A stretch of 64,000 bases of DNA, taken from Advenella mandrilli (lineage in GTDB: Bacteria; Pseudomonadota; Gammaproteobacteria; Burkholderiales; Burkholderiaceae_B). Positions 1 through 64,000 of the stretch are shown piece after piece. The notes under the pieces are model-generated. The model was not told the DNA's origin, made no database searches, and worked only from the letters and a program-made list of their open reading frames with translations. The position numbers and the translations under genes were made by a program. The stretch lies in assembly GCF_016595155.1 (NCBI RefSeq), contig NZ_JAENGP010000003.1, positions 1-64,000 on the forward strand, written 5' to 3'. The first letter of the stretch is position 1, and each line of letters begins with the position of its first letter.

Positions 1-1
1 T

Positions 2-97
2 CAGACACGTAACTGGCAACCGATTGGGGAAGTATGGCTCAATCCCGATAAACACCAGGAGATCATTCAACACAAAAAAGTGTTAGAGGCCGCGTGA
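2..97 (+). CDS. C-terminal end of an unidentified protein (partial)
   Basis: An open frame runs in from the window edge and ends at a TGA at 95-97. Only 31 residues are visible, with the tail LNPDKHQEIIQHKKVLEAA. It is convergent with the YdcF-like gene that follows. I do not recognise the family from so short a tail. The frame is open without an internal stop and no competing gene overlaps it, but the evidence is weak. Confidence 0.35.
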   Translation, partial: QTRNWQPIGEVWLNPDKHQEIIQHKKVLEAA

Positions 98-109
98 CTT
101 ATGTTCCAA

Positions 110-766
110 CTAGCTTGACAGATACCGATCAGGCATCACCGTGGGGGCCGCAATAACCTTGAAACCGGCTCGCTCAAACGTTATTTTGGCTCGTTTCATG
201 TGTACGGTATTGGTTACCAGCAAGATGGTATTGATACCTTCCCTGGCCAGCGAATCGCGTGAATAACGGGCTTCTTCAGCAGTCGTGCCCGGTTCAGACA
301 ACACCCATTTTACAGGCGTATGAAACAGGGTTTCCAGTTCGCGTTGCATAACTTGGGCTACCGGCTCGTCACCCGGCCAGCCACCACCACTTACCTGAAT
401 GGGCAAGCCTGTTTTCTGATGTAAATAAGCCCCATAGCGCATCCGCTCAAGTGTAGAAACCGCAGCAGAACTGCCACCAAATTCTGGCTGGTTACGATTA
501 GTGCCTCCGCCCAGCACAACAATGGCCTGGGCCTGCCTGGCATGATTCAAGGATAAGACGGGTTCGTTATAAAGGGACTTTACCAGCGCATTGGCCACAA
601 TTGGCAGGCTTGTTAGCGTTAAGGCGACAAGACAAAATAACAATAGTGCCCGCCCCCATTTTTTAAACCTGCTTCCCAGCAACAGCCAGCTAATAAACAA
701 CAGAATAATGAGGTTAAAGGGAATTAACAGGGCAGAAGAAATAATTTTGCTGGTAAATAGAGTCAT
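110..766 (-). CDS. YdcF/ElyC/SanA-family (DUF218) membrane protein
   Basis: The protein has about 218 residues. Two hydrophobic segments lie at the N-terminus (around residues 5-28 and 38-60), followed by a DUF218 domain that opens with AQAIVVLGGG and contains the PIQVSGGGW and LVTNTVHMKRA stretches typical of the family. Members are inner-membrane proteins linked to envelope and peptidoglycan-precursor or lipid-carrier homeostasis; the biochemical reaction is not settled. I chose the ATG at 766 because TLFTSKIISSALLIPFN matches the usual family start. An in-frame GTG at 793 would add nine residues. It is monocistronic, and its tail converges with the partial gene at the window edge. The family assignment is good, the function is not known. 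Confidence 0.8.
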   Translation of the reverse strand: MTLFTSKIISSALLIPFNLIILLFISWLLLGSRFKKWGRALLLFCLVALTLTSLPIVANALVKSLYNEPVLSLNHARQAQAIVVLGGGTNRNQPEFGGSSAAVSTLERMRYGAYLHQKTGLPIQVSGGGWPGDEPVAQVMQRELETLFHTPVKWVLSEPGTTAEEARYSRDSLAREGINTILLVTNTVHMKRAKITFERAGFKVIAAPTVMPDRYLSS

Positions 767-909
767 GGCGGGAAACAGGTTTAAACACAACACAACTATT
801 AAAAACCGTATTATCTTCTAAAAATTATTGCCGGCACCGCCGTTTGGCATTGGCAACAAAACGTTTTGGCAGCAAGCTTGAACTGCCATACACAGTCTTA
901 CCAGGCATT

Positions 910-1380
910 TTATTTGGCGTTGGCGATCATGATGTTCAATTGGCGGCCGTCAACTAAAAACAGGTTACGGTTATATTTTGCCATTTCACTGGCTTCTTTC
1001 TCAAACCTGCCGGTTGTAAAAATGTAGCTGTGATCACTGTTTTGCTGATTCATGCCAATCACTTCCTGGGAAATCTGGCTAACCCCCACTTTTGTTGCCC
1101 CCCAATGGCGGACAGAAACAAAACCACGGCTACCTTCTTTTTCAATTAGAAAATCGGCAACTTTATGCAATTCATCACGGGTATTTTGAACCCGATACCC
1201 TTTGGATTGAAAAAGACTGGTGATTAACGCAGCAATTTTTTCTTCAGGAAACCCTTGCACTTCTGACAGAGGTATGCGCCGGTTGTTAAGCTGAATATAG
1301 GAAACAGAAGATTTCTTCCGTCTCCAGATAAAATAAGCGGCAGCCACAATCAGCAGTGATAGAACAATGTAAGTATCCAT
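910..1380 (-). CDS. Membrane-anchored Mrr-like restriction-endonuclease-fold protein with degenerate active site
   Basis: A protein of 156 residues has one N-terminal transmembrane helix (about residues 3-18, ending WRRKK) and a Mrr_cat-type domain. The domain pattern is recognisable in FLIEKEGSRGF, HWGATKVGVSQISQEVIG and YIFTTGRFEKEA. In active family members the core reads D...(E/Q)xK. Here the Asp is present in VADF, but the QxK position reads S-V-R, so Gln becomes Ser and Lys becomes Arg. That suggests lost or altered nuclease activity. The start at 1380 is preferred over 1392 because GAGG lies six bases upstream. It is monocistronic, with a 340-bp AT-rich spacer upstream. A role in DNA handling at the membrane is only a guess. 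Confidence 0.7.
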   Translation of the reverse strand: MDTYIVLSLLIVAAAYFIWRRKKSSVSYIQLNNRRIPLSEVQGFPEEKIAALITSLFQSKGYRVQNTRDELHKVADFLIEKEGSRGFVSVRHWGATKVGVSQISQEVIGMNQQNSDHSYIFTTGRFEKEASEMAKYNRNLFLVDGRQLNIMIANAK

Positions 1381-1723
1381 CTCAGACCTCATTAATAGGT
1401 ATATTTATAATATTGAGGACTACTGCGCAAACCATTTGACTCCCCTCTTTTTAATGTTTTCAAAAATTACTAATAAAAACAATTTACATTTTTTTGATGT
1501 CATTATAATGGCTATCGTAGCTTAAAATCACACAATTGGAACAATAAGTAAAATATTAACATAATAGATTAATAAAAAAATACTTCCTCACAATAAAACA
1601 TCTATTGAACTTTCATTTAGTTTCAATTTTTTATGTTTAAAAATAATTAAACAATATGTTCTCCCCTTTTTAGGACACGATAGTACAATCAGGACACGTC
1701 AATCCTACAAGGTTTTCAACAGC
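1381..1723. other. AT-rich intergenic spacer before galE
   Basis: A 343-bp gene-free stretch lies between the divergent Mrr-like gene and galE. It is strongly AT-rich up to about 1660. A possible plus-strand promoter is TTTACA at 1483-1488 with TATAAT at 1504-1509, but the 15-bp spacing is short. Close to galE there are two AGGACACG direct repeats, listed separately. I see no ORF with a plausible ribosome binding site and no tRNA-like fold. Confidence 0.4.
1672..1698 (+). repeat. AGGACACG direct repeat upstream of galE
   Basis: AGGACACG occurs at 1672-1679 and again at 1691-1698. The 19-bp period places both copies on roughly the same face of the helix, 26 bp before the galE start. This could be a direct-repeat operator. 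No regulator can be assigned. Confidence 0.4.
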
Positions 1724-2758
1724 ATGAGTCTTCATTATTTAGTCACCGGCGGAGCCGGCTATATCGGCTCCCACACACTGATAGAAATGTTGCAGGCAGG
1801 TTATACGCCCGTTGTCCTGGATAATTTTTCCAATAGCAGCCACCAGGTTTTTGAGCGTTTAAAAACCATTACTGGGGCAAACATTAAAGTCATTAATGGA
1901 GACATCCGCGATCGCAAGCTGCTGGATAGCATTTTTGCAGAGCATGCTGCCCAAAACACGCCTATCCAGGGAGTGATCCATTTTGCAGCCCTGAAAGCCG
2001 TGGGTGATTCCGTCAAACGCCCGCTTGAATATTACGAAAACAACGTGGCCGGCACCATTACCCTGTTGCAAGCCATGCAAGACGCTGGTGTACAACGCAT
2101 CGTGTTCAGCTCTTCGGCCACCGTTTACGGTGAACCCGAGTTCCTGCCTTATACCGAATCACACTGTATTGCAGCTACCAATCCTTATGGCTGGACCAAG
2201 GCCCAGGTGGAACAGATCCTGCAAGACACCTGTGTCGCCAATAAAAACTTTTCAGCGATTGCATTGCGCTACTTCAACCCGATCGGCGCCCATGAAAGCG
2301 GCCTGATTGGCGAAAACCCGCGCGATATTCCCAACAACCTGTTCCCCTTCATTACCCAGGTGGCGGTTGGCCGTTTAGAAAAACTGAATGTTTTCGGGAA
2401 TGATTACGACACGGTTGATGGTACTGGCGTGCGCGATTACCTGCACGTTAGCGACCTGGCCCAGGGGCATGTCAAAGCCGTGAATTATGTGAATGAAAGC
2501 GCCCATAGCGGCTTTACCGCCATTAACCTGGGCACCGGCACCGGCACCAGCGTGCTGCAAATGATTAGTGCCTTTGAGCGAGTTAACAATATTAAAGTAC
2601 CCTACGCCATTCAGGCCAGAAGGGAAGGTGATATTGCCGCAGCCTGGGCCAACCCCGAACTGGCAGAATCATTGCTGGGCTGGAAAACCACCCGCAGCAT
2701 CGACGACATGTGCCGCGATGGCTGGAACTGGCAAAGCCGGAATCCTGAAGGGTATTGA
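1724..2758 (+). CDS. galE: UDP-glucose 4-epimerase
   Basis: GalE interconverts UDP-glucose and UDP-galactose in the cytoplasm with tightly bound NAD, supplying galactosyl units for surface polysaccharide and the Leloir pathway. The 344 residues match the usual length (about 338). The NAD-binding glycine motif GGAGYIGSH is at residues 9-17. The catalytic SSSAT stretch is at 129-133, and the Tyr-x3-Lys pair is YGWTK, with Y155 and K159. The C-terminal RREGDIAAAWANPELAE stretch is characteristic of GalE rather than other extended SDRs. It stands alone between an AT-rich spacer and the first iclR gene, with no galK or galT nearby. An envelope-sugar role is therefore more likely than galactose catabolism. 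Confidence 0.95.
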   Translation: MSLHYLVTGGAGYIGSHTLIEMLQAGYTPVVLDNFSNSSHQVFERLKTITGANIKVINGDIRDRKLLDSIFAEHAAQNTPIQGVIHFAALKAVGDSVKRPLEYYENNVAGTITLLQAMQDAGVQRIVFSSSATVYGEPEFLPYTESHCIAATNPYGWTKAQVEQILQDTCVANKNFSAIALRYFNPIGAHESGLIGENPRDIPNNLFPFITQVAVGRLEKLNVFGNDYDTVDGTGVRDYLHVSDLAQGHVKAVNYVNESAHSGFTAINLGTGTGTSVLQMISAFERVNNIKVPYAIQARREGDIAAAWANPELAESLLGWKTTRSIDDMCRDGWNWQSRNPEGY

Positions 2759-2876
2759 CCCGCTATAAAGCAAGCACTTCAACCATATACATATAACAAA
2801 ATATTTCTATTAACCTCCAGACTCATATGGTTAAATTGTTTTCCTGCATTGCACTTAATACAGAAAATGATTCACC

Positions 2877-3659
2877 ATGAACAATACGCTTTTTAAGGGT
2901 CTCCAAATACTGGAAATGCTTGCTTACAGCAGTCAGCCCATGAGGCTGACTGATATTGCCAACAACCTCAGTCTTGTCAAAAGCGGTACCCACCGCTTGC
3001 TTCAGGCGCTTATTGAATCAAGATATGTCGTTCAGGACAAACAATCCGGCAAATACAGCACCTCTTGCAAACTCATTGAACTTGGCTCTGCCGTACTTCC
3101 TCACCTGGCGTTAAAACAACAGGCAGAAGGCATCATGCAACAGTTAATGCATGAAACAGCAGAAAGTGTTCATTTATCCATTCAGAATCAACATGATGTG
3201 GTGTATCTGCACAAAGTGGACGGTCCTGCCCCTATCCCGTTCTATACCCATATCGGTGGACGGGTACCCCTATACTGTGTGGCCACTGGCAAAGCCCTTC
3301 TTGCCTATAAAAACGATTTTTTTATTGAAAAAATAAAGCAAAACCTAAACCCCAGAACCAGCAATACTATTATCAATGCCACTCAACTTGAAATAGAGCT
3401 TAAAGAAATCAAGAAAAGAGGGTATAGCATTAACAAAGGTGAACTAAAAGAAGAGGTTTACGGCGTTGCTGCACCCATTATCGACAAAAAGGGAAATATT
3501 ATTGCAGCTATCGGACTGTCCGGACACAGTGAACGCTTTACGACAAAAACTATTAATAAGTATGCTGGCCTGCTCATACAGGCTGCCCAAAGCATTACAG
3601 GCTTACCTAATGAGCATGATCAATCGGCAAACCTGCAACGCCTGATTCTTTCCTGGTAA
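2877..3659 (+). CDS. IclR-family transcriptional regulator (paralogue 1)
   Basis: The 260 residues have the two-domain IclR layout. An N-terminal winged helix-turn-helix (about residues 5-60) contains MRLTDIANNLSLVKSGTHRLLQ. A C-terminal ligand-binding domain contains GRVPLYCVATGKALLAY and the late VAAPIIDKKGNIIAAIGLSG-type core. It is clearly paralogous to the regulator at 10217-10999: both start MNNTL-KG-QI-EML and both end NLQR(L/I)---W. It is convergent with the six-gene operon whose far end is flanked by that paralogue, so the two probably respond to related ligands. A bidirectional hairpin follows the stop codon. The ligand and targets are not evident. Confidence 0.9.
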   Translation: MNNTLFKGLQILEMLAYSSQPMRLTDIANNLSLVKSGTHRLLQALIESRYVVQDKQSGKYSTSCKLIELGSAVLPHLALKQQAEGIMQQLMHETAESVHLSIQNQHDVVYLHKVDGPAPIPFYTHIGGRVPLYCVATGKALLAYKNDFFIEKIKQNLNPRTSNTIINATQLEIELKEIKKRGYSINKGELKEEVYGVAAPIIDKKGNIIAAIGLSGHSERFTTKTINKYAGLLIQAAQSITGLPNEHDQSANLQRLILSW

Positions 3660-3706
3660 AAGCTGGTTTCACAATAAAAAACCAACTTGCAGGTTATAAA
3701 TACAAG

Positions 3707-3738
3707 ACAACCGCCATAATGAAGGCGGTTGTTTTTTT
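3707..3738 (+). terminator. Rho-independent terminator after iclR paralogue 1
   Basis: A perfect 9-bp stem, ACAACCGCC with GGCGGTTGT, and an 8-nt loop is followed by seven Ts. The last bases overlap the stop codon of the convergent Bug gene, so the same hairpin probably also ends the minus-strand operon. Confidence 0.85.
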
Positions 3739-4708
3739 AATTCAGGCCAATACTGTTTTCTTTGATGATATTTTCATAAAGAAAAATATCATCATTATTC
3801 TGCCTGATAAAGTCTTTGGTGCCCAAGTATGCCGGTATTTGGCCAAATTGCAAAAGACGCTCACCCATACCTGGTTTGCTCATGACTTTTTGTGCTGCCC
3901 GTTCATATTCTTCAAGCAGGCTCTGTGGCGTATTTGCAGGAGCAAAAACACCAAACCAACTGGACGTTTTCAAGTCAATACCCTGCTGTGAAAATGTAGG
4001 GATATTTTTCAATGCCGGCAGTTTCAGCGAATCCGGAATGGCCAGCGCCTTCAAATTACCATTTATCACATTCGACAGGGTAACGCTGTCATATTGATAA
4101 TCAATTCTTCCTCCTAACAAATCGTTAAGTGCTTCAATTGAGCCTTTATAAGGAATATGTAAAGCGCTAATACCCAGTTTTTTTGCCAGGATCAGCGCCT
4201 GTAAATGCGTTAATGTACCTTGCCCTGCAGAACCATAAGTTATTTTACCGGGATTCTGCCTGTCATACTCAACCAAATCTTGCAACGTTGAGCCAGGAAA
4301 ATCCTTGCGGACAGCCACAATACCAATTGATTCAGATAATTTGGAAATTGGTTCAAAATCCGTAAAAGGGTTGTAATTAACCTGACGCAGGAAAGGTGTA
4401 ATCGTCATTACACCTGCCGGCGCCAACAACAAAGTGGCTCCATCTGCCTTACTGCGAGCTACCTGCTGTGCACCTATGGCACCCGCTGCCCCACCTTTAT
4501 TTTCAACAACAAAATTTTTATTCATTTCTTTACCCATTTCATCAGCAAAGACACGCGCCAAACTATCCGCATTACCACCGGCAGGATAAGGGACAACCAG
4601 CTTCACCGATGAAATATCTGGCAAATCCGCTGCCATGGATACGGGTATAACAGCCAAAACACCAAATATACTTAAAGTACCTATTATTATTTTTACGAAA
4701 ACACTCAT
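3737..4708 (-). CDS. Bug/TctC-family periplasmic receptor
   Basis: This 323-residue protein has a Sec signal peptide (about residues 1-26, cleavage after VSMA) and the family opening VKLVVPYPAGGNADSLARVF. It also has YGSAGQGTLTHLQ, HIPYKGSIEALNDLLGGRID and the SSWFGVFAPANTP stretch. Bug proteins bind small carboxylates in the periplasm and can feed TctAB-type tripartite transporters, though most lack a cognate TctAB. It is the last gene of the operon descending from 10109, 37 nt after a crotonase gene, with GGGG seven bases before the ATG. Context suggests it binds the acid or thio-acid that the operon activates. No tctA or tctB is present in the window. Confidence 0.9.
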   Translation of the reverse strand: MSVFVKIIIGTLSIFGVLAVIPVSMAADLPDISSVKLVVPYPAGGNADSLARVFADEMGKEMNKNFVVENKGGAAGAIGAQQVARSKADGATLLLAPAGVMTITPFLRQVNYNPFTDFEPISKLSESIGIVAVRKDFPGSTLQDLVEYDRQNPGKITYGSAGQGTLTHLQALILAKKLGISALHIPYKGSIEALNDLLGGRIDYQYDSVTLSNVINGNLKALAIPDSLKLPALKNIPTFSQQGIDLKTSSWFGVFAPANTPQSLLEEYERAAQKVMSKPGMGERLLQFGQIPAYLGTKDFIRQNNDDIFLYENIIKENSIGLN

Positions 4709-4745
4709 TGATTTACCCCGCCATTACATCTATTAATACTATTGT

Positions 4746-5483
4746 TTAGTTGCCACTATAAACCGGTTCGCGCTTTTCCCTGAATGCCTGCACACCTTCT
4801 TTCTGGTCATCACTTTCCCGGACAATACTCAATTCCCTGATGGTACGGGCCATTAGTTCAGAAGGTCCCTGCGGCAATACATCACGCGTAATAAAGCGCT
4901 TCAGGGTCTTTAATACCAAAGGCGAAGCCTTGGACAGTTTTCGGGCTTTTTCAAGTGCAATGCCCACCTGCTGCCCCAGCGGTACAACCTGGTTAACCAA
5001 ACCAGCCTCATAAGCCCGCTGGGCATCCAGTATCTCACCGCACAAAATCACATCCATTGCTACCTTATGTGGAATACGGGCAGCCAGTCCTGCAATCATG
5101 CCCCCGGTAAAGCCCAATTTAGCTTCTGGATAGGAGAAGCGGGTATTGTCAGCCGCAATTGCCAAGTCACACATCATGTGCATGACCATGGAACCGCCTA
5201 CCACCCAGCCTGCAGTTGCTGCAATAATGGGTTTTTCCGTTTGTATGCCCACGGTTGGAATGCAACGCCACAACTCTGGCAAGTTCGTCACGTCAGCGCC
5301 AGCAGAAAATGCTTTTTCACCTGCTCCTGTGATAACAGCAACACGCTGGTCCGATAAATCAAACTCTTCAAAGCCCTGTTGCAGCGCCAAGGCCGTATCT
5401 TTACAAATAGCATTATGTTTTTCGGGGCGATTAATCGTAAACAGAGTTACTTTGTCAAACTGTTCAATGGTTACAACGCTCAT
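4746..5483 (-). CDS. Crotonase-family protein with one catalytic Glu replaced
   Basis: A protein of 245 residues has the crotonase core: the oxyanion-hole segment KAFSAGADVTNLP, then GWVVGGSMVMHMMCDLAIAA, and FSYPEAKLGF. In enoyl-CoA hydratases two glutamates act. The second (PEAKLG) is kept here, but the first, normally in GGGxE, is Val (GGSMVM). Classical syn-hydration is therefore doubtful; isomerase, hydrolase or other crotonase chemistry is possible. AGGAG lies about seven bases before the ATG. It lies between the ADP-forming acyl-CoA synthetase (20 nt upstream) and the Bug receptor, so its substrate is presumably the CoA thioester made in this operon. Confidence 0.85.
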   Translation of the reverse strand: MSVVTIEQFDKVTLFTINRPEKHNAICKDTALALQQGFEEFDLSDQRVAVITGAGEKAFSAGADVTNLPELWRCIPTVGIQTEKPIIAATAGWVVGGSMVMHMMCDLAIAADNTRFSYPEAKLGFTGGMIAGLAARIPHKVAMDVILCGEILDAQRAYEAGLVNQVVPLGQQVGIALEKARKLSKASPLVLKTLKRFITRDVLPQGPSELMARTIRELSIVRESDDQKEGVQAFREKREPVYSGN

Positions 5484-5503
5484 TTTTCTCTCCTGAATTG
5501 TCT

Positions 5504-7609
5504 TTAATTGATTTGTGCCCTGGCATCAACTGCCACACACCCGCTACCCTGCTGCTTCACTTTAAGCGGATTAATCTCTATTTCAAAATTACTGTTTTTA
5601 AGCCTGCAGGCAAGCAGGCTCAAACGGTGAATGGTCTGTGCCACTGTTTCTACATCCAGAGCAGGCCTGCCGCGATAGGTTTTTAACAAAGGGGCTATTT
5701 TCAGTTCTTCAAGCGCCTGTTTTGCCGTTTCCACATGCACTGGCGCTGGCAATACCAACGTATCTTTCAATAACTCAACCAGAATGCCACCACTGCCTAT
5801 AATGACCTGTGGACCAAACTGGGCATCATTTCTGGCGCCCACAATCAGCTCCAGCTCCCCTGACTCCATGCTCTGCAAAGAAAACCCTTCTATTTTGGCG
5901 CCAGGCAACGTCTTGTTAATATTGCTAAGCATGATCATCAGCCGTTGCTCCAGCTCTTTGACCGACTGGATATTAAGTATCACCCCACCCACATCGGACT
6001 TATGCACAATCTGGCTGGAAACCACCTTGGCAACCATAGGAAAACCAATCTCACTGGCTGCATTCACGGCAGCTGCTATATCAGCAACCACAATCTCTTT
6101 ATTTACCGGAATCCCAAACGAAGCCATTAACCTCTTGGATTCAGACTCATTAAGAATGCCTTTTACCTGACTAATATCAGGCAAATCATCAGGCCAAATA
6201 ACCGCTGGCGATGCTTTAAAACCAGACCATTCTTGCCAGTTTTTCAGTGCGGCAACCGCTTCACCAAGTGTATTGGTAAAAGGAATGTTTTTAGCCACCA
6301 GATACCCTCTGGCGGCATTAGCCGCCTGACCCGGCAACATAACCACAATAAACGGTTTCGACGTTCTTTCCGCCCCTGTTACCAGGCTGGTCGTCGTATT
6401 CAATACAGAGGGTGCAGTCGTCAAGACAAACAGGCCGGCATCAACATTTTCATCTTTCATGACAATTTCCGCTGTCAGCTCGGAAATCTTGTCGGTATCC
6501 AGTACATCATGCCTGCGTCCACCCAAATCAATCGGATTGAACGCCTGCCCGGGGGTAAACAATCCGGCAAGCGACTCCTTCGTTTGTGTGCAAAATTCGG
6601 AAAAAGGAATATTCTGTTCTGATAACGCATCAGCTGTTAATGCCCCACCTCCGCCAGATGTGGTAATGATGGTTGCATTGCCAATTTTTTGGCCAGGAAA
6701 TTTGGACATGCTCAGGGCCAGCAAGAACATCGCCATGGGGTCGTCCATCAGAATAATATTCTGGCTTTTGCAAATCGCTTTTAGTGACGCATAATCACCA
6801 GCCAAACTGGCTGTATGAGAAAATGCAGCCTTACTGCCTATTTCCGTTTTCCCGGCCTTGACGGCCAGAATAGGCTTGTTTTTCTGGCGTGCCAATTTTG
6901 CCAGTTCAATAAAGCGCTGAGGTGATTTCAAGCCCTCTATATAGGCACAAATAATCGAAGTGCCATCATCATGAATCAGCATTTCAAGAAAATCACATAA
7001 CTCAAGATCGGCCTGATTGCCAATTGAAAAGCAATGGCTAAAGCCAATTCCCTGTGAATGAGCCTTGTCAAAAAGGGTTCCCATCAGGGCGCCACTCTGG
7101 CTGATAAAACCGATGGGGCTTTTAATAAGCGCATCCACATTAAGCGCTGGCGAAGAACACAGAACCAGTTCATTGGCAGGACTGATCAGCCCCAGACAAT
7201 TGGGGCCAATCAATCGCATGTTATGTTTATTGGCTATTTCCACAATCTCTTGCTCCAAAGCCGCCCCTTCAGGGCCAGCATCAGAGAACTTGGAGGTAAT
7301 GATAATGCTGCATTTGACCCCTTTTTCGGCACATTTTTTAATTTCATCTTTTATTTTTCCGGTGGGCAGTGCCATAACAACCATATCCGGTGCATTTGGA
7401 ATGGCCGTAATATCAGGAAAGGTTTTAATGCCAAACAAAGATTCCCGGCCTGGATTAATAGGATAGATCGTTCCCTTGTAACCATGGCGAATCAAGGTTT
7501 TATAAAGACGTCCACCAAACTTTGTCTGATCTTCGGAAGCGCCAATTACAGCGACAGACTGTGGATTCATAAGCGCAGCCAGACTGGCTGCCGGGGTTGT
7601 AGAAGTCAT
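5504..7609 (-). CDS. ADP-forming (NDP-forming) acyl-CoA synthetase, fused alpha-beta type
   Basis: The 701 residues combine an N-terminal CoA-binding Rossmann domain (SVAVIGASEDQTKFGG, about 18-33), a succinyl-CoA-ligase-like middle, and a C-terminal ATP-grasp domain (from about residue 490, including MVAKVVSSQIVHKSDVGG). The phospho-carrier histidine sits in SHTASLAG (H265). Enzymes of this type reversibly couple acyl-CoA hydrolysis to ATP formation, or activate acids with CoA. It sits in the operon with a class III CoA-transferase, an MDO-like dioxygenase and two crotonases. It could activate the sulfinate or acid product, or recover ATP from the final acyl-CoA. It has the fused single-chain architecture rather than separate sucC/sucD. 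The substrate is not determined. Confidence 0.88.
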   Translation of the reverse strand: MTSTTPAASLAALMNPQSVAVIGASEDQTKFGGRLYKTLIRHGYKGTIYPINPGRESLFGIKTFPDITAIPNAPDMVVMALPTGKIKDEIKKCAEKGVKCSIIITSKFSDAGPEGAALEQEIVEIANKHNMRLIGPNCLGLISPANELVLCSSPALNVDALIKSPIGFISQSGALMGTLFDKAHSQGIGFSHCFSIGNQADLELCDFLEMLIHDDGTSIICAYIEGLKSPQRFIELAKLARQKNKPILAVKAGKTEIGSKAAFSHTASLAGDYASLKAICKSQNIILMDDPMAMFLLALSMSKFPGQKIGNATIITTSGGGGALTADALSEQNIPFSEFCTQTKESLAGLFTPGQAFNPIDLGGRRHDVLDTDKISELTAEIVMKDENVDAGLFVLTTAPSVLNTTTSLVTGAERTSKPFIVVMLPGQAANAARGYLVAKNIPFTNTLGEAVAALKNWQEWSGFKASPAVIWPDDLPDISQVKGILNESESKRLMASFGIPVNKEIVVADIAAAVNAASEIGFPMVAKVVSSQIVHKSDVGGVILNIQSVKELEQRLMIMLSNINKTLPGAKIEGFSLQSMESGELELIVGARNDAQFGPQVIIGSGGILVELLKDTLVLPAPVHVETAKQALEELKIAPLLKTYRGRPALDVETVAQTIHRLSLLACRLKNSNFEIEINPLKVKQQGSGCVAVDARAQIN

Positions 7610-7631
7610 GTCTCAAATTCCATTTGATATA

Positions 7632-8354
7632 TTATTGATTTACATATGCGGTTATGCGTTGCTTGATACCGCCCGGCATAATGGACAATATCAGTGCCTG
7701 CAAATCTGCTGCCTGACTCTCCTGATCCTGTGCCGTTGCACGATAAACCTGTCGCTGGGTAGACTGAGGTAACCGTTGTCCCTGAAGCAACTCAGCCACC
7801 AGGCTATCCTGCTCTTCAATACGACTGAGATGAGTTGCTAATCCACAAGTCAGGGCATCTGCGGCACTTATTTTTCTGCTGGCATTGATCCAGTCTCTCG
7901 CAAGAGAAGTACCCACGCGCGCAGCCAGTCTGCGACTGCCTAGCACCAATCCGAATTTAGCGCCGGGAAAGGTAAACGAAGACGTGTCCAGTGCAATACG
8001 ATAAGTGCAGGAAGCGAAAATATCCGCACCGGCTCCAATAACGCTACCCTGTCCAATAGCCAGCGTTGCAAAAGGCGCCCAGTATATTTTCTGCAGCAAC
8101 AGTTCAATTTCAACAAATCTGGCAAGCAGACTGTCATCAGATTCTGACTCAAGATCGGCCAGATCAAACCCGGTGCAAAAGTGCTTGCCTTCGGCACGTA
8201 TGAGCAACGCTTTTGTATTATTCTCAAAACAGCGATCCAGCATCTCATGCAACGAAGCCACCAAATCACGAGACAGGCTATTGCCTTTACCTGCACGTTT
8301 TAAGATAATCGTGCTAATATCTTCCCGGTGCATCAACTCACATTCTTTACTCAT
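7632..8354 (-). CDS. Divergent crotonase-family protein, both catalytic Glu missing
   Basis: From the ATG at 8354 the protein has 240 residues. I prefer this start to the TTG at 8372 because AAGG lies eight bases upstream and because it avoids overlap with the preceding gene. The crotonase fold is indicated by GKHFCTGFDLADLE (oxyanion hole) and ATLAIGQGSVIGAGADIFAS. The GGGxE position reads GAGAD (Glu to Asp), and the QPE position reads FPGAKFG (Glu to Gly). Neither acid of a normal hydratase is therefore intact. The second of the two crotonases in this operon keeps one Glu, so the pair may do different steps. Function beyond CoA-thioester chemistry cannot be assigned. Confidence 0.82.
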   Translation of the reverse strand: MSKECELMHREDISTIILKRAGKGNSLSRDLVASLHEMLDRCFENNTKALLIRAEGKHFCTGFDLADLESESDDSLLARFVEIELLLQKIYWAPFATLAIGQGSVIGAGADIFASCTYRIALDTSSFTFPGAKFGLVLGSRRLAARVGTSLARDWINASRKISAADALTCGLATHLSRIEEQDSLVAELLQGQRLPQSTQRQVYRATAQDQESQAADLQALILSIMPGGIKQRITAYVNQ

Positions 8355-8368
8355 TTCTTTTGCCTTTT

Positions 8369-8947
8369 TCAAGTCCAGAGGTTGGGTGTCAAATGAGAGG
8401 AATAACCTGAAATGAACGGTTTGCTTTCTGCTGTCTCCGGATAAAAAACATGCCGCTGGATTCTGCCTATATTGCCGCCATATAAATGAATACTGATAGA
8501 GGTCTGGTCCTGAAAAGCATTGCTGACTTGATGAATATCTCCAATGGAAGGTGACACACAGGCTACCTGCCCCGGTTTCAGCGTTGCAACCTTATCCGTC
8601 GCTTCAAGAATATTATTTTCATTGAAGGCGAAATGCCTTTCGGTTTCTGCCCCCCTGAGCATGCCAATTACTCCCCAGACTGTATGATCATGAACCGGTG
8701 TCTGCTGCCCACCTGCCCAGACAAAACTGACCAGGGAAAACCGGTTTAACGGATCACCATACAATAAGTATTGTTGATAATACTCAGGGTGCGGTTTTGC
8801 AAAACTTTCATCCAGCCAGTCATCCTTGCTGACCAGATCACTCATGATCAGTTTTGCCTGCTCCAGGATGTCAAGCTCTTTTAATCCTGTTTTTTCCACT
8901 AGCCGGGTCAGTTGTTTGACTGCCTCCAATAATCGTACCTGACTCAT
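8369..8947 (-). CDS. mdo: Cysteine-dioxygenase-family cupin, 3-mercaptopropionate dioxygenase-like
   Basis: The 192 residues match the thiol dioxygenase fold. The iron ligands read as H86 and H88 in TPVHDHTVWG, and H139 in GDIHQV. The Ser-His-Tyr triad is S152, H154 and Y156 in ISIHLYGGNIG. The segment NRFSLVSFVWAGGQQTPVHDHTV, split here across residues 68-90, is the bacterial 3-mercaptopropionate dioxygenase pattern rather than mammalian CDO. The reaction would be oxygenation of a thiol to a sulfinate. The start codon lies one base after the CoA-transferase stop, indicating translational coupling; GAGGGGGT precedes the ATG. In Variovorax and Advenella, Mdo works with a CoA-transferase in 3-mercaptopropionate catabolism, which fits this context. 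Activity on cysteine instead cannot be excluded. Confidence 0.82.
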   Translation of the reverse strand: MSQVRLLEAVKQLTRLVEKTGLKELDILEQAKLIMSDLVSKDDWLDESFAKPHPEYYQQYLLYGDPLNRFSLVSFVWAGGQQTPVHDHTVWGVIGMLRGAETERHFAFNENNILEATDKVATLKPGQVACVSPSIGDIHQVSNAFQDQTSISIHLYGGNIGRIQRHVFYPETAESKPFISGYSSHLTPNLWT

Positions 8948-8948
8948 G

Positions 8949-10109
8949 CTACACCCCCTCTTTCAAGACGCTACTCATAAACCTAGAATTGTCCGCACCT
9001 TTTTCCGGTGGTGGCATACGCACTGGTAAATTGGCATTATCAATACGTATGGGAGAAACAAAAGTTCTCGTCTTCGCTCCATTGGGCAAGCTTAATTCCT
9101 GTACCCATCCCATATGTTGCACCTGGGGATCATTTAACGCAGTTTCATAATCATTAATGCGGCTATGTGGTACCTGAGCCTCGTTAAATGCCTTAACCCA
9201 ATAATCGGTATCCTGGGTCACAAATTTTTCTTCCAGCAAGATCTTGAGTGTTTTCTGGTTTCTTGCCCTATCCATGGTGGTGGCAAAACGCGGATCATCA
9301 AACAACTCCGGCAGTTCCGTAGCATCACACACCGATTTCCATAATTTCTGGTTACCCGCCGCAATCACAAAATAACCGTCTCGAGACCTGAATGCTTCAT
9401 AGGGTGCATTACGTGGGTGAGCCGCACCCAATTTAACCGGATTGATGCCCGTCCCAAAAAACTCACTGGTCTGCAAAGCGGCAATACCCAAGGTGCAGCC
9501 CAGCATGGGAATATCAATACGGCTCCCGCCCTGCCCGTTTCTCACTTTCAACAGCGCTGAACTGATGGCAAATGCAGCATATAAGCCTGAGGCAAAATCC
9601 GAAATAGGAACTCCGCATTTTACTGGTGCACCATCGGGCTCTCCAGTCACACTCATCACACCTGAAGCGGCTTGAATAGTGACATCAAAGCCACCCTCGT
9701 TGGCTCTGGGCCCTTCTTGCCCAAAAGCGGAGATGGAGCAATACACCAGATCCGGATGCTCTTTTTTAAAAGACATAGCGCCCAGGTTTAATCTGTCCAT
9801 GACACCAGGGCGATTGTTTTCAATCAGAACTTCGGCCGTCAATACCAATTCTCTTGCCCGCTGTAAATCCTCTGCATTTTTCAGATCCAGAACCAAAGAG
9901 TACTTATTACGGTTAAGTGAAGCGAAGTTCTCGCTGAATCCATCTGTAATAGGGGGCCACTGCCTTAGCGTATCGCCAGCAGGCGGTTCCACTTTTATAA
10001 CTTCAGCGCCCATATCAGCCAGTAACATGCCACAAAAAGGGCCCGCTGCAACACTACAAAACTCAATGACCTTGACACCGGCAAGCGGAAGATTAGGGTA
10101 AATAGGCAT
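8949..10109 (-). CDS. CaiB/BaiF (class III) CoA-transferase
   Basis: This enzyme moves CoA between acids by an aspartyl-anhydride mechanism. From the ATG at 10109 it has 386 residues, the usual size. The longer frame starting at 10178 is less likely, because AGGA lies seven bases before the internal ATG and LPLAGVKVIEF is the normal family start. The N-terminal core includes AGPFCGMLLADMGAEVIKVE. The catalytic Asp is D142 in GGFDVTIQAASG. It heads a six-gene operon whose second gene is a thiol dioxygenase. Class III CoA-transferases that activate 3-sulfinopropionate are known in Variovorax, and this is a plausible homologue. It diverges from an iclR gene, with a shared operator-like palindrome between them. 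Confidence 0.9.
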   Translation of the reverse strand: MPIYPNLPLAGVKVIEFCSVAAGPFCGMLLADMGAEVIKVEPPAGDTLRQWPPITDGFSENFASLNRNKYSLVLDLKNAEDLQRARELVLTAEVLIENNRPGVMDRLNLGAMSFKKEHPDLVYCSISAFGQEGPRANEGGFDVTIQAASGVMSVTGEPDGAPVKCGVPISDFASGLYAAFAISSALLKVRNGQGGSRIDIPMLGCTLGIAALQTSEFFGTGINPVKLGAAHPRNAPYEAFRSRDGYFVIAAGNQKLWKSVCDATELPELFDDPRFATTMDRARNQKTLKILLEEKFVTQDTDYWVKAFNEAQVPHSRINDYETALNDPQVQHMGWVQELSLPNGAKTRTFVSPIRIDNANLPVRMPPPEKGADNSRFMSSVLKEGV

Positions 10110-10191
10110 ATATTTATTCCTGACAATAATAATAAGCTGACAGCTAAAAAGACATGAGCAAAGTCTACTGGTTTCCATTTAAAGCTCCTAC

Positions 10192-10211
10192 TTTTCTATA
10201 TTATGGAACTT
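10192..10211. promoter_or_regulatory. Candidate IclR operator between caiB-type gene and iclR paralogue 2
   Basis: TTTTCTATATTATGGAACTT lies in the 107-bp divergent gap, six bases before the iclR ATG. Read on the minus strand it matches the site at 11061-11080 at 16 of 20 positions (AAGTTC-AT-ATAT-GAAA). The shared core is an interrupted inverted repeat, TTC(T/C)AT..AT(A/G)GAA. The location fits autoregulation plus control of the CoA-transferase operon. Confidence 0.55.
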
Positions 10212-10216
10212 CATAA

Positions 10217-10999
10217 ATGAACAATACACTGATCAAAGGCATACAAATAATAGAAATGCTATGCCATAGCGACCGACCGTTACGCTTGACAGACATCGCC
10301 AATGAACTGGGATTAATGAAAAGTAATGTGCATCGTTTATTACAGACTCTTGTTGCGCAAAATTACGTGATTAAAGATGAAAAAACCGGTGAATACAATG
10401 CGTCAATCAAGTTATGGGAGCTCGGATCCGCCGTACTTTCCAAGCTGGATTTACGCAAACACTCAGAAAAATGGATGGACAGCCTTACCCAACTCACCTC
10501 AGAAAGCTCACATTTATCAGTCATCGATAATATGCAGGTTGTATATGTCCATAAAATAGACAGCCCCAATCCTGTTCGTGCCTATACGCAAATCGGTGGC
10601 AGAGTCCCGCTGTACTGCGTGGCAACCGGCAAGATTATGCTTGCCTATCAATCAGATGTTTTCATTGAGCGAGTCGCCAAAAACCTGGAGAAATTCACGC
10701 CCAATACCATTATCAATCCCAAAAAACTATTTGCCGAAGTGGAGAAAATACGCAAGCAGGGATATGCGGTGAACAAGGGAGAATGGCGCGATGGCGTTTA
10801 TGGTGTCGCAACCCCCATTTCCGATGGATCAGGCAATGTGATTGCCGCCATTGGCCTGTCTGGCCCGGCCAACCGTTTCAAGCCCCAGAAAATAAAAGAG
10901 TTTGCCCAGTTACTCACACAGGCCTCTTCTGCCATTACCTTTGCACTAGGTGGCGGCAACGGTCATTTGAACTTACAAAGAATCACGCATTTGTGGTAA
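10217..10999 (+). CDS. IclR-family transcriptional regulator (paralogue 2)
   Basis: The 260 residues have the same two-domain layout as the regulator at 2877-3659. The helix-turn-helix is RLTDIANELGLMKSNVHRLL (about residues 22-41). The effector domain contains GGRVPLYCVATGKIMLAYQ and VYGVATPISDGSGNVIAAIG. It is divergent from the CaiB-type gene and 206 bp upstream of the transaminase. The same palindrome-like site lies in front of both, so this protein is the best candidate to control the 10.1-3.7 kb operon and the transaminase. The ligand is unknown, but is probably an acid or CoA ester of the pathway it flanks. The start has no strong Shine-Dalgarno sequence. Confidence 0.92.
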   Translation: MNNTLIKGIQIIEMLCHSDRPLRLTDIANELGLMKSNVHRLLQTLVAQNYVIKDEKTGEYNASIKLWELGSAVLSKLDLRKHSEKWMDSLTQLTSESSHLSVIDNMQVVYVHKIDSPNPVRAYTQIGGRVPLYCVATGKIMLAYQSDVFIERVAKNLEKFTPNTIINPKKLFAEVEKIRKQGYAVNKGEWRDGVYGVATPISDGSGNVIAAIGLSGPANRFKPQKIKEFAQLLTQASSAITFALGGGNGHLNLQRITHLW

Positions 11000-11060
11000 A
11001 GAAAACCCTGCATTTCCCCTTCATGGAAGAACGTCTATGCGTGCCTTGGTTAAGCAACCA

Positions 11061-11082
11061 AAGTTCTATTATATGGAAACTT
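11061..11082. promoter_or_regulatory. Candidate IclR operator upstream of the transaminase
   Basis: AAGTTCTATTATATGGAAAC, followed by TT, is an imperfect palindrome with outer arms AAGTT and AACTT. It lies about 125 bp before the transaminase start. It closely matches the site at 10192-10211 on the opposite strand, which suggests one regulator serves both promoters. Confidence 0.5.
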
Positions 11083-11205
11083 TGTTTTTTAAAAAAATTA
11101 AATTCATAATGTGCTGAAACATGCAAACACATTGTTTATGACGTGTTTTTTCCCTTAACACAAACAAGTCTTTATTGATGGATACCGTCCACCCAGGAGG
11201 ATTAA

Positions 11206-12588
11206 ATGAGCAGTGAAACCTTAAGCTCCACAACTGATGTCAAAAACCTTGTGCACCCTTACACCAACTTAGGTGACCACCTTAATAAAGGCCCGATGAT
11301 TATCGATCGTGGCGAGGGTATTTATATTTATGATAATCATGGCAAGCGTTACCTGGAAGGCATGTCAGGATTATGGTGCACCTCTCTGGGTTTTTCGGAA
11401 GAGCGCTTGGTTAATGCGGCAATTGCACAATTTAAAAAACTGCCTTATTACCATTTATTCAACTCCCGCTCCAATACACCGGCCATTGAGCTATCTGCCA
11501 AACTACTGGAAATCGCACCAAAAAATCTATCCAAGATACTGTATGCCAACTCGGGATCTGAAGCCAATGATGCTGCGGTCAAGCTAGTATGGTTTTATCA
11601 TAATGCCATTGGCAAGCCAGAAAAGAAAAAAATCATTTCCCGTCTGCGCGGCTATCACGGTGTCACCGTTGCTTCTGGTAGCCTAACAGGCCTGCCGGCC
11701 AATCACCTGCACTTTGATCTTCCCATTGACCGCATTCTTCATACCGATTGCCCCAGTTATTATCATGGTGCCGAATCCGGTGAATCAGAGGAGGCATTCA
11801 CACAACGCCTGATTAATAATCTTGAACAGCTTATCCTCAAGGAAGGCCCTGAGACAGTTGGTGCTTTTATTGCCGAACCAGTGATGGGTGCAGGGGGCGT
11901 TATTGTGCCTCCAGAAGGATATTTTGAAGGTGTGCAGAAAGTCCTGAAAAAATATGACATCCTGTTTATTGTTGATGAAGTTATTTGCGGTTTTGGCCGT
12001 ACCGGCATGATGTTTGGCTGCGACACGTTTAATTTGCAACCGGATATCATGTCCGTGGCCAAAGCCCTGTCATCATCCTATCTCCCCATTTCGGCAACCA
12101 TGATCAGCCAGGCTATCTACGACAAAATTGCCGAACAAAGTGATGAAGTAGGTGTCTTTGCACATGGCGTGACTTACTCCGGTCATCCGATTTGTGCTGC
12201 CGTGGCACTGGAAACCATAAAAATCTATCAGGAAGACAACATTGTTGCCCATGTACAGGAAGTTGCGCCTCACTTCCAGAAACGTCTGCATGCCCTTGCC
12301 AGTCACCCATTGGTTGGCGAATCACGTGGCATTGGCCTGATTGGCGCGATCGAGCTGACGCAGGACAAGGCAAGTAAAAAACCGTTTGACTCCTCTGTAA
12401 AAATTGAAAAACGGGTTCAGGAAAATGTGGCCAAACATGGCGTTCTGGTACGTGGCATACGTAATGCCATCGCCCTTTGCCCCCCTCTGATTATTACCAT
12501 TGAACAAATAGACGAACTGTTTGACAGTCTGGAAAAGGGCCTGGACGAAGTATTAGAAGACATTGAAAAATCGGCTGTATCCGTTTAA
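11206..12588 (+). CDS. Class III (omega) aminotransferase
   Basis: A PLP enzyme of 460 residues resembles SpuC-type omega-amine:pyruvate transaminases. GMSGLWCTSLGF is near residues 52-63 and NSGSEAND at 115-122 binds the PLP phosphate. D257 in FIVDEVICGFGRTG contacts the pyridine nitrogen, and the Schiff-base lysine is K286 in MSVAKALSSSYLP. The enzyme transfers the amino group of an amine or omega-amino acid to a keto acid in the cytoplasm. AGGAGG sits at ideal spacing before the ATG. The next five genes encode a Dpp/Nik-type importer, so the transported compound may carry the amine that this enzyme removes. Its link to the IclR paralogue rests on the palindrome at 11061. Confidence 0.9.
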   Translation: MSSETLSSTTDVKNLVHPYTNLGDHLNKGPMIIDRGEGIYIYDNHGKRYLEGMSGLWCTSLGFSEERLVNAAIAQFKKLPYYHLFNSRSNTPAIELSAKLLEIAPKNLSKILYANSGSEANDAAVKLVWFYHNAIGKPEKKKIISRLRGYHGVTVASGSLTGLPANHLHFDLPIDRILHTDCPSYYHGAESGESEEAFTQRLINNLEQLILKEGPETVGAFIAEPVMGAGGVIVPPEGYFEGVQKVLKKYDILFIVDEVICGFGRTGMMFGCDTFNLQPDIMSVAKALSSSYLPISATMISQAIYDKIAEQSDEVGVFAHGVTYSGHPICAAVALETIKIYQEDNIVAHVQEVAPHFQKRLHALASHPLVGESRGIGLIGAIELTQDKASKKPFDSSVKIEKRVQENVAKHGVLVRGIRNAIALCPPLIITIEQIDELFDSLEKGLDEVLEDIEKSAVSV

Positions 12589-12626
12589 GAAACATAATTC
12601 CAATATTAACCACCATTAGTCAAACC

Positions 12627-12673
12627 AACAATATATTTTAATTTTGAATTAAAAATTCATTTTTTATATTGTT
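12627..12673 (+). repeat. Inverted repeat in the leader of the ABC importer operon
   Basis: AACAATATA at 12627-12635 pairs with TATATTGTT at 12665-12673. Between them is an AT-only segment that can itself fold (AATTTTGAATTAAAAATT). The right arm ends just before the AAAGGG ribosome binding site of the substrate-binding protein gene. It may be an operator, a weak terminator for the transaminase gene or a leader fold. No function is demonstrated. Confidence 0.4.
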
Positions 12674-12686
12674 AAAGGGTACAAAC

Positions 12687-14288
12687 ATGAAAAAATTTAA
12701 AATGAATGGCCTTATAAAATCTCTGGTAATCAGCTTATCACTGGGACTGGCTACTCCCGCTTTAAGTGCAACGCCTAAAGACACCATTATCATGGCCAGA
12801 AAAATTGATGACATTAAAGTACTGGATCCAGCTGAAGTATTTGAATGGGGCAGTGGTGAAATCATTAATAACCTTTATACCCGTCTGATCACTCTTGATC
12901 CAAATGACTTTACCAAGCTGACTGGTGGTGTCGCTGAAAGCTGGAAAGTATCCGATGACGGGCTGACCTATGAGTTTAAAATTCGGCCAGGGCTGAAATT
13001 TCACTCTGGCAACCCAGTTACGGCAAAAGACGCCGAATTCTCATTAAGACGCGTTGTTCATCTAAGTAAAACGCCGGTCTTTATTTTCAACCAACTGGGC
13101 TGGAAACCTGATACCGTTGATGATATGGTTAAAGCAGTTGATGACTCAACCCTGGTTCTGAAAATTGCCCAGCCATATGCAAATTCACTGGTTATCAATA
13201 TCCTTTCAGCCGGCGTCGCCTCTATTGTTGACAGCGTGGAAGTATCCAAACACATCAAAGACAATGACTATGGCTACAACTGGCTCAAAACGAACTCAGC
13301 CGGCTCTGGTGCTTATAAACTGGTTGTCTGGAAACCCAAAGATGCCGTCGTAATGGAAGCAAACCCCGACTTTTACCTGGGCGCACCAAAATCAAAACGC
13401 TTCATCGTTCGCCATATTGCAGAACCTTCAGCACAAAGACTTCTACTCACAGCGGGTGACATTGATATTGCCAGGGACTTAAGTGCCGACCAGATCAAGC
13501 AGGCCCGTTCCAATGACAAGGTCAAGGTATCTACTACCGAAAAATTAAGCACCTATTATCTTGGTCTGAACTCGGAAAAAAATGAAATCCTGGCAAAACC
13601 CAAAGTATGGGAAGCCCTACGCTGGCTGGTTGATTACCAGACAATGGCTAACACCTTTCTGGATGGTTACTATAAAGTACACCAGTCCTTCCTGACCGGT
13701 CCGGATGGCATACAGGAAACACCCTATAAACTGGATGTGGAAAAAGCCAAAGCCTTGCTAGCTGAAGCCGGTTATCCCGATGGTTTCAGCATTACTATGG
13801 ACCTGTACAACACTCCGCCACAAACCGATATTGCCCAATCCATTCAGTCTACCTTTGGCCAGGCAGGTATCAAGCTCAACCTGATACAAAGCGATAAAGC
13901 ACAGGGTTTAACCAAGTATCGTTCACGTGGACACGACATCATGCTGGCGGCATGGTCTCCCGACTATCTTGATGCCCACTCAACCGCCGAGTTTTTTGTA
14001 AGAAACACGGACAACTCGGACGACTCCAAAAACAAAACGGCGGCATGGCGTAATGGCTGGGAAATTCCTGAAATATCTGCCATGACCGAAAAAGCCATGA
14101 TGGAACAGGATGCCGAAAAACGCAGAAACATCTATTTTGAGCAACAGCGTACTGTTCAAAATGATTCTCCCATGATTATGATGTTCCAGCTTATTGAAAG
14201 CTCTGTCATGCAAAATAACGTCAATAACTTCATTTCTGGCCCTGGATTTGATACCGCACTTTACTGGAAAGTAGAAAAAACCCAATAA
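12687..14288 (+). CDS. ABC importer substrate-binding protein, SBP_bac_5 (DppA/OppA-like)
   Basis: From the ATG at 12687 (AGGG seven bases upstream) the protein has 533 residues; an in-frame TTG at 12669 is not favoured. A Sec signal peptide covers about residues 1-28, ending PALSA. The mature protein shows the family features WGSGEIINNLYTRL, VAESWKVSDDGLTYEFKIRPGLKFHSGNPVTAKD and, later, EAGYPDGF. This family binds peptides, nickel chelates, opines or glycosides in the periplasm. The permeases and ATPases follow directly, and a transaminase precedes it. Amine-containing or peptide-like cargo is therefore plausible, but the ligand cannot be read from sequence. Confidence 0.92.
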   Translation: MKKFKMNGLIKSLVISLSLGLATPALSATPKDTIIMARKIDDIKVLDPAEVFEWGSGEIINNLYTRLITLDPNDFTKLTGGVAESWKVSDDGLTYEFKIRPGLKFHSGNPVTAKDAEFSLRRVVHLSKTPVFIFNQLGWKPDTVDDMVKAVDDSTLVLKIAQPYANSLVINILSAGVASIVDSVEVSKHIKDNDYGYNWLKTNSAGSGAYKLVVWKPKDAVVMEANPDFYLGAPKSKRFIVRHIAEPSAQRLLLTAGDIDIARDLSADQIKQARSNDKVKVSTTEKLSTYYLGLNSEKNEILAKPKVWEALRWLVDYQTMANTFLDGYYKVHQSFLTGPDGIQETPYKLDVEKAKALLAEAGYPDGFSITMDLYNTPPQTDIAQSIQSTFGQAGIKLNLIQSDKAQGLTKYRSRGHDIMLAAWSPDYLDAHSTAEFFVRNTDNSDDSKNKTAAWRNGWEIPEISAMTEKAMMEQDAEKRRNIYFEQQRTVQNDSPMIMMFQLIESSVMQNNVNNFISGPGFDTALYWKVEKTQ

Positions 14289-14319
14289 ACAAACAGATTA
14301 AATTGACAGGAACTGTATT

Positions 14320-15369
14320 TTGTCTCAACTATTTAATTTAAAACGTATTGGTAAATACTTCCGAATAGCAGGAGACCAGACAATCACCTTATTGATTACC
14401 ATTCTGGGCCTGCTGCTGATCACCTTCCTCATCGGAAGGGTGATCCCGATTGATCCGGTGCTGGCTATCACAGGTGACCGGGTCAGTCCTGAAGTATATG
14501 CCAGGGTAAGAGATGAACTGGGACTGGATTTACCGCTCTGGCAGCAGTTCTTCAATTATCTGGGCAAAATCCTGCAAGGTGACTTTGGTACCTCGGTTCT
14601 TACCTCCCAAACTGTCCTTCACGATATTGCCATTTATTTTCCTGCCACGATTGAACTGGCTATCGCAGGCACGTTTATTGGCGTCGTTTTGGGTGTCCCC
14701 CTGGGTATTTTTTCAGCCGTTTATAAAAACAGCTGGCTAGATCAAATCATCCGCGTCATTTCCCTGGTCGGATACTCTATCCCCATTTTCTGGCTGGGCC
14801 TGGTTGGCCTGCTGATCTTCTATGTCAAGTTGGGATGGGTTGCCGGCGTGGGTCGCCTTGACGTTGCCTATGAGTACATTATTGAGCGGGAAACCGGCTT
14901 CATCATGTTAGACGCGATCCTCCATGGGCAATGGGAAATTCTTGCCAATTTCCTGTCGCACCTAATTCTGCCAGCCAGTCTGCTGGGCTATCTATCCATG
15001 GCATATATTACACGGATGACCCGCTCATTCATGCTTGAACAGTTAAGTCAGGAATACATTACAACCGCACGTGTCAAAGGATTAAGTGAATACCGGGTCA
15101 TTCTTCATGCATTCAAAAATATTCTGGCTCAATTGATTACAGTCATTTCCCTAACATTTGCACACCTTCTCGAAGGAGCTGTATTAACAGAAACCGTTTT
15201 TGCCTGGCCCGGCATTGGTCTTTATATTACCAACTCATTATTTTCTGCAGACATGAACGCAGTGTTGGGAGGAACAGTCATTATCGGTATCTGCTTTGTT
15301 GTCATTAATATTTCGTCTGATGCGCTTGGACGGTTTTTTGACCCACGTTTTAGCAGGAATTCAACATGA
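14320..15369 (+). CDS. ABC importer permease, DppB/NikB-like
   Basis: The 349-residue inner-membrane permease has about six hydrophobic segments. The first is at residues 19-42 (TLLITILGLLLITFLIGRVIP). The BPD_transp_1 coupling region includes the EYITTARVKGLSEYRVILHAFKN stretch (split here; the EAA-like loop lies around residues 245-268). The start is a TTG, with AGGA eight bases upstream and no better ATG nearby. It overlaps the next permease gene by four bases (ATGA), indicating coupled translation of the heterodimer. Confidence 0.92.
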   Translation: MSQLFNLKRIGKYFRIAGDQTITLLITILGLLLITFLIGRVIPIDPVLAITGDRVSPEVYARVRDELGLDLPLWQQFFNYLGKILQGDFGTSVLTSQTVLHDIAIYFPATIELAIAGTFIGVVLGVPLGIFSAVYKNSWLDQIIRVISLVGYSIPIFWLGLVGLLIFYVKLGWVAGVGRLDVAYEYIIERETGFIMLDAILHGQWEILANFLSHLILPASLLGYLSMAYITRMTRSFMLEQLSQEYITTARVKGLSEYRVILHAFKNILAQLITVISLTFAHLLEGAVLTETVFAWPGIGLYITNSLFSADMNAVLGGTVIIGICFVVINISSDALGRFFDPRFSRNST

Positions 15370-16253
15370 AATCATGGCTCTTATCAGAAACACCTGCTTC
15401 CCGCTTTCAGGCCTCATGCGGACAGTTCTATTTGATTTGCCTGTCATTCATCCGCAATCCCCTGGCTGTGATCGGACTGCTGATTGTCTTGACACTGGTC
15501 ATCTTTGCCATTGCGGCTCCCTATATCGCCACCCATGATCCCTACACCCAATCACTAACTGACCGTCTGCTTTTACCCAGTAGCGAACATTGGCTGGGTA
15601 CGGATAACTTGGGCAGGGACATCTGGAGCAGAATCGTTTATGGCTCACGCTCTACACTAACCGTTATTTTTACGGTTGCCATTATTGTTGGTCCCGTCGG
15701 TTTGATGGTGGGCATTCTGGCCGGTTTTTCGGGTGGCCTGATTGACCGTGTCCTGATGCGCATCACGGATATTTTTCTGGCTTTTCCACGCCTTATCCTG
15801 GCCCTGGCTTTTACCGCAGTACTAGAGCCGGGCCTTTACAGTGCCATTATTGCCATTGCAATTACCTCATGGCCCGCGTATGCCAGGCTGGCACGTGCCG
15901 AAACCCTGATGTACAAAAATTCCGATTTCATCCAGGCTATCAGACTTCAGGGCGCTTCCACCGCCCGTATTCTATACGGTCATATCACGCCGCTTTGTTT
16001 GCCTTCCATCATTGTCCGCCTTACCCTGGATATGGCTGGCATTATTCTTATTGCCGCCGGGCTGGGTTTTCTGGGACTGGGCGCCCAACCACCATTGGCT
16101 GAATGGGGTAGCATGATTGCCAGCGGCAGGGATTATCTGCTTGATTACTGGTGGATCGCCACTATCCCAGGTATCGCAATATGTATTGTCAGTCTGGGAT
16201 TCAATATCCTGGGCGACGGTTTAAGGGATGTTCTTGATCCCAAGACGAGGTAG
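15366..16253 (+). CDS. ABC importer permease, DppC/NikC-like
   Basis: This 295-residue partner permease carries an N-terminal OppC-type segment (FIRNPLAVIGLLIVLTLVIFA). It also has the family hallmark HWLGTDNLGRDIWSRIVYGSR at about residues 76-96. The EAA-like loop is ETLMYKNSDFIQAIRLQGAS. It overlaps the preceding gene and is followed after three bases by the first ATPase gene. Together with the upstream permease it forms the channel of the importer. Confidence 0.93.
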   Translation: MKSWLLSETPASRFQASCGQFYLICLSFIRNPLAVIGLLIVLTLVIFAIAAPYIATHDPYTQSLTDRLLLPSSEHWLGTDNLGRDIWSRIVYGSRSTLTVIFTVAIIVGPVGLMVGILAGFSGGLIDRVLMRITDIFLAFPRLILALAFTAVLEPGLYSAIIAIAITSWPAYARLARAETLMYKNSDFIQAIRLQGASTARILYGHITPLCLPSIIVRLTLDMAGIILIAAGLGFLGLGAQPPLAEWGSMIASGRDYLLDYWWIATIPGIAICIVSLGFNILGDGLRDVLDPKTR

Positions 16254-16256
16254 AAC

Positions 16257-17096
16257 ATGCAAAAACCAATTTTATCCATCAAGAACCTTAATGTGACTTT
16301 TTCTACCCCCAAAGGCCCCTTTCATGCCGTCAAGGATATCAATTTCAGCATGGGAGTGGAAAAAATCGGTGTCGTGGGAGAATCAGGCTCAGGTAAATCC
16401 ATCACCAGCAAATCAGTACTTGGTTTATTAAGAAAGCCCACGCTTGTAGAGGCTGATGAGATATCATTTCATGACACGGACTTACGCAATCTGGACAACT
16501 CACAATGGCGCAAAATTCGCGGCCGGAAAATATCCATGATTATGCAAGACCCGCATTACTCGCTTAACCCGATCATGAGTGTGGGCAAACAAATTATGGA
16601 GTCTTACCGGACACATCATAAAGTCAGTAAAGCCGAAGCCAAAGCCAAAACGCTGAAAATGCTGGAGTCGGTAAGAATCAATAACCCTGAACATGTCTTT
16701 AATGCTTACCCACATGAAATCAGTGGTGGCATGGGGCAAAGAATCATGATTGCCATGATGCTGATTCCCGAGCCAGAATTATTAATTGCCGATGAACCTA
16801 CTTCTGCCCTTGATGTGTCGGTACAGAATCAGATTCTGTCACTAATTAATGAAATGGTAACCCAACGAAATATGGGGCTGATTTTTATCAGTCACGACCT
16901 GAACCTGGTTTCCCGCTTTTGTGACCGGGTTCTTATCATGTATCGTGGACGCATTGTGGATGAATGTCCCGCTTCACAACTGCACGCATCAAAACACCCT
17001 TATACGCAGGGTCTTCTTAATTGCGTCCCCAGTCTTGACCATAAGAAAAAACGCTTAGAGGTGCTTAATCGCGAAAAACTGAGGAGTTTTGAATGA
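16257..17096 (+). CDS. ABC importer ATPase 1, DppD/NikD-like
   Basis: The 279 residues carry a Walker A GESGSGKS at 41-48, the signature ISGGMGQR and the Walker B stretch LLIADEPTSALD. The protein is shorter than most DppD/OppD proteins (about 320-335) and closer to NikD (about 254). It keeps part of the C-terminal tail (HPYTQGLLNCVPSL) but lacks the long extension. It powers the importer with the ATPase that follows; the two genes overlap by four bases. Confidence 0.92.
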   Translation: MQKPILSIKNLNVTFSTPKGPFHAVKDINFSMGVEKIGVVGESGSGKSITSKSVLGLLRKPTLVEADEISFHDTDLRNLDNSQWRKIRGRKISMIMQDPHYSLNPIMSVGKQIMESYRTHHKVSKAEAKAKTLKMLESVRINNPEHVFNAYPHEISGGMGQRIMIAMMLIPEPELLIADEPTSALDVSVQNQILSLINEMVTQRNMGLIFISHDLNLVSRFCDRVLIMYRGRIVDECPASQLHASKHPYTQGLLNCVPSLDHKKKRLEVLNREKLRSFE

Positions 17097-17854
17097 GTCA
17101 GGCAATTATTAATGTTTCAGACCTGAATGTCTCTTTCGGTGCCAACCAGGTATTACATGATATTAATTTCAATGTTGCTGCGGGTGAATGTTACGGCCTG
17201 GTGGGAGAGTCCGGCTCAGGTAAATCCACCATTCTGAAAACCATTATGGGTCTGAACAAACATACGGGAAAGATTGAAATTGAAGGCACGCCATTACACA
17301 ATCATAAGCGTGACAAAGCTTTTTATCGCAAAGTCCAGATGGTATTCCAGGATCCTTACGGTTCAATCCACCCCAAACACTCCATAGACCGGATTTTATC
17401 CGAACCTCTGCATATTCAAAGATTCACAGATATTGAAACCAGAGTTTGCAAAAGCCTTGAGGATGTCGGGCTGAATCAGAGTTTTCGCTACCGTTTCCCC
17501 CACCAACTGTCCGGTGGACAGCGCCAGCGTGTTGCCATCGCCCGGGCTTTGATTACCGAACCACAAATTCTGGTCATGGACGAACCAACTTCCGCCCTTG
17601 ATGTGTCTGTGCAGTCAGAAATATTGAACCTGCTTGATGATTTGCGCCAAGAACGCAATCTTACTTATATTCTGGTCAGTCATAATCTGGCCGTCATTGC
17701 ACATATGTGTGACAAGCTGGCAGTAATGAACCGGGGGGTCATTATAGAAGAAATGACACCCAATGTGCTCTTTGCCAAATCGGCAGAAGCGCCCTATTCA
17801 AGGGAGTTGATCAAGGCCAGCTATGGTTATGAAATAGTTGAAAATACGGCCTGA
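17093..17854 (+). CDS. ABC importer ATPase 2, DppF/NikE-like
   Basis: The 253 residues carry Walker A GESGSGKST near residues 38-46, the signature LSGGQRQR, Walker B LVMDEPTSALD and the H-loop LVSHNLAVIAH. Its length is that of NikE (about 268) rather than DppF (about 330). It is the last gene of the importer operon and is followed by a strong hairpin. The NikDE-like sizes broaden the possible cargo to metal chelates or small amines, but no nickel-enzyme genes are nearby. Confidence 0.92.
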   Translation: MSQAIINVSDLNVSFGANQVLHDINFNVAAGECYGLVGESGSGKSTILKTIMGLNKHTGKIEIEGTPLHNHKRDKAFYRKVQMVFQDPYGSIHPKHSIDRILSEPLHIQRFTDIETRVCKSLEDVGLNQSFRYRFPHQLSGGQRQRVAIARALITEPQILVMDEPTSALDVSVQSEILNLLDDLRQERNLTYILVSHNLAVIAHMCDKLAVMNRGVIIEEMTPNVLFAKSAEAPYSRELIKASYGYEIVENTA

Positions 17855-17898
17855 CTTATAGAGCATTGTTTATACAAAAAAATCTATATTACAAAACC

Positions 17899-17944
17899 AA
17901 CGCCTTGCCTGCCAAACGTTTTCTGGCAAACAAGGCGTTTTTCA
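17899..17944 (+). terminator. Terminator of the transaminase/ABC importer operon
   Basis: A stem of AACGCCTTG with CAAGGCGTT encloses a second stem (TGCCA with TGGCA) and is followed by a run of five Ts. It lies 45 bases after the last ATPase gene and just before the promoter of the next unit. Confidence 0.85.
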
Positions 17945-17952
17945 TTGCACCA

Positions 17953-17980
17953 TTGACACGATTTTATATTTCTTTATAAT
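17953..17980 (+). promoter_or_regulatory. Sigma70 promoter of the Bug/hydrolase operon
   Basis: TTGACA at 17953-17958 and TATAAT at 17975-17980 are separated by 16 bp, both boxes matching consensus. The paired operator sites start eight bases downstream, overlapping the expected transcription start, as for a repressible promoter. Confidence 0.75.
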
Positions 17981-17988
17981 AACCATAA

Positions 17989-18022
17989 GTTCATTAAAAG
18001 AACATATGTTCATAATACGAAC
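17989..18022 (+). promoter_or_regulatory. Duplicated GTTC-N7-GAAC operator, site A
   Basis: GTTC-ATTAAAA-GAAC (17989-18003) and GTTC-ATAATAC-GAAC (18008-18022) are two intact palindromes separated by four bases (ATAT). This is the best-conserved of five sites with identical geometry in the window. It lies between the promoter and the ribosome binding site of the Bug gene at 18055. It is probably bound by the IclR regulator encoded at 38850-39620. Confidence 0.75.
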
Positions 18023-18054
18023 ATTTCTATTTTATATAAATATGGAGACAATAC

Positions 18055-19038
18055 ATGACGACCACAAAAAAAATGCTGGCACTGCTGGGACTGGCCTGCG
18101 GTATCAGCTTAACGCCCCTGAATCCGGCTCTTGCCAATGATACCCAATACCCCCAAAAACCAATCAGCCTGGTAATTGCCTTCCCTGCTGGCACCACGTC
18201 TGACTCCATTGGACGGATTTTTGCATCAGAATTAAGCAAGTCTATGGGTCAACCTGTCGTTGTCGAAAACAAGCCCGGTGGCAATGCGACGATCGCGGCA
18301 AAACATGCGGTAAAGGCCAAACCTGATGGTTATACTTTATTCCTGACCACCAATACCTCACATTCAGCCGCGCCATGGCTATTAAAAAATGTTGGCTATG
18401 ATCCCATCAAAGACTTTACCGCTATCAGCAGAATAGGAAACATCCCCTTTATTCTGGTTGCCAACAATAATGTCTCTGCCAATAAAGTACAGGACCTGGT
18501 CAGCCTGGCCAAACAAAAACCAGGTGAAATAACCTATGCCAGCGGTAATGCCACCGGCATCCTGGCCGGTGCCACCTTTAGTAACCGGGCCGGCATTGAT
18601 ATGTTGCACGTTCCTTATAAAGGGTCACCCAATGCACTGACTGACCTGATGGGCGGACGGGTGGATGTCATGTTCAATGACCTGCCATCCAGCCTGTCGT
18701 ATATCCAATCCAATAAAATCAAGGCGCTGGCTGTTGCCAGTGCAAAACCCAGCGCCATTGCACCAGACCTGGAGTCTATGGAAATGGCGGGTATTAACGA
18801 TTTTGACTTAAGCGCCTGGATGGGGGTCTTTGGACCGGCCGAGATGGATCCGGCAATCGTAAACCGCCTGAACACCGAGCTTAACAGAATTATTGCCGAT
18901 CCTGCCGTATACAAAAAATTGTCAGATATGGGATTTGACGCTTTCGGTTCCAAACCGGATGAGTTCGGACAATTCATTGCCGCCCAGCTGGATGTCTGGG
19001 GAGACATGATCAAAGAAGCGGGTATTGAACCACAATAA
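18055..19038 (+). CDS. Bug/TctC-family periplasmic receptor
   Basis: The 327-residue receptor has a Sec signal peptide (residues 1 to about 31, ending PALA-ND) and the family opening ISLVIAFPAGTTSDSIGRIF. It also has HVPYKGSPNALTDLMGGRVDVMF and the SAWMGVFGPAEMDP stretch. GGAGA lies eight bases before the ATG. It is the first gene of a plus-strand unit containing a second, frameshifted Bug gene and an alpha/beta-hydrolase. It sits under a consensus promoter with the duplicated operator, so it belongs to the 18-40 kb regulon. It presumably captures the regulon substrate in the periplasm. Confidence 0.92.
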   Translation: MTTTKKMLALLGLACGISLTPLNPALANDTQYPQKPISLVIAFPAGTTSDSIGRIFASELSKSMGQPVVVENKPGGNATIAAKHAVKAKPDGYTLFLTTNTSHSAAPWLLKNVGYDPIKDFTAISRIGNIPFILVANNNVSANKVQDLVSLAKQKPGEITYASGNATGILAGATFSNRAGIDMLHVPYKGSPNALTDLMGGRVDVMFNDLPSSLSYIQSNKIKALAVASAKPSAIAPDLESMEMAGINDFDLSAWMGVFGPAEMDPAIVNRLNTELNRIIADPAVYKKLSDMGFDAFGSKPDEFGQFIAAQLDVWGDMIKEAGIEPQ

Positions 19039-19116
19039 AACAGTAACAATCACTCGCTGTTTTTTTGCTTCAAGATTAAATAATATTTTTAATTCTTGAT
19101 TTTCAAGGAGGAAAAT

Positions 19117-20102
19117 TTGAATAAAAAAACCAAAAAACTGATACAGGCGATGCTCTTCACCTGCGTGGCATCCGGCATGGCCGCCAGTTCAGCACTCGCC
19201 CAGAACTACCCTAACCACCCCATCAAACTGGTTGTACCCTACCCTGCCGGTGCAGCGGTAGATAACGTCGGGCGCATGGTCGCCTCAGCCTTATCCGAAA
19301 AGCTGGACCAAACCATTATTGTTGAAAACCGTGATGGCGCAGCCTCACAAATTGGTTCCGCCCATGTGGCCAAAGCAAAGCCCGACGGCTATACATTACT
19401 GCTGACCACCCTGGATGCCCTGACCTTATTGCCACAAGTCAAAAAAAACCTTACCTATGACCCAATGGCCGATTTTCAGGATATTGCCAGAATCGCCCGT
19501 GTGCCTTACACCATCCAGTCCAACCCAAAGCTTGGGTTCAAATCCCTGGGTGACCTTGTGAATGCGGCAAAAGCGGCACCAGACAGCTTGAAATACGGTT
19601 CGACAGGAAATGGATCGCTTGCCCATGTTGCCATGGAAATGCTGTCCAACCAGGCTGATATCCAACTGATTCACGCTCCCTATCGGGGAATGGCGGCATC
19701 CCTCAATGATTTGATTGCCGGTCATATTGATTTGGCTATGGTGTCTGCGGCTACCATAGCCCCTTACGTCAAGACAGAAAAAGTACAGACTTTATCGCTG
19801 GCCTCGGCCGAAAAAACACCATGTGGCCCGAGATACCGCCAACCACTGACAGCGGCATTACCGGCGTTGAGGCAGAGCTTGAGTTCCTGGTAACCAGCCC
19901 GGCCGGAACGCCGCCTGAAATTGTCAATCTTGTTTCGGATGCAATCAACAGCATATCCCAAGAAGAAACCTTCCGTGAAAACCTGCAAAAGCAAGGGCTG
20001 GAACCCGCTTATATGGATGCAACCACATTATTGGCACGCCGCCAGAATGACAACAGGAAGTGGGAACAGGTAATTGCGCAATCTGGTATAGAGAAAGAGT
20101 AA
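19117..20102 (+). pseudogene. Frameshifted Bug/TctC-family receptor gene
   Basis: Two frames together make one Bug protein. The first runs from a TTG at 19117 (AAGGAGG six bases upstream) with a signal peptide and VVPYPAGAAVDNVGRMV, through HAPYRGMAASLNDLIAGHIDLAMV to SLASAEK. It then goes out of frame and stops at 19893. The other frame continues from about 19818 with MWPEIPPTTDSGITGVEAE and TSPAGTPPEIVN to the TAA at 20100-20102. The switch falls at the A6 run 19811-19816. One additional A would restore a full protein of about 328 residues, so this looks like a one-base loss. It may be a true pseudogene, a phase-variable tract or a sequencing error. Everything else in it looks intact. Confidence 0.85.
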
Positions 20103-20918
20103 ATGACACAAACCATTAAACAAATCCGGCACGATAACGTTACGATCGAATATATCGTCCAGGGCACGGGCACACCCATCATTATTCTTCCCTCATTGGG
20201 CAGGGGTCAAACAGACTACGATGAGCTGGCTGTTCTTCTGGAAAAACGCGGATTCAAAGTCATCAGGCCCCACCCCCGTGGCATTAACGGCAGCCAGGGC
20301 CCCATGACTGGCCTGACCCTGAAAGACCTGGCCGCTGATGTTGCCATGGTCATTCAGGCCGAAGGTGCCCCGGATGCCATTGTGGCCGGACATGCCTTGG
20401 GCAATTTCATTGCGCGCATGACCGCATCCATTTTCCCTAGGCTTGTTCGTGGTGTTGCCCTGCTGGCCGCCTCTGCCGGAAAAACCCCCTCTGGAGAGCC
20501 GTCCATTCCGCCTGACGTTCTGGAGTCAGTGACCCAAAGTGGTAATCTGACCCTCAATGAAACCGAGCGGATTGCCCATTTGCAGAAAGCCTTCTTTGCC
20601 CCTGGTAACGACTGCCGTTCATGGTTGCAGGGCTGGTATCCTGACATGAAAAAAACGCAATGGGATGCATGGCAGGCAACCCCCATCGACAGCTATTTTG
20701 CCGCCGGCACAGCACCTTTACTGGATGTACAGGCCGAACAGGATACCGTTGCGCCCAGACGGTTTTCAAGCGTTCTGAAAACGGAACTGGGAGATCGCGT
20801 AAGCACTACTGTCATTCCCAATGCGGGCCATGCATTAGTTCCCGAGCAACCGGAGGCCGTCTGTGATGCCCTGGCAGACTGGGCCACTACCTTAACGCCG
20901 GCCCGGGAAAGCGCCTGA
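20103..20918 (+). CDS. Alpha/beta-hydrolase-fold protein with Ala at the nucleophile position
   Basis: The 271 residues have the alpha/beta-hydrolase pattern: PIIILPSLGRGQTDYDELA, the nucleophile elbow VAGHALGN (residues 95-101), a late acid in VQAEQDTVAP and the histidine in NAGHALVPEQP. The elbow has Ala98 where Ser is expected (GHSxG). Ordinary serine hydrolysis is therefore impossible, unless another residue serves. GHAxGN proteins are a recurrent subfamily by my recollection. The ATG directly follows the stop of the frameshifted Bug gene, so the two are probably coupled. Regulon membership suggests a role in catabolism of the same substrate, perhaps a non-hydrolytic lyase or isomerase step. 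Confidence 0.85.
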   Translation: MTQTIKQIRHDNVTIEYIVQGTGTPIIILPSLGRGQTDYDELAVLLEKRGFKVIRPHPRGINGSQGPMTGLTLKDLAADVAMVIQAEGAPDAIVAGHALGNFIARMTASIFPRLVRGVALLAASAGKTPSGEPSIPPDVLESVTQSGNLTLNETERIAHLQKAFFAPGNDCRSWLQGWYPDMKKTQWDAWQATPIDSYFAAGTAPLLDVQAEQDTVAPRRFSSVLKTELGDRVSTTVIPNAGHALVPEQPEAVCDALADWATTLTPARESA

Positions 20919-20945
20919 CATCGTTAAGCGCAACAATGAAGTGAC

Positions 20946-20982
20946 AAAAAAGAAAGGGATTATCCAACAAGATAATCCCTTT
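20946..20982 (-). terminator. Terminator ending the minus-strand operon from 27.5 kb
   Basis: A perfect 12-bp stem (AAAGGGATTATC with GATAATCCCTTT) and a 6-nt loop is followed on the minus strand by C and six Ts. It serves the Bug gene at 21016-21981. On the plus strand the same hairpin lacks a T-run and is a weaker stop for the hydrolase gene. Confidence 0.88.
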
Positions 20983-21015
20983 AAACATGTCACTCAAGCC
21001 AAACGCTGACACTGA

Positions 21016-21981
21016 TTATTGTGCCTGGGCTCCCGAGTTTTTAACCGCCTGTCCCCAGCGAACCACTTCTTCCTGGAAATGCTTGTTAGCCTCTTCCGGC
21101 GTGTTTCCCCTTAACTCAAGACCTTGTTCCACGAGCGTTTTCTTGACGTCTTCGTTTTCCAGTGCCTTGTTCAAAGCGGAATTAAGTTTTTCAATGACAT
21201 CTTTAGGGGTTGCGGAAGGAACTGCAACCACGTGCCATGACTCTACCGTATAGTCCTTGAAACCTGATTCAATCATGGTAGGTACATCGGGCATCAAACC
21301 GGAGCGGGTAGCACCGGACTGCGCCAGAACACGGGCCCTGCCTGACTCAGCATAAGGACGTGCCAGAAATAAAGTATCCACCACCATATCCAGGTGCCCA
21401 CCTACCAGGTCAGTTACTGCCGGCGCGCTTCCTTTATAGGGCACATGGTTCATGGTGATGCCGGCGTCATGCAAAAACATGGCAGCCGCCAAATGTGCAG
21501 ACCCGCCCACGCCCGACGAACCATAATTCAATGAGTCCGGTTTTGCCTTGGCGATATCCACCAGCTCCTGGATTGTTTTGGCTGGCGAGGAGGGGGGCAC
21601 AATCACCACCAGGGGAACCGCAGCCACATCACCCACCATGGTTAAGTCTTTCAGGGTGTCATAGGGCATTTTTGGAACCAGTGATGCATTAATCGCCAAT
21701 GGGATTGCCGTCCACAAAAGCGTATAGCCGTCAGGATTGCTTTTGGCTACCTGGTCTGAACCGATCAGGGTGCCGGCACCGCCCTTGTTCTCAATAACAA
21801 GGGACTGCCCCAGAACATCCTGCATTTTACTGGAAACCGCACGGGCAACCTGGTCAACGGTGCCACCGGCCGGGAAAGGCACAATAACCCGGATCGGTTT
21901 ATTGGGAAATTCCTGGGCACTGACCCCAAGCGAAACACACAGGCCAATACCGGCCAACATTATTTTTTTAATCAAAACCAT
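21016..21981 (-). CDS. Bug/TctC-family periplasmic receptor
   Basis: The 321-residue receptor has a Sec signal peptide (about residues 1-22, ending VSAQ) and IRVIVPFPAGGTVDQVAR. It also has LNYGSSGVGGSAHLAAAM, HVPYKGSAPAVTDLVGGHLDMVVD and VPSATPKDVIEKLN. AAGGAGAT immediately precedes the ATG. It is the last gene of the minus-strand operon that starts at 27532, separated from the acyl-CoA dehydrogenase by 53 bases containing a strong hairpin. Placement after catabolic genes suggests it binds the same class of carboxylate. No TctAB membrane subunits are present. Confidence 0.92.
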   Translation of the reverse strand: MVLIKKIMLAGIGLCVSLGVSAQEFPNKPIRVIVPFPAGGTVDQVARAVSSKMQDVLGQSLVIENKGGAGTLIGSDQVAKSNPDGYTLLWTAIPLAINASLVPKMPYDTLKDLTMVGDVAAVPLVVIVPPSSPAKTIQELVDIAKAKPDSLNYGSSGVGGSAHLAAAMFLHDAGITMNHVPYKGSAPAVTDLVGGHLDMVVDTLFLARPYAESGRARVLAQSGATRSGLMPDVPTMIESGFKDYTVESWHVVAVPSATPKDVIEKLNSALNKALENEDVKKTLVEQGLELRGNTPEEANKHFQEEVVRWGQAVKNSGAQAQ

Positions 21982-22001
21982 ATCTCCTTGAATGATTTAA
22001 C

Positions 22002-22026
22002 AGCCATCTTCCCGGGGAAGATGGCT
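22002..22026. other. Intercistronic hairpin between acyl-CoA dehydrogenase and Bug gene
   Basis: AGCCATCTTC and GAAGATGGCT form a 10-bp perfect stem around a short C/G loop. On the plus strand it is followed by a T-rich run. On the minus strand, which carries the genes here, it is only an intercistronic stem-loop. It could tune relative expression of the receptor by protecting the mRNA. Confidence 0.55.
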
Positions 22027-22034
22027 ATTCTTTT

Positions 22035-23189
22035 TTATCTGAATGCCGCCATACCGGTCAGCTCACGGCCATGAATCATGGCCAGGATGCCCATCGTGCC
22101 GTCAGGTACCTGGAACATGCGTGCATCGCGCCACATTCTTTCCAGACCCAGCTCCTGGCTGATGCCCATACCACCATGCAATTGCATGGCAAGATTGATG
22201 GCTCTTTCGCTGGCATGGGTTGCATAGCGTTTGGCCATGGCTGACGTGCCATTTGAGCGCAAACCCTGATCCATGCAACTGAGGGCGTAATAACACATTA
22301 ATCTTGCACTGATAACCTGTGTTTCAATATCAGACAGATCCTGCTGCACCAACTGGTGCGCACCCAGCAGCTTACCAAACTGTTTTCTGGTTGAGACGTA
22401 TTCACGGCTCATTTCCAATGCTTTCTGCGCATCATGAACCGTCATCAGGCCCAGCAGGGGACGGTTGGCATTCCATGCCAGTGTCAGGTATTTACCGGCA
22501 TCGCCCGGCTCACCAATAATATGGGAAACAGGCACTTTGGTACGCTCAAAAACAACTTCACTCAAATGTCCCTGTTGCAAACCACTAACGGGAATTTCCC
22601 TTATTTCAACATCTGACTGGCTCAAATCCACCAGCACACGGCGCGTTAACGGGCGACCGTTTTCATCGGTTCCGCTATAGCAGGATACGTTCATGACATC
22701 ACAAATGGATGCATTCGTAATCCAGATTTTGCGACCTGTGATATAACCATATTCCCCTTCGATTTCCAGCTTGGTTTTTACCGCATTGGAATCAGAACCG
22801 GCTTCTGGCTCTGTATTGGCAGTACAAGCAATTTTTTTGCCGGCAATAAGATCGGGCAAATAAGCCTGGCGGATTTCTTCAGGGCAACCCGCATTAATCC
22901 GGGAAATCGTTCCTTCATGGGAAATAAGCGACAGCGCAATCACTGGCGGCAACTGTTCAACGATCATGCCAAAGTCCAGCATATTCAAGCCGCCACCGCC
23001 ATCCTCCACCGACAAGCGCGGGGCTGTGATACCCAGCTCGGCCAGCTGCTCGAAAATCTGCAGCATGACAGACTTTGGCAAGGGCTCTGTTACCGGATAC
23101 TGTGCAATCAAAGGCTCAATAAACTCTTTGGCAACACGACGTGTTGCCGAAACCATCATTTCCTGGTCTTCTGTTAATTTAAAATCCAT
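22035..23189 (-). CDS. Acyl-CoA dehydrogenase family protein
   Basis: The 384-residue flavoprotein has the usual three-domain layout. The N-terminal helical domain is followed by TANTEPEAGSD (residues 123-133, FAD and substrate contact), the beta domain with GRKIWITNA, and the C-terminal helices with STRKQFGK and QLHGGMGISQE. In typical medium- and short-chain enzymes the base is Glu in YEGT; here the corresponding segment reads QVPDGT, so D363 occupies that place. A weakened or altered base, or different chemistry, is possible. In its operon with hydratase, SDR and two thiolases it would make the first unsaturation of a CoA thioester. Confidence 0.9.
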   Translation of the reverse strand: MDFKLTEDQEMMVSATRRVAKEFIEPLIAQYPVTEPLPKSVMLQIFEQLAELGITAPRLSVEDGGGGLNMLDFGMIVEQLPPVIALSLISHEGTISRINAGCPEEIRQAYLPDLIAGKKIACTANTEPEAGSDSNAVKTKLEIEGEYGYITGRKIWITNASICDVMNVSCYSGTDENGRPLTRRVLVDLSQSDVEIREIPVSGLQQGHLSEVVFERTKVPVSHIIGEPGDAGKYLTLAWNANRPLLGLMTVHDAQKALEMSREYVSTRKQFGKLLGAHQLVQQDLSDIETQVISARLMCYYALSCMDQGLRSNGTSAMAKRYATHASERAINLAMQLHGGMGISQELGLERMWRDARMFQVPDGTMGILAMIHGRELTGMAAFR

Positions 23190-23212
23190 TTCTTTTCACT
23201 CTCATACAAAAT

Positions 23213-23500
23213 TCATACTGTCTGGACAGCCAGTACATCCAGCTCTCCCAGACCATCCCTTAATTTCCTGATTTCCCGGTATTCATCAGAATCCCACAGG
23301 TCCTGGATCGCCTGCAGGGAGGGGAACTCAAATACGGTAAGGCGTTCTTTATCAAATCTGCCCTCCAGCACGATGGGCGTTTCACGCTTAACCACATATT
23401 TCCCGCCATAAGAAGCGAAGCATTCACCGACCCTGGACTGATAGGGTTCCCATCCCTCACTCTTTAACACTTTGGTTACAACAATCATCAATGCAGCCAT
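23213..23500 (-). CDS. DUF1330-family small protein
   Basis: The 95 residues match DUF1330, a dimeric alpha/beta-barrel (ferredoxin-like) fold: ALMIVVTKVLKSEGWEPYQS at the start, GGKYVVKRETPIVLEGRF and VFEFPSLQAIQDLWDSDEYREI. A strong GGAGGAGA precedes the ATG. It lies between the acyl-CoA dehydrogenase and an enoyl-CoA hydratase. DUF1330 proteins often occur in catabolic operons but have no general assigned reaction. An isomerase, cyclase or monooxygenase-like auxiliary role in this pathway is only a possibility. Confidence 0.88.
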   Translation of the reverse strand: MAALMIVVTKVLKSEGWEPYQSRVGECFASYGGKYVVKRETPIVLEGRFDKERLTVFEFPSLQAIQDLWDSDEYREIRKLRDGLGELDVLAVQTV

Positions 23501-23533
23501 ATTTTGTCTCCTCCACTTCTGTCCTGTCAGGCG

Positions 23534-24337
23534 TCACGCACCCTTATATTCAGGTTTGCGTTTTTCCGCAAAAGCCACCCGCCCTTCTATCCGGTCTGTT
23601 GAATCACGCAACAAACCCCACTGCAGGTTTGAGTGCGATACAAAGTCACGCGGAGCCAGGTGAGCCGTTTCAACCGCCAGTTTTTTAACTGCCTGCACCG
23701 CCAGAGGGCCGTTTTGTGCAATTCTGCCGGCAATATCAAGCGCCATCGGCAATAAACCGCCCTGTTCCGCCACATCACTAACAATACCCATACGCAAGGC
23801 TTCCTGCGCATTGATACGGTCGCCGGTCAGCGCCATCTTAAGCGCATTGGCCGAACCGGTGGTACGCATCAAATACTGCACACCACCCACCGCAGGTACG
23901 CTGGCGACCTTGACTTCGGGCAAGGCAAAAGAGGCCGTGTCACTGGCAATGCGAATATCACATTGCAAGGCCAGCTCAAGCCCGCCGCCCAGGCAATAGC
24001 CGTTAATGGCGGCAATAAGCGGTTTCCATATTTCAAGATCGCTCAAGTCAATCAACCTTGTGTAACCGCCATGCAAAGCCTCTTTGTTACGACCATAAAG
24101 CTGCCCTTTGATAAAGCTGGAGTCGGGCGGCATGGTTTTTTTCAGGTTGGCACCGGCACAAAAGGCCTTGTCACCGGCACCCGTCAGGATAATGACACGT
24201 ACATTGTCGTCATTCTGCAAATCCACCAATAAGGACCGCATCTGCAAAACATCATCAATGGTCAGTGCATTCAGCGACTCTTGTGCATCCAGCACAACCG
24301 TTGCAATGTAATTTTCAATAGTATGTTGAATTGCCAT
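23534..24337 (-). CDS. Enoyl-CoA hydratase/isomerase
   Basis: From the ATG at 24337 (AAAGG six bases upstream; the longer frame to 24388 overlaps the SDR gene) the protein has 267 residues. Unlike the crotonases at 4.7 and 7.6 kb, it keeps both catalytic glutamates: GGGLELALQCD and LPEVKVAS. The oxyanion-hole segment is KAFCAGANLK. It would hydrate the enoyl-CoA made by the adjacent acyl-CoA dehydrogenase, giving a 3-hydroxyacyl-CoA for the SDR that precedes it in the operon. Confidence 0.9.
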   Translation of the reverse strand: MAIQHTIENYIATVVLDAQESLNALTIDDVLQMRSLLVDLQNDDNVRVIILTGAGDKAFCAGANLKKTMPPDSSFIKGQLYGRNKEALHGGYTRLIDLSDLEIWKPLIAAINGYCLGGGLELALQCDIRIASDTASFALPEVKVASVPAVGGVQYLMRTTGSANALKMALTGDRINAQEALRMGIVSDVAEQGGLLPMALDIAGRIAQNGPLAVQAVKKLAVETAHLAPRDFVSHSNLQWGLLRDSTDRIEGRVAFAEKRKPEYKGA

Positions 24338-24351
24338 AATTGCCTTTCCCG

Positions 24352-25098
24352 TTAAACACTTGGGCTGCTTAAAGAGCGGCCGCCGCAAACATATAATGTC
24401 TGTCCGGTAATGTAAGACGAGTTTTTCCCGATGAAAAACAGGATCGCCTGGGCAATATCTTCCGGTTGCCCAATGCGGCCTACCGGGACACTGGTTTTAA
24501 GGCGGTCTTTTACTTCAGGCTTGAAGTTATTAAATAAGGGCGTTTCAACAATACCCGGGGCAATGGCATTGGCCGTGATGCCTTCTTTTGCCAGCTCGAT
24601 AGCCAGGGAGCGGGTCAAACTGACGACGCCACCTTTAGCTGCCGAATAATTGGCCTGGCCAAAGCCACCCAGCCATGCGCGTGAAGAGATATTGACAATC
24701 CGGCCGTATTTTTGCTCAATCATGCCCGGAATGACTTCTTTCACACAAAGAAACTGTGATTTAAGATTCACGTTAATAACAAAGTCCCAATCTTCCTCTG
24801 TCATTTTGGTAATTCTTTTGTCTCTGGCGATCCCGGCATTATTAACAAGAATATCCGGGGTTTTCCATTTCTGGCTTACTTGTTCAACGCCTTTTTTGAC
24901 ATCTTCACTTGACGTCACATCAACACGAACCCCCATCAGGGAATCCGCATGTGCTTTAAGTTCGTTTTGAGCCTGTTCAATCGCCTGATCATTAATATCA
25001 AACATGGCCACTTTATAACCTGCTTCAAGCAACGCCTTGGTAACGCCCAATCCAATACCGTTTGCCCCACCCGTTACAACTGCAATTTCTTTATTCAT
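24352..25098 (-). CDS. SDR-family oxidoreductase (FabG / 3-hydroxyacyl-CoA dehydrogenase-like)
   Basis: The 248-residue classical short-chain dehydrogenase has cofactor motif TGGANGIG at 9-16, NNAG at 86-89, catalytic serine in NISS (138/139), and Tyr151 and Lys155 in YSAAK. The acidic D34 in FDIN after the second strand favours NAD over NADP. AAGGTGAG precedes the ATG. Its place between hydratase and thiolase genes makes oxidation of a 3-hydroxyacyl-CoA to the 3-oxo compound the most likely step. Confidence 0.9.
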   Translation of the reverse strand: MNKEIAVVTGGANGIGLGVTKALLEAGYKVAMFDINDQAIEQAQNELKAHADSLMGVRVDVTSSEDVKKGVEQVSQKWKTPDILVNNAGIARDKRITKMTEEDWDFVINVNLKSQFLCVKEVIPGMIEQKYGRIVNISSRAWLGGFGQANYSAAKGGVVSLTRSLAIELAKEGITANAIAPGIVETPLFNNFKPEVKDRLKTSVPVGRIGQPEDIAQAILFFIGKNSSYITGQTLYVCGGRSLSSPSV

Positions 25099-25121
25099 TT
25101 TCTCACCTTGCCTGTATTTGT

Positions 25122-26327
25122 TCAGACCCGTTCAAAAACAGCGGCCATACCCTGACCACCACCAATACACATGCTTTCCAAACCATAGCGTGCGTTGGTC
25201 CGTTCCATTTCATGCAGCATGGTTGTAAGAATACGAAGACCGGTCGCCCCGATCGGATGGCCCAGCGAAATACCCGAACCATTAGGGTTAAGGCGTGGGT
25301 CATCGGCAGGGATATTCCACTCTTTCAGCACCGCCAGCACCTGGGCAGCAAATGCCTCATTCACTTCAATAATGCCCATATCATCCAGGGACAGTCCGAT
25401 TTTTGGCATTAAGCGGGCAACCGCCGGTACCGGACCAATGCCCATTTTGAATGGATCACATCCGGCGGCAGACCAACCCACCAATTTTGCCATAGGTGTC
25501 AGGCCGGTTTTTTTCAGAAAATCTTCTGAAACCACCAGACAACCCGCCGCGGCATCATTCTGCTGACTGGCGTTACCCGCTGTTACTGTGCCACCAGACA
25601 TAATCGGCCTTAAACCGGCCATCACCTCGGCACTGGCATCTGCCCTGATCCCCTGATCTTCCTTGAACAGGATCGGATCACCCCTGCGCTGCGGAACAGG
25701 CACGGCAACCACCTCTTTTTCAAACTTCCCGTCACGCCATGCCGCCATTGCTTTTTGATGGCTGCCAACCGCAAAAGCGTCAGACGCTTCCCGGGTAATC
25801 CCATATTCGCGGGCCAGGATTTCGGCCGTTTCAATAGGCCCCGAGAACTTGCCAAAACGGCTTTCCGGCTGGGAACGGACGCGCCCGCTCTCCAGACGGT
25901 CGTGCAGCTGGACCGAGCCCAGGCGTTTGCCCCAACGCATATCAGTTGTGTAGAACTCGATATTGCTCATGCTTTCCACACCAACCACCATGGCGCAATC
26001 CAGCACGCCGGTTTGCACCTGCATGGCGGCATCTACAAGCGCCTGCAATCCTGAACCACAACGACGGTCTACCGTATAGCCTGGAATTTCAACGGGCAAA
26101 CCCGCCAGATTACCGGCATAGCGGCCCATGCATGGCGCCTCACTTGACTGATAGGATTGTGAAACCACCACCTCTTCAATCAGCTCTGTTGGTACTTGTG
26201 TATTTTCAACAATTTTATTAATCATGAAAGCGGCCAATTCTTCCGCTTTCAATGACATCAACCCGCCACCAAATTTTCCTATGCCGGTACGTAACGGGGA
26301 AACGATATATGCATCTGATCTAGACAT
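25122..26327 (-). CDS. Acetyl-CoA acyltransferase (thiolase)
   Basis: From the ATG at 26327 it has 401 residues, typical of catabolic thiolases; an alternative start at 26357 would add ten. The nucleophilic cysteine is C90 in DRRCGSGLQA. The His of GHPIGATG and the second Cys of MCIGGGQG complete the active site. It cleaves a 3-oxoacyl-CoA with CoA to acetyl-CoA and a shortened acyl-CoA. It follows a second, SCP-x-type thiolase gene in the same operon and precedes the SDR gene. Confidence 0.92.
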   Translation of the reverse strand: MSRSDAYIVSPLRTGIGKFGGGLMSLKAEELAAFMINKIVENTQVPTELIEEVVVSQSYQSSEAPCMGRYAGNLAGLPVEIPGYTVDRRCGSGLQALVDAAMQVQTGVLDCAMVVGVESMSNIEFYTTDMRWGKRLGSVQLHDRLESGRVRSQPESRFGKFSGPIETAEILAREYGITREASDAFAVGSHQKAMAAWRDGKFEKEVVAVPVPQRRGDPILFKEDQGIRADASAEVMAGLRPIMSGGTVTAGNASQQNDAAAGCLVVSEDFLKKTGLTPMAKLVGWSAAGCDPFKMGIGPVPAVARLMPKIGLSLDDMGIIEVNEAFAAQVLAVLKEWNIPADDPRLNPNGSGISLGHPIGATGLRILTTMLHEMERTNARYGLESMCIGGGQGMAAVFERV

Positions 26328-26362
26328 GTTTTTCTCTTTACCAAAATAATTGCACAACAGGC

Positions 26363-27532
26363 TTAAACGGACAGAATCGTCACAAGGGCAACTGCGGAAT
26401 CACCCGCCATTTGTCCGCCATTGTTTTCAGCCAGGGCAACCTTGGCATCCGGACGCTGGCGTTTACCGGCTGTTCCGCGTAACTGGTAGGTCAACTCTAC
26501 AATCTGTGCAGCGCCTGTTGCGCCTACCGGATGGCCACGGCTTAACAAACCGCCACTTGGGTTAACAGAAATCCGGCCGCCAATATCGGTGGCACCCGAA
26601 CGGATCAGGGCTGGTGCATCGCCATCTTTGCAGAAACCCAGGTTTTCATAGTGCATCAGTTCGGCGGGGGCCGAGGCATCATGCAGTTCGGCCACATGAA
26701 TTTCTTCCGGGCCAATGGCAGATTCTTCGTACGCTTTACGGGCAGCCCTGACAGCAACCAATTCCGTCATTGGGTCGGTGGCAGTCACGATACTGCTGGC
26801 CCTGACATACACCGGTTTCACATCCAGTTTTTTGGCATAATCTTCAGAGCAGATAAAGATGGCTGAAGCCCCATCCCCAATGGAAGAACACATGAATAAA
26901 GTCAATGGATCGCTAACCATACGACTGTTCAACACTTCCTCTATAGAGGTTTCCTTGCGAAATTGTGCAAAGGGATTCAATGAGCCCGCTTTACGGCTTT
27001 TAACGCAAACAGCAGCAAAATCTTCGGCTGTGGCACCTGTTTTTTCCATCCATTTACGTGTTTTGGCCGCATAAATATCCATAAACAATGATCCGCTGCC
27101 CTTGCCCAGATCTTTTGGCAGGGGCTCTTCCAAATCAACCGCCTTGCCAAATGCACCAAATGAAACCGCTTTGTCTTCATGAGACAGTTTTTCTGTACCA
27201 ACTACCAAAGCCGTTTCACACTGGCCTGATGCCACCGCCAAATGCGCCAGATGGAATGCCGTACTGCTTGAAGCACATGCGTTTTCAATATTGAACATGG
27301 GTTTGCCTGCCAGCCCGGTGTTTCGCAATGAAGACTGGGCCCGTATCATTTCCTGTCCGGTTACCACACCTGCCGCCGCATTACCAAAATAAACGGTATC
27401 AACATCCTTCGCCTGGACACCGGCATCATCCAAAGCAATTTTGACGGCTTCCTCTGACAGGGATTTCAAATTTCTATCCAGAAATTTGCCAAATGCAGTC
27501 ATACCTACACCCGCTATAACAACCTTACGCAT
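26363..27532 (-). CDS. SCP-x-type thiolase
   Basis: The 389 residues belong to the SCP-x/acetyl-CoA acetyltransferase-like branch. Cys86 is in NIENACASSSTA, and AELHDASAPAEL and LLSRGHPVGATGAAQ follow. AAGGAGT sits before the ATG. It is the first gene of the operon that runs down to 21016 and lies directly under duplicated operator site B. SCP-x thiolases often accept branched or ring-bearing 3-oxoacyl-CoA, so pairing with a normal thiolase suggests an unusual side chain or two successive cleavages. That is inference. Confidence 0.9.
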   Translation of the reverse strand: MRKVVIAGVGMTAFGKFLDRNLKSLSEEAVKIALDDAGVQAKDVDTVYFGNAAAGVVTGQEMIRAQSSLRNTGLAGKPMFNIENACASSSTAFHLAHLAVASGQCETALVVGTEKLSHEDKAVSFGAFGKAVDLEEPLPKDLGKGSGSLFMDIYAAKTRKWMEKTGATAEDFAAVCVKSRKAGSLNPFAQFRKETSIEEVLNSRMVSDPLTLFMCSSIGDGASAIFICSEDYAKKLDVKPVYVRASSIVTATDPMTELVAVRAARKAYEESAIGPEEIHVAELHDASAPAELMHYENLGFCKDGDAPALIRSGATDIGGRISVNPSGGLLSRGHPVGATGAAQIVELTYQLRGTAGKRQRPDAKVALAENNGGQMAGDSAVALVTILSV

Positions 27533-27574
27533 ATCAACTCCTTTTCCTTGACGCTATTTTCACTTACTAAATTT

Positions 27575-27608
27575 GTTCTCTATCCGAACATTTGTTCGTA
27601 TTATAGAT
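27575..27608 (-). promoter_or_regulatory. Duplicated GTTC-N7-GAAC operator overlapping a -10 box, site B
   Basis: On the plus strand: GTTC-TCTATCC-GAAC, then ATTT, then GTTC-GTATTAT-AGAT. The geometry is that of site A. On the minus strand TATAAT (27605-27600) abuts the GAAC half-site, 68 bases before the thiolase ATG. Binding here would block the promoter of the 27.5-21.0 kb operon. Confidence 0.75.
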
Positions 27609-27674
27609 ATAATAAATCATTTATTGCTTTTTTCCAAGCATTATTTTTACCCGTATTTAATTGAAATATAAAAT

Positions 27675-27722
27675 AAAAAGGCAATAAGAAGCCTCCCAGA
27701 ATGAACAGGAATTCTTATTGCC
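27675..27722 (-). terminator. Terminator of the Liv/CoA-transferase operon
   Basis: GGCAATAAGAA at 27680-27690 pairs perfectly over 11 bp with TTCTTATTGCC at 27712-27722. On the minus strand five Ts follow. It lies 75 bases after the hydrolase stop codon, so it ends the operon that starts at 34571. Confidence 0.8.
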
Positions 27723-27796
27723 AACAAAAAAAACAGACATTAAAAAGGTGTCATTAATTCAGTAAAAATATCTTAAAAAGACATTTCCCCGATCAA

Positions 27797-28657
27797 TCAG
27801 GCCGCGTGACCAACGGCTCCTATCCTGTTTTCATCTTTTTTCAGAAATTCATCCGATATTGTTCCGGCTTTTTCATTGCCGCCCACCACCCGTAAAAGCA
27901 TATTGGCCACATATTTCGGGCTATGCACCTGCATGAAGTGTCCAGAAGGTACAATGACGATATCCGCAGCCGGGCACAAACGGCCCAGACGCTCAATTTC
28001 AGCCGGTGGGCGCAGCACATCAAACTCACCACCAACAAACACAACTGAACCAGACAGCTTGGGCAACGCTTCGGATAAATCCAGCGACGCCAGCATTTTA
28101 TAAATAGCCCCCAACCCTCTTGAATCAGACGCCAGCCAAGCGCAACGATAATCATGATATTTCTGCTTATCTGTCTGCAGGCTTTCAGGAAAAGCCAGAT
28201 CGAAAATTGCCTGGCCTTCGGCACGGATTCCTTTCAGGGCAATTTCACTGGCTTTGAGCATGGCACCATCACGTTTTTCTGCGGCAATACCACAAGCCGG
28301 GGCAAAGGCCACCAAGTGGCTGACCCGCTCTGGATAACGTGCAGTAAATCCAATCGCAATACCTGCCCCCACCGCCACACCAGCAAGCACCACCGGCTCT
28401 GTTATGCCCAGTTTATCCAGCAACACGGCAAGATCCTGTATATGCTGTTCTATGCTGACCTCATCAACTATCTTTTCAGACAGGCCAAAACCGCGTTGGT
28501 CATATCGCAACACCTGCGCTGATTCAGGAAAATGCGAAAGCGTTTCGGTCCAGCTTTCCAGTGTCCCACCCATTTCATGCATCAATACATATACAGGCCC
28601 TTGTCCCTGCCTGAATTCATACCTGATGGCACAATCATTTACTTCCATCCAAGCCAT
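27797..28657 (-). CDS. Alpha/beta-hydrolase-fold protein with Ala at the nucleophile position
   Basis: The 286 residues resemble 3-oxoadipate enol-lactonase-type hydrolases: YVLMHEMGGTLESW (oxyanion region), VLRYDQRGFGLSEK and APACG. A GGEFDVLRPP acid segment and the SGHFMQVHSP histidine complete the fold. The elbow reads LAGVAVGAG, so Ala95 stands where the serine nucleophile belongs. This is the second such replacement in the regulon (the other is at 20103). It is the last gene of the operon, nine bases after livF. It may do lactone or C-C chemistry without a Ser nucleophile, or have no catalytic role. Confidence 0.85.
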   Translation of the reverse strand: MAWMEVNDCAIRYEFRQGQGPVYVLMHEMGGTLESWTETLSHFPESAQVLRYDQRGFGLSEKIVDEVSIEQHIQDLAVLLDKLGITEPVVLAGVAVGAGIAIGFTARYPERVSHLVAFAPACGIAAEKRDGAMLKASEIALKGIRAEGQAIFDLAFPESLQTDKQKYHDYRCAWLASDSRGLGAIYKMLASLDLSEALPKLSGSVVFVGGEFDVLRPPAEIERLGRLCPAADIVIVPSGHFMQVHSPKYVANMLLRVVGGNEKAGTISDEFLKKDENRIGAVGHAA

Positions 28658-28665
28658 GTTAATCC

Positions 28666-29418
28666 TTAGAACATTTCCATCAATTTTGTATGATCACCCT
28701 CAAAATCGGCAGGCACACCCCGGTAGATGATTTCTCCCGATTTCATGACCACCACACGATCCGATACATTTAGCGCTTCGCCCACCTGCTGTTCCACCAG
28801 CAAAATTGACATGCCTCTTTGTTTCTGCACGGCCCTGATCGGTTCCAGCAAATCCTGGAACAGTTTAGGAGCCAAGCCAATGGACGGTTCGTCTAGCAGA
28901 AGAATGGAAGGCTTGCACAACATGGCCCGGCCAATTGACACCATCTGTTGCTGGCCACCCGACAACTGACCTGCCCTGCGAGTCCAGAAATCTTTCAGTT
29001 TGGGCAAAATGCCCAACACCTCTTCTATCCGTTCATCGGCAACCGTACCGGTCATTTTGGCTGACCATAAGGCCAATGCAAAATTTTCCTTGACGGTTAG
29101 CCCGGGAAACACCCCCCTGCCTTCAGGCACATAAGAAATGCCATGTCCCGCCATATCACTGGGAGAAGGCACGATCTTTTGACCATTCAGCAATACATTA
29201 CCCGCCGAATAAGGCTGCAGCCCGAACAGGACCTTCAGCAAGGTTGATTTACCGGCTCCGTTATGACCAATCAAACATAAAATCTCATTCTTTTTCAGGT
29301 CAAGATTAATGTTTTCAAACACATTATGATCGTCATAGCCGGCTGAAAGATTTTGTGCCTCCAGGGCAGATTCCGGCCGGTCTGCAGCATTGGCTGCCAT
29401 ATTGTTTTTAGTTTCCAC
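28666..29418 (-). CDS. livF: Branched-chain-amino-acid-type ABC transporter ATPase, LivF-like
   Basis: The ATPase has Walker A GHNGAGKST, signature LSGGQQQM and Walker B ILLLDEPSIGLAP, plus LVEQQVGEALNVSDRVVVM, all characteristic of LivF. I place the start at the GTG at 29418: GGAAGAG lies just upstream, and the 11-base overlap with livG suggests coupling. The ATG at 29400 has no clear Shine-Dalgarno sequence, and a further ATG at 29445 lies deeper inside livG. With LivG it drives uptake. Liv-type systems near catabolic genes often import aromatic or alicyclic acids rather than amino acids. Confidence 0.9.
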   Translation of the reverse strand: METKNNMAANAADRPESALEAQNLSAGYDDHNVFENINLDLKKNEILCLIGHNGAGKSTLLKVLFGLQPYSAGNVLLNGQKIVPSPSDMAGHGISYVPEGRGVFPGLTVKENFALALWSAKMTGTVADERIEEVLGILPKLKDFWTRRAGQLSGGQQQMVSIGRAMLCKPSILLLDEPSIGLAPKLFQDLLEPIRAVQKQRGMSILLVEQQVGEALNVSDRVVVMKSGEIIYRGVPADFEGDHTKLMEMF

Positions 29419-30163
29419 TCTGACTCTTCCCAAAATAAATGGCAATTAACTCTGGATCACGTAAAACCTTATCAGGAACATCTTCTGCCAGTTTTTTACC
29501 CTGGTCCAGAAAAGCGATACGGTCTGCAAGCTGCGTCATGACATCCAGATTATGTTCAATCAGGCAAATCGTGACACCTTCTGCGGTTGCCTCACGCAAA
29601 ATATTAATAAAGCGGTTACGTGAATGCAGGTCCAGGCCAGAAGCAGGCTCATCAAGCAGCCAGATTTTTGATCCGGTTGCCAGAATCCGTGCCAGAGACA
29701 GGAATTTGGTTTCAGCATAAGACAAATCCACTGCCCGCTTATCTGCCATGGCGGACAGCCCGGTTCTTTCCAGCGCCTTTTCAACCCCCTCAAGACGCTT
29801 ATGCCAGGCAGCCTTACCGCCCGGTTGCCAGAACCATGATTCCGGTTCAAGCGCAACCAGTACATTATCGCGTACACTCATATGCGTAAACAGCCGCAAA
29901 TCCTGGAAACTGCGTGCAATACCCATCTGGGCAATACGATATGGCTTCTTGCCAATAATTGACTTGCCATGCAGCAGGACATCACCGGCACTGGCAACCA
30001 GATTACCGGTCATTAAGTTGAAAATAGTCGTTTTACCGGCACCATTGGGGCCCGCCAGCGCCGTTACAACCCCTTCCTGAAGATCCATATCCACCGATTG
30101 CACGGCAGCCAGACCTCCAAAGTTCTTGCTAAGTCCGCGAATAGAAAGCAATACATTCGACAT
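29408..30163 (-). CDS. livG: Branched-chain-amino-acid-type ABC transporter ATPase, LivG-like
   Basis: The 251 residues have Walker A GPNGAGKTT near 37-45, the LivG insertion GIARSFQDLRLF, a degenerate signature (VDLSYAETKFLSLARIL, lacking the usual GGQ) and Walker B IWLLDEPASGLD. AGGAGG precedes the ATG. The loss of the LSGGQ sequence is unusual for an ATPase of an active importer and may reflect asymmetric hydrolysis by the LivF partner. It follows livM by two bases. Confidence 0.9.
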   Translation of the reverse strand: MSNVLLSIRGLSKNFGGLAAVQSVDMDLQEGVVTALAGPNGAGKTTIFNLMTGNLVASAGDVLLHGKSIIGKKPYRIAQMGIARSFQDLRLFTHMSVRDNVLVALEPESWFWQPGGKAAWHKRLEGVEKALERTGLSAMADKRAVDLSYAETKFLSLARILATGSKIWLLDEPASGLDLHSRNRFINILREATAEGVTICLIEHNLDVMTQLADRIAFLDQGKKLAEDVPDKVLRDPELIAIYFGKSQSGN

Positions 30164-30165
30164 TT

Positions 30166-31041
30166 CTATTTTCCTCCTGTTTTACCGGCAATACCCGATG
30201 GTTTAAAAATCATCAGCAAAGCCATGAGTGAACCATAAATGAATTGCTGGACTGTACCGATTTCAGTCGGAGGAATAAAGGGAATAAAGGTGAGTATGGC
30301 TGGCAAAATCAGCAAAAACACCGCACCAATCAAGGGGCCGGAAAGCGTACCAACGCCCCCAATCACCACCATTGCCAGCATCAGGATAGACTGCTCAAGC
30401 GTGAAACTTTCAACGTTAATAAAGGCAAGGTTAAAAGCAAACAAAGTACCTGCCACCCCTACAATGGCACATCCGACAACCATAGCCAGGGTTTTCAGCA
30501 AAGGCACGTTTTTGCCAAAGCTTTCTGCCGCACTTTCATTATCACGAATGGACATCAGGGCCCGGCCAAAGCTGCTGCGCATCAGGGTACGAATTACGGC
30601 AAGCGATATCAACAAGGCAACCAGACATACAGTCAGAAAAGCCCCCGGAGAAGACACATCGAAACCAAACAGGGTTGCCGGTGGAATACCCACCAGGCCG
30701 CCATGCCCGCCTGTCAGGGAATGCGCTTCACTGAAAATGGTAATACCCACCATTTGCAAACCAAGGCCAGCCGCCACAAAGTATTCACCCCGTACCCGTA
30801 ACGCCGGCAAGGCAAGCAGGAGTGACAAGGCACCGGACACCACCGCACCAATCAGGCTGGCCAGCAACACATCAGGCACAATCAACAAAGCAAACTGGGC
30901 ACCGGCATAAGCCCCCAGGCCAAAGAAAATGGCATGGGCAATACTGAAAATACCGGCATAACCAACCAGCACATTCAGGCTGGCCGCCGCAATACTGTAG
31001 ATGGTAGCCAGTGTCAACAAGTTAAGAATATAGTTAATCAT
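30166..31041 (-). CDS. livM: Branched-chain-amino-acid-type ABC transporter permease, LivM-like
   Basis: The 291-residue membrane protein has eight or nine hydrophobic segments and the LivM pattern YAGIFSIAHAIFFGLGAYAG near the N-terminus, SIRDNESAAESFGKNV in the coupling loop, and VVIGGVGTLSGPLIGAVFL. It overlaps livH by four bases. It forms the heterodimeric channel with LivH. Confidence 0.92.
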   Translation of the reverse strand: MINYILNLLTLATIYSIAAASLNVLVGYAGIFSIAHAIFFGLGAYAGAQFALLIVPDVLLASLIGAVVSGALSLLLALPALRVRGEYFVAAGLGLQMVGITIFSEAHSLTGGHGGLVGIPPATLFGFDVSSPGAFLTVCLVALLISLAVIRTLMRSSFGRALMSIRDNESAAESFGKNVPLLKTLAMVVGCAIVGVAGTLFAFNLAFINVESFTLEQSILMLAMVVIGGVGTLSGPLIGAVFLLILPAILTFIPFIPPTEIGTVQQFIYGSLMALLMIFKPSGIAGKTGGK

Positions 31042-31907
31042 CGTTTTACTGGCGCTCCAAACATGCCACTAGGACGGAACATAATAAATGCAAACAGAAT
31101 AAAGAAACTGACCGCTTCACTCCATTGCGTGTCCACAACCGTAATGACCAGGTTTTCAATAATTCCAAGAAGCAAACCGGCCAGCGCTGCCCCTTTCAGG
31201 CTGCCAATACCACCCACAATCGTGGCGGCAAGACTGATCAGCATGACTTTGGAACCGGATGAGGGCTGAATACCAATGGAAATACTGGTTAAGATGGCGG
31301 CAGGCACCACCAGGGCCGATCCAATCACGAAAGCCAACACGGTAAGATTCTTTGCATTTAAACCAAAAGCTTCCAGCAGGCCCGGGTTTTCTGACAGGGC
31401 ACGCAGACCCAGTCCGGCATTTTTCTTTTCCAGAAAAAGCACGACCAGACTGAACAGCACAATTGAAACGCCAATCGCCACTGCCAGTATGGGGGCCAGA
31501 TACAGGCCTTCAATCACCTCACTGGCCATGGTCAGCGAGGAACTGACCGTGACCGAACCACGACCAAAAAAATACTGGATCAGGCTTTGTACGGCAATAC
31601 TCACCCCAAAGGCGGCCACGAACACGGTAAAAAACGATCCCTCACTGCGCTGGATGGGACGATAAATAAAAACGGCCATCAAGATGCCAGCCAGTATCGC
31701 CATGACAAAGGAAACCAGGGTTGCCCAAGGCCACCACATTCCCAGCTGGATACACTCATAAAAAGCATACCCGGCAATAACAAAAGTTGCGCCATGCGCC
31801 ACGTGAAATATTTTGGTCGCACCAAAAATCAGTGCAAAACCGGCAGCAGTCAGCGCATAAAGAATACCCGTCTGAATACCTGATGCCAAAAGTTGAAGAA
31901 AAAGCAT
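31038..31907 (-). CDS. livH: Branched-chain-amino-acid-type ABC transporter permease, LivH-like
   Basis: The 289-residue permease shows the LivH pattern GILYALTAAGFALIFGATKI and FHVAHGATFVIAGYAFYE near the start, then RALSENPGLLEAFGLN and the Gly-rich TIVGGIGSLKGAALAGLLLG. GGGAT precedes the ATG. It lies 133 bases after the substrate-binding protein gene and opens the livHMGF block. Confidence 0.92.
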   Translation of the reverse strand: MLFLQLLASGIQTGILYALTAAGFALIFGATKIFHVAHGATFVIAGYAFYECIQLGMWWPWATLVSFVMAILAGILMAVFIYRPIQRSEGSFFTVFVAAFGVSIAVQSLIQYFFGRGSVTVSSSLTMASEVIEGLYLAPILAVAIGVSIVLFSLVVLFLEKKNAGLGLRALSENPGLLEAFGLNAKNLTVLAFVIGSALVVPAAILTSISIGIQPSSGSKVMLISLAATIVGGIGSLKGAALAGLLLGIIENLVITVVDTQWSEAVSFFILFAFIMFRPSGMFGAPVKR

Positions 31908-32040
31908 TATCTATCCCTTTTCAAAGGAACCATTAAAACAGTGATACAAAAACCAAACATCGGCAAAGTTATGATGGCGGCCGGTTTTTAAAACCAGAAC
32001 CAGACCAGCCCCCATCAGGTTGCGATGATGAGTGAGTCAA

Positions 32041-33165
32041 TTACTTGATTTTCTCGGTAATGCCGTTAATGATTTTATTGATTTGCATGGCTGCGGTTAC
32101 GGTACCGTCATGGAAAGTTGCCTCTCCACCCGCCAGTTCAAATTTACCCACCCGCTTCAGTTCCTCTACCAGCGTATCACCCGTTACAGGTTTACCCGCA
32201 TCTTCCAGGCCTTTGGCCAGATAACCAAACAGCAGCCCGCCGTTGTAATAATTGAGGCCATAAGTGGTTGGTTCGGTTTTGAACTTTTCGCGCCAGCTGT
32301 CCACAAAGCGCTTCATGATAGGCTGATCCGATTTCCAGTCAGCGCCCTGGCTGGTAAAAATAAGACCTTCACTTTCAGGCAGTTTCGAGATTGAAGGGAA
32401 ATTTGCTGCACCATAGGTTAGTAGCTGCTGCTTGATGCCACCATCACGCACCTGCTTGATAATATGACCAATCTGCGAAATATTGGGGCTTGCGATATAA
32501 ATGGCATCGGGCTGGTCATTACGCAATCTTGCAATAATAGAAGAAAACTGCTGCAAATCCGGTGGTACGCTGTATGCAGAAGTAACGCTACCGCCATTTG
32601 TTGGCAAACCGGTTTTCAGCTCTTGAAAAATCCCCTGCCCCAATGCGTCATCAACATAAATGACCGATATTTTCTTGATGTTTTGCTCACCCAGCCATGG
32701 AATCAGGAATTTCACTTCCTGGTTAGCCAAAGGAATAATGTTCCAGAAATAGGGCGACAACGAAGCCAGATCTGGTCCCACCGCACCACCGTTGATCATC
32801 ATGGTTTTGGCCCGCTGGCCAATCGGTGCGGCTGCCTTGGATACGCCGGTAAAACCCACCAACGTATAAACAGCCTTGTCGACACTGGTCAGACGGCTCA
32901 TGCCAATAGCACCACCCTGTGGTGTGCCAAGACTGTCTGCACTTTTGATTTCAACATTACCCTTAAGCAAATTGTCTTCTTTGATATGATCAAAAGCCAG
33001 TTGCACGGCATTGGTATAAATCCCGCCTGCCTCGGCATTGGCGCCTGACATCGGGAACAGCGTCCCAACAACGTAAGGCCCTGACTGGGCACTGGCATTC
33101 ATTGACACTGCGGCCATTAGGGCCAGGCCTGACACAAAAGAAGTGATTTTCCTGAGTTTGTACAT
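32041..33165 (-). CDS. livJ: Periplasmic ligand-binding protein of the Liv-type transporter (Sec-exported)
   Basis: The 374-residue Peripla_BP_6 protein has a Sec signal peptide (MYKLRKI... to about residue 26, ending NASA-Q) and the family opening VVGTLFPMSGANAEAGG. It shares long stretches, such as GVSKAAAPIG, LSPYFWNIIPLA and SYGLNYYNGGLLFGY-like sequence, with the second binding protein at 35200-36324. GGAGA is eight bases before the ATG. It precedes the permeases and follows the CoA-transferase genes in the same operon, so it is the primary receptor for uptake of the regulon substrate. Confidence 0.92.
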   Translation of the reverse strand: MYKLRKITSFVSGLALMAAVSMNASAQSGPYVVGTLFPMSGANAEAGGIYTNAVQLAFDHIKEDNLLKGNVEIKSADSLGTPQGGAIGMSRLTSVDKAVYTLVGFTGVSKAAAPIGQRAKTMMINGGAVGPDLASLSPYFWNIIPLANQEVKFLIPWLGEQNIKKISVIYVDDALGQGIFQELKTGLPTNGGSVTSAYSVPPDLQQFSSIIARLRNDQPDAIYIASPNISQIGHIIKQVRDGGIKQQLLTYGAANFPSISKLPESEGLIFTSQGADWKSDQPIMKRFVDSWREKFKTEPTTYGLNYYNGGLLFGYLAKGLEDAGKPVTGDTLVEELKRVGKFELAGGEATFHDGTVTAAMQINKIINGITEKIK

Positions 33166-33208
33166 ATAGATGTCTCCGTTTTATTAATCGCTTGCTACGA
33201 ACTGTTTT

Positions 33209-33880
33209 TTAAAAAGAAAGCTTTGCTTCTGTCCTTTCCTGTAAATACTCCCTGCTTACCCCAGGTGCCATATCCACCACCTGGAAACCGGTTGCAGTAA
33301 TATCCAGCACGGCCAGATTGGTATACACCCGTGATACCGCATCACTGGCGGTCAAGGGATAAGAACACTTACTCATCAGGCGGGGTTTACCGTCTTTGGT
33401 GGTGTGCTCCATTAACACCCAAAGCCTTTTAGCACCCACCGCCAGATCCATTGCACCGCCTACGGCAGGTGCGGTATCTGTTTCTGACAGCGCCCAGTTG
33501 GCAATATCACCGCTGCTACTCACATCGTAAGCACCCAGCACGCACAAATCCAAATGCCCGCCACGAATCATGGCGAAGCTATCGGCATGATGCACATAAG
33601 ACCCCCCTTGTTTCAGGGTAATGTATTGCTTGCCGGCGTTAATCAGCCATGGCTCAATCTCATTTTCCTGTGGTGTCGGGCCTATGCCGATCACACCGTT
33701 TTCTGCGTGAAATATGACTTCTTTATCATCTCCCACGTAATTGGCCACCAGGGTTGGGATACCAATACCCAGATTGACAAACCACCCGTCATTAATATCC
33801 TGTGCCAAGCGCTCTGCCATTTGATTGCGGGTCCAGGGTTTCACTGTTTCATTCAATTCTTTATCTGTTACTGTCGACAT
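33209..33880 (-). CDS. 3-oxoacid CoA-transferase subunit B (PcaJ/ScoB-like)
   Basis: From the ATG at 33880 (AGGAGA seven bases upstream; the frame to 33910 would overlap subunit A) it has 223 residues. The family hallmarks are GWFVNLGIGIPTLVANYV and the catalytic glutamate E60 in AENGVIGIGP, followed by GGSYVHHADSFAMIRGGHLD. With subunit A it transfers CoA from succinyl-CoA or another donor to an acid. It could activate the imported acid, or a 3-oxo-dicarboxylate late in the pathway in the manner of PcaIJ. Confidence 0.93.
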   Translation of the reverse strand: MSTVTDKELNETVKPWTRNQMAERLAQDINDGWFVNLGIGIPTLVANYVGDDKEVIFHAENGVIGIGPTPQENEIEPWLINAGKQYITLKQGGSYVHHADSFAMIRGGHLDLCVLGAYDVSSSGDIANWALSETDTAPAVGGAMDLAVGAKRLWVLMEHTTKDGKPRLMSKCSYPLTASDAVSRVYTNLAVLDITATGFQVVDMAPGVSREYLQERTEAKLSF

Positions 33881-33890
33881 TATTTTTCTC

Positions 33891-34571
33891 CTAGAGCTGG
33901 GGTGATCCATATGGAAGGTGTACTACGCGATCCACAAAAACACCGGGTGTCACCACGGACTCCGGGTCCAGTTCACCCAACTCTGCTGTGTGCTGGGTCT
34001 GGGCAATCGTTAGTTTGGCGGCCATCGCACAAACCGGATTGAAATTTCTGCCCGACTGTTTATAAGTCAGGTTCCCCCAGCGATCCGCCTGCCATGCCTC
34101 AATCAGCGCTACATCACCATGCAGGGCTTCTTCCAGCACATATTTGCGTCCATGATATTCACGCACTTCCTTGTTATTGCTTAACAGGGTATCCACACCG
34201 GTTGGCGTGAAAAAAGCGGGTATGCCGGCACCGGCGGCACGCATGCGCTCTGCCAGGGTTCCCTGTGGCACCAGCTCCAGTTCAATTTTTCCTGCTTTAT
34301 ACATATTTTCAAAAATGGTGGAGCCTGCAATCCTTGGAAAACTGCAAATCAAACGACGCACCCGACCAGCCTCTAGCAGACGGGCCAAACCAACCTTGCC
34401 ATAACCGGCATTATTCGCAACAACCGTCAGATCTTTTGCTCCCTGCTCAATCAAACCTTCAATAAGATGAACCGATTGACCAACCGCACCAAACCCGCCC
34501 AATAGGACAGTTGAACCATCCTGGACACCTTCCAGCGCTTCTGCTACTGAGTTAACAAACTTTGAAATCAT
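33891..34571 (-). CDS. 3-oxoacid CoA-transferase subunit A (PcaI/ScoA-like)
   Basis: The 226 residues match the alpha subunit: VQDGSTVLLGGFGAVGQSVHLIEGL, the NNAGYGKVGLARLLEAGRVRR segment (residues 53 to 73), and ELVPQGTLAERMRAAGAGIPAF with FTPTGVDT. AGGT is six bases before the ATG. It is the first gene of the operon running to 27797 and lies under duplicated operator site C. Subunit B begins ten bases after its stop codon. Confidence 0.93.
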   Translation of the reverse strand: MISKFVNSVAEALEGVQDGSTVLLGGFGAVGQSVHLIEGLIEQGAKDLTVVANNAGYGKVGLARLLEAGRVRRLICSFPRIAGSTIFENMYKAGKIELELVPQGTLAERMRAAGAGIPAFFTPTGVDTLLSNNKEVREYHGRKYVLEEALHGDVALIEAWQADRWGNLTYKQSGRNFNPVCAMAAKLTIAQTQHTAELGELDPESVVTPGVFVDRVVHLPYGSPQL

Positions 34572-34626
34572 AAATTACCTGATATTTTGATTTTCAAGGA
34601 CAGGCTGTACAAGCAACAAGCAAAAT

Positions 34627-34660
34627 GTTTGTATGCCAGACATTTGTCCGAATTATAAAT
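34627..34660 (-). promoter_or_regulatory. Duplicated operator overlapping a -10 box, site C
   Basis: Plus strand: GTTT-GTATGCC-AGAC, ATTT, GTCC-GAATTAT-AAAT. The half-sites are degenerate, but spacing and ATTT linker are identical to sites B and E. On the minus strand TATAAT occupies 34657-34652, 81 bases before the CoA-transferase A start. It is the weakest match of the five. Confidence 0.6.
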
Positions 34661-34720
34661 AAAAAAAATATAAAATTGATCTATGGTTTGTACTAATAGT
34701 ACAAACCACTTGATCTATCT

Positions 34721-35185
34721 TTAGTCAAATTTGGAAGACCGGGGGGCTGACCCTGTGAATCCTTCATTGACTGGACTATAAAAATAAAACGTTATTTTTC
34801 TGGATTTGAACTTCCAGACCCCGTTTTCCCTAACCATCACATCATCATAATGGCCTGCCGAGGTATAAGACACACCGTTAGAAATGGAAATATATTCCAT
34901 GGAAATACGGCCTGTGGCCGTATCGCCATCAATATTTACCGTGCCATTGGTACAAAAGTGCCAAAACTGTTCTGCCACTTTAGGCACATCCTGTGAGAAA
35001 AACGTCATGATTTCCTCATGGCCAGACACTTTGGACAACCCTTCAAAAACCCCGTCTTTGGTAAATAGGTTTACAAAGTCTTCCCATTGCATATCATCCA
35101 GCAAGTGGCAATACGTCGCCCTTAACCTGATAATCTCCAGCTCATCTTCCACTTTTTGCAAACGTTGTTCCAACGATAATGTCAT
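34721..35185 (-). CDS. SnoaL-like / nuclear transport factor 2-fold protein
   Basis: The 154 residues fit the SnoaL_4 pattern: an N-terminal helix (LEQRLQKVEDELEIIRLRATYCHLLDD), then WEDFVNLFTKDGVFEGL, GRISMEYISI, and the late VRENGVWKFKSRKITFYFYSP. Family members are small isomerases, dehydratases, or the beta subunit-like fold of dioxygenases; no companion alpha subunit is present. GAGGAAG precedes the ATG. It is the last gene of the operon from 37581, 14 bases after the Tat-type LivJ gene. It probably catalyses a ring or double-bond isomerisation or dehydration in the pathway. Confidence 0.85.
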   Translation of the reverse strand: MTLSLEQRLQKVEDELEIIRLRATYCHLLDDMQWEDFVNLFTKDGVFEGLSKVSGHEEIMTFFSQDVPKVAEQFWHFCTNGTVNIDGDTATGRISMEYISISNGVSYTSAGHYDDVMVRENGVWKFKSRKITFYFYSPVNEGFTGSAPRSSKFD

Positions 35186-35199
35186 TTCTTCCTCTCTAA

Positions 35200-36324
35200 T
35201 TAAGCAATTACTTTGGCAACACCTGATTCAACCCGGTTGATCTGGATTGGCATGATTGACGTTGCATTATCACTGAACTCAATATCACCCCCGGCAAATT
35301 GGAAACTGCGCACTTCACGCAATGCAGCCAGAAGCGTATCGCCATTAACCGGCTCGCCTTTTTTCTCAAGATGTTCAAGCAGATAAGCAAAAAGCAGGGT
35401 GCCGTTATAGTAATTCTGGGCATAGCTGGTTGGGTCAGATTTATATTTTTCACGCCATTCATTAATAAATCTGGCCGTCAGTTTATCGCTTAAGGTCAGG
35501 TCATTACGCTGGGTTGTAAAAATCAGCCCTTCCGCTTCTGGCAGGTTGGCCACTGAAGGCAGGCTGCCAATTGAATAGGTCATTAACAGCTGCTTCAGCC
35601 CGGCATCCCTGAGCTGCTTGATAATTTGCAGTTGCTGTGAACCGTAGCTCGCAAAATAAACGACTTCGGCATCGGTATTGCGAATTCTTGCCGCAATCGC
35701 GGAAAACTGCTCCATACCAGGCGGCACGCTATAAGAACCCACCAGCTCGCCATCAATTTTTGGCAGTTCCGCTTTCAATTGCTTTAATACCGCTGCCCCC
35801 AGGGGGTCATCAATATAAACCAGTGCTACTTTCTTTTTGCCCTGGGTTTTCAACCATTGAATGGCAGGTGGGATTTCCTGGTCAGCCAAAGGAATGATAT
35901 TCCAGAAATAAGGTGACAACTCACCCAGTTCCGGGCTAACCCCGCCGCCATTCATCATAATGACTTTCTGGCGGATACCAATAGGCGCCGCCGCTTTTGA
36001 AACACCGGTCACGCCAAGCAATACATATTGGGCATGATCCACGTTCACCAGACGCGACATCCCTACTGCCCCACCCTGAGGGGTTGCCAGACTGTCCTGT
36101 GCCTTCAGCTCAATAGGACGCGACAACCTGTTATCCTGTTTGATATGTTCCAGTGCCAGCGTCACACCATTCATAAACACGGCACCCAACTCTGCCACAG
36201 AACCCGACATAGGAAAGAGCGTACCCAAACGGTAGGCTTCTTTACTTTGTGCAAAAACATTAAAGGAAGGCGCAACGGCCAATGCAGCACCGGCTTTTAA
36301 AAGATCACGTCTGGTAATTGCCAT
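35200..36324 (-). CDS. Second Liv-type periplasmic ligand-binding protein, Tat-exported
   Basis: The 374-residue Peripla_BP_6 protein has a twin-arginine signal (MAITRRDLLKAGAALAVAP, ending VFAQ). The paralogue at 32041 has a Sec signal. The two share GTLFPMSG, DSLATPQGGAVGMSRL-type, GVSKAAAPIG and LSPYFWNIIPLADQE segments. AGGAG precedes the ATG. It lies in a different operon with no permeases, so it may share the livHMGF channel as an alternative receptor. Tat export implies folding, or ligand loading, in the cytoplasm before transport. Confidence 0.9.
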   Translation of the reverse strand: MAITRRDLLKAGAALAVAPSFNVFAQSKEAYRLGTLFPMSGSVAELGAVFMNGVTLALEHIKQDNRLSRPIELKAQDSLATPQGGAVGMSRLVNVDHAQYVLLGVTGVSKAAAPIGIRQKVIMMNGGGVSPELGELSPYFWNIIPLADQEIPPAIQWLKTQGKKKVALVYIDDPLGAAVLKQLKAELPKIDGELVGSYSVPPGMEQFSAIAARIRNTDAEVVYFASYGSQQLQIIKQLRDAGLKQLLMTYSIGSLPSVANLPEAEGLIFTTQRNDLTLSDKLTARFINEWREKYKSDPTSYAQNYYNGTLLFAYLLEHLEKKGEPVNGDTLLAALREVRSFQFAGGDIEFSDNATSIMPIQINRVESGVAKVIA

Positions 36325-36383
36325 TTTTTGTCTCCTGTCACTCTTCTATTGAAAGTGGATTGAATTTGATTTTTTATCGCTTT

Positions 36384-37268
36384 TTAAAATGGTGACGGCT
36401 CAAAGCTGAAACCATTTCCATCTCTTCTGATATACCCGCAATAAGGATCACCAAAATGCACGGGCAATATCAGTGAGTTGCTGTCAGCGGCTTTATTAAG
36501 AAATTCATAACGGGTATTGCGGGCCACATCCGGGTAAATGCAATAACCTGAATTGATTTCCGGCATCACGATCTGCATGGGGCTATGGAAAATATCACCA
36601 CTGAAAACTGCCTCTTCACCCTGTGAACGAATCCGGAAGGCAACTTGACCCGGACTGTGCCCGGCTGCGTCTTCCACCTGCAGGCAATCGGCAATTTCCA
36701 TGCCGGGCCGTATCATGACGGCCAGGCCTTCATTAACAACAGGCATGACACTATCGTGAAAAGATTCACCGAACACATCTATTTTTTCTTCTTTATTCTT
36801 ACCTTGCTCACAGAATTTGAAGTCCAGTTCGGGAATGTAATATTTTGCATTCGGAAAGGTCGGGGTCCAACGGTTATCGACCCAGCGCGTATTCCATCCC
36901 ACATGATCGGAATGCAAATGCGTTAACACCACATGCGTCACCTTCTCTGGTGGTGCACCGGCCGCTTCCAGCCACTCCAGAATCAGGTTATTCAGCATGT
37001 GCATGCGCGGAATATCCTGGCGATTCTTGAAGTTGCCCACGCCCGTATCCACCACGATAATATTGGAGCCGGCATGCACCACCCACAACTGGATGGTCAC
37101 AATCAGCTTGTTCATATGTGGAATCCAGTGATTGGGGGCCATCCAGCTTTCATTTTCTTCCAGGGCGTGCTGATCCATTTCAGGAAGCAGGAACCTGGGG
37201 TCATGTGAAGGAGCGGAATACTCCTGGATTCGGGTTACCCGTACATCACCAATTTGTTTGATTTGCAT
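36384..37268 (-). CDS. MBL-fold (metallo-beta-lactamase superfamily) hydrolase
   Basis: The 294 residues have the metal-binding HLHSDH at 117-122 (VLTHLHSDHVGWNT). Further ligands are in EDAAGHSPGQVAF and the late LPVHFGDP. DTGVGNF precedes the metal motif, as in lactonase-like and related members. AAGGATAG precedes the ATG. It lies between the muconolactone-isomerase-like gene and the Tat-type LivJ. A lactone- or thioester-hydrolysing role would suit the pathway, but the substrate cannot be read from sequence. Confidence 0.88.
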   Translation of the reverse strand: MQIKQIGDVRVTRIQEYSAPSHDPRFLLPEMDQHALEENESWMAPNHWIPHMNKLIVTIQLWVVHAGSNIIVVDTGVGNFKNRQDIPRMHMLNNLILEWLEAAGAPPEKVTHVVLTHLHSDHVGWNTRWVDNRWTPTFPNAKYYIPELDFKFCEQGKNKEEKIDVFGESFHDSVMPVVNEGLAVMIRPGMEIADCLQVEDAAGHSPGQVAFRIRSQGEEAVFSGDIFHSPMQIVMPEINSGYCIYPDVARNTRYEFLNKAADSNSLILPVHFGDPYCGYIRRDGNGFSFEPSPF

Positions 37269-37302
37269 TGTCTATCCTTGAGAATGGAATAATTTTTATT
37301 AT

Positions 37303-37581
37303 TTATTTGATGGAGCTGGGGTGTTTGGCCAAAGGCACTACCTTGATGGAAAAATACGGGAACATGGGTAACGATGACAGCAAGTCATGCAGCTCATCGT
37401 TACTTTCACAGTCAAAAATGGAAATATTGGCAGGACGGCCTGCAACACGCCATAAATGTACAAACTTGCCCGATTTCTGCATTTCAATGGCACGGTTTTT
37501 TTCTGCCTCACGCAGCTTTGCCAGCTCGGCCGGATCTATATCGGCAGGAACGTTTACATCCATCATTACGCAATAAAGCAT
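37303..37581 (-). CDS. Muconolactone-isomerase-like protein (CatC family)
   Basis: From the ATG at 37581 (AGGAG seven bases upstream; the longer frame would run into the promoter) it has 92 residues, close to CatC (about 96). MLYCVMMDVNVPADI, GKFVHLWRVAGRPANISIFD and LLSSLPMFPYFSIKVVPLAKHPS are all CatC-like. CatC isomerises muconolactone to 3-oxoadipate enol-lactone. No cycloisomerase (catB) or catechol dioxygenase is in the window, so this copy probably acts on an analogous lactone or enone. It is first in its operon, under operator site D. Confidence 0.9.
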   Translation of the reverse strand: MLYCVMMDVNVPADIDPAELAKLREAEKNRAIEMQKSGKFVHLWRVAGRPANISIFDCESNDELHDLLSSLPMFPYFSIKVVPLAKHPSSIK

Positions 37582-37613
37582 TTCATATCTCCTAGAAAAT
37601 TGGTATATAATTT

Positions 37614-37647
37614 GTTCGTTATGCAAACTTTTGTTTGTATTATAGAT
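37614..37647. promoter_or_regulatory. Duplicated operator in divergent promoter region, site D
   Basis: Plus strand: GTTC-GTTATGC-AAAC, TTTT, GTTT-GTATTAT-AGAT. Minus-strand TATAAT is at 37644-37639, 58 bases before the CatC-like ATG. The site also lies 118 bases upstream of the divergent cyclase gene at 37765 and may control both directions. Confidence 0.7.
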
Positions 37648-37764
37648 AAACCTCTTGTTTTGTCAATTATATTTTTCCCTTAATACACGAGAAATAAATA
37701 CCGCCATACAATGTTGTTTATCTGTATTTCACCAAGATGAAACTTGTCATAAAAGGAGACGACA

Positions 37765-38811
37765 ATGCGTTGGAAAAACAGGCCGGATGGTTCTAACTGG
37801 GGAGATTACGGGCCAGACGATCAACTGGGCAGACTGAATTTATTAACCGAGGAAGTAGTATTAAAGGCAGCGGCAGAAATAAAAACAGGAAAAACCTTTT
37901 GCCTGTCCCTGCCACTGGATTACCCGGGTGGCAATGTACTTAACCCCCGCCGTACCCCCCCACAACTGCAACCAACTGAACGGGAAGGCCATCCCTATTT
38001 CAACTTCCCCATGGCCATGCTGGTTCCCGGTGCGCATGATGTGCTTAGCGATGACAAGGTTACCCTTTGCCTGCAATACTCGTCGCAATGGGATAGCCTG
38101 AGCCATGTTGGCGCCCTTTTTGACGCTGATGGTGACGGTCACGCCGAACGGGTTTATTACAATGGTTTCAGGCCCAACCAGGATATCCAGGGCCCAGCCG
38201 ACTACGATGAGCGCAATAATTTTGCCCAAAGCGATACCGGCCTTAAGCACTCTTCTGCCAAAGCACTGGATATTGCCAATTTTGCCGTTAAAGGCATCCA
38301 GGGCCGGGGGGTTATGGTGGACTTGGCTGCCCACTATGGCCGTGAGCCTAAAATCATTGGCTATGATGACTTAATGCGGGTAATGGAAAAAGATAATGTG
38401 TTGATAGAACAAGGTGATATTCTTGTATTACACACGGAGTTTGCCCAATACTTGCTGGAAGCCGGTAAAAACCCGGACCCCCATACGGTACATAATATAT
38501 GCACCACTCTGAATGGGCAGGATGAAAAATTGCTGCAATGGATTACCGATTCTGGTATTGCCGCCATTGCGGCAGACAATTATGGTGTTGAGTACCCGGG
38601 AGGCTCTTTAACCGACCGGTGCTGCGCCCTGCTGCCATTGCACCATCACTGCATTTTCAAGCTGGGTATGCCTTTGGCCGAGTTATGGTACCTTAGCGAC
38701 CTTGCAAAATGGCTAAGGGAAAACAAACGCTCACGTTTTATGTTAACCGCCCCCCCATTAAGGCTGCCGGGCGCAGTCGGCTCACCCGTGACCCCTATTG
38801 CCACGGTTTAA
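37765..38811 (+). CDS. Cyclase-family (PF04199) metal-dependent hydrolase
   Basis: The 348 residues have the putative-cyclase/kynurenine-formamidase pattern: a metal-binding SQWDSLSHVGALFD segment around residues 111-124, GVMVDLAAHYG, ALLPLHHHC and the WLRENKRSRFMLTAPPLRLPG tail. AAGGAG is at seven bases. Known relatives hydrolyse amides or lactams such as N-formylkynurenine or isatin, or ring-containing esters. It is monocistronic, divergent from the CatC-like operon across operator site D. Ring opening by hydrolysis is the most natural role here, but is inference. Confidence 0.88.
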   Translation: MRWKNRPDGSNWGDYGPDDQLGRLNLLTEEVVLKAAAEIKTGKTFCLSLPLDYPGGNVLNPRRTPPQLQPTEREGHPYFNFPMAMLVPGAHDVLSDDKVTLCLQYSSQWDSLSHVGALFDADGDGHAERVYYNGFRPNQDIQGPADYDERNNFAQSDTGLKHSSAKALDIANFAVKGIQGRGVMVDLAAHYGREPKIIGYDDLMRVMEKDNVLIEQGDILVLHTEFAQYLLEAGKNPDPHTVHNICTTLNGQDEKLLQWITDSGIAAIAADNYGVEYPGGSLTDRCCALLPLHHHCIFKLGMPLAELWYLSDLAKWLRENKRSRFMLTAPPLRLPGAVGSPVTPIATV

Positions 38812-38821
38812 TGCCATAAAC

Positions 38822-38856
38822 AAGGTAATGGCGCGGCACGCCCGCCCCATTACCTT
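38822..38856. terminator. Shared hairpin between convergent cyclase and iclR genes
   Basis: AAGGTAATGG and CCATTACCTT form a perfect 10-bp stem with a 15-nt GC-rich loop between the two convergent genes, overlapping the iclR stop codon. Neither side has a long T-run, so termination strength is uncertain. Confidence 0.55.
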
Positions 38857-39620
38857 ATATTTGCCGAACCCAGCACCATACTGATTTTTCTGGCTGCATC
38901 AAAAAGCACGGGCAGGAATTTTTTCTCCATTTGGCTAAGGGAAGTTCTGGCGGACAGGGTTACCACGTTAATCGCCGCAATCGCTTTCTGGTCGCGATCC
39001 AGAATGGGAACGGAAATGGAGCGCACCCCTATTTCCAGGCCACCATCATTGATGGCAAAACCGTTTTTGCGAATTTCGGCAATTTTTCGCCTGAATTTTT
39101 CTCTATCTGTAATGGTATTATCGGTATATTCTTTAAGTTCGGTTTTTTCCAGCCAGCGCTCAAACTCGTCGTCACTCATGCCTGCCAGCAATACCATGCC
39201 CATTGAGGTTGTATGGGCCGGCAAACGCGTACCTACTTCAATACTGTTGGAATAAACCCGGTCTTTTTCCACACGGGCAACATATACAATTTCGTCATTG
39301 TCCAGCACTGCCATTGAAGATGATTCTCCGAGGGTATCGGTTACTTTCTGGATAATGGAATAAGCCGCTTCGCCCAAGCCAAAGGTGGAAAGGTAATCGC
39401 TACTGAATTTCAGCACCTTGGGCGTTAACCAGAAAAACTTGCCATCGGAAGCCACAAAACCCAAAGTACATAATGTCAGCAAAAACCTTCTTGCGGTACC
39501 CCTGGTAAGATCTGTTCTGGCAGCGACCTGGGTCAGGGTCATTTTCTGGTGCCCCTTTTCAAAACAGCCAAGTACGTTTAACCCTCTTGCCAGTGAGTTA
39601 ACAAAATCCGGCTCACTCAT
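38850..39620 (-). CDS. IclR-family transcriptional regulator (PcaR/PobR-like)
   Basis: The 256 residues begin FVNSLARGLNVLGCF, typical of the PcaR/PobR/CatR-type branch. The helix-turn-helix is TLTQVAARTDLTRGTARRFL (about residues 29-48). The effector domain contains VARVEKDRVYSNSIEVGTRLPAHTTSMG and ISVPILDRDQKAIAAINV. Unlike the paralogous pair at 2.9 and 10.2 kb, this one belongs to the beta-ketoadipate-regulator group. It is the only regulator inside the 18-40 kb block and the best candidate to bind the five duplicated GTTC-N7-GAAC sites. It has a poor Shine-Dalgarno sequence and no copy of that operator in its own upstream gap. Confidence 0.92.
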   Translation of the reverse strand: MSEPDFVNSLARGLNVLGCFEKGHQKMTLTQVAARTDLTRGTARRFLLTLCTLGFVASDGKFFWLTPKVLKFSSDYLSTFGLGEAAYSIIQKVTDTLGESSSMAVLDNDEIVYVARVEKDRVYSNSIEVGTRLPAHTTSMGMVLLAGMSDDEFERWLEKTELKEYTDNTITDREKFRRKIAEIRKNGFAINDGGLEIGVRSISVPILDRDQKAIAAINVVTLSARTSLSQMEKKFLPVLFDAARKISMVLGSANIR

Positions 39621-39767
39621 TTAAAATACCAATCCTGTAAAGTTATATAAATTACTGCTCCGCCCGTTTGAAACCAGGCAAGAGGCTGCTTTGCATCGCA
39701 CAAACAACAACACGAATAATACATGAGTGAATTATAAGAAATTTGAAACTGTCTGTATCACAATTAT

Positions 39768-40313
39768 TTATTCTTTCATTTTATACCACTGGGGGTAATA
39801 CTCTTGCACAATTGAACCTGAAACATCCAGCGCATGACAGCCATTGACCGATAAAGGCCTGGCTGCTGGGTCTACCGGTATATTCCCTACTGTGGTCTGG
39901 ATGGCAGCCGTTGCCATGGTACCAATTAGTTCGGTAATATGCGTACAGCCTTTGGTACCGCCAAACAATTCTGCCACCCGTGAACGGAAACCACCCTTGA
40001 TTTGCACGCCCTTCAATTTGGCATACTCAGGGGCAATCCTTTCACAGACGGGTGAATAAGGGGTAGAGTGCGACATAGCCTCTGCGTCCACAATAGTCAG
40101 GGAGTTATCAATCGTGATACGCAGGGTCATTTCATGAATGGGTTTGTTGGCCGGATGCACATGGCTAACCAGTTTATGGTCATGCGTTTTGACATCCTTG
40201 ATATAGCCTTCTATATCCCATAAGCCATCCTGTCTCTTGTAACCCTCTATCAGAATTTGTCTCGTATGCGTTTTTGTCCGCTCAACCTTGGGCTCTGAAA
40301 ATAATGCAGTCAT
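39768..40313 (-). CDS. DUF2889-family protein
   Basis: The 181 residues match DUF2889: KTHTRQILIEGYKRQDGLWDIEG (residues 14-36), HDHKLVSHVHPANKPIHEMTLRI, VDAEAMSHSTPYSPVCERI and GCTHITELIGTMATAA. The conserved Cys and His residues (CTH, HVH, CxxI) could bind metal or act catalytically. No reaction is known to me. It is alone on its transcript under operator site E, which places it in the same regulon as the thiolases and Liv transporter. That is the best functional clue available. Shine-Dalgarno is weak. Confidence 0.88.
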   Translation of the reverse strand: MTALFSEPKVERTKTHTRQILIEGYKRQDGLWDIEGYIKDVKTHDHKLVSHVHPANKPIHEMTLRITIDNSLTIVDAEAMSHSTPYSPVCERIAPEYAKLKGVQIKGGFRSRVAELFGGTKGCTHITELIGTMATAAIQTTVGNIPVDPAARPLSVNGCHALDVSGSIVQEYYPQWYKMKE

Positions 40314-40388
40314 ATGATTTTCTTTGGAATTAGGAAAAATAAAAATGTGATTCAGACATAGCGTATGTAATGTTAGCGCTTGCTATTT

Positions 40389-40422
40389 GTCCGAACAACA
40401 AACATTTGTTCGTATTATAAAA
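40389..40422 (-). promoter_or_regulatory. Duplicated operator overlapping a -10 box, site E
   Basis: Plus strand: GTCC-GAACAAC-AAAC, ATTT, GTTC-GTATTAT-AAAA. Minus-strand TATAAT is at 40419-40414, 101 bases before the DUF2889 start. Spacing and linker are the same as in sites B and C. Confidence 0.7.
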
Positions 40423-40508
40423 AATACACCCGTAATGTCAATACAAATCTACAATCTGCATTATTGCAAACCAACGAATACCAAATTTCATATAAAAACC
40501 ATAAGCAC

Positions 40509-40540
40509 AAAAAAAGGGGGACTTCTAAAGCCCCCCTTTT
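40509..40540 (-). terminator. Terminator of the macrodomain gene
   Basis: AAAAGGGGG pairs with CCCCCTTTT. On the minus strand seven or more Ts follow. It lies 15 bases after the macrodomain stop codon. Confidence 0.8.
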
Positions 40541-40554
40541 ACTTCTCCTGACAC

Positions 40555-41058
40555 TTACAGGCCTTCTTCCGCTGTTTCACCCTGACGGTAAGTTTCATAC
40601 ACAATGACCGGAATCTTCAGGTCAGCCAGGTGCTTTTCAACTAATGGCTTGACTTCCGACCACTCAAGTCCACCCACACCGGTTGCCAGGCGAGGAATTG
40701 CCAGGCTTTCAATGCCTTCGGACTCTACAAAACGCGCCAGTTCTTTCAGGGCACGGCTTACGTTTTCCGTACTAGCCTTGCCAGGACGTGCTGCCGGACC
40801 TTCTCCCTGCATATTCTGCGTTAGCAGGTTAACAATGCGACGCACGCTGCCGTCTTCGTTAACACCACCCCATGCCCAGATTTCTCCGGGTTTGAGCGGG
40901 TGCACATGCGTTGACTGGCGGTAGTCGCGAACCAGTGACGGCCAACATTCGCGCAGGCTGCGAGCCAGACCGGTATCAAAATGCTCTAGTGGCGCAATGC
41001 CATGAGCGATTAACTGTGCCTTGCTTAACAGAATGTCACCTTCAACTTCACGGATCAT
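40555..41058 (-). CDS. Macrodomain (ADP-ribose-binding) protein
   Basis: The 167-residue single macrodomain has IREVEGDILLSKAQLIAHGIAP at the start, then VNLLTQNMQG and SLAIPRLATGVGGLEWSEVKPLVE, the pyrophosphate-binding loop of Appr-1''-p-processing and DarG/TARG1-like proteins. Such proteins bind or hydrolyse ADP-ribose derivatives or remove ADP-ribose from macromolecules. AAGGAAC precedes the ATG. No DarT-type toxin is adjacent, so it is not an obvious toxin-antitoxin pair. It is divergent from the LuxR-type gene, with a palindrome in the 88-bp gap. Confidence 0.88.
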   Translation of the reverse strand: MIREVEGDILLSKAQLIAHGIAPLEHFDTGLARSLRECWPSLVRDYRQSTHVHPLKPGEIWAWGGVNEDGSVRRIVNLLTQNMQGEGPAARPGKASTENVSRALKELARFVESEGIESLAIPRLATGVGGLEWSEVKPLVEKHLADLKIPVIVYETYRQGETAEEGL

Positions 41059-41115
41059 AGATAGTTCCTTTTTTACTTCAGGTTATGGGGCTGATGCCTT
41101 GACCAACCCTTCACT

Positions 41116-41129
41116 ATCAGTGTACTGAT
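41116..41129. promoter_or_regulatory. Palindrome ATCAGT-GT-ACTGAT in divergent promoter region
   Basis: Two perfect 6-bp arms surround a 2-bp centre between the macrodomain gene and the LuxR-type gene. Position and size fit an operator for the adjacent HTH protein. Confidence 0.5.
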
Positions 41130-41146
41130 GAAGTTGTTTTTTATCT

Positions 41147-41494
41147 ATGACGAAAATCAATGAGCTTGCTGGATGGAATTGGTTTTTTTCAGCTTGCTCA
41201 GTAGGTGACGGTAACAGTAATTGTGTTTTGTTAACACCAGCAGTGCTGAATGGACTGGGCGAGAGAAAAACACCGGTAATGACCGGTTTATTAAGTGAGC
41301 TTACATCGCGTCAGCGGGAATTGCTGTTAATGATTGCCCAAGGCTATTCCAACCAGGAAATAGCAATACAAAAAAATCTGGCGGTACAAACCGTCAAGAA
41401 CCAGGCTTCAGCCATCTTCAAATTGCTGAATGCCAGAAACAGGATTGAGGCGATCTCAATCTACCGTTCAACAAACAGGCATAACGATCATTAA
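41147..41494 (+). CDS. Stand-alone LuxR-type (GerE) HTH protein
   Basis: The C-terminal 65 residues are a complete LuxR DNA-binding domain: LTSRQRELLLMIAQGYSNQEIAIQKNLAVQTVKNQ, spanning about residues 51-85, then ASAIFKLLNARNR. The N-terminal 44 residues (with FFSACSVGDGN) resemble no receiver or autoinducer domain. The start is uncertain: the ATG at 41147 has no Shine-Dalgarno sequence, and the ATG at 41279 would give a 71-residue HTH-only protein. It may act as a GerE-like autonomous regulator controlling the divergent macrodomain gene, or it may be a remnant of a larger LuxR protein. Confidence 0.75.
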   Translation: MTKINELAGWNWFFSACSVGDGNSNCVLLTPAVLNGLGERKTPVMTGLLSELTSRQRELLLMIAQGYSNQEIAIQKNLAVQTVKNQASAIFKLLNARNRIEAISIYRSTNRHNDH

Positions 41495-41547
41495 CTGTGA
41501 CCTGTTACCCTAATACTGCACATATTTACGACTACAAATACTTCACT

Positions 41548-41775
41548 TTACAGCCAGTAACCGCCAACATGCTGGCTGCTTTCTTCAACTTCGGCAATAT
41601 TTTCTTTGGTGTCTTCAAACATTTCAACAAAAAAACGAACGGCTGAATAAACAGAAACAGCCACCGCGGCAAAGGGGGCAACGATACTTTCCAATCTAAC
41701 CTCACGGGCTTCCTGCTTCATCAATTCACGCTTTACTTCATCTGACAATACGATTTGATTGCTGTAATTTCGCAT
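41548..41775 (-). CDS. Small hypothetical membrane protein
   Basis: From the ATG at 41775 (AGGAG six bases upstream; the frame to 41793 lacks one) it has 75 residues. A charged N-terminus (DEVKRELMKQEAREVRLE) is followed by one hydrophobic segment, IVAPFAAVAVSVYSAVRFF, an acidic stretch and the tail HVGGYWL. I do not recognise it. The strong ribosome binding site and a consensus-like promoter 37-65 bp upstream support a real gene. It is convergent with the LuxR-type gene. A membrane-associated or secreted-peptide role is possible but unsupported. Confidence 0.7.
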   Translation of the reverse strand: MRNYSNQIVLSDEVKRELMKQEAREVRLESIVAPFAAVAVSVYSAVRFFVEMFEDTKENIAEVEESSQHVGGYWL

Positions 41776-42020
41776 AACAAACTCCTTTTTCATATTATGG
41801 AATATATTAGTATTATAGGGTAAACCCTAGAATATTGCAAGCAAACCCTTATAAACAATTGAATTATCTATATATTTTTTGTTTATAAAACCACGGATTC
41901 ATGTTTTACCGGATTTTTTTAACGCGAAATCATATTGTTTTTTTTAATATCAGGTTTTTTAGGAGCCTGCCTGACTAAATTGCAAGCCATACGGCACATA
42001 AGTAACCATTTTGAAATGTT
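41776..42020. other. AT-rich spacer between small membrane gene and ybaK
   Basis: This 245-bp stretch holds the small gene's promoter (41812-41840). Further on it is AT-rich with no credible ORF; the open frame at 41935-42120 runs into ybaK on the opposite strand and has no ribosome binding site. No clear terminator for ybaK was found. Confidence 0.4.
41812..41840 (-). promoter_or_regulatory. Promoter with palindrome in the spacer, for the small membrane gene
   Basis: On the minus strand TTGCAA (41840-41835) and TATAAT (41817-41812) are 17 bp apart. The spacer contains TAGGGT-TT-ACCCTA, a perfect 6-2-6 palindrome, so repression by a dimeric regulator is likely. The -10 box overlaps one palindrome arm. 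Confidence 0.65.
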
Positions 42021-42509
42021 TTACTCATTGCCCACATTCACCGCAACCGCCCCCAAGGCACTCACCAGCACCTGCGGATCAATCTCAACCAAATACCCTC
42101 TTCTTCCCCCATTGATATAAATCAGTGGCAAATCAAGAATACTGGCTTCAACCCATACCGGCATTTGCTTGCGCGTCCCGAAGGGTGATGTACCCCCCAC
42201 CTGATATCCCGAATGCCGCGAGGCGACATCAGGCCTGCAGGGTTGCATTTTTTTGGTCCCGATTTGCCGCGCCAGGTTTTTTAATGAAACCTCACGATCC
42301 CCATGCATCAGCACCACATGCGGTTTTGCCTGTTCGTCTTCCATGATCAGGGTTTTGATAACGGCATGTTCTGCCACCTTCAATTGCCTGGCCGATTCTG
42401 CCGTACCACCATGATCCACATACTCATAGGCATGTCCAACATGGGGAATCCCGTTTTTTTTCAGGAATTGGGTTGCGGGGGTTTCAGATACGTGTTTTGC
42501 TTTAGCCAT
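42021..42509 (-). CDS. ybaK: Cys-tRNA(Pro)/misacyl-tRNA deacylase YbaK/EbsC
   Basis: From the ATG at 42509 (the longer frame to 42641 lies inside xerD) it has 162 residues, the usual YbaK length. MAKAKHVSETPATQFLKKNGIP is the standard start region. The active-site lysine lies in the AVIKTLIMED segment, and GYQVGGTSPFGTRKQMPV is the diagnostic loop. It hydrolyses Cys mischarged on tRNA(Pro). It follows xerD by four bases and is probably cotranscribed. Confidence 0.92.
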   Translation of the reverse strand: MAKAKHVSETPATQFLKKNGIPHVGHAYEYVDHGGTAESARQLKVAEHAVIKTLIMEDEQAKPHVVLMHGDREVSLKNLARQIGTKKMQPCRPDVASRHSGYQVGGTSPFGTRKQMPVWVEASILDLPLIYINGGRRGYLVEIDPQVLVSALGAVAVNVGNE

Positions 42510-42513
42510 ATGA

Positions 42514-43407
42514 TCAAGCTCTTGGATGATGTTGTGCATGCAGGGCTTTAAGCCGCTCACGGGCCACATGCGTGTAAATTTGGGTGGTGGAGATATCGGA
42601 ATGCCCCAGCAACAGCTGCACCACCCGCAAGTCGGCGCCATGATTCAACAGGTGCGTGGCAAAGGCATGTCGCAGTACATGGGGTGACAGGGGGGCATTG
42701 ATATCTGCCAGCAGGGCATATTTTTTGATCAATTGCCAAAAGGCCTGCCGACTCATGGCACAACCTCTTCGGGTCACAAACAGGTCATCGGATTGCCGGT
42801 TACCCAACAGCAGGCTGCGGCTGTTTTTCAGGTAGGCCTCAAGCCAATGCACGGCTTCCGCACCTAACGGTACCAGACGATCCTTGCCACCCTTACCCAT
42901 TTCCACCCGCACGATGCCCTCGTTCAGGCTTAAATGCAGCACTTTAAGCGTGACCAACTCTGATACGCGCAGTCCGGTTGCATAAAGGGTTTCCAGCATG
43001 GCACGGTCACGCAGACCTCCCGGGGTATCAATATCGGGGGCTTCCAGCAACTCCATGACCTGGTTTTCGGTCAGGGTTTTAGGCGTCCGCGGGGGCTGTT
43101 TGGCAGACTGCAGGTCAAGACAAGGGTCTTTATGTATAAAACCCGCCCTAAGTGCCCAGGCAAAATATCGCTTGAGCGAGGCCAAACGGCGGTTTACCGT
43201 ACTGGCCTTGCTACTGTCATATTTGCTGGCAAACCAATCCTGAATATCATTGCCATCGGCTTCAATTAATAATTTGGAGGGTTCCTGCCGGCCCAGATAG
43301 CGCTCGAACCCGTTCAGGTCCCTCCGGTAGGCGGCCAGGGTATTGGCCGACAGCCCGTCCTCCAGCCATATTGAATCGATAAATGCATCTATATCAGCCT
43401 GTTTCAT
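42514..43407 (-). CDS. xerD: Site-specific tyrosine recombinase XerD
   Basis: At 297 residues it is the length of E. coli XerD (298). The catalytic set is complete: R147 in TGLRVSEL, a Lys in GKGGKDR, H243 and R246 in SPHVLRHAFA, H269 in LGHSDIS, and the nucleophile Y278 in TQIYTHV. The N-terminal SAM-like domain includes LSANTLAAYRRDL. With XerC it resolves chromosome dimers at dif; no attachment site or phage gene lies next to it, so it is the housekeeping enzyme rather than an integrase. Confidence 0.94.
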   Translation of the reverse strand: MKQADIDAFIDSIWLEDGLSANTLAAYRRDLNGFERYLGRQEPSKLLIEADGNDIQDWFASKYDSSKASTVNRRLASLKRYFAWALRAGFIHKDPCLDLQSAKQPPRTPKTLTENQVMELLEAPDIDTPGGLRDRAMLETLYATGLRVSELVTLKVLHLSLNEGIVRVEMGKGGKDRLVPLGAEAVHWLEAYLKNSRSLLLGNRQSDDLFVTRRGCAMSRQAFWQLIKKYALLADINAPLSPHVLRHAFATHLLNHGADLRVVQLLLGHSDISTTQIYTHVARERLKALHAQHHPRA

Positions 43408-43494
43408 GTTTTACTCACAGCCTTTAGAATTATTGAACATACCTGTCTGCAATGCAAAAGGCTTTACGGCCCCGTTCTGTTTTATGATATGACA

Positions 43495-43512
43495 TTGTGC
43501 TATTTGGCACAA
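43495..43512. promoter_or_regulatory. Inverted repeat TTGTGC-N6-GCACAA upstream of AEC transporter
   Basis: Two perfect 6-bp arms with a 6-bp centre lie 34 bases before the transporter start, in the divergent gap with xerD. It could be an operator. No adjacent regulator gene is present. Confidence 0.45.
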
Positions 43513-43545
43513 AACCCTTAACCATTTTTCATTGAAGCGTAGTGT

Positions 43546-44451
43546 ATGCAGATTGCCTTTCTTGTTTTACCTGATTGTTTAATCGTTATTTTAGGCTGGA
43601 TACTGTATAACAAACTACATTTTTCCAAAGAGTTTTTTTCAGGGCTTGAAAAACTGGTTTATTTCATTTTATTCCCTGCTTTGCTGGTTCGCTCTATTGC
43701 CAGTACCCCCATGTCACTGGCCACCACCGGTAATTTCCTGCTGGCAACCACTGCCCTGGCCATAGTGGGCAGTTTATGCGTATGGCTGGCCAAGCCGGTT
43801 CTAAAACCCCGCCCCATTGCCCTGGCGTCGGTGGGTCAATGTGCCTACCGTTTTAATACATATATAGGCTTGTCTTTGGCTCCATCACTGGCTGGTCAGG
43901 CCGGTCTGGCCAGTATGGCCGTGATTGTGGGGTTTGCCATTCCCCTTGTAAACATCCTGGCTGTCAAATCCCTGGCCAGCCACCAGGGCAGCAATCTGTT
44001 CAGGGAAATCCTTAAAAACCCACTGGTATTGGCGACTTTTGCCGGTCTTTTATTGAATTTCAGCGGTCTTTCCCTGCCTTCCGTTCTGGACACCACTCTT
44101 CTCAAGCTGGGTAACAGCTCCATCCCCTTGGGCTTGCTTTGCGTAGGCGCCAGCCTTTCATTGCAAGGCGGCAGCCGTGATGGCAAGCTGGTTGGCTGGA
44201 TTCTGGCCATCCGCCTTGGCCTCATGCCCGTGTTTGCCATGCTTATTTCGATTGCACTGGGATTTTCGGTCATCGACACCCAAATGTTTGTGCTGTTTGC
44301 CTCACTGCCTACTGCATCGGCCGCCTTTATTCTGGCTACCCGCATGGGCGGTGACGGCCGTCTGGTGGCCTTTACCATTTCAGCAGGCACCATTCTTAGC
44401 GTCCTGACCATCCCATTCTGGGTCTATATTACCCAGCAACTGTTGAGTTAA
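43546..44451 (+). CDS. AEC (auxin efflux carrier) family transporter
   Basis: The 301-residue integral membrane protein has about ten hydrophobic segments. The AEC repeat pattern is visible in VYFILFPALLVRSIASTP in the N-half and LPLGLLCVGASL-like (SIPLGLLCVGASLSLQG) and LFASLPTASAAFILATRMGG in the C-half. Family members move carboxylates such as malate or related organic anions by secondary transport. It is monocistronic and divergent from xerD. Confidence 0.9.
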   Translation: MQIAFLVLPDCLIVILGWILYNKLHFSKEFFSGLEKLVYFILFPALLVRSIASTPMSLATTGNFLLATTALAIVGSLCVWLAKPVLKPRPIALASVGQCAYRFNTYIGLSLAPSLAGQAGLASMAVIVGFAIPLVNILAVKSLASHQGSNLFREILKNPLVLATFAGLLLNFSGLSLPSVLDTTLLKLGNSSIPLGLLCVGASLSLQGGSRDGKLVGWILAIRLGLMPVFAMLISIALGFSVIDTQMFVLFASLPTASAAFILATRMGGDGRLVAFTISAGTILSVLTIPFWVYITQQLLS

Positions 44452-44483
44452 AGCGGCACATGCCCTGAATAGAATTTCGCGTA

Positions 44484-44534
44484 ATTTCCGTTTTGGCCTA
44501 AAAAACCGCATTATTTTGCCCGAAAAACGGAAAT
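44484..44534. repeat. Inverted repeat in the AEC-tsaE gap
   Basis: ATTTCCGTTTT (44484-44494) pairs over 11 bp with AAAACGGAAAT (44524-44534) around a 29-nt centre. It has no T-run. The rest of the 249-bp gap (44452-44700) is AT-rich towards tsaE and shows no gene. The repeat could be a weak terminator or a protein-binding site. Confidence 0.45.
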
Positions 44535-44700
44535 CCGCCTGTCAATCCTGAAAAACACCCCTGCCGGCAAAGACAATCATGAAAATGCATGAAGAAACGA
44601 CACTGAACTGTTGTTTTTACACAATTTTTTATTTTTTCCTAGAATTTACTTTAACTGAATTTATAATAAAAGTATTAAAAAAACCACATTTTCAGGTCTT

Positions 44701-45228
44701 ATGTCCAGCCAACATGACAATTTTATAACCGTTTATTTACCAGATGAAAGCGCTACCAATCGTCTGGCGCAACAGCTTTCGGCTTTAATAAGCACTGAAA
44801 TATCAAATGGTTGCAAGCAAAAACAGCCCTCCCAAAAAGGGGGACGCATCCACTTGAAAGGAGACCTTGGTGCAGGAAAAACAAGTTTTGCAAGAGCTTT
44901 TTTAAAGGCAATGGGGGTAACCGGGCGCATCAAAAGCCCTACGTATACCCTGCTTGAAAGCTATAAAGTTTCTAGCTTATACTTGTATCACTTTGATTTT
45001 TATAGATTTAGTGACACAAACGAATGGCAAGATGCGGGCTTTCGTGAGAATTTACTTGAAGATGCCATCGTTCTTATCGAATGGGCCGAAAAAGCAGGTT
45101 CAAGCCTGCCCCCCCCAGATATTGAACTGTCACTCAACTACGCTTCCACTGGTCGCGATGCAAAAATACAAGCGTTTTCGGAAAAGGGTCAATCATGGAT
45201 AAAACAGCTACAACAAATGGACATATAA
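44701..45228 (+). CDS. tsaE: tRNA threonylcarbamoyladenosine biosynthesis ATPase TsaE
   Basis: The 175 residues carry Walker A GDLGAGKTS near residues 54-62, then FARAFLKAMG, SPTYTLLESYK and the YHFDFYRF stretch diagnostic of TsaE. The Walker B-like VLIEWAEKAG follows. It is somewhat longer than E. coli TsaE (153) because of an N-terminal extension. It works with TsaB, TsaC and TsaD in t6A37 formation. The amidase gene starts inside its last 34 bases, an overlap common for this pair. Confidence 0.93.
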   Translation: MSSQHDNFITVYLPDESATNRLAQQLSALISTEISNGCKQKQPSQKGGRIHLKGDLGAGKTSFARAFLKAMGVTGRIKSPTYTLLESYKVSSLYLYHFDFYRFSDTNEWQDAGFRENLLEDAIVLIEWAEKAGSSLPPPDIELSLNYASTGRDAKIQAFSEKGQSWIKQLQQMDI

Positions 45229-46529
45229 CCACCCGTCAAATGACGCGTCGTCGTATTTTGGGCACAGCTGCAACTCTGTTGTCACTTCCCGTCATTTCAA
45301 AAGTGGCCAAGGCAGCCAGCAGCCAAATTCTGGCCGTGCGTACATGGCCTGCCGACGAATACACGCGCGTAACCCTGGAATTGAACGCGCCCCTCAAGGC
45401 CGAGCACTTTACCCTGTCCAACCCCAATCGTCTGGTGGTAGACTTGCAGGGCCTTAGCATGAGCAGTGCCCTGAACTCGCTCATTTCCAAGATCAAACCC
45501 AATGATCCCTACATTTCTGCCGTGCGGGTCGCCCAAAACCGGGCCGATGTTGTCCGTATCGTCCTGGATTTAAAACAAACCATTGCGCCACAGGTTTTTA
45601 CCCTCAAACCGGTTGGCGATTACCAATATCGTCTGGTTCTGGACTTATACCCCAAGGTAGCCAAAGATCCGTTACTGGCACTTAGCACCAACATGGCCGG
45701 CGACGACCCTTTGGCCAGCGTACTGGACCGGCTAGCCAAAAATCGCAGCAACGTCCCTGCACCATCCGTTAACGGGCAAGTGCAGCCCCGTACACCCGCC
45801 ACCGGCGGAAACCGTAACACTGCCAATCGGCCCATTCTTATCGCCATAGACCCAGGTCATGGCGGCGAAGATCCGGGTGCCATCGGCGGCATGGGTACCA
45901 AAGAAAAAGATATCGTCCTGGCCATTGGCCGACGCTTGCGCAACCTTGTCAATGCACAACCCAATATGCGGGCCTATATGACACGTGATGCCGATTTTTT
46001 TGTGCCATTGCATGTTCGCGTTCAAAAAGCCCGCCGGGTTAAAGCCGATCTTTTCATCTCCATTCACGCCGATGCTTTCACCAACAAATCGGCTCGTGGA
46101 ACCTCGGTCTTTGCCCTTTCCCGTGGCGGTGCATCCAGTGCCGCCGCCCGGTGGCTGGCCAAAAAAGAAAATGCGGCCGACCTGATCGGCGGGATTGATA
46201 TTGGCGACCATGACAAAAACACCGCCAGTGTGTTACTGGACATGTCCACCACGGCACAAATTAAAGACTCTCTGAACATCGGTCATCGGGTACTTAATTC
46301 TTTGGCCGGGGTTAATGGCATCCAGAGCAGGCGCGTAGAACAGGCCGGTTTTGCCGTTTTAAGGGCTCCGGATATTCCATCCATCCTGGTTGAAACCGCG
46401 TTTATTTCCAATCCGCAAGAAGAACGTTTCCTAAGAAACACAAACAACCAGCAACAAATTGCCAGTGCAATTTTAAACGGTGTCAAAGGTTATTTTGCAA
46501 CAAACCCACCTCTTGCCCGTATAGGCTAG
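45195..46529 (+). CDS. amiC: N-acetylmuramoyl-L-alanine amidase (AmiC-like)
   Basis: The 444 residues begin with a twin-arginine signal (MTRRRILGTAATLLSLP from residue 16). An AMIN domain (about 45-150) and an Amidase_3 zinc domain follow, opening with IAIDPGHGGEDPGAIG and containing ISIHADAF and the Glu of ILVETAFISN. It cleaves the amide between MurNAc and the stem peptide during daughter-cell separation in the periplasm. I keep the start at 45195 because AAAGGG lies seven bases upstream, although an ATG at 45240 would put the Tat motif right at the N-terminus. Confidence 0.93.
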   Translation: MDKTATTNGHITTRQMTRRRILGTAATLLSLPVISKVAKAASSQILAVRTWPADEYTRVTLELNAPLKAEHFTLSNPNRLVVDLQGLSMSSALNSLISKIKPNDPYISAVRVAQNRADVVRIVLDLKQTIAPQVFTLKPVGDYQYRLVLDLYPKVAKDPLLALSTNMAGDDPLASVLDRLAKNRSNVPAPSVNGQVQPRTPATGGNRNTANRPILIAIDPGHGGEDPGAIGGMGTKEKDIVLAIGRRLRNLVNAQPNMRAYMTRDADFFVPLHVRVQKARRVKADLFISIHADAFTNKSARGTSVFALSRGGASSAAARWLAKKENAADLIGGIDIGDHDKNTASVLLDMSTTAQIKDSLNIGHRVLNSLAGVNGIQSRRVEQAGFAVLRAPDIPSILVETAFISNPQEERFLRNTNNQQQIASAILNGVKGYFATNPPLARIG

Positions 46530-46556
46530 ACACAACGTTAGTTTTAAGGCAAAATA

Positions 46557-46587
46557 AAAATGCATGCGATAGTAGCGCATGCATTTT
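46557..46587 (+). other. Perfect 12-bp hairpin after amiC
   Basis: AAAATGCATGCG and CGCATGCATTTT enclose a 7-nt loop directly upstream of a second, classical terminator. It may reinforce termination or protect the 3' end. Confidence 0.7.
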
Positions 46588-46603
46588 GCTGCAGTACCTT
46601 TAC

Positions 46604-46629
46604 GGAGCCGTTTTTTCGGCTCCTTTTTT
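46604..46629 (+). terminator. Rho-independent terminator between amiC and mutL
   Basis: GGAGCCG and CGGCTCC form a 7-bp stem around T6 and are followed by six Ts. It separates the tsaE-amiC unit from mutL, which starts 30 bases later. Confidence 0.85.
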
Positions 46630-46658
46630 CATTTAGCTGAAATTTTCCTTTAGGCAAC

Positions 46659-48578
46659 ATGCCAAGACGCCATATTTCCCCCCTTCCCGATCAACTTATC
46701 AGCCAGATCGCAGCCGGTGAAGTGATCGAACGTCCTGCTTCGGTTCTTAAAGAACTACTTGAAAATGCCATCGACGCACAGGCGCGGGCGATTGAAATCC
46801 GCCTTGAAGGCGGGGGTATCAAACGTATTTGCATTATTGATGATGGCACTGGCATTCCCAAAGAAGAACTGCCTTTGGCACTCATGCGCCATGCCACTAG
46901 CAAAATCACCTCACTCGAAGAGCTGGAATCGGTCAACTCCATGGGTTTCCGCGGAGAAGCCCTGGCCTCGATTGCCTCGGTTTCCCGACTGCTTATTACC
47001 TCACGCACACAAGCCGATGATCACGCCTGGCAAATAGATGCGGCCCATAATGAAGTCACGCCGGCGGCAGGCGGCTATGGTACCACCATCGACATGCGTC
47101 AGCTGTTTGACCAGATTCCGGCCCGCCGTAAATTCCTGAAGTCGGAAACCACCGAGCTGGGACATTGCCTGGCGGCCATGGAAAGAATCGCCATGGCCTT
47201 TCCCGAAGTGGCTATTCGCCTGTTTCATAATGACAAGCCTTACCGGCAATGGGTAAGCACCGATTCTTTTCAGCGCATTCGCGATGTTTTAGGTGCCGAA
47301 TTCATCGAAGCCGGGATTCCCTTAAATGCCGACGTTGGCCTGGCCAGCCTGCACGGGCTGATCACCCAACCCAATGCGGCTCGCAGCCGCGCCGATAAAC
47401 AATACCTGTACGTTAACGGCCGCTATGTTCGCGACCGCACCGTGTCCCATGCCATTCGCACGGCTTATGCCGATGTCTTGCACGGTGACCGCCAACCGGC
47501 CTATGTGCTATTCCTGAATATAGACCCCAATACAGTCGATGTGAACGTTCACCCTGCCAAGCATGAAGTGCGGTTTCGCGATAGTGGCGCGGTTTACCGT
47601 TTTGTCTCGCAAACCGTTGCCGCCACACTAGCCAGTGCAGGCGGCCAGCAAGAGGCCATGAACCGGCTACCGGCCCAAATGCCCGCCGGGCTTGCACCTG
47701 CCCCTTTGCCAAACACAACCACTACGGGCAGTGGCAGCACCTCGCCTGCCAACCCGCCGTCGTCCAGCTTCAACCCCTATCAACGGCAGGCACCCTTGGG
47801 GCTAGACCATCAACAGGCCTGGACCCAAGCTTACCGCCCGCTAGAATCACCCACCCTGCCATCATCGCCTCACTTCAATGAACGCACACAAGAAGGCGAT
47901 ACGGCTGGCGCAGCGGGTACTGTTTTCAATAACCCCGCCTACCCGGCAAGCGCTTCGGGCAACCCACAGCCTTCCTCCCTGCCCGAACAGGATACGTTTC
48001 CATTGGGCATGGCCCTGGGGCAATTGCATGGCATTTATATCCTGGCCCAAAACTCCAGGGGGCTGGTACTGGTTGACATGCACGCCGCCCACGAGCGGGT
48101 GGTTTATGAAAAGCTGAAAACCGCCCTGGACAATCACAGCATGCCCAAACAAGACCTGCTGGTACCGGTGGTTTTTCATTGTTCAGAAAAAGAAGTAGGC
48201 TTGCTGGAAGAACACCAGGAAGCCTTGCAAACACTGGGGCTTAACCTGACCGCTGCCGGCCCCAGCGCCATTACCGTGCGTTCGGTGCCGGCTTTATTGG
48301 CCCATGGCGATATCGAATCACTGGTGCTTCATGTTTTAAAAGACCTAAGCCAGGCCGGTATGTCCAGACACCTGACCGAACAGCGCAATGAGCTGCTGTC
48401 CACCATGGCCTGTCACGGTTCCGTCAGGGCCAATCGCCGCCTGAGCATAGAAGAAATGAATGCCCTGCTGCGTCAAATGGAACAGACCGAAAGAGCCAAC
48501 CAATGCAATCACGGCCGCCCTACCTGGTTTCAATGGACCATGAACGACCTTGATAAACTGTTCATGCGCGGCCAATAA
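46659..48578 (+). CDS. mutL: DNA mismatch repair protein MutL (endonuclease-type)
   Basis: The 639 residues comprise an N-terminal GHKL ATPase ([39 protein letters not shown]), the transducer domain with [11 protein letters not shown], a Pro/Ser-rich linker (about 340-440) and a C-terminal dimerisation domain. The C-terminus carries [12 protein letters not shown], which fits DQHA(X)2E(X)4E except for Met. It also carries ACHGSVRAN and CNHGRPT, the metal-site motifs of endonuclease-type MutL. It therefore probably nicks DNA itself, as in MutH-less bacteria. A terminator follows, and miaA starts 139 bases downstream. Confidence 0.95.
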
Positions 48579-48639
48579 AGCGGCAGAAAACGCTTAAGTT
48601 CCCAATCATCAAGCGTCAGGTAATGCTAAACTACGCAAT

Positions 48640-48673
48640 GAACAGGCAGCACACACACTGCCTGTTCTTTTTT
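48640..48673 (+). terminator. Rho-independent terminator after mutL
   Basis: GAACAGGCAG and CTGCCTGTTC form a 10-bp stem around an 8-nt CA-rich loop, followed by six Ts. Confidence 0.9.
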
Positions 48674-48717
48674 GTGTTTTTTCTTTCTTAACAGGCTCTT
48701 GCCACCCATCCAATACC

Positions 48718-49692
48718 ATGCCAACTCCGGACAACAGGCATCAAGCCATTATTTGCATTGCAGGCCCTACCGCATCGGGCAAAAGCGCCAGTGTACTGGC
48801 CATTGCCCAACGCTGGCCCATTGAAATCATCAATGTAGATTCAGCCACCATTTATAAAGGCATGGATATTGGCACGGCCAAGCCATCCAAAGCAGAACAG
48901 GCGCAAACGCCCCAGCACCTGCTGGACATACGGGATCCGGCACAAACCTATAGCGCCGCTGAATTCACCCGGGATGCCGCCAGGCTGATTATTGCCATTC
49001 AAGCCCGGGGCCGGATTCCTGTCCTGGCCGGCGGCACCATGATGTATTACAAGGCGCTGCGCGAAGGACTGAATGAACTACCCGCCGCCTGTACACAGAT
49101 TCGCCAGGAACTGGATGATTTTGCCCACCAGCATGGCTGGCCTGCCTTGCACGCGGAACTGGCCAAGGTTGATCCGGTTACCGCTGCCCGCCTGGCGCCC
49201 AATGACAGCCAACGGGTCCAGCGCGCCATGGAAATTTATCGCATTTCCGGTAAACCCATGTCTGCTTTCCTAGAGCAACCCGCTGAAAAAGCAGGTGAGT
49301 TCCCCTACCGCACCATTAGCCTTGAACCCGAAAACCGCCTGGACTTGCATGCCCGCATTGCCTTGCGCTTTGATCAGATGCTTGAAAAGGGGTTTGTTCA
49401 GGAAGTTAAACAACTGAAACAACGCCCCGATCTGCACGCCGACCTGCCTTCCATCCGTTGCGTGGGATACCGGCAAATATGGACGCATTTGAATGGCGAG
49501 TATGATTTGCCAGCGGCCCGTGAAAAAGCCATTGCCGCCACGCGCCAGCTAGCCAAACGCCAGATTACCTGGTTACGCGCCCAACCCGACAGGGCTCGGA
49601 TAGACTGCATGGCCAATAATGTAGTAGAACAGGTCATTGACGCCATTGCCCCTGACATGGATGCCGCTTTGCAGTCGATCAGCCAAAAATAA
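48718..49692 (+). CDS. miaA: tRNA dimethylallyltransferase
   Basis: The 324 residues show the P-loop [10 protein letters not shown] near residue 16, then [36 protein letters not shown] and [10 protein letters not shown], all MiaA hallmarks. It adds dimethylallyl to A37 of tRNAs reading UNN codons. It has no clear Shine-Dalgarno sequence. It is convergent with purM across a bidirectional hairpin. Confidence 0.95.
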
Positions 49693-49718
49693 AGGCCTGC
49701 AACAGCAAGCCTTTATTT
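49687..49718. terminator. Bidirectional terminator between miaA and purM
   Basis: AAATAAAGGC and GCCTTTATTT form a 10-bp stem with a 12-nt loop. The flanks are T-rich on both strands. The left arm starts inside the miaA stop region. Confidence 0.85.
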
Positions 49719-49730
49719 ATATTTTTAAAC

Positions 49731-50780
49731 TTAAACAACTACCGTCTGTTCCGTGCCTTCTTCGTGCTGAACAATGTCACCCAGCTGGTAAACGGTTTCG
49801 CCCTGTTCTTGCAAGGTTGCGGTAATGTCCGCGGCCTGGCTGGCAGAAACCACCAGCACCATGCCAATACCGCAGTTAAAGACACGATGCATTTCGGTAT
49901 CTTCTACATTGCCCTCTTTTTGCAGCCACTTGAACAGTTCGGGCAATTCCCAGGCGTCTTTGCTTAACCGTGCCGCCAGGCCAGGTTGCAAAATACGGGG
50001 CACGTTGTCTAACAGACCACCGCCAGTAATATGGGCCAGGCCTTTGATATCTGTGCCATGCTTGGCCAACGCGGCCAACACCTGTTTAACGTAAATACGG
50101 GTGGGCGCCATAACAACGTCTACCAAAGGCTGGCCATGGAAATCGTCATTAGGCTGCGCACCGGCACGTTCAATAATTTTACGGATGAGTGAAAACCCGT
50201 TGGAATGCGCACCGCTTGATGCCAGACCCAGAATACGGTCACCGGCCTGAATGGATTTGCCATTGATAATCTTGGATTTTTCTACCGCGCCAACGGCAAA
50301 ACCGGCCAGATCATATTCACCATCCGGGTACATGCCGGGCATTTCGGCGGTTTCACCACCAATAAGGGCGCAACCGGAAAGCTCACAGCCTTTGGCAATA
50401 CCACCCACCACGCTGGCCGCAGTATCTACCGCCAGTTTTCCGCAGGCAAAGTAGTCAAGAAAAAACAGTGGCTCTGCCCCTTGCACCAGGATATCGTTTA
50501 CACTCATGGCCACCAGGTCGATACCTACCGTATCATGGCGGTTCCATTCAAATGCAAGACGCAATTTGGTGCCTACACCATCGGTGCCTGAAACAAGAAC
50601 GGGTTCCTTGTATTTTTTTGGTACTTCAAACAAAGCTCCAAAACCGCCGATCCCGGCCATTACGCCTTCGCGCATGGTTTTGGCTGCCAAAGGCTTGATG
50701 CGGTCCACCAATGCGTCGCCAGCATCAATATCCACACCTGCATCACGATAGGTCAAAGAGGATTTTGTTGAATTTGTCAT
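49731..50780 (-). CDS. purM: Phosphoribosylformylglycinamidine cyclo-ligase
   Basis: From the ATG at 50780 it has 349 residues; the frame to 50834 is an upstream extension into the divergent gap. [15 protein letters not shown] at the start, [40 protein letters not shown] and [16 protein letters not shown] are all PurM hallmarks. It closes the imidazole ring of AIR in purine synthesis using ATP. It diverges from the AI-2E transporter gene with 61 bp between starts. Confidence 0.95.
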
Positions 50781-50841
50781 GAGAAACGAGCCTAAATATG
50801 TAAAAATGTCATAAATCAAATGGAGTAAACGCAATTTTACG

Positions 50842-51909
50842 ATGAATGAGAAAAATTTACGCAGAAATCAGACACTTTTGTGGTCAGGAGTTGGAATTTG
50901 CCTGCTAATTCTGCTTTATATCCTGTCTCCGGTGCTTACTCCGTTCATGCTGGCACTGGCGTTAGCCTATATTTTAGCGCCCGGCGTCGATTTACTGGTC
51001 CGTTTGCATCTGCCACGCTGGCTAGCCGTTTCCCTCATGGTGTTTTTGCTATTTGCCGTCATTTTGGGGGTCATGCTCATTATTATTCCGCTGCTGCGCA
51101 GGGAAATCAATCTGGTCCTGGAACAATTGCCGTTGTGGGTCCTTCAATATAATACCCTGCTGGCCCCCAACATTGATGAATGGCTTGGCGTAGACAGCAA
51201 ACTGGATATTTCCCGCATCCGCCTGCTCTTGCAAGATGCCGTCACCGGCACCGACAGCCTTGTCACCACCACCATCAACTATCTTAAAGCCAGCGGCTCC
51301 ACCCTGGTTTTCTATATTGCCAGTGGCCTGTTAACACCGGTGGTGCTGGTTTACTTACTGTTCGACTGGCACACTTTTCTTAACCGCTTCAGTGAAATCA
51401 TTCCACGCCGTTTTCTAAATACCACGCTTGATATTGGCAATGAAATAGACAAACTGCTGTCCAGTTTCCTGCGCGGGCAAATTCTGGTCATGCTAATTCT
51501 GGCCATTTATTACAGCGCCGGATTATCCATTGCCGACTTTGACAGTGCTATTCCCATTGGCGTCATTACCGGTTTACTGGTTTTTATCCCTTATTTAGGC
51601 TTCGGGCTGGGTTTATTGCTCGCAATCCTCTCTGCTCTATTACAATTCGATGGTTACTACGGTCTTATTGCCGTTGCCATTGTTTTCGGCATAGGCCAGG
51701 TTTTTGAAAGTTTATATTTAACACCCAAAATTATGGGTGACCGGATTGGCTTGCATCCGCTGGTCATCATTTTTGCCCTGTTCGTTTTTGGCGAAATTTT
51801 TGGTTTTTTTGGCGTTCTGCTTGCCTTGCCAATCAGTGCAGCCCTGTCGGTCTTGATCCGTCGCGTTTATGGTCAATACCTGAATAGTACTTTTTATACA
51901 AATGAATGA
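50842..51909 (+). CDS. AI-2E/PerM-family transporter
   Basis: The 355-residue membrane protein has seven or eight hydrophobic segments, including paired N-terminal helices ([19 protein letters not shown] and [13 protein letters not shown]). The family features [15 protein letters not shown] and [17 protein letters not shown] follow, with [27 protein letters not shown] near the end. Its substrate is not known with confidence; PerM-like members next to hda are common. It overlaps hda by eight bases. Confidence 0.9.
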
Positions 51910-52579
51910 ACAATTAACGCTTGAAGTATCCCCGGTTCCCGAGCCAACCCTTGATAATTTCATTGCAGGGCAAAATGCCGAAGCCATTAACACACTGCGC
52001 ACCATCCTGCCGGGGCAGGCTGTGTACCTGTGGGGAAGCCCGGGGTGTGGTAAGAGCCATTTACTCAAGGCCATGGCAGCCTGCCACCAGGGCGCTTATT
52101 TCAATCATGAAAGCCAGCCTTTTCTGGCCTCTGTTACATTCCAGAACACGCCACGCCTGGTGGCCATTGATGACATCCAGAATTTAAGCGAAGACCAGCA
52201 GGCCGAACTGTTCAGCCTGTACAACGAATGGAAACTGCGCAAGAACACCTCCGAGGCTTTCATACTGCTGGTGTCGGGCGATGTTTCTCCGCTAGCCATG
52301 CCTTTGCGTGAAGACCTGCGAACCCGGCTTGGCTGGGAACTGGTCTACCGGCTTGAACAACTTAGTGATGAGCAGCGCCTTACCGCCTTGCAAAACCGGG
52401 CACGTGATAAAGGCCTGCAATTAAGCCATGAAGTCACGCACTGGATTTTTACCCATTATTCGCGTGATATTGCCGCCCTGTTCAACCTGCTCGATGCGCT
52501 GGACGCCTATTCATTGTCTACCCGACGCCCCATTACTGTTCCTTTACTCAAGGCTTTTTTCATTAAAACAAAATCATGA
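51902..52579 (+). CDS. hda: DnaA-homologue Hda, regulatory inactivation of DnaA
   Basis: The 225-residue AAA+ protein has LDNFIAGQNAEAI at the start, Walker A WGSPGCGKSHLLKA and Walker B LVAIDDIQNLSEDQQ. The DLRTRLGWELVYRLEQLSDEQR stretch (split around residues 137-158) follows. Hda with the DNA-loaded clamp stimulates DnaA-ATP hydrolysis. It overlaps the HAD gene by four bases (ATGA), completing a tightly packed operon. Confidence 0.92.
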   Translation: MNEQLTLEVSPVPEPTLDNFIAGQNAEAINTLRTILPGQAVYLWGSPGCGKSHLLKAMAACHQGAYFNHESQPFLASVTFQNTPRLVAIDDIQNLSEDQQAELFSLYNEWKLRKNTSEAFILLVSGDVSPLAMPLREDLRTRLGWELVYRLEQLSDEQRLTALQNRARDKGLQLSHEVTHWIFTHYSRDIAALFNLLDALDAYSLSTRRPITVPLLKAFFIKTKS

Positions 52580-53259
52580 CCTCTACAAACCTGGCTCTTT
52601 TCGATCTTGACCATACTTTGCTGCCCATCGACACCGATCGTGAATGGGTTGACTTTTTAGCCCGCAACAACCTGGCCGGCGACCCTGAAGCCATCCGGCA
52701 AAAAAACCAGGAGCTAATGGATAAATACACGGCGGGTATCCTCAAAATAGAAGAATCAGCCGAATTCATGCTGGGTTTCCTTAAAATGCACAGCCCCTAT
52801 GAGCTGGCTCATTTTCATGAAAAGTTCATGTGTGAAGTGGTGCGACCAGCTATTCAGGCCAGTGCCATCGACCTGGTTCGCCAGCATCAGCAAAACGGTG
52901 ACCTGTGCTGTATTGTCACTGCCACCAACACGTTTGTCACCGCACCAGTGGCCCGTGCCTTTGGCATAGAGCATCTCATTGGCACCTTGCCCGAATATAT
53001 CAACGGCCGTTTTACCGGACGTGTGCAAGGCCTTCCCAGTTACCAGGAAGGCAAGGTAACCCGCGTTAATATGTGGCTAAGCGCCATGGGCAAGCAACTG
53101 GGTGATTTTGCCGAAACCTATTTTTACAGTGACTCGCAAAATGACCTGCCACTGCTTGAAGTCGTCAGCCACCCGGTGGCCACCAACCCCAACGAATCAC
53201 TACGTAAAACAGCGCATGAAAATGGTTGGCCAGTTCTTGATCTATTTGCATTAAAATAA
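52576..53259 (+). CDS. HAD-superfamily IB hydrolase (SerB-like)
   Basis: The 227 residues have the nucleophile motif FDLDHTLL (D10 and D12), the motif II Thr in CCIVTATNTF, the Lys region YQEGKVTR and the motif III Asp pair in YFYSDSQNDLPLLE. It fits the HAD-IB phosphatases that act on phosphoserine-like or phospholipid substrates. Specific substrate is not evident. It sits in the hda-pcnB-folK cluster. Confidence 0.92.
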   Translation: MTSTNLALFDLDHTLLPIDTDREWVDFLARNNLAGDPEAIRQKNQELMDKYTAGILKIEESAEFMLGFLKMHSPYELAHFHEKFMCEVVRPAIQASAIDLVRQHQQNGDLCCIVTATNTFVTAPVARAFGIEHLIGTLPEYINGRFTGRVQGLPSYQEGKVTRVNMWLSAMGKQLGDFAETYFYSDSQNDLPLLEVVSHPVATNPNESLRKTAHENGWPVLDLFALK

Positions 53260-53284
53260 CAACATCTTCATTAAGCCCGTTCCT

Positions 53285-54673
53285 ATGATCAAAAGCACTA
53301 TTAAAAGCTTCGTTAACCGCCTGTTCAACCCGCCGGCCAGCGACACAAAAAAAACCAAAGCCCGGGTTTACCACCAGGAACAGCACGGCATCGATCGCCG
53401 GCTGGTTTCCCGCAACGCCGTCAAGGTTTGCGAAGTGTTAAACCAAAAAGGATTCCAGGCCTTTGTCGTGGGCGGGGCCGTGCGCGACCTTATCCTGGGC
53501 CTGGAGCCCAAGGATTTTGATGTCGCCACCAATGCCACCCCCGAAGAGGTACGCGCCTCTTTTCGCCGGGCCCGCATTATTGGCCGGCGCTTTCAGCTCG
53601 TACACGTGGTTTTCGGGCCCGAAATCATTGAAACCTCAACGTTCAGGGCCAATAGCAATGGCCAGAACAAAACCGATGAACACGGCCGCATCCTGAACGA
53701 CAACGTCTTTGGCACCCAGGAAGAAGATGCCGCCCGCCGCGACTTCACCCTTAATGCCCTGTATTACGACCCGCTTACCGAAGAAGTGATTGACTACCAC
53801 AACGGTCTGTCAGACCTGCGCAAGCATATCGTACGCATTATTGGCGACGCTGAAACCCGTTACCGTGAAGACCCGGTCCGCATGTTGCGGGCAGTTCGCT
53901 TTGCCGCCAAACTAAACGGCACCATCGACCCCCGTACCAAGGAGCCCATCAAGCAGCTGGCCGAGCTCATCTCCAACGTGCCCGACTCGCGCCTGTTTGA
54001 CGAAACGCTTAAACTCATGACTTGCGGCAACGCCCTGGCCTGCCTGAAGCAACTTCGCGAAGAAGGCTTGCACGAAGGAACCCTTCCCTTGCTGGATGTG
54101 GTCTTAAAGCAGCCGGGCGGCCAGAAGTTTGTAGAGCTCACGCTTGACCGTACCGATCACCGAATCCGTTTGGGCAAGTCGGTCAGCCCCAGCTTTTTAT
54201 ACGCTGCCCTCTTATGGCGCCTGGTGGATGTGTACTGGAAACGCAATATTGCCCAAAAAGAGCCGCCCATGCAGGCACTTATCCATGCGGCCGACCAGGT
54301 GCTTGAAGAACAGGTTCACAAGCTGGCCATCCAACGCCGCCATAGCACCGACATGCGCGAAATCTGGTTCATGCAACCCCGTTTCGAGCGCCCCATTCCG
54401 CGTCAAATCTGGAAAATGACCGAACAGCCCCGTTTCCGGGCCGCCTGTGATTTCCTGCAGTTACGTGCGGCCAGCGGGGAGTTTGATAGTGTTCAGGCAC
54501 AATGGTGGATGGACCTGGCCGATACCGATCTGGCTGGTAAAACCCAGATGATTGATGAACTGGCGCAAAAACAAAAAGGCACACCAGGCGCAGCCAGCAC
54601 CGTACGCAAACGTCGCAAGCGTCGCTCACCCGCCCGCCAGAAAGCCGCTTTACCGCAGCACGACAACTCATGA
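53285..54673 (+). CDS. pcnB: Poly(A) polymerase I
   Basis: The 462 residues have the nucleotidyltransferase head FVVGGAVRDLILGLEPKDFD, followed by VATNATPEEV. RRDFTLNALYYDP and the RYREDPVRMLRAVRF segment are characteristic of PcnB and CCA enzymes. A basic C-terminal tail (RKRRKRRSPARQK) and the N-terminal extension favour PcnB. It adds poly(A) tails that promote RNA decay. It overlaps folK by four bases. Confidence 0.93.
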   Translation: MIKSTIKSFVNRLFNPPASDTKKTKARVYHQEQHGIDRRLVSRNAVKVCEVLNQKGFQAFVVGGAVRDLILGLEPKDFDVATNATPEEVRASFRRARIIGRRFQLVHVVFGPEIIETSTFRANSNGQNKTDEHGRILNDNVFGTQEEDAARRDFTLNALYYDPLTEEVIDYHNGLSDLRKHIVRIIGDAETRYREDPVRMLRAVRFAAKLNGTIDPRTKEPIKQLAELISNVPDSRLFDETLKLMTCGNALACLKQLREEGLHEGTLPLLDVVLKQPGGQKFVELTLDRTDHRIRLGKSVSPSFLYAALLWRLVDVYWKRNIAQKEPPMQALIHAADQVLEEQVHKLAIQRRHSTDMREIWFMQPRFERPIPRQIWKMTEQPRFRAACDFLQLRAASGEFDSVQAQWWMDLADTDLAGKTQMIDELAQKQKGTPGAASTVRKRRKRRSPARQKAALPQHDNS

Positions 54674-55140
54674 GCATCGCGTATATCGGCCTGGGTTCCA
54701 ACCTGGGTGAAAGCCAAAATATTTTGCAACTGGCACTGGCCGATATTGCTGCCCATACAGCCATTCAAAAACTGGAATGCTCCCGTTTTTATCGCAGCAG
54801 CCCGGTTGATTCTTCAGGGCCCGACTATGTCAATGCCGTCGCACGGCTGGAAACCACACTGGCCTCGCTGGAACTGCTGCACTGGCTGCAAGAACTTGAA
54901 AACCGCTACGGGCGCGAACGCCCTTATGTAAATGCCCCCCGCACGCTTGATCTGGATATTCTGCTGTTTAACAATGAGATCAATCAATCAGCCGAACTGA
55001 CCCTGCCGCATCCGCGCATACACGAACGGGCTTTTGTGCTCTTGCCCCTGCAGGAACTGTCTCCGGGACTTATCCTGGCCCAAGGCACCCTTGGCGGCTT
55101 ATTGGAACAATGCAAAGACCAGGGCATTGAACTGCTTTAA
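54670..55140 (+). CDS. folK: 2-amino-4-hydroxy-6-hydroxymethyldihydropteridine pyrophosphokinase
   Basis: The 156 residues match HPPK: AYIGLGSNLGES at the start, FYRSSPVDSSGPDYVNAVA, ENRYGRERPYVNAPRTLDLD and LPHPRIHERAFVLLPL. It transfers pyrophosphate from ATP to the pterin in folate synthesis. It ends the operon that starts at 50842. Confidence 0.95.
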   Translation: MSIAYIGLGSNLGESQNILQLALADIAAHTAIQKLECSRFYRSSPVDSSGPDYVNAVARLETTLASLELLHWLQELENRYGRERPYVNAPRTLDLDILLFNNEINQSAELTLPHPRIHERAFVLLPLQELSPGLILAQGTLGGLLEQCKDQGIELL

Positions 55141-55218
55141 ACCTGAAATTATACGCCTGTCATTAGCAAGGCATACGGACCGTTGCAAAAACAGGAACGC
55201 CACATTAAGCGCATACAA

Positions 55219-55257
55219 AAAAACACCGGCGGGTAATGAAACCCGGCCGGTGTTTTT
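55219..55257. terminator. Bidirectional terminator between folK and fumarase
   Basis: AAAAACACCGGC and GCCGGTGTTTTT form a 12-bp stem, extended by GGGT and ACCC inside the loop, with T-runs on both strands. It serves the convergent folK and fumarase genes. Confidence 0.9.
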
Positions 55258-55278
55258 GTCTTCAATGACAGAAACGGC

Positions 55279-56808
55279 TTACAGCATTTCTACCGCAACC
55301 GGAATTTTACCGATTTTGGCTTGCCATTCTTTAGGACCTGTTTGATGCACGGAAGTGCCTTCAGAATCAACCGCAACCGTTACCGGCATATCCTTCACGT
55401 CAAACTCGTAAATGGCTTCCATACCCAGATCTTCGAAGCCCACTACTTTGGCGCCACGAATCGCTTTGGACACCAGATAAGCAGAACCGCCTACCGCCAT
55501 TAAATAGGCAGACTTGTGCCGGCGGATGGACTCGATCGCGACAGGACCGCGCTCGGCCTTGCCAATCATGGAAATCAGGCCGGTTTTTTCCAGCATCATG
55601 TCGGTGAATTTATCCATGCGGGTGGCGGTGGTGGGACCTGCCGGGCCAACCACTTCGTCACGTACCGGATCAACCGGGCCCACATAATAAATAACGCGGT
55701 TGGTGAAATCAACCGGCAATTGTTCACCCTTGGCCAGCATGTCCTGGATGCGCTTGTGAGCGGCATCACGGCCGGTAAGCATTTTGCCAGACAACAACAG
55801 GGTTTGGCCGGGTTTCCAGCTGGCCACTTCCTCTTTGGTGAGCGTATCCAGGTTAACCTGTTTGGACTTGTTGTAATCGGGAGCCCAATGCACATCGGGC
55901 CAGTCTGACAAAGAAGGCGGTGTTAACACGGCAACGCCCGAACCATCCAGTATAAAGTGGGCATGACGGGTTGCCGCACAGTTTGGAATCATGGCAATGG
56001 GCTTGGAAGCCGCATGGGTTGGGTAAGTATTGATTTTAACATCAAGCACGGTTGTTAAACCACCCAGGCCCTGTGCGCCAATACCCAGTGCATTCACTTT
56101 TTCATACAGTTCAATACGCATTTCCTCGAGTTTGTTTTGCGGGCCACGGGCCAGCAACTCGTACATATCAATATCTTCCATCAGTGACTGCTTGGCCATG
56201 AGCATGGCTTTTTCGGCGGTACCGCCCACCCCAATACCCAGCATGCCCGGAGGACACCAGCCAGCCCCCATTTGCGGCACGGTGTTCAGGACCCAGTCAA
56301 TAATAGAATCGCTGGGGTTAAGCATGGCAAACTTGGTTTTGTTTTCAGAGCCGCCACCTTTGGCTGCCACCTGCACATCCACCTTATCGCCAGGAACCAG
56401 TTCCACATGCAAAATACAGGGCGTATTATCTTTGGTATTCTTGCGCTCAAAAATGGGGTCTGCCAGCACAGAAGCACGCAGTTTGTTGTCGGGGTCGGTG
56501 TAACCACGGCGCACGCCTTCATCACAGGCTTCCTGCAAGGTTTGTTTCAGGTCAAACTTGACATCCATACCCACTTTCAGGAAAACGTTCACAATCCCGG
56601 TATCCTGACAAATGGGGCGATGCCCTTCTGCACACATGCGCGAGTTAGTCAGGATTTGTGCAATGGCATCTTTGGCTGCCGGACTTTCTTCACGCTCATA
56701 GGCGCGGGCCAGATGCTGAATATAGTCGGCGGGGTGGTAAAAACTGATGAACTGAATCGCATCCGCAATGGATTGGATCAAGTCCTCTTCTTTGATAATG
56801 GTAGTCAT
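55279..56808 (-). CDS. fumA: Class I (iron-sulfur) fumarate hydratase
   Basis: The 509 residues have the class I fumarase architecture: an N-terminal FumA domain with CQDTGIVNVFLKVGMDV and GGSENKTKFAMLNPSDS, GWCPPGMLGIGVGGTAEKAM, and the C-terminal swivelling domain with RVIYYVGPVDPVRDEVVGPAGPTTATRMDKF, split here across its residues. Cys residues in CQDTG, NCAATRHAH and related positions can hold the 4Fe-4S cluster. It interconverts fumarate and malate. The exact symbol (fumA or fumB) is not resolvable; class II fumC is excluded. Confidence 0.92.
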   Translation of the reverse strand: MTTIIKEEDLIQSIADAIQFISFYHPADYIQHLARAYEREESPAAKDAIAQILTNSRMCAEGHRPICQDTGIVNVFLKVGMDVKFDLKQTLQEACDEGVRRGYTDPDNKLRASVLADPIFERKNTKDNTPCILHVELVPGDKVDVQVAAKGGGSENKTKFAMLNPSDSIIDWVLNTVPQMGAGWCPPGMLGIGVGGTAEKAMLMAKQSLMEDIDMYELLARGPQNKLEEMRIELYEKVNALGIGAQGLGGLTTVLDVKINTYPTHAASKPIAMIPNCAATRHAHFILDGSGVAVLTPPSLSDWPDVHWAPDYNKSKQVNLDTLTKEEVASWKPGQTLLLSGKMLTGRDAAHKRIQDMLAKGEQLPVDFTNRVIYYVGPVDPVRDEVVGPAGPTTATRMDKFTDMMLEKTGLISMIGKAERGPVAIESIRRHKSAYLMAVGGSAYLVSKAIRGAKVVGFEDLGMEAIYEFDVKDMPVTVAVDSEGTSVHQTGPKEWQAKIGKIPVAVEML

Positions 56809-56856
56809 TGTTTGATCAACTTTTTCAAAAAACTAACGGTTAACAACTTTACTGTT

Positions 56857-57624
56857 TTATTTGCCTTTCCAGACCGGAGCCCGTTTTTCGGCGAATGCGG
56901 TAGCCCCTTCTTTGGCATCCTCAGAAGCAAAGATATGCGCCATGCGCGGCTGCTGCAGGGCAAACATGTCTTCCTGGCGCCAGTCTTGCGACTGCACCAC
57001 AAGCTGTTTAACCGTGCGAACGGCCAAGGGACCATTGGCCGCAATCTTGTCAGCCAATTTTAGCGCAGCTTCCAGTGCTTTGCCCGGTTCTGTCAGTTGA
57101 TTGACCAAACCAAGCTGCTGGGCACGCTGTGCGGGAATCATGTCGCCGGTTAATAAAATCTCCATGGCAACGTGGTAAGGCAACCTTTGCGGCAAGCGCA
57201 ACATGCCCCCCGATCCGGGTACCAGACCGCGTTTTACTTCGGGAAGACCAAACTGGGCGTTGTCGGCGGCCACAATCAAATCGCAGGCCAGTGCCAGTTC
57301 GCAGCCGCCAGCCAGCGCATAACCTTCTACGGCGGCAATCAGGGGTTTTTGAGGTGGCGCTTCGCACAGGCCACCCAGGCCGCGGCCCGGCACCACAGCA
57401 CGACGCTGGGTTTTGGCAAACTCCTTCAAATCCATGCCCGAGCAAAACGTATTGCCCTGCCCGGTAAGAATACCCACCGTCAGGTCGTTATTGGTGTCAA
57501 GCTGGTCCAGGGCGGCCGCCAGCGCAAAAGAAGTATCATACGTAAGGGCGTTACGGGCTTCGGGACGGTTGATGGTAATGACCAGTACGCGGCCAATAAT
57601 TTCGGATTTTACTAATTCTGTCAC
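56857..57624 (-). CDS. Enoyl-CoA hydratase/isomerase (crotonase family)
   Basis: I place the start at the GTG at 57624 because CAGGAGA lies five bases upstream; the ATG at 57660 has no Shine-Dalgarno sequence. The resulting 255 residues keep both catalytic glutamates (AGGCELALACD and LPEVKRGLVPGSGG) and the oxyanion-hole stretch NTFCSGMDLKEF. It is upstream of the fumarase gene on the same strand with a 48-base gap. Hydration of a short-chain enoyl-CoA is likely. It is a normal member, unlike the divergent copies at 4.7 and 7.6 kb. Confidence 0.88.
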   Translation of the reverse strand: MTELVKSEIIGRVLVITINRPEARNALTYDTSFALAAALDQLDTNNDLTVGILTGQGNTFCSGMDLKEFAKTQRRAVVPGRGLGGLCEAPPQKPLIAAVEGYALAGGCELALACDLIVAADNAQFGLPEVKRGLVPGSGGMLRLPQRLPYHVAMEILLTGDMIPAQRAQQLGLVNQLTEPGKALEAALKLADKIAANGPLAVRTVKQLVVQSQDWRQEDMFALQQPRMAHIFASEDAKEGATAFAEKRAPVWKGK

Positions 57625-57753
57625 TGTTGTCTCCTGTTTATTCGGGGTTAATTCGGGCATTTTACCCTTTCAAACGCTAATTTACCCCTAGAAGCACAAC
57701 AAATACCCTAAAATCCAAGGTTTGGTTATTCATCCGATGCTAGAGTCGAATTC

Positions 57754-58653
57754 ATGCTTACTTTTCAGCAAATTATCTTAAAACTTCAGGAATACTGGGC
57801 TGCACAAGGTTGTGCACTGCTCCAGCCTTACGATATGGAAGTGGGTGCAGGTACTTCCCACACGGCCACTTTCCTGCGCGCCATCGGGCCCGAGCCCTGG
57901 CATGCCGCTTATGTGCAACCGTCACGCCGGCCCAATGATGGTCGTTACGGCGAAAACCCCAATCGCCTGCAACACTATTACCAATATCAGGTTGTACTCA
58001 AACCAGCCCCACCTGAAATTATTGATCTTTACATCGGTTCGCTACAGGCACTGGGCATTAACCCCCAAGAGCACGATATCCGCTTCGTTGAAGATGACTG
58101 GGAAAACCCCACGCTAGGGGCCTGGGGCCTGGGCTGGGAAGTCTGGCTCAATGGCATGGAAGTCACCCAGTTCACTTATTTCCAGCAAGTTGGCGGGCTT
58201 GACTGCCCGGCCACTACCGGTGAAATCACCTATGGCCTTGAGCGTTTGGCCATGTATCTGCAAAACGTGGAAAGTGTCTATGATCTTGTCTGGACCCAGC
58301 GCTCCAACGGCGATGCCGTTTACTATCGCGACGTGTTTCACCAGAATGAAGTTGAACAATCCACGTACAACTTTGAATATGCGTCAACTGACATGCTGTT
58401 TGCCCATTTCAACGACTACGAAGCCGAGGCCAAAAAACTGGTCGAGATCCCATTGGCCCTGCCTGCCTACGAGATGGTTCTGAAAGCGGCTCATACCTTC
58501 AATATGCTTGACGCCCGGGGTGCCATTAGCGTTACCGAACGGGCCAGCTATATTGGCCGTATCCGCAACTTGTCCCGCGCTGTTGCCCAGTGCTATTACG
58601 ACGCCCGCGAACAGCTTGGCTTCCCGATGCTGAAAAAACAAGAGATTGCATAA
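57754..58653 (+). CDS. glyQ: Glycyl-tRNA synthetase alpha subunit
   Basis: The 299 residues match the bacterial alpha2-beta2 type: [59 protein letters not shown] and the [13 protein letters not shown] segment. Length is that of E. coli GlyQ (303). The beta-subunit gene starts immediately after the stop codon. Confidence 0.97.
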
Positions 58654-60780
58654 ATGTCAACAAATCCTTTACTCATCGAATTACTGACCGAAGAACTGCC
58701 TCCCAAGGCATTACAAAAACTGGGCAAGGCATTTGCCCAGGGCATCTACCAGTCCCTGGACAAACAACACCTGCTGGGTGAACAGTGCAAATTTGAATCT
58801 TTTGCCACCCCACGCCGTCTGGCTGTCCGCTTAAGCCAGGTATTGGCACAGGCTCCCGAACAGGCATTTGCAGAAAAACTCATGCCCGTCAAAATCGGGC
58901 TTGATGAAAACGGCCATGCCAGTGCCGCCCTGCAAAAGAAACTGGCTTCCAAAGGTCTTGAACACTTAAGCGTGGCCGACCTGAACCGTGAGTCCGATGG
59001 CAAGCAGGAATACTTAATCGCCAAAGGCACTGCCCCCGGTACACAACTGGCCGCTTTCCTGCAAACCGCCATTGATGAAGCCATTGCCGGCCTGCCGATT
59101 CCCAAAGTCATGCGTTATCAGCTGGCCGACGGGCAAACCAGTGTCCGCTTCGTACGTCCCGTGCATGGCCTGGTCATCCTGTTTGGTGACCAGGTCTTGC
59201 CGGTTAGCGTGCTGGGCATCTCATCCAGCCATGTTACCCGTGGACACCGCTTCCTGAGCAAGGCCCCCATCCAGTTAAACAATGCCAATACCTACGAGCA
59301 ACAACTGCGCGATGAAGGCAAGGTCGTTGCTTCCTATGAAGAGCGCCGTGACATGATCAGCACCCTGCTGGCCAGTCAGGCAGCCACGCTGGGCGCCACC
59401 ATTGGCAATGATCCCGAAGTCACCGCCCTGCTTGATGAAGTCACTTCACTGGTAGAGTACCCTGCCGTATATATAGGCCAGTTTGAGGAAAAATTCCTGG
59501 CCGTGCCGCCAGAGTGCCTGATCCTTACCATGCGTCTGAACCAGAAGTATTTCCCCCTGTTCGACCCGGCCACCGGCAAGCTGACACACCATTTCCTGAT
59601 TGTCAGCAATATGGACATTGAGCATCCACAACAAATTATCGAAGGCAACGAGCGGGTCGTGCGCCCGCGTCTGGCCGATGCCGAGTTCTTCTTCAACACC
59701 GACCGTAAAATGCCACTGGCCGCCCGTGTCGAGCAACTGGCCACCATTGTTTACCACAATAAACTGGGTACCCAGCTGGACCGTTCCGAACGGGTCCGGA
59801 AAATCGCCGCTTACATTGCCCAGCAGCTTAACGCCAATGTTGCCCTGGCCGACCGCGCTGCCCTGCTGGCCAAGGCCGACCTGGGCTCCAACATGGTAGG
59901 CGAGTTCCCCGAGCTACAGGGTATTATTGGCGCCTATTATGCCAAGGCCGATGGTGAACCCGAAGAGATCGTCACCGCCCTGGCAGAGCAGTATCGCGTG
60001 CGTTACGACAAACCGGTCAGCCAGGAAACCTTAACTTCGGCGATTTTATTTATTGCCGAACGCACCGAAACCCTGATTGGCATTTGGGGCATTGGCCTGG
60101 TGCCCACTGGCGAGCGCGATCCTTACGCCTTGCGCCGTGCCGCGCTGGGCCTGATCAGTGCGGTTGAACAATTAGCCGCCGGTCATTTCCTGAACCTGCA
60201 AACCCAACTTTCCCTCAACGAGCTGCTTGAGTTTGCTGCCGGCACATTCGAAAAAATCAGCCTGAATCCCAACACCGTGGCCGAAGTGCAAGCGTTCATT
60301 TACGAACGTTATCGCAATCAGCTTAATGGCGATTATGACCGCTCGGTGGTAGACGCCGTTATTGCCTTAACCCCCCCCCTGCACGAGATTGTCGACCGGG
60401 TCAAGGCCGTTACCGCCTTCGCGCAATTGCCCGAAGCCGACAGCCTGGCTGCCGCCAACAAGCGCATTGCCAACCTGCTGAAAAAAGTAGACGGCTCCCT
60501 GCCTGCCATCAATGCAGAAATCCTGCTTGAACCGGCAGAAAAAGCCCTGGCCGACACCATTGAACAGATCCAGCCGGTTGCCCTTGACCACTTTGGCAAA
60601 GGCAAATTTGAAGCCAGCTTAAGCAGTATTGCCAGCACCCGTGAAGCGGTTGATGCCTTCTTTACCGATGTCATGGTCATGGCCGAAGATCCGGCCATCC
60701 GCAACAATCGTCTGGCTTTGCTTTCCCGCTTGCATGGTGCCATGAATCTGGTGGCGGATATTTCCAGGCTGGCAAAATGA
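58654..60780 (+). CDS. glyS: Glycyl-tRNA synthetase beta subunit
   Basis: The 708 residues start LLIELLTEELPPKALQKLG, the standard GlyS N-terminus. VEYPAVYIGQFEEKFLAVPPE and TMRLNQKYFPLF follow. The HD-like region has LLAKADLGSNMVGEFPELQG, and the RDPYALRRAALGLI anticodon-binding segment comes later. Its stop overlaps gmhB by four bases (ATGA). Confidence 0.97.
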   Translation: MSTNPLLIELLTEELPPKALQKLGKAFAQGIYQSLDKQHLLGEQCKFESFATPRRLAVRLSQVLAQAPEQAFAEKLMPVKIGLDENGHASAALQKKLASKGLEHLSVADLNRESDGKQEYLIAKGTAPGTQLAAFLQTAIDEAIAGLPIPKVMRYQLADGQTSVRFVRPVHGLVILFGDQVLPVSVLGISSSHVTRGHRFLSKAPIQLNNANTYEQQLRDEGKVVASYEERRDMISTLLASQAATLGATIGNDPEVTALLDEVTSLVEYPAVYIGQFEEKFLAVPPECLILTMRLNQKYFPLFDPATGKLTHHFLIVSNMDIEHPQQIIEGNERVVRPRLADAEFFFNTDRKMPLAARVEQLATIVYHNKLGTQLDRSERVRKIAAYIAQQLNANVALADRAALLAKADLGSNMVGEFPELQGIIGAYYAKADGEPEEIVTALAEQYRVRYDKPVSQETLTSAILFIAERTETLIGIWGIGLVPTGERDPYALRRAALGLISAVEQLAAGHFLNLQTQLSLNELLEFAAGTFEKISLNPNTVAEVQAFIYERYRNQLNGDYDRSVVDAVIALTPPLHEIVDRVKAVTAFAQLPEADSLAAANKRIANLLKKVDGSLPAINAEILLEPAEKALADTIEQIQPVALDHFGKGKFEASLSSIASTREAVDAFFTDVMVMAEDPAIRNNRLALLSRLHGAMNLVADISRLAK

Positions 60781-61316
60781 AGCTCGTGATTCTTGACCGT
60801 GATGGTGTCATCAACGAAGACCGGGCCGATTTTGTCAAATCGGCCGACGAGTGGATTCCCCTGCCCGGCAGTCTTGAAGCCATTGCCCGCCTGTACCGGG
60901 CTGGCTGGAAGGTAGTGATTGCCAGCAACCAGTCAGGCCTGGGCAGAGGCCTGTTCAGCATAAACGACCTGAACGCCATGCATACCAAAATGCATCAGGC
61001 GCTTACTTTGCTGGGCGGGCAGCTTGATGCCATTTTCATTTGTCCGCACACGCCTGATGACGGCTGTAACTGCCGCAAACCCTTACCCGGCATGTTGCAC
61101 GATATCACCCACCGCTACGAGATAGATCCCGCACAGGTGCCTGTGATTGGCGATTCCTTGCGTGACCTGCAGGCAGCCCAGGCGGCAGGCATGAAGCCCT
61201 GGCTGGTGGAAACCGGCAACGGTCTGAAAACAAAAAACGATCCCAACCTGCCACCTGATACGCAAATACGTGCCAGCCTGGCTGATATTGTCAACGAATG
61301 GCTACGGGAAAATTAA
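60777..61316 (+). CDS. gmhB: D-glycero-D-manno-heptose 1,7-bisphosphate 7-phosphatase
   Basis: The 179-residue HAD phosphatase has the nucleophile motif ILDRDGVINED (Asp7, Asp9 region), the SNQSGLGRG motif and the zinc-binding loop CPHTPDDGCNCRKP typical of GmhB. The last acid motif is IGDSLRDLQAA. It removes the 7-phosphate in ADP-heptose synthesis for LPS core. The plsC gene follows after two bases. Confidence 0.93.
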   Translation: MKLVILDRDGVINEDRADFVKSADEWIPLPGSLEAIARLYRAGWKVVIASNQSGLGRGLFSINDLNAMHTKMHQALTLLGGQLDAIFICPHTPDDGCNCRKPLPGMLHDITHRYEIDPAQVPVIGDSLRDLQAAQAAGMKPWLVETGNGLKTKNDPNLPPDTQIRASLADIVNEWLREN

Positions 61317-61318
61317 TC

Positions 61319-62050
61319 ATGCCTTTTTTACGTGCCCTGCTGTTTCTGGTTTTTCAAACGATTACCCTGATTTTCTTTGCACTTGGCTGCTTCCTGATGC
61401 TGCCTTTACCCTTCAAGTGGCGTTACCGTTTCACGGTAGGCTGGCCCCACTTGCTAATGTGGGGGGCCAAATATATTCTTGGCATCAAATGGGAATTCAA
61501 AGGACAGGAAAACATTCCCACCACACCGGTTGTGTTTCTATGTAAACACCAGTCTGCCTATGAAACCCTGCTCTTTCCCTGGTTTTCACCCAAACCCGCC
61601 TGTTTTGTCTACAAAAAAGAGCTTAATTACATCCCGTTTTTTGGTTGGGCGCTGGCTAGCTTGCGCAATATTCCCATTAACCGCTCCGACCGCAAGGGCG
61701 CCATGCAACAGGTATTAAGTATTGGCAGCCAACGTATCCACGCAGGCCATAGTCCGGTACTGTTCCCCGAAGGGACCCGGATTCCTGTCGGCCAAAAAGG
61801 TCGCTATCAATCAGGCGGTGCCCGTCTTGCCGTCCATGCCGGTGCGTCGGTGGTTCCGGTGGCGCACAATGCCGGCGAGGTTTGGCCACGCAATTCCTTC
61901 ATCAAAACGCCCGGTCTGGTTACCTTCTCGTTTGGCCCACCCATCTCGTCCGAAGGCCTTACCCACGACCAGCTTAACCGCAAGGTAGAAGCATGGATTG
62001 AAGGGGAAATGCGCGTGCTTAGCCCGCACCGTTATAACGACAAGGCCTGA
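61319..62050 (+). CDS. plsC: 1-acyl-sn-glycerol-3-phosphate acyltransferase
   Basis: From the ATG at 61319 it has 243 residues; an ATG at 61298 overlapping gmhB would add seven. An N-terminal hydrophobic segment (ALLFLVFQTITLIFFALG) anchors it. Motif I reads KHQSAYET, so the catalytic dyad is HX4E rather than the usual HX4D. Motif III is LFPEGTRIP. It makes phosphatidic acid at the inner membrane. By my recollection the Glu variant is common in relatives. Confidence 0.9.
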   Translation: MPFLRALLFLVFQTITLIFFALGCFLMLPLPFKWRYRFTVGWPHLLMWGAKYILGIKWEFKGQENIPTTPVVFLCKHQSAYETLLFPWFSPKPACFVYKKELNYIPFFGWALASLRNIPINRSDRKGAMQQVLSIGSQRIHAGHSPVLFPEGTRIPVGQKGRYQSGGARLAVHAGASVVPVAHNAGEVWPRNSFIKTPGLVTFSFGPPISSEGLTHDQLNRKVEAWIEGEMRVLSPHRYNDKA

Positions 62051-62065
62051 AGCACCGCTGTTCTC

Positions 62066-62767
62066 ATGGATAAAATCCCCTATACCCTTCAGCGTTCCAA
62101 CCGTAAAAGCATTGGTTTTACGATTAACGCCGAAGGGCTGAAAATTACCGCGCCCCAATGGGTATCGCAAGCCATCATCAACCAGGCCATCCAGGCAAAA
62201 AAAACCTGGATCCAAAGCAAGCTGTTGCAATGGCGGCAACAATCCCCTACCCCCACTAACTGGCAACATGGCATGCCACTGCCCTATCTGGGTAGGCAAA
62301 TTATTGTGCAACTTAACCCGCAGCTGGCTTCATGCCGCTATGAAGGCAACTACAATCTGGCACAAGATAACGATATTCTTTATATCAACCTGCCATCCAC
62401 GGCAAGTAGCCATGAACTAAAATCAGCCTGCACCCAATGGTTTAAGGGGCGTGCCCTGGCCTGGTTTGAAACCCGCCTGCACCATTTCGGGCAAAGCAGC
62501 GGGGCAAAACCGTTGCAGCTGCGCCTGTCCAGTGCCACCACCCGCTGGGGCTCCTGCAGTGCCAATGGCAACATTCGCCTTAACTGGCGCCTGATTCACC
62601 TGGATTCAGACCTGATTGACTATGTGATTGCGCATGAGCTTGCCCATTTGAAAGAAATGAACCACAGCTCCCGTTTCTGGACCGAAGTTGGCCGTATCCT
62701 ACCCGGCTATGAAGCGGCCAAACACAAGCTTAAACAAAAAAGCCTGCACACCCTGCCCATTCTTTAG
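62066..62767 (+). CDS. YgjP/SprT-like zinc metallopeptidase (DUF45)
   Basis: The 233 residues contain the metal motif VIAHELAHLKEMNHSSRFW, the third ligand region and the TTRWGSCSANGNIRLNWRLI stretch diagnostic of the DUF45/M48-like YgjP family. The substrate is unknown. It is 15 bases after plsC and probably the last gene of the glyQ operon before gloA. Confidence 0.9.
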   Translation: MDKIPYTLQRSNRKSIGFTINAEGLKITAPQWVSQAIINQAIQAKKTWIQSKLLQWRQQSPTPTNWQHGMPLPYLGRQIIVQLNPQLASCRYEGNYNLAQDNDILYINLPSTASSHELKSACTQWFKGRALAWFETRLHHFGQSSGAKPLQLRLSSATTRWGSCSANGNIRLNWRLIHLDSDLIDYVIAHELAHLKEMNHSSRFWTEVGRILPGYEAAKHKLKQKSLHTLPIL

Positions 62768-62927
62768 GCATAACAGGGCAATTGCAAACGACCATAAATT
62801 TTCGCTTATATAATGCCTGTTGTATCATTCTTGCCGTATCCGTTATTTAAAAGTACTGAACTCATCATTCTATAAACACGGCTTTGCTAAAATAGCCCGC
62901 TTGTCATCATTTCCAACAGGAGTCATC

Positions 62928-63347
62928 ATGCAATTTCTACACACCATGCTTCGAGTCGGCAACCTTGAACGGTCTATCGAATTTTATACAAACGTCATTG
63001 GCATGAAACTTTTGCGTCGCTCCGAAAACCCCGAATACAAATACAGCCTGGCCTTCCTGGGTTTTGAAGCCAACCCTCACCAGGCCGAACTTGAGCTAAC
63101 CTATAACCATGGTGTTGATTCTTATGAGCTGGGTACCGCCTATGGCCATATTGCCATTGGCGTGCCAGATGCCTATCAGGCCTGTGAAACTGTCAAGGCG
63201 GCAGGTGGCAATGTTACGCGTGAAGCCGGCCCGGTCATGGGTGGCAGCACCGTTATTGCCTTCATTGAAGACCCTGACGGTTACAAAATAGAATTAATCG
63301 AACGCAAAGACATGCAGGCCGAAGGTACTGGCTTGCACGCAAAATAA
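62928..63347 (+). CDS. gloA: Lactoylglutathione lyase (glyoxalase I)
   Basis: From the ATG at 62928 (AGGAG seven bases upstream; the frame starts at 62820, but the added N-terminus is not family-like) it has 139 residues. [63 protein letters not shown] and [14 protein letters not shown] are classic GloA. His5, Glu56, His74 and Glu122-type metal ligands are present by motif. It converts the methylglyoxal-glutathione adduct to lactoylglutathione. Confidence 0.95.
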
Positions 63348-63384
63348 ATCCTGTTAAACAACCATAAAGTCATAAAGGTACATC

Positions 63385-64000
63385 ATGAAAACAACAAATA
63401 TTGTTATTGGCGCACTTGTTGCAGCCGGTGTCGTGTGGGGAGGCTCAACCTGGTACATTGGCCAACAGGCCAAAACCCAAATCGATCAATCCATCAGTAA
63501 TTTCAATGAATTTCTGGCACAAAGCGCTCCCAATGTCAGCCTAAGCGAAGTCAGCTATGAAAAGGGCTTTCTTTCTTCTACCGGGACCTATAAGCTAAAT
63601 ATAGATCTACCCGATCTGCCAGAAGAGCTTTCCAATATTACATTCCTGAACAAGGTTTATCACGGCCCCTTGCCGTTAATTCAAAACGGTCGTTTTTCTC
63701 CCGCTTTGGCCATTAGCGAAACCACTCTGATTAACAATGACAATACAAAAATATTGTTTGATGCCGCCAATGGACAAGAACCCTTTGTATCCAGCAGCGT
63801 GCTTTCTTTTACCAAAGAAATAGAAAACACCCTTAAAACCGCCCCACTGAAATTCGTTAACAAGAACGGCGAAATCACCGTGGCACCGATGCATGCGATT
63901 ACGCACAGCAATCTTGATTACGCCTTTATCAATACGGAAGCCACGGGTGGCGCCATTAAAGCCAAGGGAGAAAGCACAGCCAGCTTTTCTATGGACGGTT
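63385..64000 (+). CDS. DUF945 (YdgA-like) protein, N-terminal part
   Basis: The frame starts at the ATG at 63385 with AAGG upstream and stays open to the window end, giving about 205 residues. An N-terminal membrane segment (IVIGALVAAGVVWGGSTWYIG) precedes a DUF945-like region with LSEVSYEKGFLSSTGTYKLNI, HGPLPLIQNGRFSPALA and similar. The function of YdgA-like proteins is poorly known. It is cut by the end of the window. Confidence 0.8.
   Translation, partial: MKTTNIVIGALVAAGVVWGGSTWYIGQQAKTQIDQSISNFNEFLAQSAPNVSLSEVSYEKGFLSSTGTYKLNIDLPDLPEELSNITFLNKVYHGPLPLIQNGRFSPALAISETTLINNDNTKILFDAANGQEPFVSSSVLSFTKEIENTLKTAPLKFVNKNGEITVAPMHAITHSNLDYAFINTEATGGAIKAKGESTASFSMDG

Follow-up and report, generated by a model that had tools for sequence, protein, structure and literature searches.

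Five promoters in a 64,000-nucleotide stretch of Advenella mandrilli DNA (the window) carry tandem sites of GTTC/GAAC boxes, designated A to E, and through these sites the IclR-family protein encoded at 38850-39620 probably (at roughly 0.8) controls a single local regulon, the sites being its operators. This would give a concrete regulon to a catabolic cluster. The sites, located computationally, and the genes around them are as follows:

17989..18022, plus: site A, four exact boxes; upstream of bugA
18055..20918, plus: Bug receptor, shortened second Bug receptor, alpha/beta hydrolase
21016..27532, minus: operon of lipid-transfer-type thiolase, acetyl-CoA acetyltransferase, SDR, enoyl-CoA hydratase, DUF1330, acyl-CoA dehydrogenase and Bug receptor
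27575..27608, minus: site B, three boxes, TATAAT in place of a fourth; precedes the ltp-thl-sdr-ech-DUF1330-acd-bug operon
27797..28657, minus: PcaD-like enol-lactonase (TIGR02427, 104.5 bits, below the cut-off of 255.85)
28666..33165, minus: Liv-type ABC importer (LivK, H, M, G, F)
33209..33910, minus: 3-oxoacid CoA-transferase subunit B, PcaJ/MmlG-like (TIGR02428 above cut-off)
33891..34571, minus: 3-oxoacid CoA-transferase subunit A, PcaI/MmlF-like (TIGR02429 above cut-off)
34627..34660, minus: site C, three boxes, all inexact; precedes the CoA-transferase-Liv-enol-lactonase operon
34721..35185, minus: SnoaL_4-fold protein (PF13577)
35200..36324, minus: LivK-type binding protein 2
36384..37268, minus: MBL-fold hydrolase, MmlL-like (identity to a C. 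necator H16 pHG1 gene)
37303..37581, minus: CatC/MmlJ-like muconolactone isomerase (PF02426)
37614..37647, minus: site D, three boxes; flanked by the minus-strand catC-like operon and the plus-strand cyclase gene
37765..38811, plus: putative cyclase, divergent from site D (Pfam PF04199)
38850..39620, minus: IclR-family regulator, PcaR/PcaU/PobR type (TIGR02431); proposed to bind A to E
39768..40313, minus: DUF2889 protein, first gene before iclR (Pfam PF11136)
40389..40422, minus: site E, three boxes; upstream of DUF2889-iclR

Box structure and promoters of the five sites

The initial annotation had proposed a duplicated operator, in which two GTTC-N7-GAAC palindromes are joined by a 4-bp linker. 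All five 34-bp sites are present at exactly the positions listed above and the 19-nt centre-to-centre register of the GTTC/GAAC boxes is borne out at each of them, but the four-box form does not hold for B to E. Matches to the full GTTC-N7-GAAC-N4-GTTC-N7-GAAC string fall from 16/16 at A, the only site with four exact boxes, through 13 at B, 12 at E and 11 at D to 10 at C, so describing the sites as having up to three degenerate half-sites was too generous. As site C has no exact half-site, and the full string at 11 or more of 16 letters also picks chance places in the window at 11-12/16, this string alone does not discriminate.

In promoter orientation, box 1 matches GTTC at one of four letters in B and D and at two in C and E, because it is the TATAAT region; the four-box reading was therefore rejected for these sites, where box 1 coincides with the -10 box. 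Boxes 2 to 4 match at two to four letters in all five sites and are often degenerate. The unit common to B to E has three boxes, TATAAT-N2-RRAC-AWAW-GTYY-N7-RRAC (core GAAC-N4-GTTC-N7-GAAC).

TATAAT had been described as abutting the same half-site in the four minus-strand sites; it is present in each of them but occupies the outermost box itself, and the core box starts 2 bp after it. The consensus promoter reported just upstream of site A was found as TTGACA-16-TATAAT, with the site starting 8 bp past the -10 box. Perfect promoters of this form are also found at D, for the catC-like operon, and at E, while the cyclase-side promoter at D (plus strand) is TTCATA-18-TATAAT, 2 bp before the site. 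The -35 boxes of B and C are poor (2/6), and B has an alternative promoter, TTGGAA-17-TATTAT (9/12). The operators lie over or just past the -10 box at all five promoters, and start codons follow the sites by 32-75 bp (ORF coordinates, the catC-like gene being counted from the ATG at 37581).

The two thiolase/beta-oxidation units proposed earlier appear to form a single operon, which runs from 27532 to 21016 and contains two thiolases. We take COG3181 to be the Bug receptor family. The MBL protein was found in 2 of 399 genomes of the order, the genome studied here and one other (38%); the close relatives G040, G115 and G059 were evidently outside this draw, since they were absent among the matches. 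The open-licence literature yielded nothing relevant linking DUF2889 to such pathways.

Specificity and conservation of the sites

A matrix built from seven sites of other genomes placed the five sites at ranks 1-5 in the window, with 26.6-33.5 bits where 100 dinucleotide shuffles reached 22.5 at most. This reflects conservation and not independent discovery because four of the seven are the sites that correspond in Advenella faeciporci to A, C, D and E. When each site was left out in turn within the window, the ranks were 6 for A, 9 for C and 5 for B, D and E; all higher ranks belonged to the five sites, either as such or read in a different register or on the opposite strand.

In the 3.28-Mb draft genome, the pattern CRRACAWAWGTYYGN6RRAC had four exact matches, B to E, all in the cluster; site A has two mismatches to it. 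Allowing up to two mismatches gave 19 matches compared with 37 for a reversed control, so there is no excess of the pattern elsewhere, although the count is partly circular because the window sites were already known when the pattern was designed. Nine of the 19 are at the five sites and ten elsewhere; of these ten, eight fall in stop-to-stop frames 120 codons or longer, one of them right where its frame begins, and two fall outside such frames. The initial annotation had held that a motif at many unrelated promoters would speak against a regulon; the genome-wide check leaves the regulon reading standing. Further regulon members elsewhere in the genome were rejected, given these ten matches and the control total. 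An earlier, stricter pattern recovered only B and E among the five and showed no excess (33 matches, control 32). Control of a second catC-type gene (best nearby score 7.6) and of two intradiol dioxygenase genes (11.6 and 5.5) was also rejected.

Comparison with A. faeciporci gave identities, site versus flanks, of 33/34 versus 124/160 for A, 31/34 versus 129/160 for C (barely above its flanks), 31/34 versus 117/160 for D and 33/34 versus 89/160 for E; for E the values with A. alkanexedens were 33/34 versus 66/160. Altogether, sites are kept in two Advenella species, two genera of the same family and one Paracoccus plasmid. They precede pcaI and catC homologues in a same-family relative of another genus (IclR 64%), and one lies between iclR and pcaI, with 15/16 box letters, in a same-family relative with a 45% IclR. 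The Paracoccus plasmid (IclR 47%), found by similarity to the MmlL-like protein with five of 835 plasmid records examined, has two matches (21.1 and 20.4) between iclR and pcaI.

A tandem with a 4-bp linker, at 14/16 or better, lies within 300 bp upstream of related iclR genes at 19 of 31 loci (the best 27 of one set plus four of another, relatedness being set without TIGR02431), many of which share a genus and four of which (those of both Advenella relatives, of G059 and of G034) are used also in other comparisons. Other linkers were found at 0-1 loci, and composition shuffles gave none. Ten of the 31 had no tandem at 13/16 or better within 300 bp, several of them with a nearly identical HTH sequence. 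The A. mandrilli iclR locus was scanned but left out of the 31; it has no tandem within 300 bp because the DUF2889 gene lies in between.

The chance that these are merely similar A+T-rich promoters with TATAAT boxes is negligible: the intergenic DNA is A+T-rich and the loose four-box string does have its chance matches, but the shuffles, the outside matrix, the genome-wide scan and the comparison of sites with flanks are strongly against it. It is also very improbable that the sites are bound by a regulator of another family encoded elsewhere. Such a protein, of the TetR type for instance, might recognise the central palindrome, GAAC-N4-GTTC, by itself, whereas the fixed tandem recurs upstream of related iclR genes across genomes. 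Three clusters that encode similar enzymes under LysR regulators yielded no such sites (scores of 7.0, 7.6 and 12.5, the highest falling within a coding gene), on which ground a non-IclR regulator was rejected.

The IclR regulator and its possible mode of action

The 38850-39620 protein scored 305.4 bits for NCBIfam TIGR02431 (cut-off 284.75; residues 4-249) and matched Pfam HTH_IclR (PF09339) and IclR_C (PF01614) above their cut-offs. Site E precedes the operon carrying iclR, and iclR may thus be autoregulated. The view that this is the only regulator is true inside the interval among the ORFs scanned, but the window holds two more IclR genes (2877-3659 and 10217-10999). Within 1.5 kb of the other IclR_C matches in the genome the best site score was 12.7, compared with 35.8 at this locus. 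The earlier proposal of one regulon under the 38850-39620 protein is supported by the TIGR02431 score, the position of site E and the association of sites with the regulator across genomes, and is the best-supported reading, well supported computationally.

Site A is the least secure member; it lies nearer to the IclR gene at 10217-10999. Paralogues of this family can use similar boxes (PMC8222616), and site A could be read by that neighbour, leaving B to E as the regulon proper. We consider this distinctly unlikely, as the conserved stretch before the 10217-10999 gene and the operon behind it reads, by eye, like TTCTATTWTRTGGAA, unlike A, the HTH sequence differs, and A was found by the outside matrix, though the matrix includes an orthologue of A.

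If the 38850-39620 protein does bind A to E, a dimer of dimers (tetramer) would sit on the two inverted repeats, both dimers facing the same side because a centre-to-centre distance of 19 bp amounts to about two turns of the helix. With the core box 2 bp past TATAAT in B to E and the operator 8 bp past it in A, the bound protein would cover -10/+1 and could block RNA polymerase. A pathway intermediate, possibly a muconolactone- or 3-oxoadipate-like acid, may then release the protein. Genes for import (Liv and Bug), lactone isomerisation and hydrolysis, CoA transfer, thiolysis and beta-oxidation would then be expressed, along with that of the regulator itself.

Given that the operators belong to this protein, repression is likely. 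The same regulator and sites could instead work by ligand-dependent activation, or by both repression and activation, as PcaU, PobR and Pseudomonas PcaR do. These members of the same NCBIfam family (PcaU and PobR of Acinetobacter, which are activators, and PcaR of Pseudomonas) regulate genes for protocatechuate and 4-hydroxybenzoate, in most cases by activation, and the weak -35 boxes at B and C could mean activation. The placement of the operators at all five promoters and the perfect -35/-10 pairs at A, D and E argue against it, and we regard activation as unlikely.

Comparison with known IclR operators and the mml pathway

The operator geometry is already published. In the study by Suvorova & Gelfand 2021 (PMC8222616), IclR-family boxes are of the GTTC/GAAC type, three boxes of alternating direction are predicted in 32 orthologous groups and tandem sites with 18-22 nt between centres in 94 groups, a range that includes the 19 nt found here. 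PcaU, PobR and HmgR have three-box sites there, PcaU binding needing an extra box, and regulons for aromatic catabolism include Liv importers, COG3181 and CoA-transferase pairs. Our sites differ in that four of the five have the -10 box as their outer box; the main text makes no mention of the genus Advenella. A search of the open-licence literature for IclR operators with two palindromes gave no match. The present step is modest because the layout had been described, and would consist in a fixed 19-bp tandem operator tied to one regulator clade across several genera. Compared with the PcaU/PobR/PcaR systems, the genes here form an mml-like cluster and the operators lie over -10/+1.

According to PMC6449761, mmlLRFGHIJ of Cupriavidus is the 4-methylmuconolactone cluster and MmlR a LysR protein; this was the only open-licence paper found for IclR with methylmuconolactone. 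The A. mandrilli genes are 71, 63, 62 and 51% identical to the mmlL-, J-, F- and G-position genes of C. necator H16 pHG1 (the CatC/MmlJ-like isomerase 63 and 67% to those of two Cupriavidus plasmids), and homologues of MmlL, MmlJ and MmlFG, the combination taken to mark an mml pathway, occur together. In contrast to Cupriavidus, no LysR gene was seen among the scanned cluster ORFs, an IclR gene being present instead; Liv/Bug importers stand in place of an MFS transporter; and MmlI (PF09448) was found neither in this genome nor in G040 or G059, while the positive control, pHG1, gave 260.1 bits. Strict membership of the mml pathway was rejected on this last ground. The cluster resembles the methylmuconolactone branch of the 3-oxoadipate pathway without MmlI, with Liv and Bug importers added.

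Our tentative proposal, which we hold at somewhat less than even odds, is an undescribed, IclR-governed catabolic pathway whose substrate, a substituted muconolactone or a related lactone or dicarboxylic acid, is imported. MmlL-, MmlJ- and MmlFG-like enzymes would have been recruited without MmlI and MmlR and joined to Liv/Bug uptake and a beta-oxidation operon, under one operator whose fourth half-site is the -10 box. If true, the control of mml-like genes by an IclR regulator would widen what is known of how methyl-aromatic breakdown is regulated.

Architecture of the five sites and their promoters

The five 34-bp sites were found at the coordinates claimed by the initial annotation and share a single register, 32-75 bp ahead of the first gene of five apparent transcription units, whose limits were read from gene spacing.

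Candidate operators, the units behind them and the proposed regulator
Site A, 17989-18022 (+): upstream of bugA (18055)
Site B, 27575-27608 (-): upstream of the seven-gene thiolase/beta-oxidation/Bug apparent operon (27532-21016)
Site C, 34627-34660 (-): upstream of the CoA-transferase/Liv/enol-lactonase apparent operon (34571-27797)
Site D, 37614-37647 (-): upstream of the catC-like/MmlL-like/LivK/SnoaL apparent operon (37581-34721)
Site E, 40389-40422 (-): upstream of the DUF2889-iclR apparent operon (40313-38850)
Regulator, 38850-39620 (-): IclR-family protein

The sites are real, but the proposed anatomy of four half-sites needs correction, as four exact boxes (GTTC/GAAC half-sites) are present in site A only. 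The claimed leftmost half-site of B-E is the -10 region, where one or two of four letters agree with GTTC. In the direction of transcription, B-E read TATAAT-N2-RRAC-AWAW-GTYY-N7-RRAC, with two to four of the four letters matched in boxes 2-4.

Perfect TTGACA-16-TATAAT promoters were found at A, D and E, and no promoter between 22000 and 41500 other than those at D and E matches 12/12. In each case the operator lies over the -10 or immediately past it. This position suggests that the regulator, if it binds, would probably act as a repressor. The 19-bp centre spacing could place two dimers on the same DNA face. At B and C, the -35 ahead of that TATAAT is poor (2/6), and an alternative promoter at B, TTGGAA-17-TATTAT, matches 9/12. 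Towards the divergent cyclase gene, a 10/12 promoter-like match has its -10 2 bp ahead of site D.

After the SnoaL gene, an inverted repeat, GGTTTGTAC...GTACAAACC, at 34685-34707 is followed by a T-rich stretch; its arms are kept in A. faeciporci with the loop changed. This repeat may terminate the D operon, although it is absent from the results of the terminator scan. The second Bug receptor (19096-19893) is short: it aligns to no more than positions 2-182 of the 274-position TctC profile. Beyond site E, 40555-41058 encodes a stand-alone protein similar to the beginning of the DarG antitoxin, at 72.9 bits against a cut-off of 250, with 93 and 96% identity in two other Advenella. The listed ORFs 42021-42641 (YbaK-type deacylase) and 42514-43407 (XerD) overlap by 128 bp; the true deacylase start is probably later, because the profile match begins at residue 54.

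Conservation and expectation by chance

Sites A, C, D and E are identical to their A. faeciporci counterparts at 33, 31, 31 and 33 of 34 positions, and their flanks at 124, 129, 117 and 89 of 160, respectively, the contrast being weak for C (91% vs 81%). Site E matches A. alkanexedens at 33/34, its flanks at 66/160. In 48 kb of A. faeciporci, B has no counterpart, and a search for ltp, thl, sdr and acd there found none of them. In 52 kb of A. alkanexedens, the regulon genes at high identity are iclR, the cyclase gene and pcaD, and the sole site is E (31.1 bits).

A matrix was built from seven sites outside this genome. Four of them correspond to A, C, D and E in A. faeciporci, two lie ahead of the pcaI and catC homologues in the relative G059, and one comes from the relative G034. 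The five sites took ranks 1-5 in the window (26.6-33.5 bits; best of 100 dinucleotide shuffles, 22.5), which, given these sources, reflects conservation and not independent discovery.

In the genome scan proposed by the initial annotation, the pattern CRRACAWAWGTYYGN6RRAC, composed with the window sites in view, had four exact matches in the 3.28-Mb draft genome, all of them B-E. Site A departs from the pattern at two positions. When up to two mismatches were allowed, the genome gave 19 matches in total, fewer than the 37 in the control. In a search of four relatives at up to one mismatch, all exact matches (G115, one; G040, two; G059, two; G034, one palindromic place counted twice) lay within iclR clusters, and four one-mismatch matches lay outside (G115, one; G040, one; G034, two) against seven in the control. 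The A. faeciporci C site differs from the pattern by one mismatch.

Probable assignment to the IclR regulator

The claim that the five sites form one regulon of the 38850-39620 IclR protein is well supported by its score above the PcaR/PcaU/PobR cut-off (TIGR02431) and by the association of site and regulator across genomes. We give a probability of roughly 0.8 that A-E belong to this protein, with binding predicted from sequence comparison.

In a relative belonging to a different genus within the family (IclR 64%), sites precede the pcaI and catC homologues; in another (IclR 45%), a site with 15/16 box letters lies between divergent iclR and pcaI, and two Meiothermus loci (IclR 46%) have 14/16 about 117 bp upstream. 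A Paracoccus plasmid, found via its MmlL-like protein and not via the motif, has matches of 21.1 and 20.4 between an iclR gene (47%) and the adjoining pcaI. These are 44 bp apart (10016-10086), and a weaker match (13.9) lies ahead of an alpha/beta hydrolase at 20617. Three clusters that combine comparable enzymes with a LysR gene gave best matches of 7.0, 7.6 and 12.5 (the last within a coding gene). An Aminobacter record (MBL protein 49%) gave 8.5; its LysR gene is ~6 kb off and no IclR is annotated in the stretch. This plasmid comparison covered 5 of 835 plasmid records.

Among 31 related iclR loci (identity 39-85%, the best-scoring of many, several of one genus and four also used in other site comparisons), the tandem with a 4-bp linker was present with at least 13, 14 and 15 of 16 letters in 21, 19 and 15 loci, against 6, 1 and 0 for the best other linker and means of 0.55, 0 and 0 in 20 composition shuffles. 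Ten of the 31 had no tandem in 300 bp, several with an almost identical HTH sequence. Near other IclR_C matches of the genome, no site exceeded 12.7. The window's two further IclR-family genes (2877-3659 and 10217-10999) encode HTH sequences that differ from that of the 38850-39620 protein. A TTCTATTWTRTGGAA-like stretch, kept by eye in three Advenella genomes, precedes the latter gene and the operon behind it.

Pathway and relation to known systems

Compared with the mml positions of the Cupriavidus necator plasmid pHG1, identity is 71% for the MBL-fold protein and mmlL (the MBL gene being putatively taken as mmlL from gene order), 63% for the CatC-like protein and mmlJ, and 62% and 51% for CoA-transferase A and B with mmlF and mmlG. 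The operon for 4-methylmuconolactone is described as mmlLRFGHIJ, with MmlR a LysR protein (PMC6449761). MmlI was strongly matched in pHG1, whereas it was not found in the A. mandrilli genome or in two related genomes tested. Another catC-type gene, with a higher score, lies elsewhere in the genome, as do two genes for intradiol dioxygenases; the operator was not found near any of them. Together, these observations point to a substituted muconolactone or a comparable acid, perhaps imported, as the probable substrate.

For IclR groups, tandems of 18-22 nt (n = 94) and three-box sites (n = 32) are reported, and tandem sites have been linked to tetramer binding (PMC8222616). The proposed operator regulon is a further instance of this already described IclR tandem/three-box kind.
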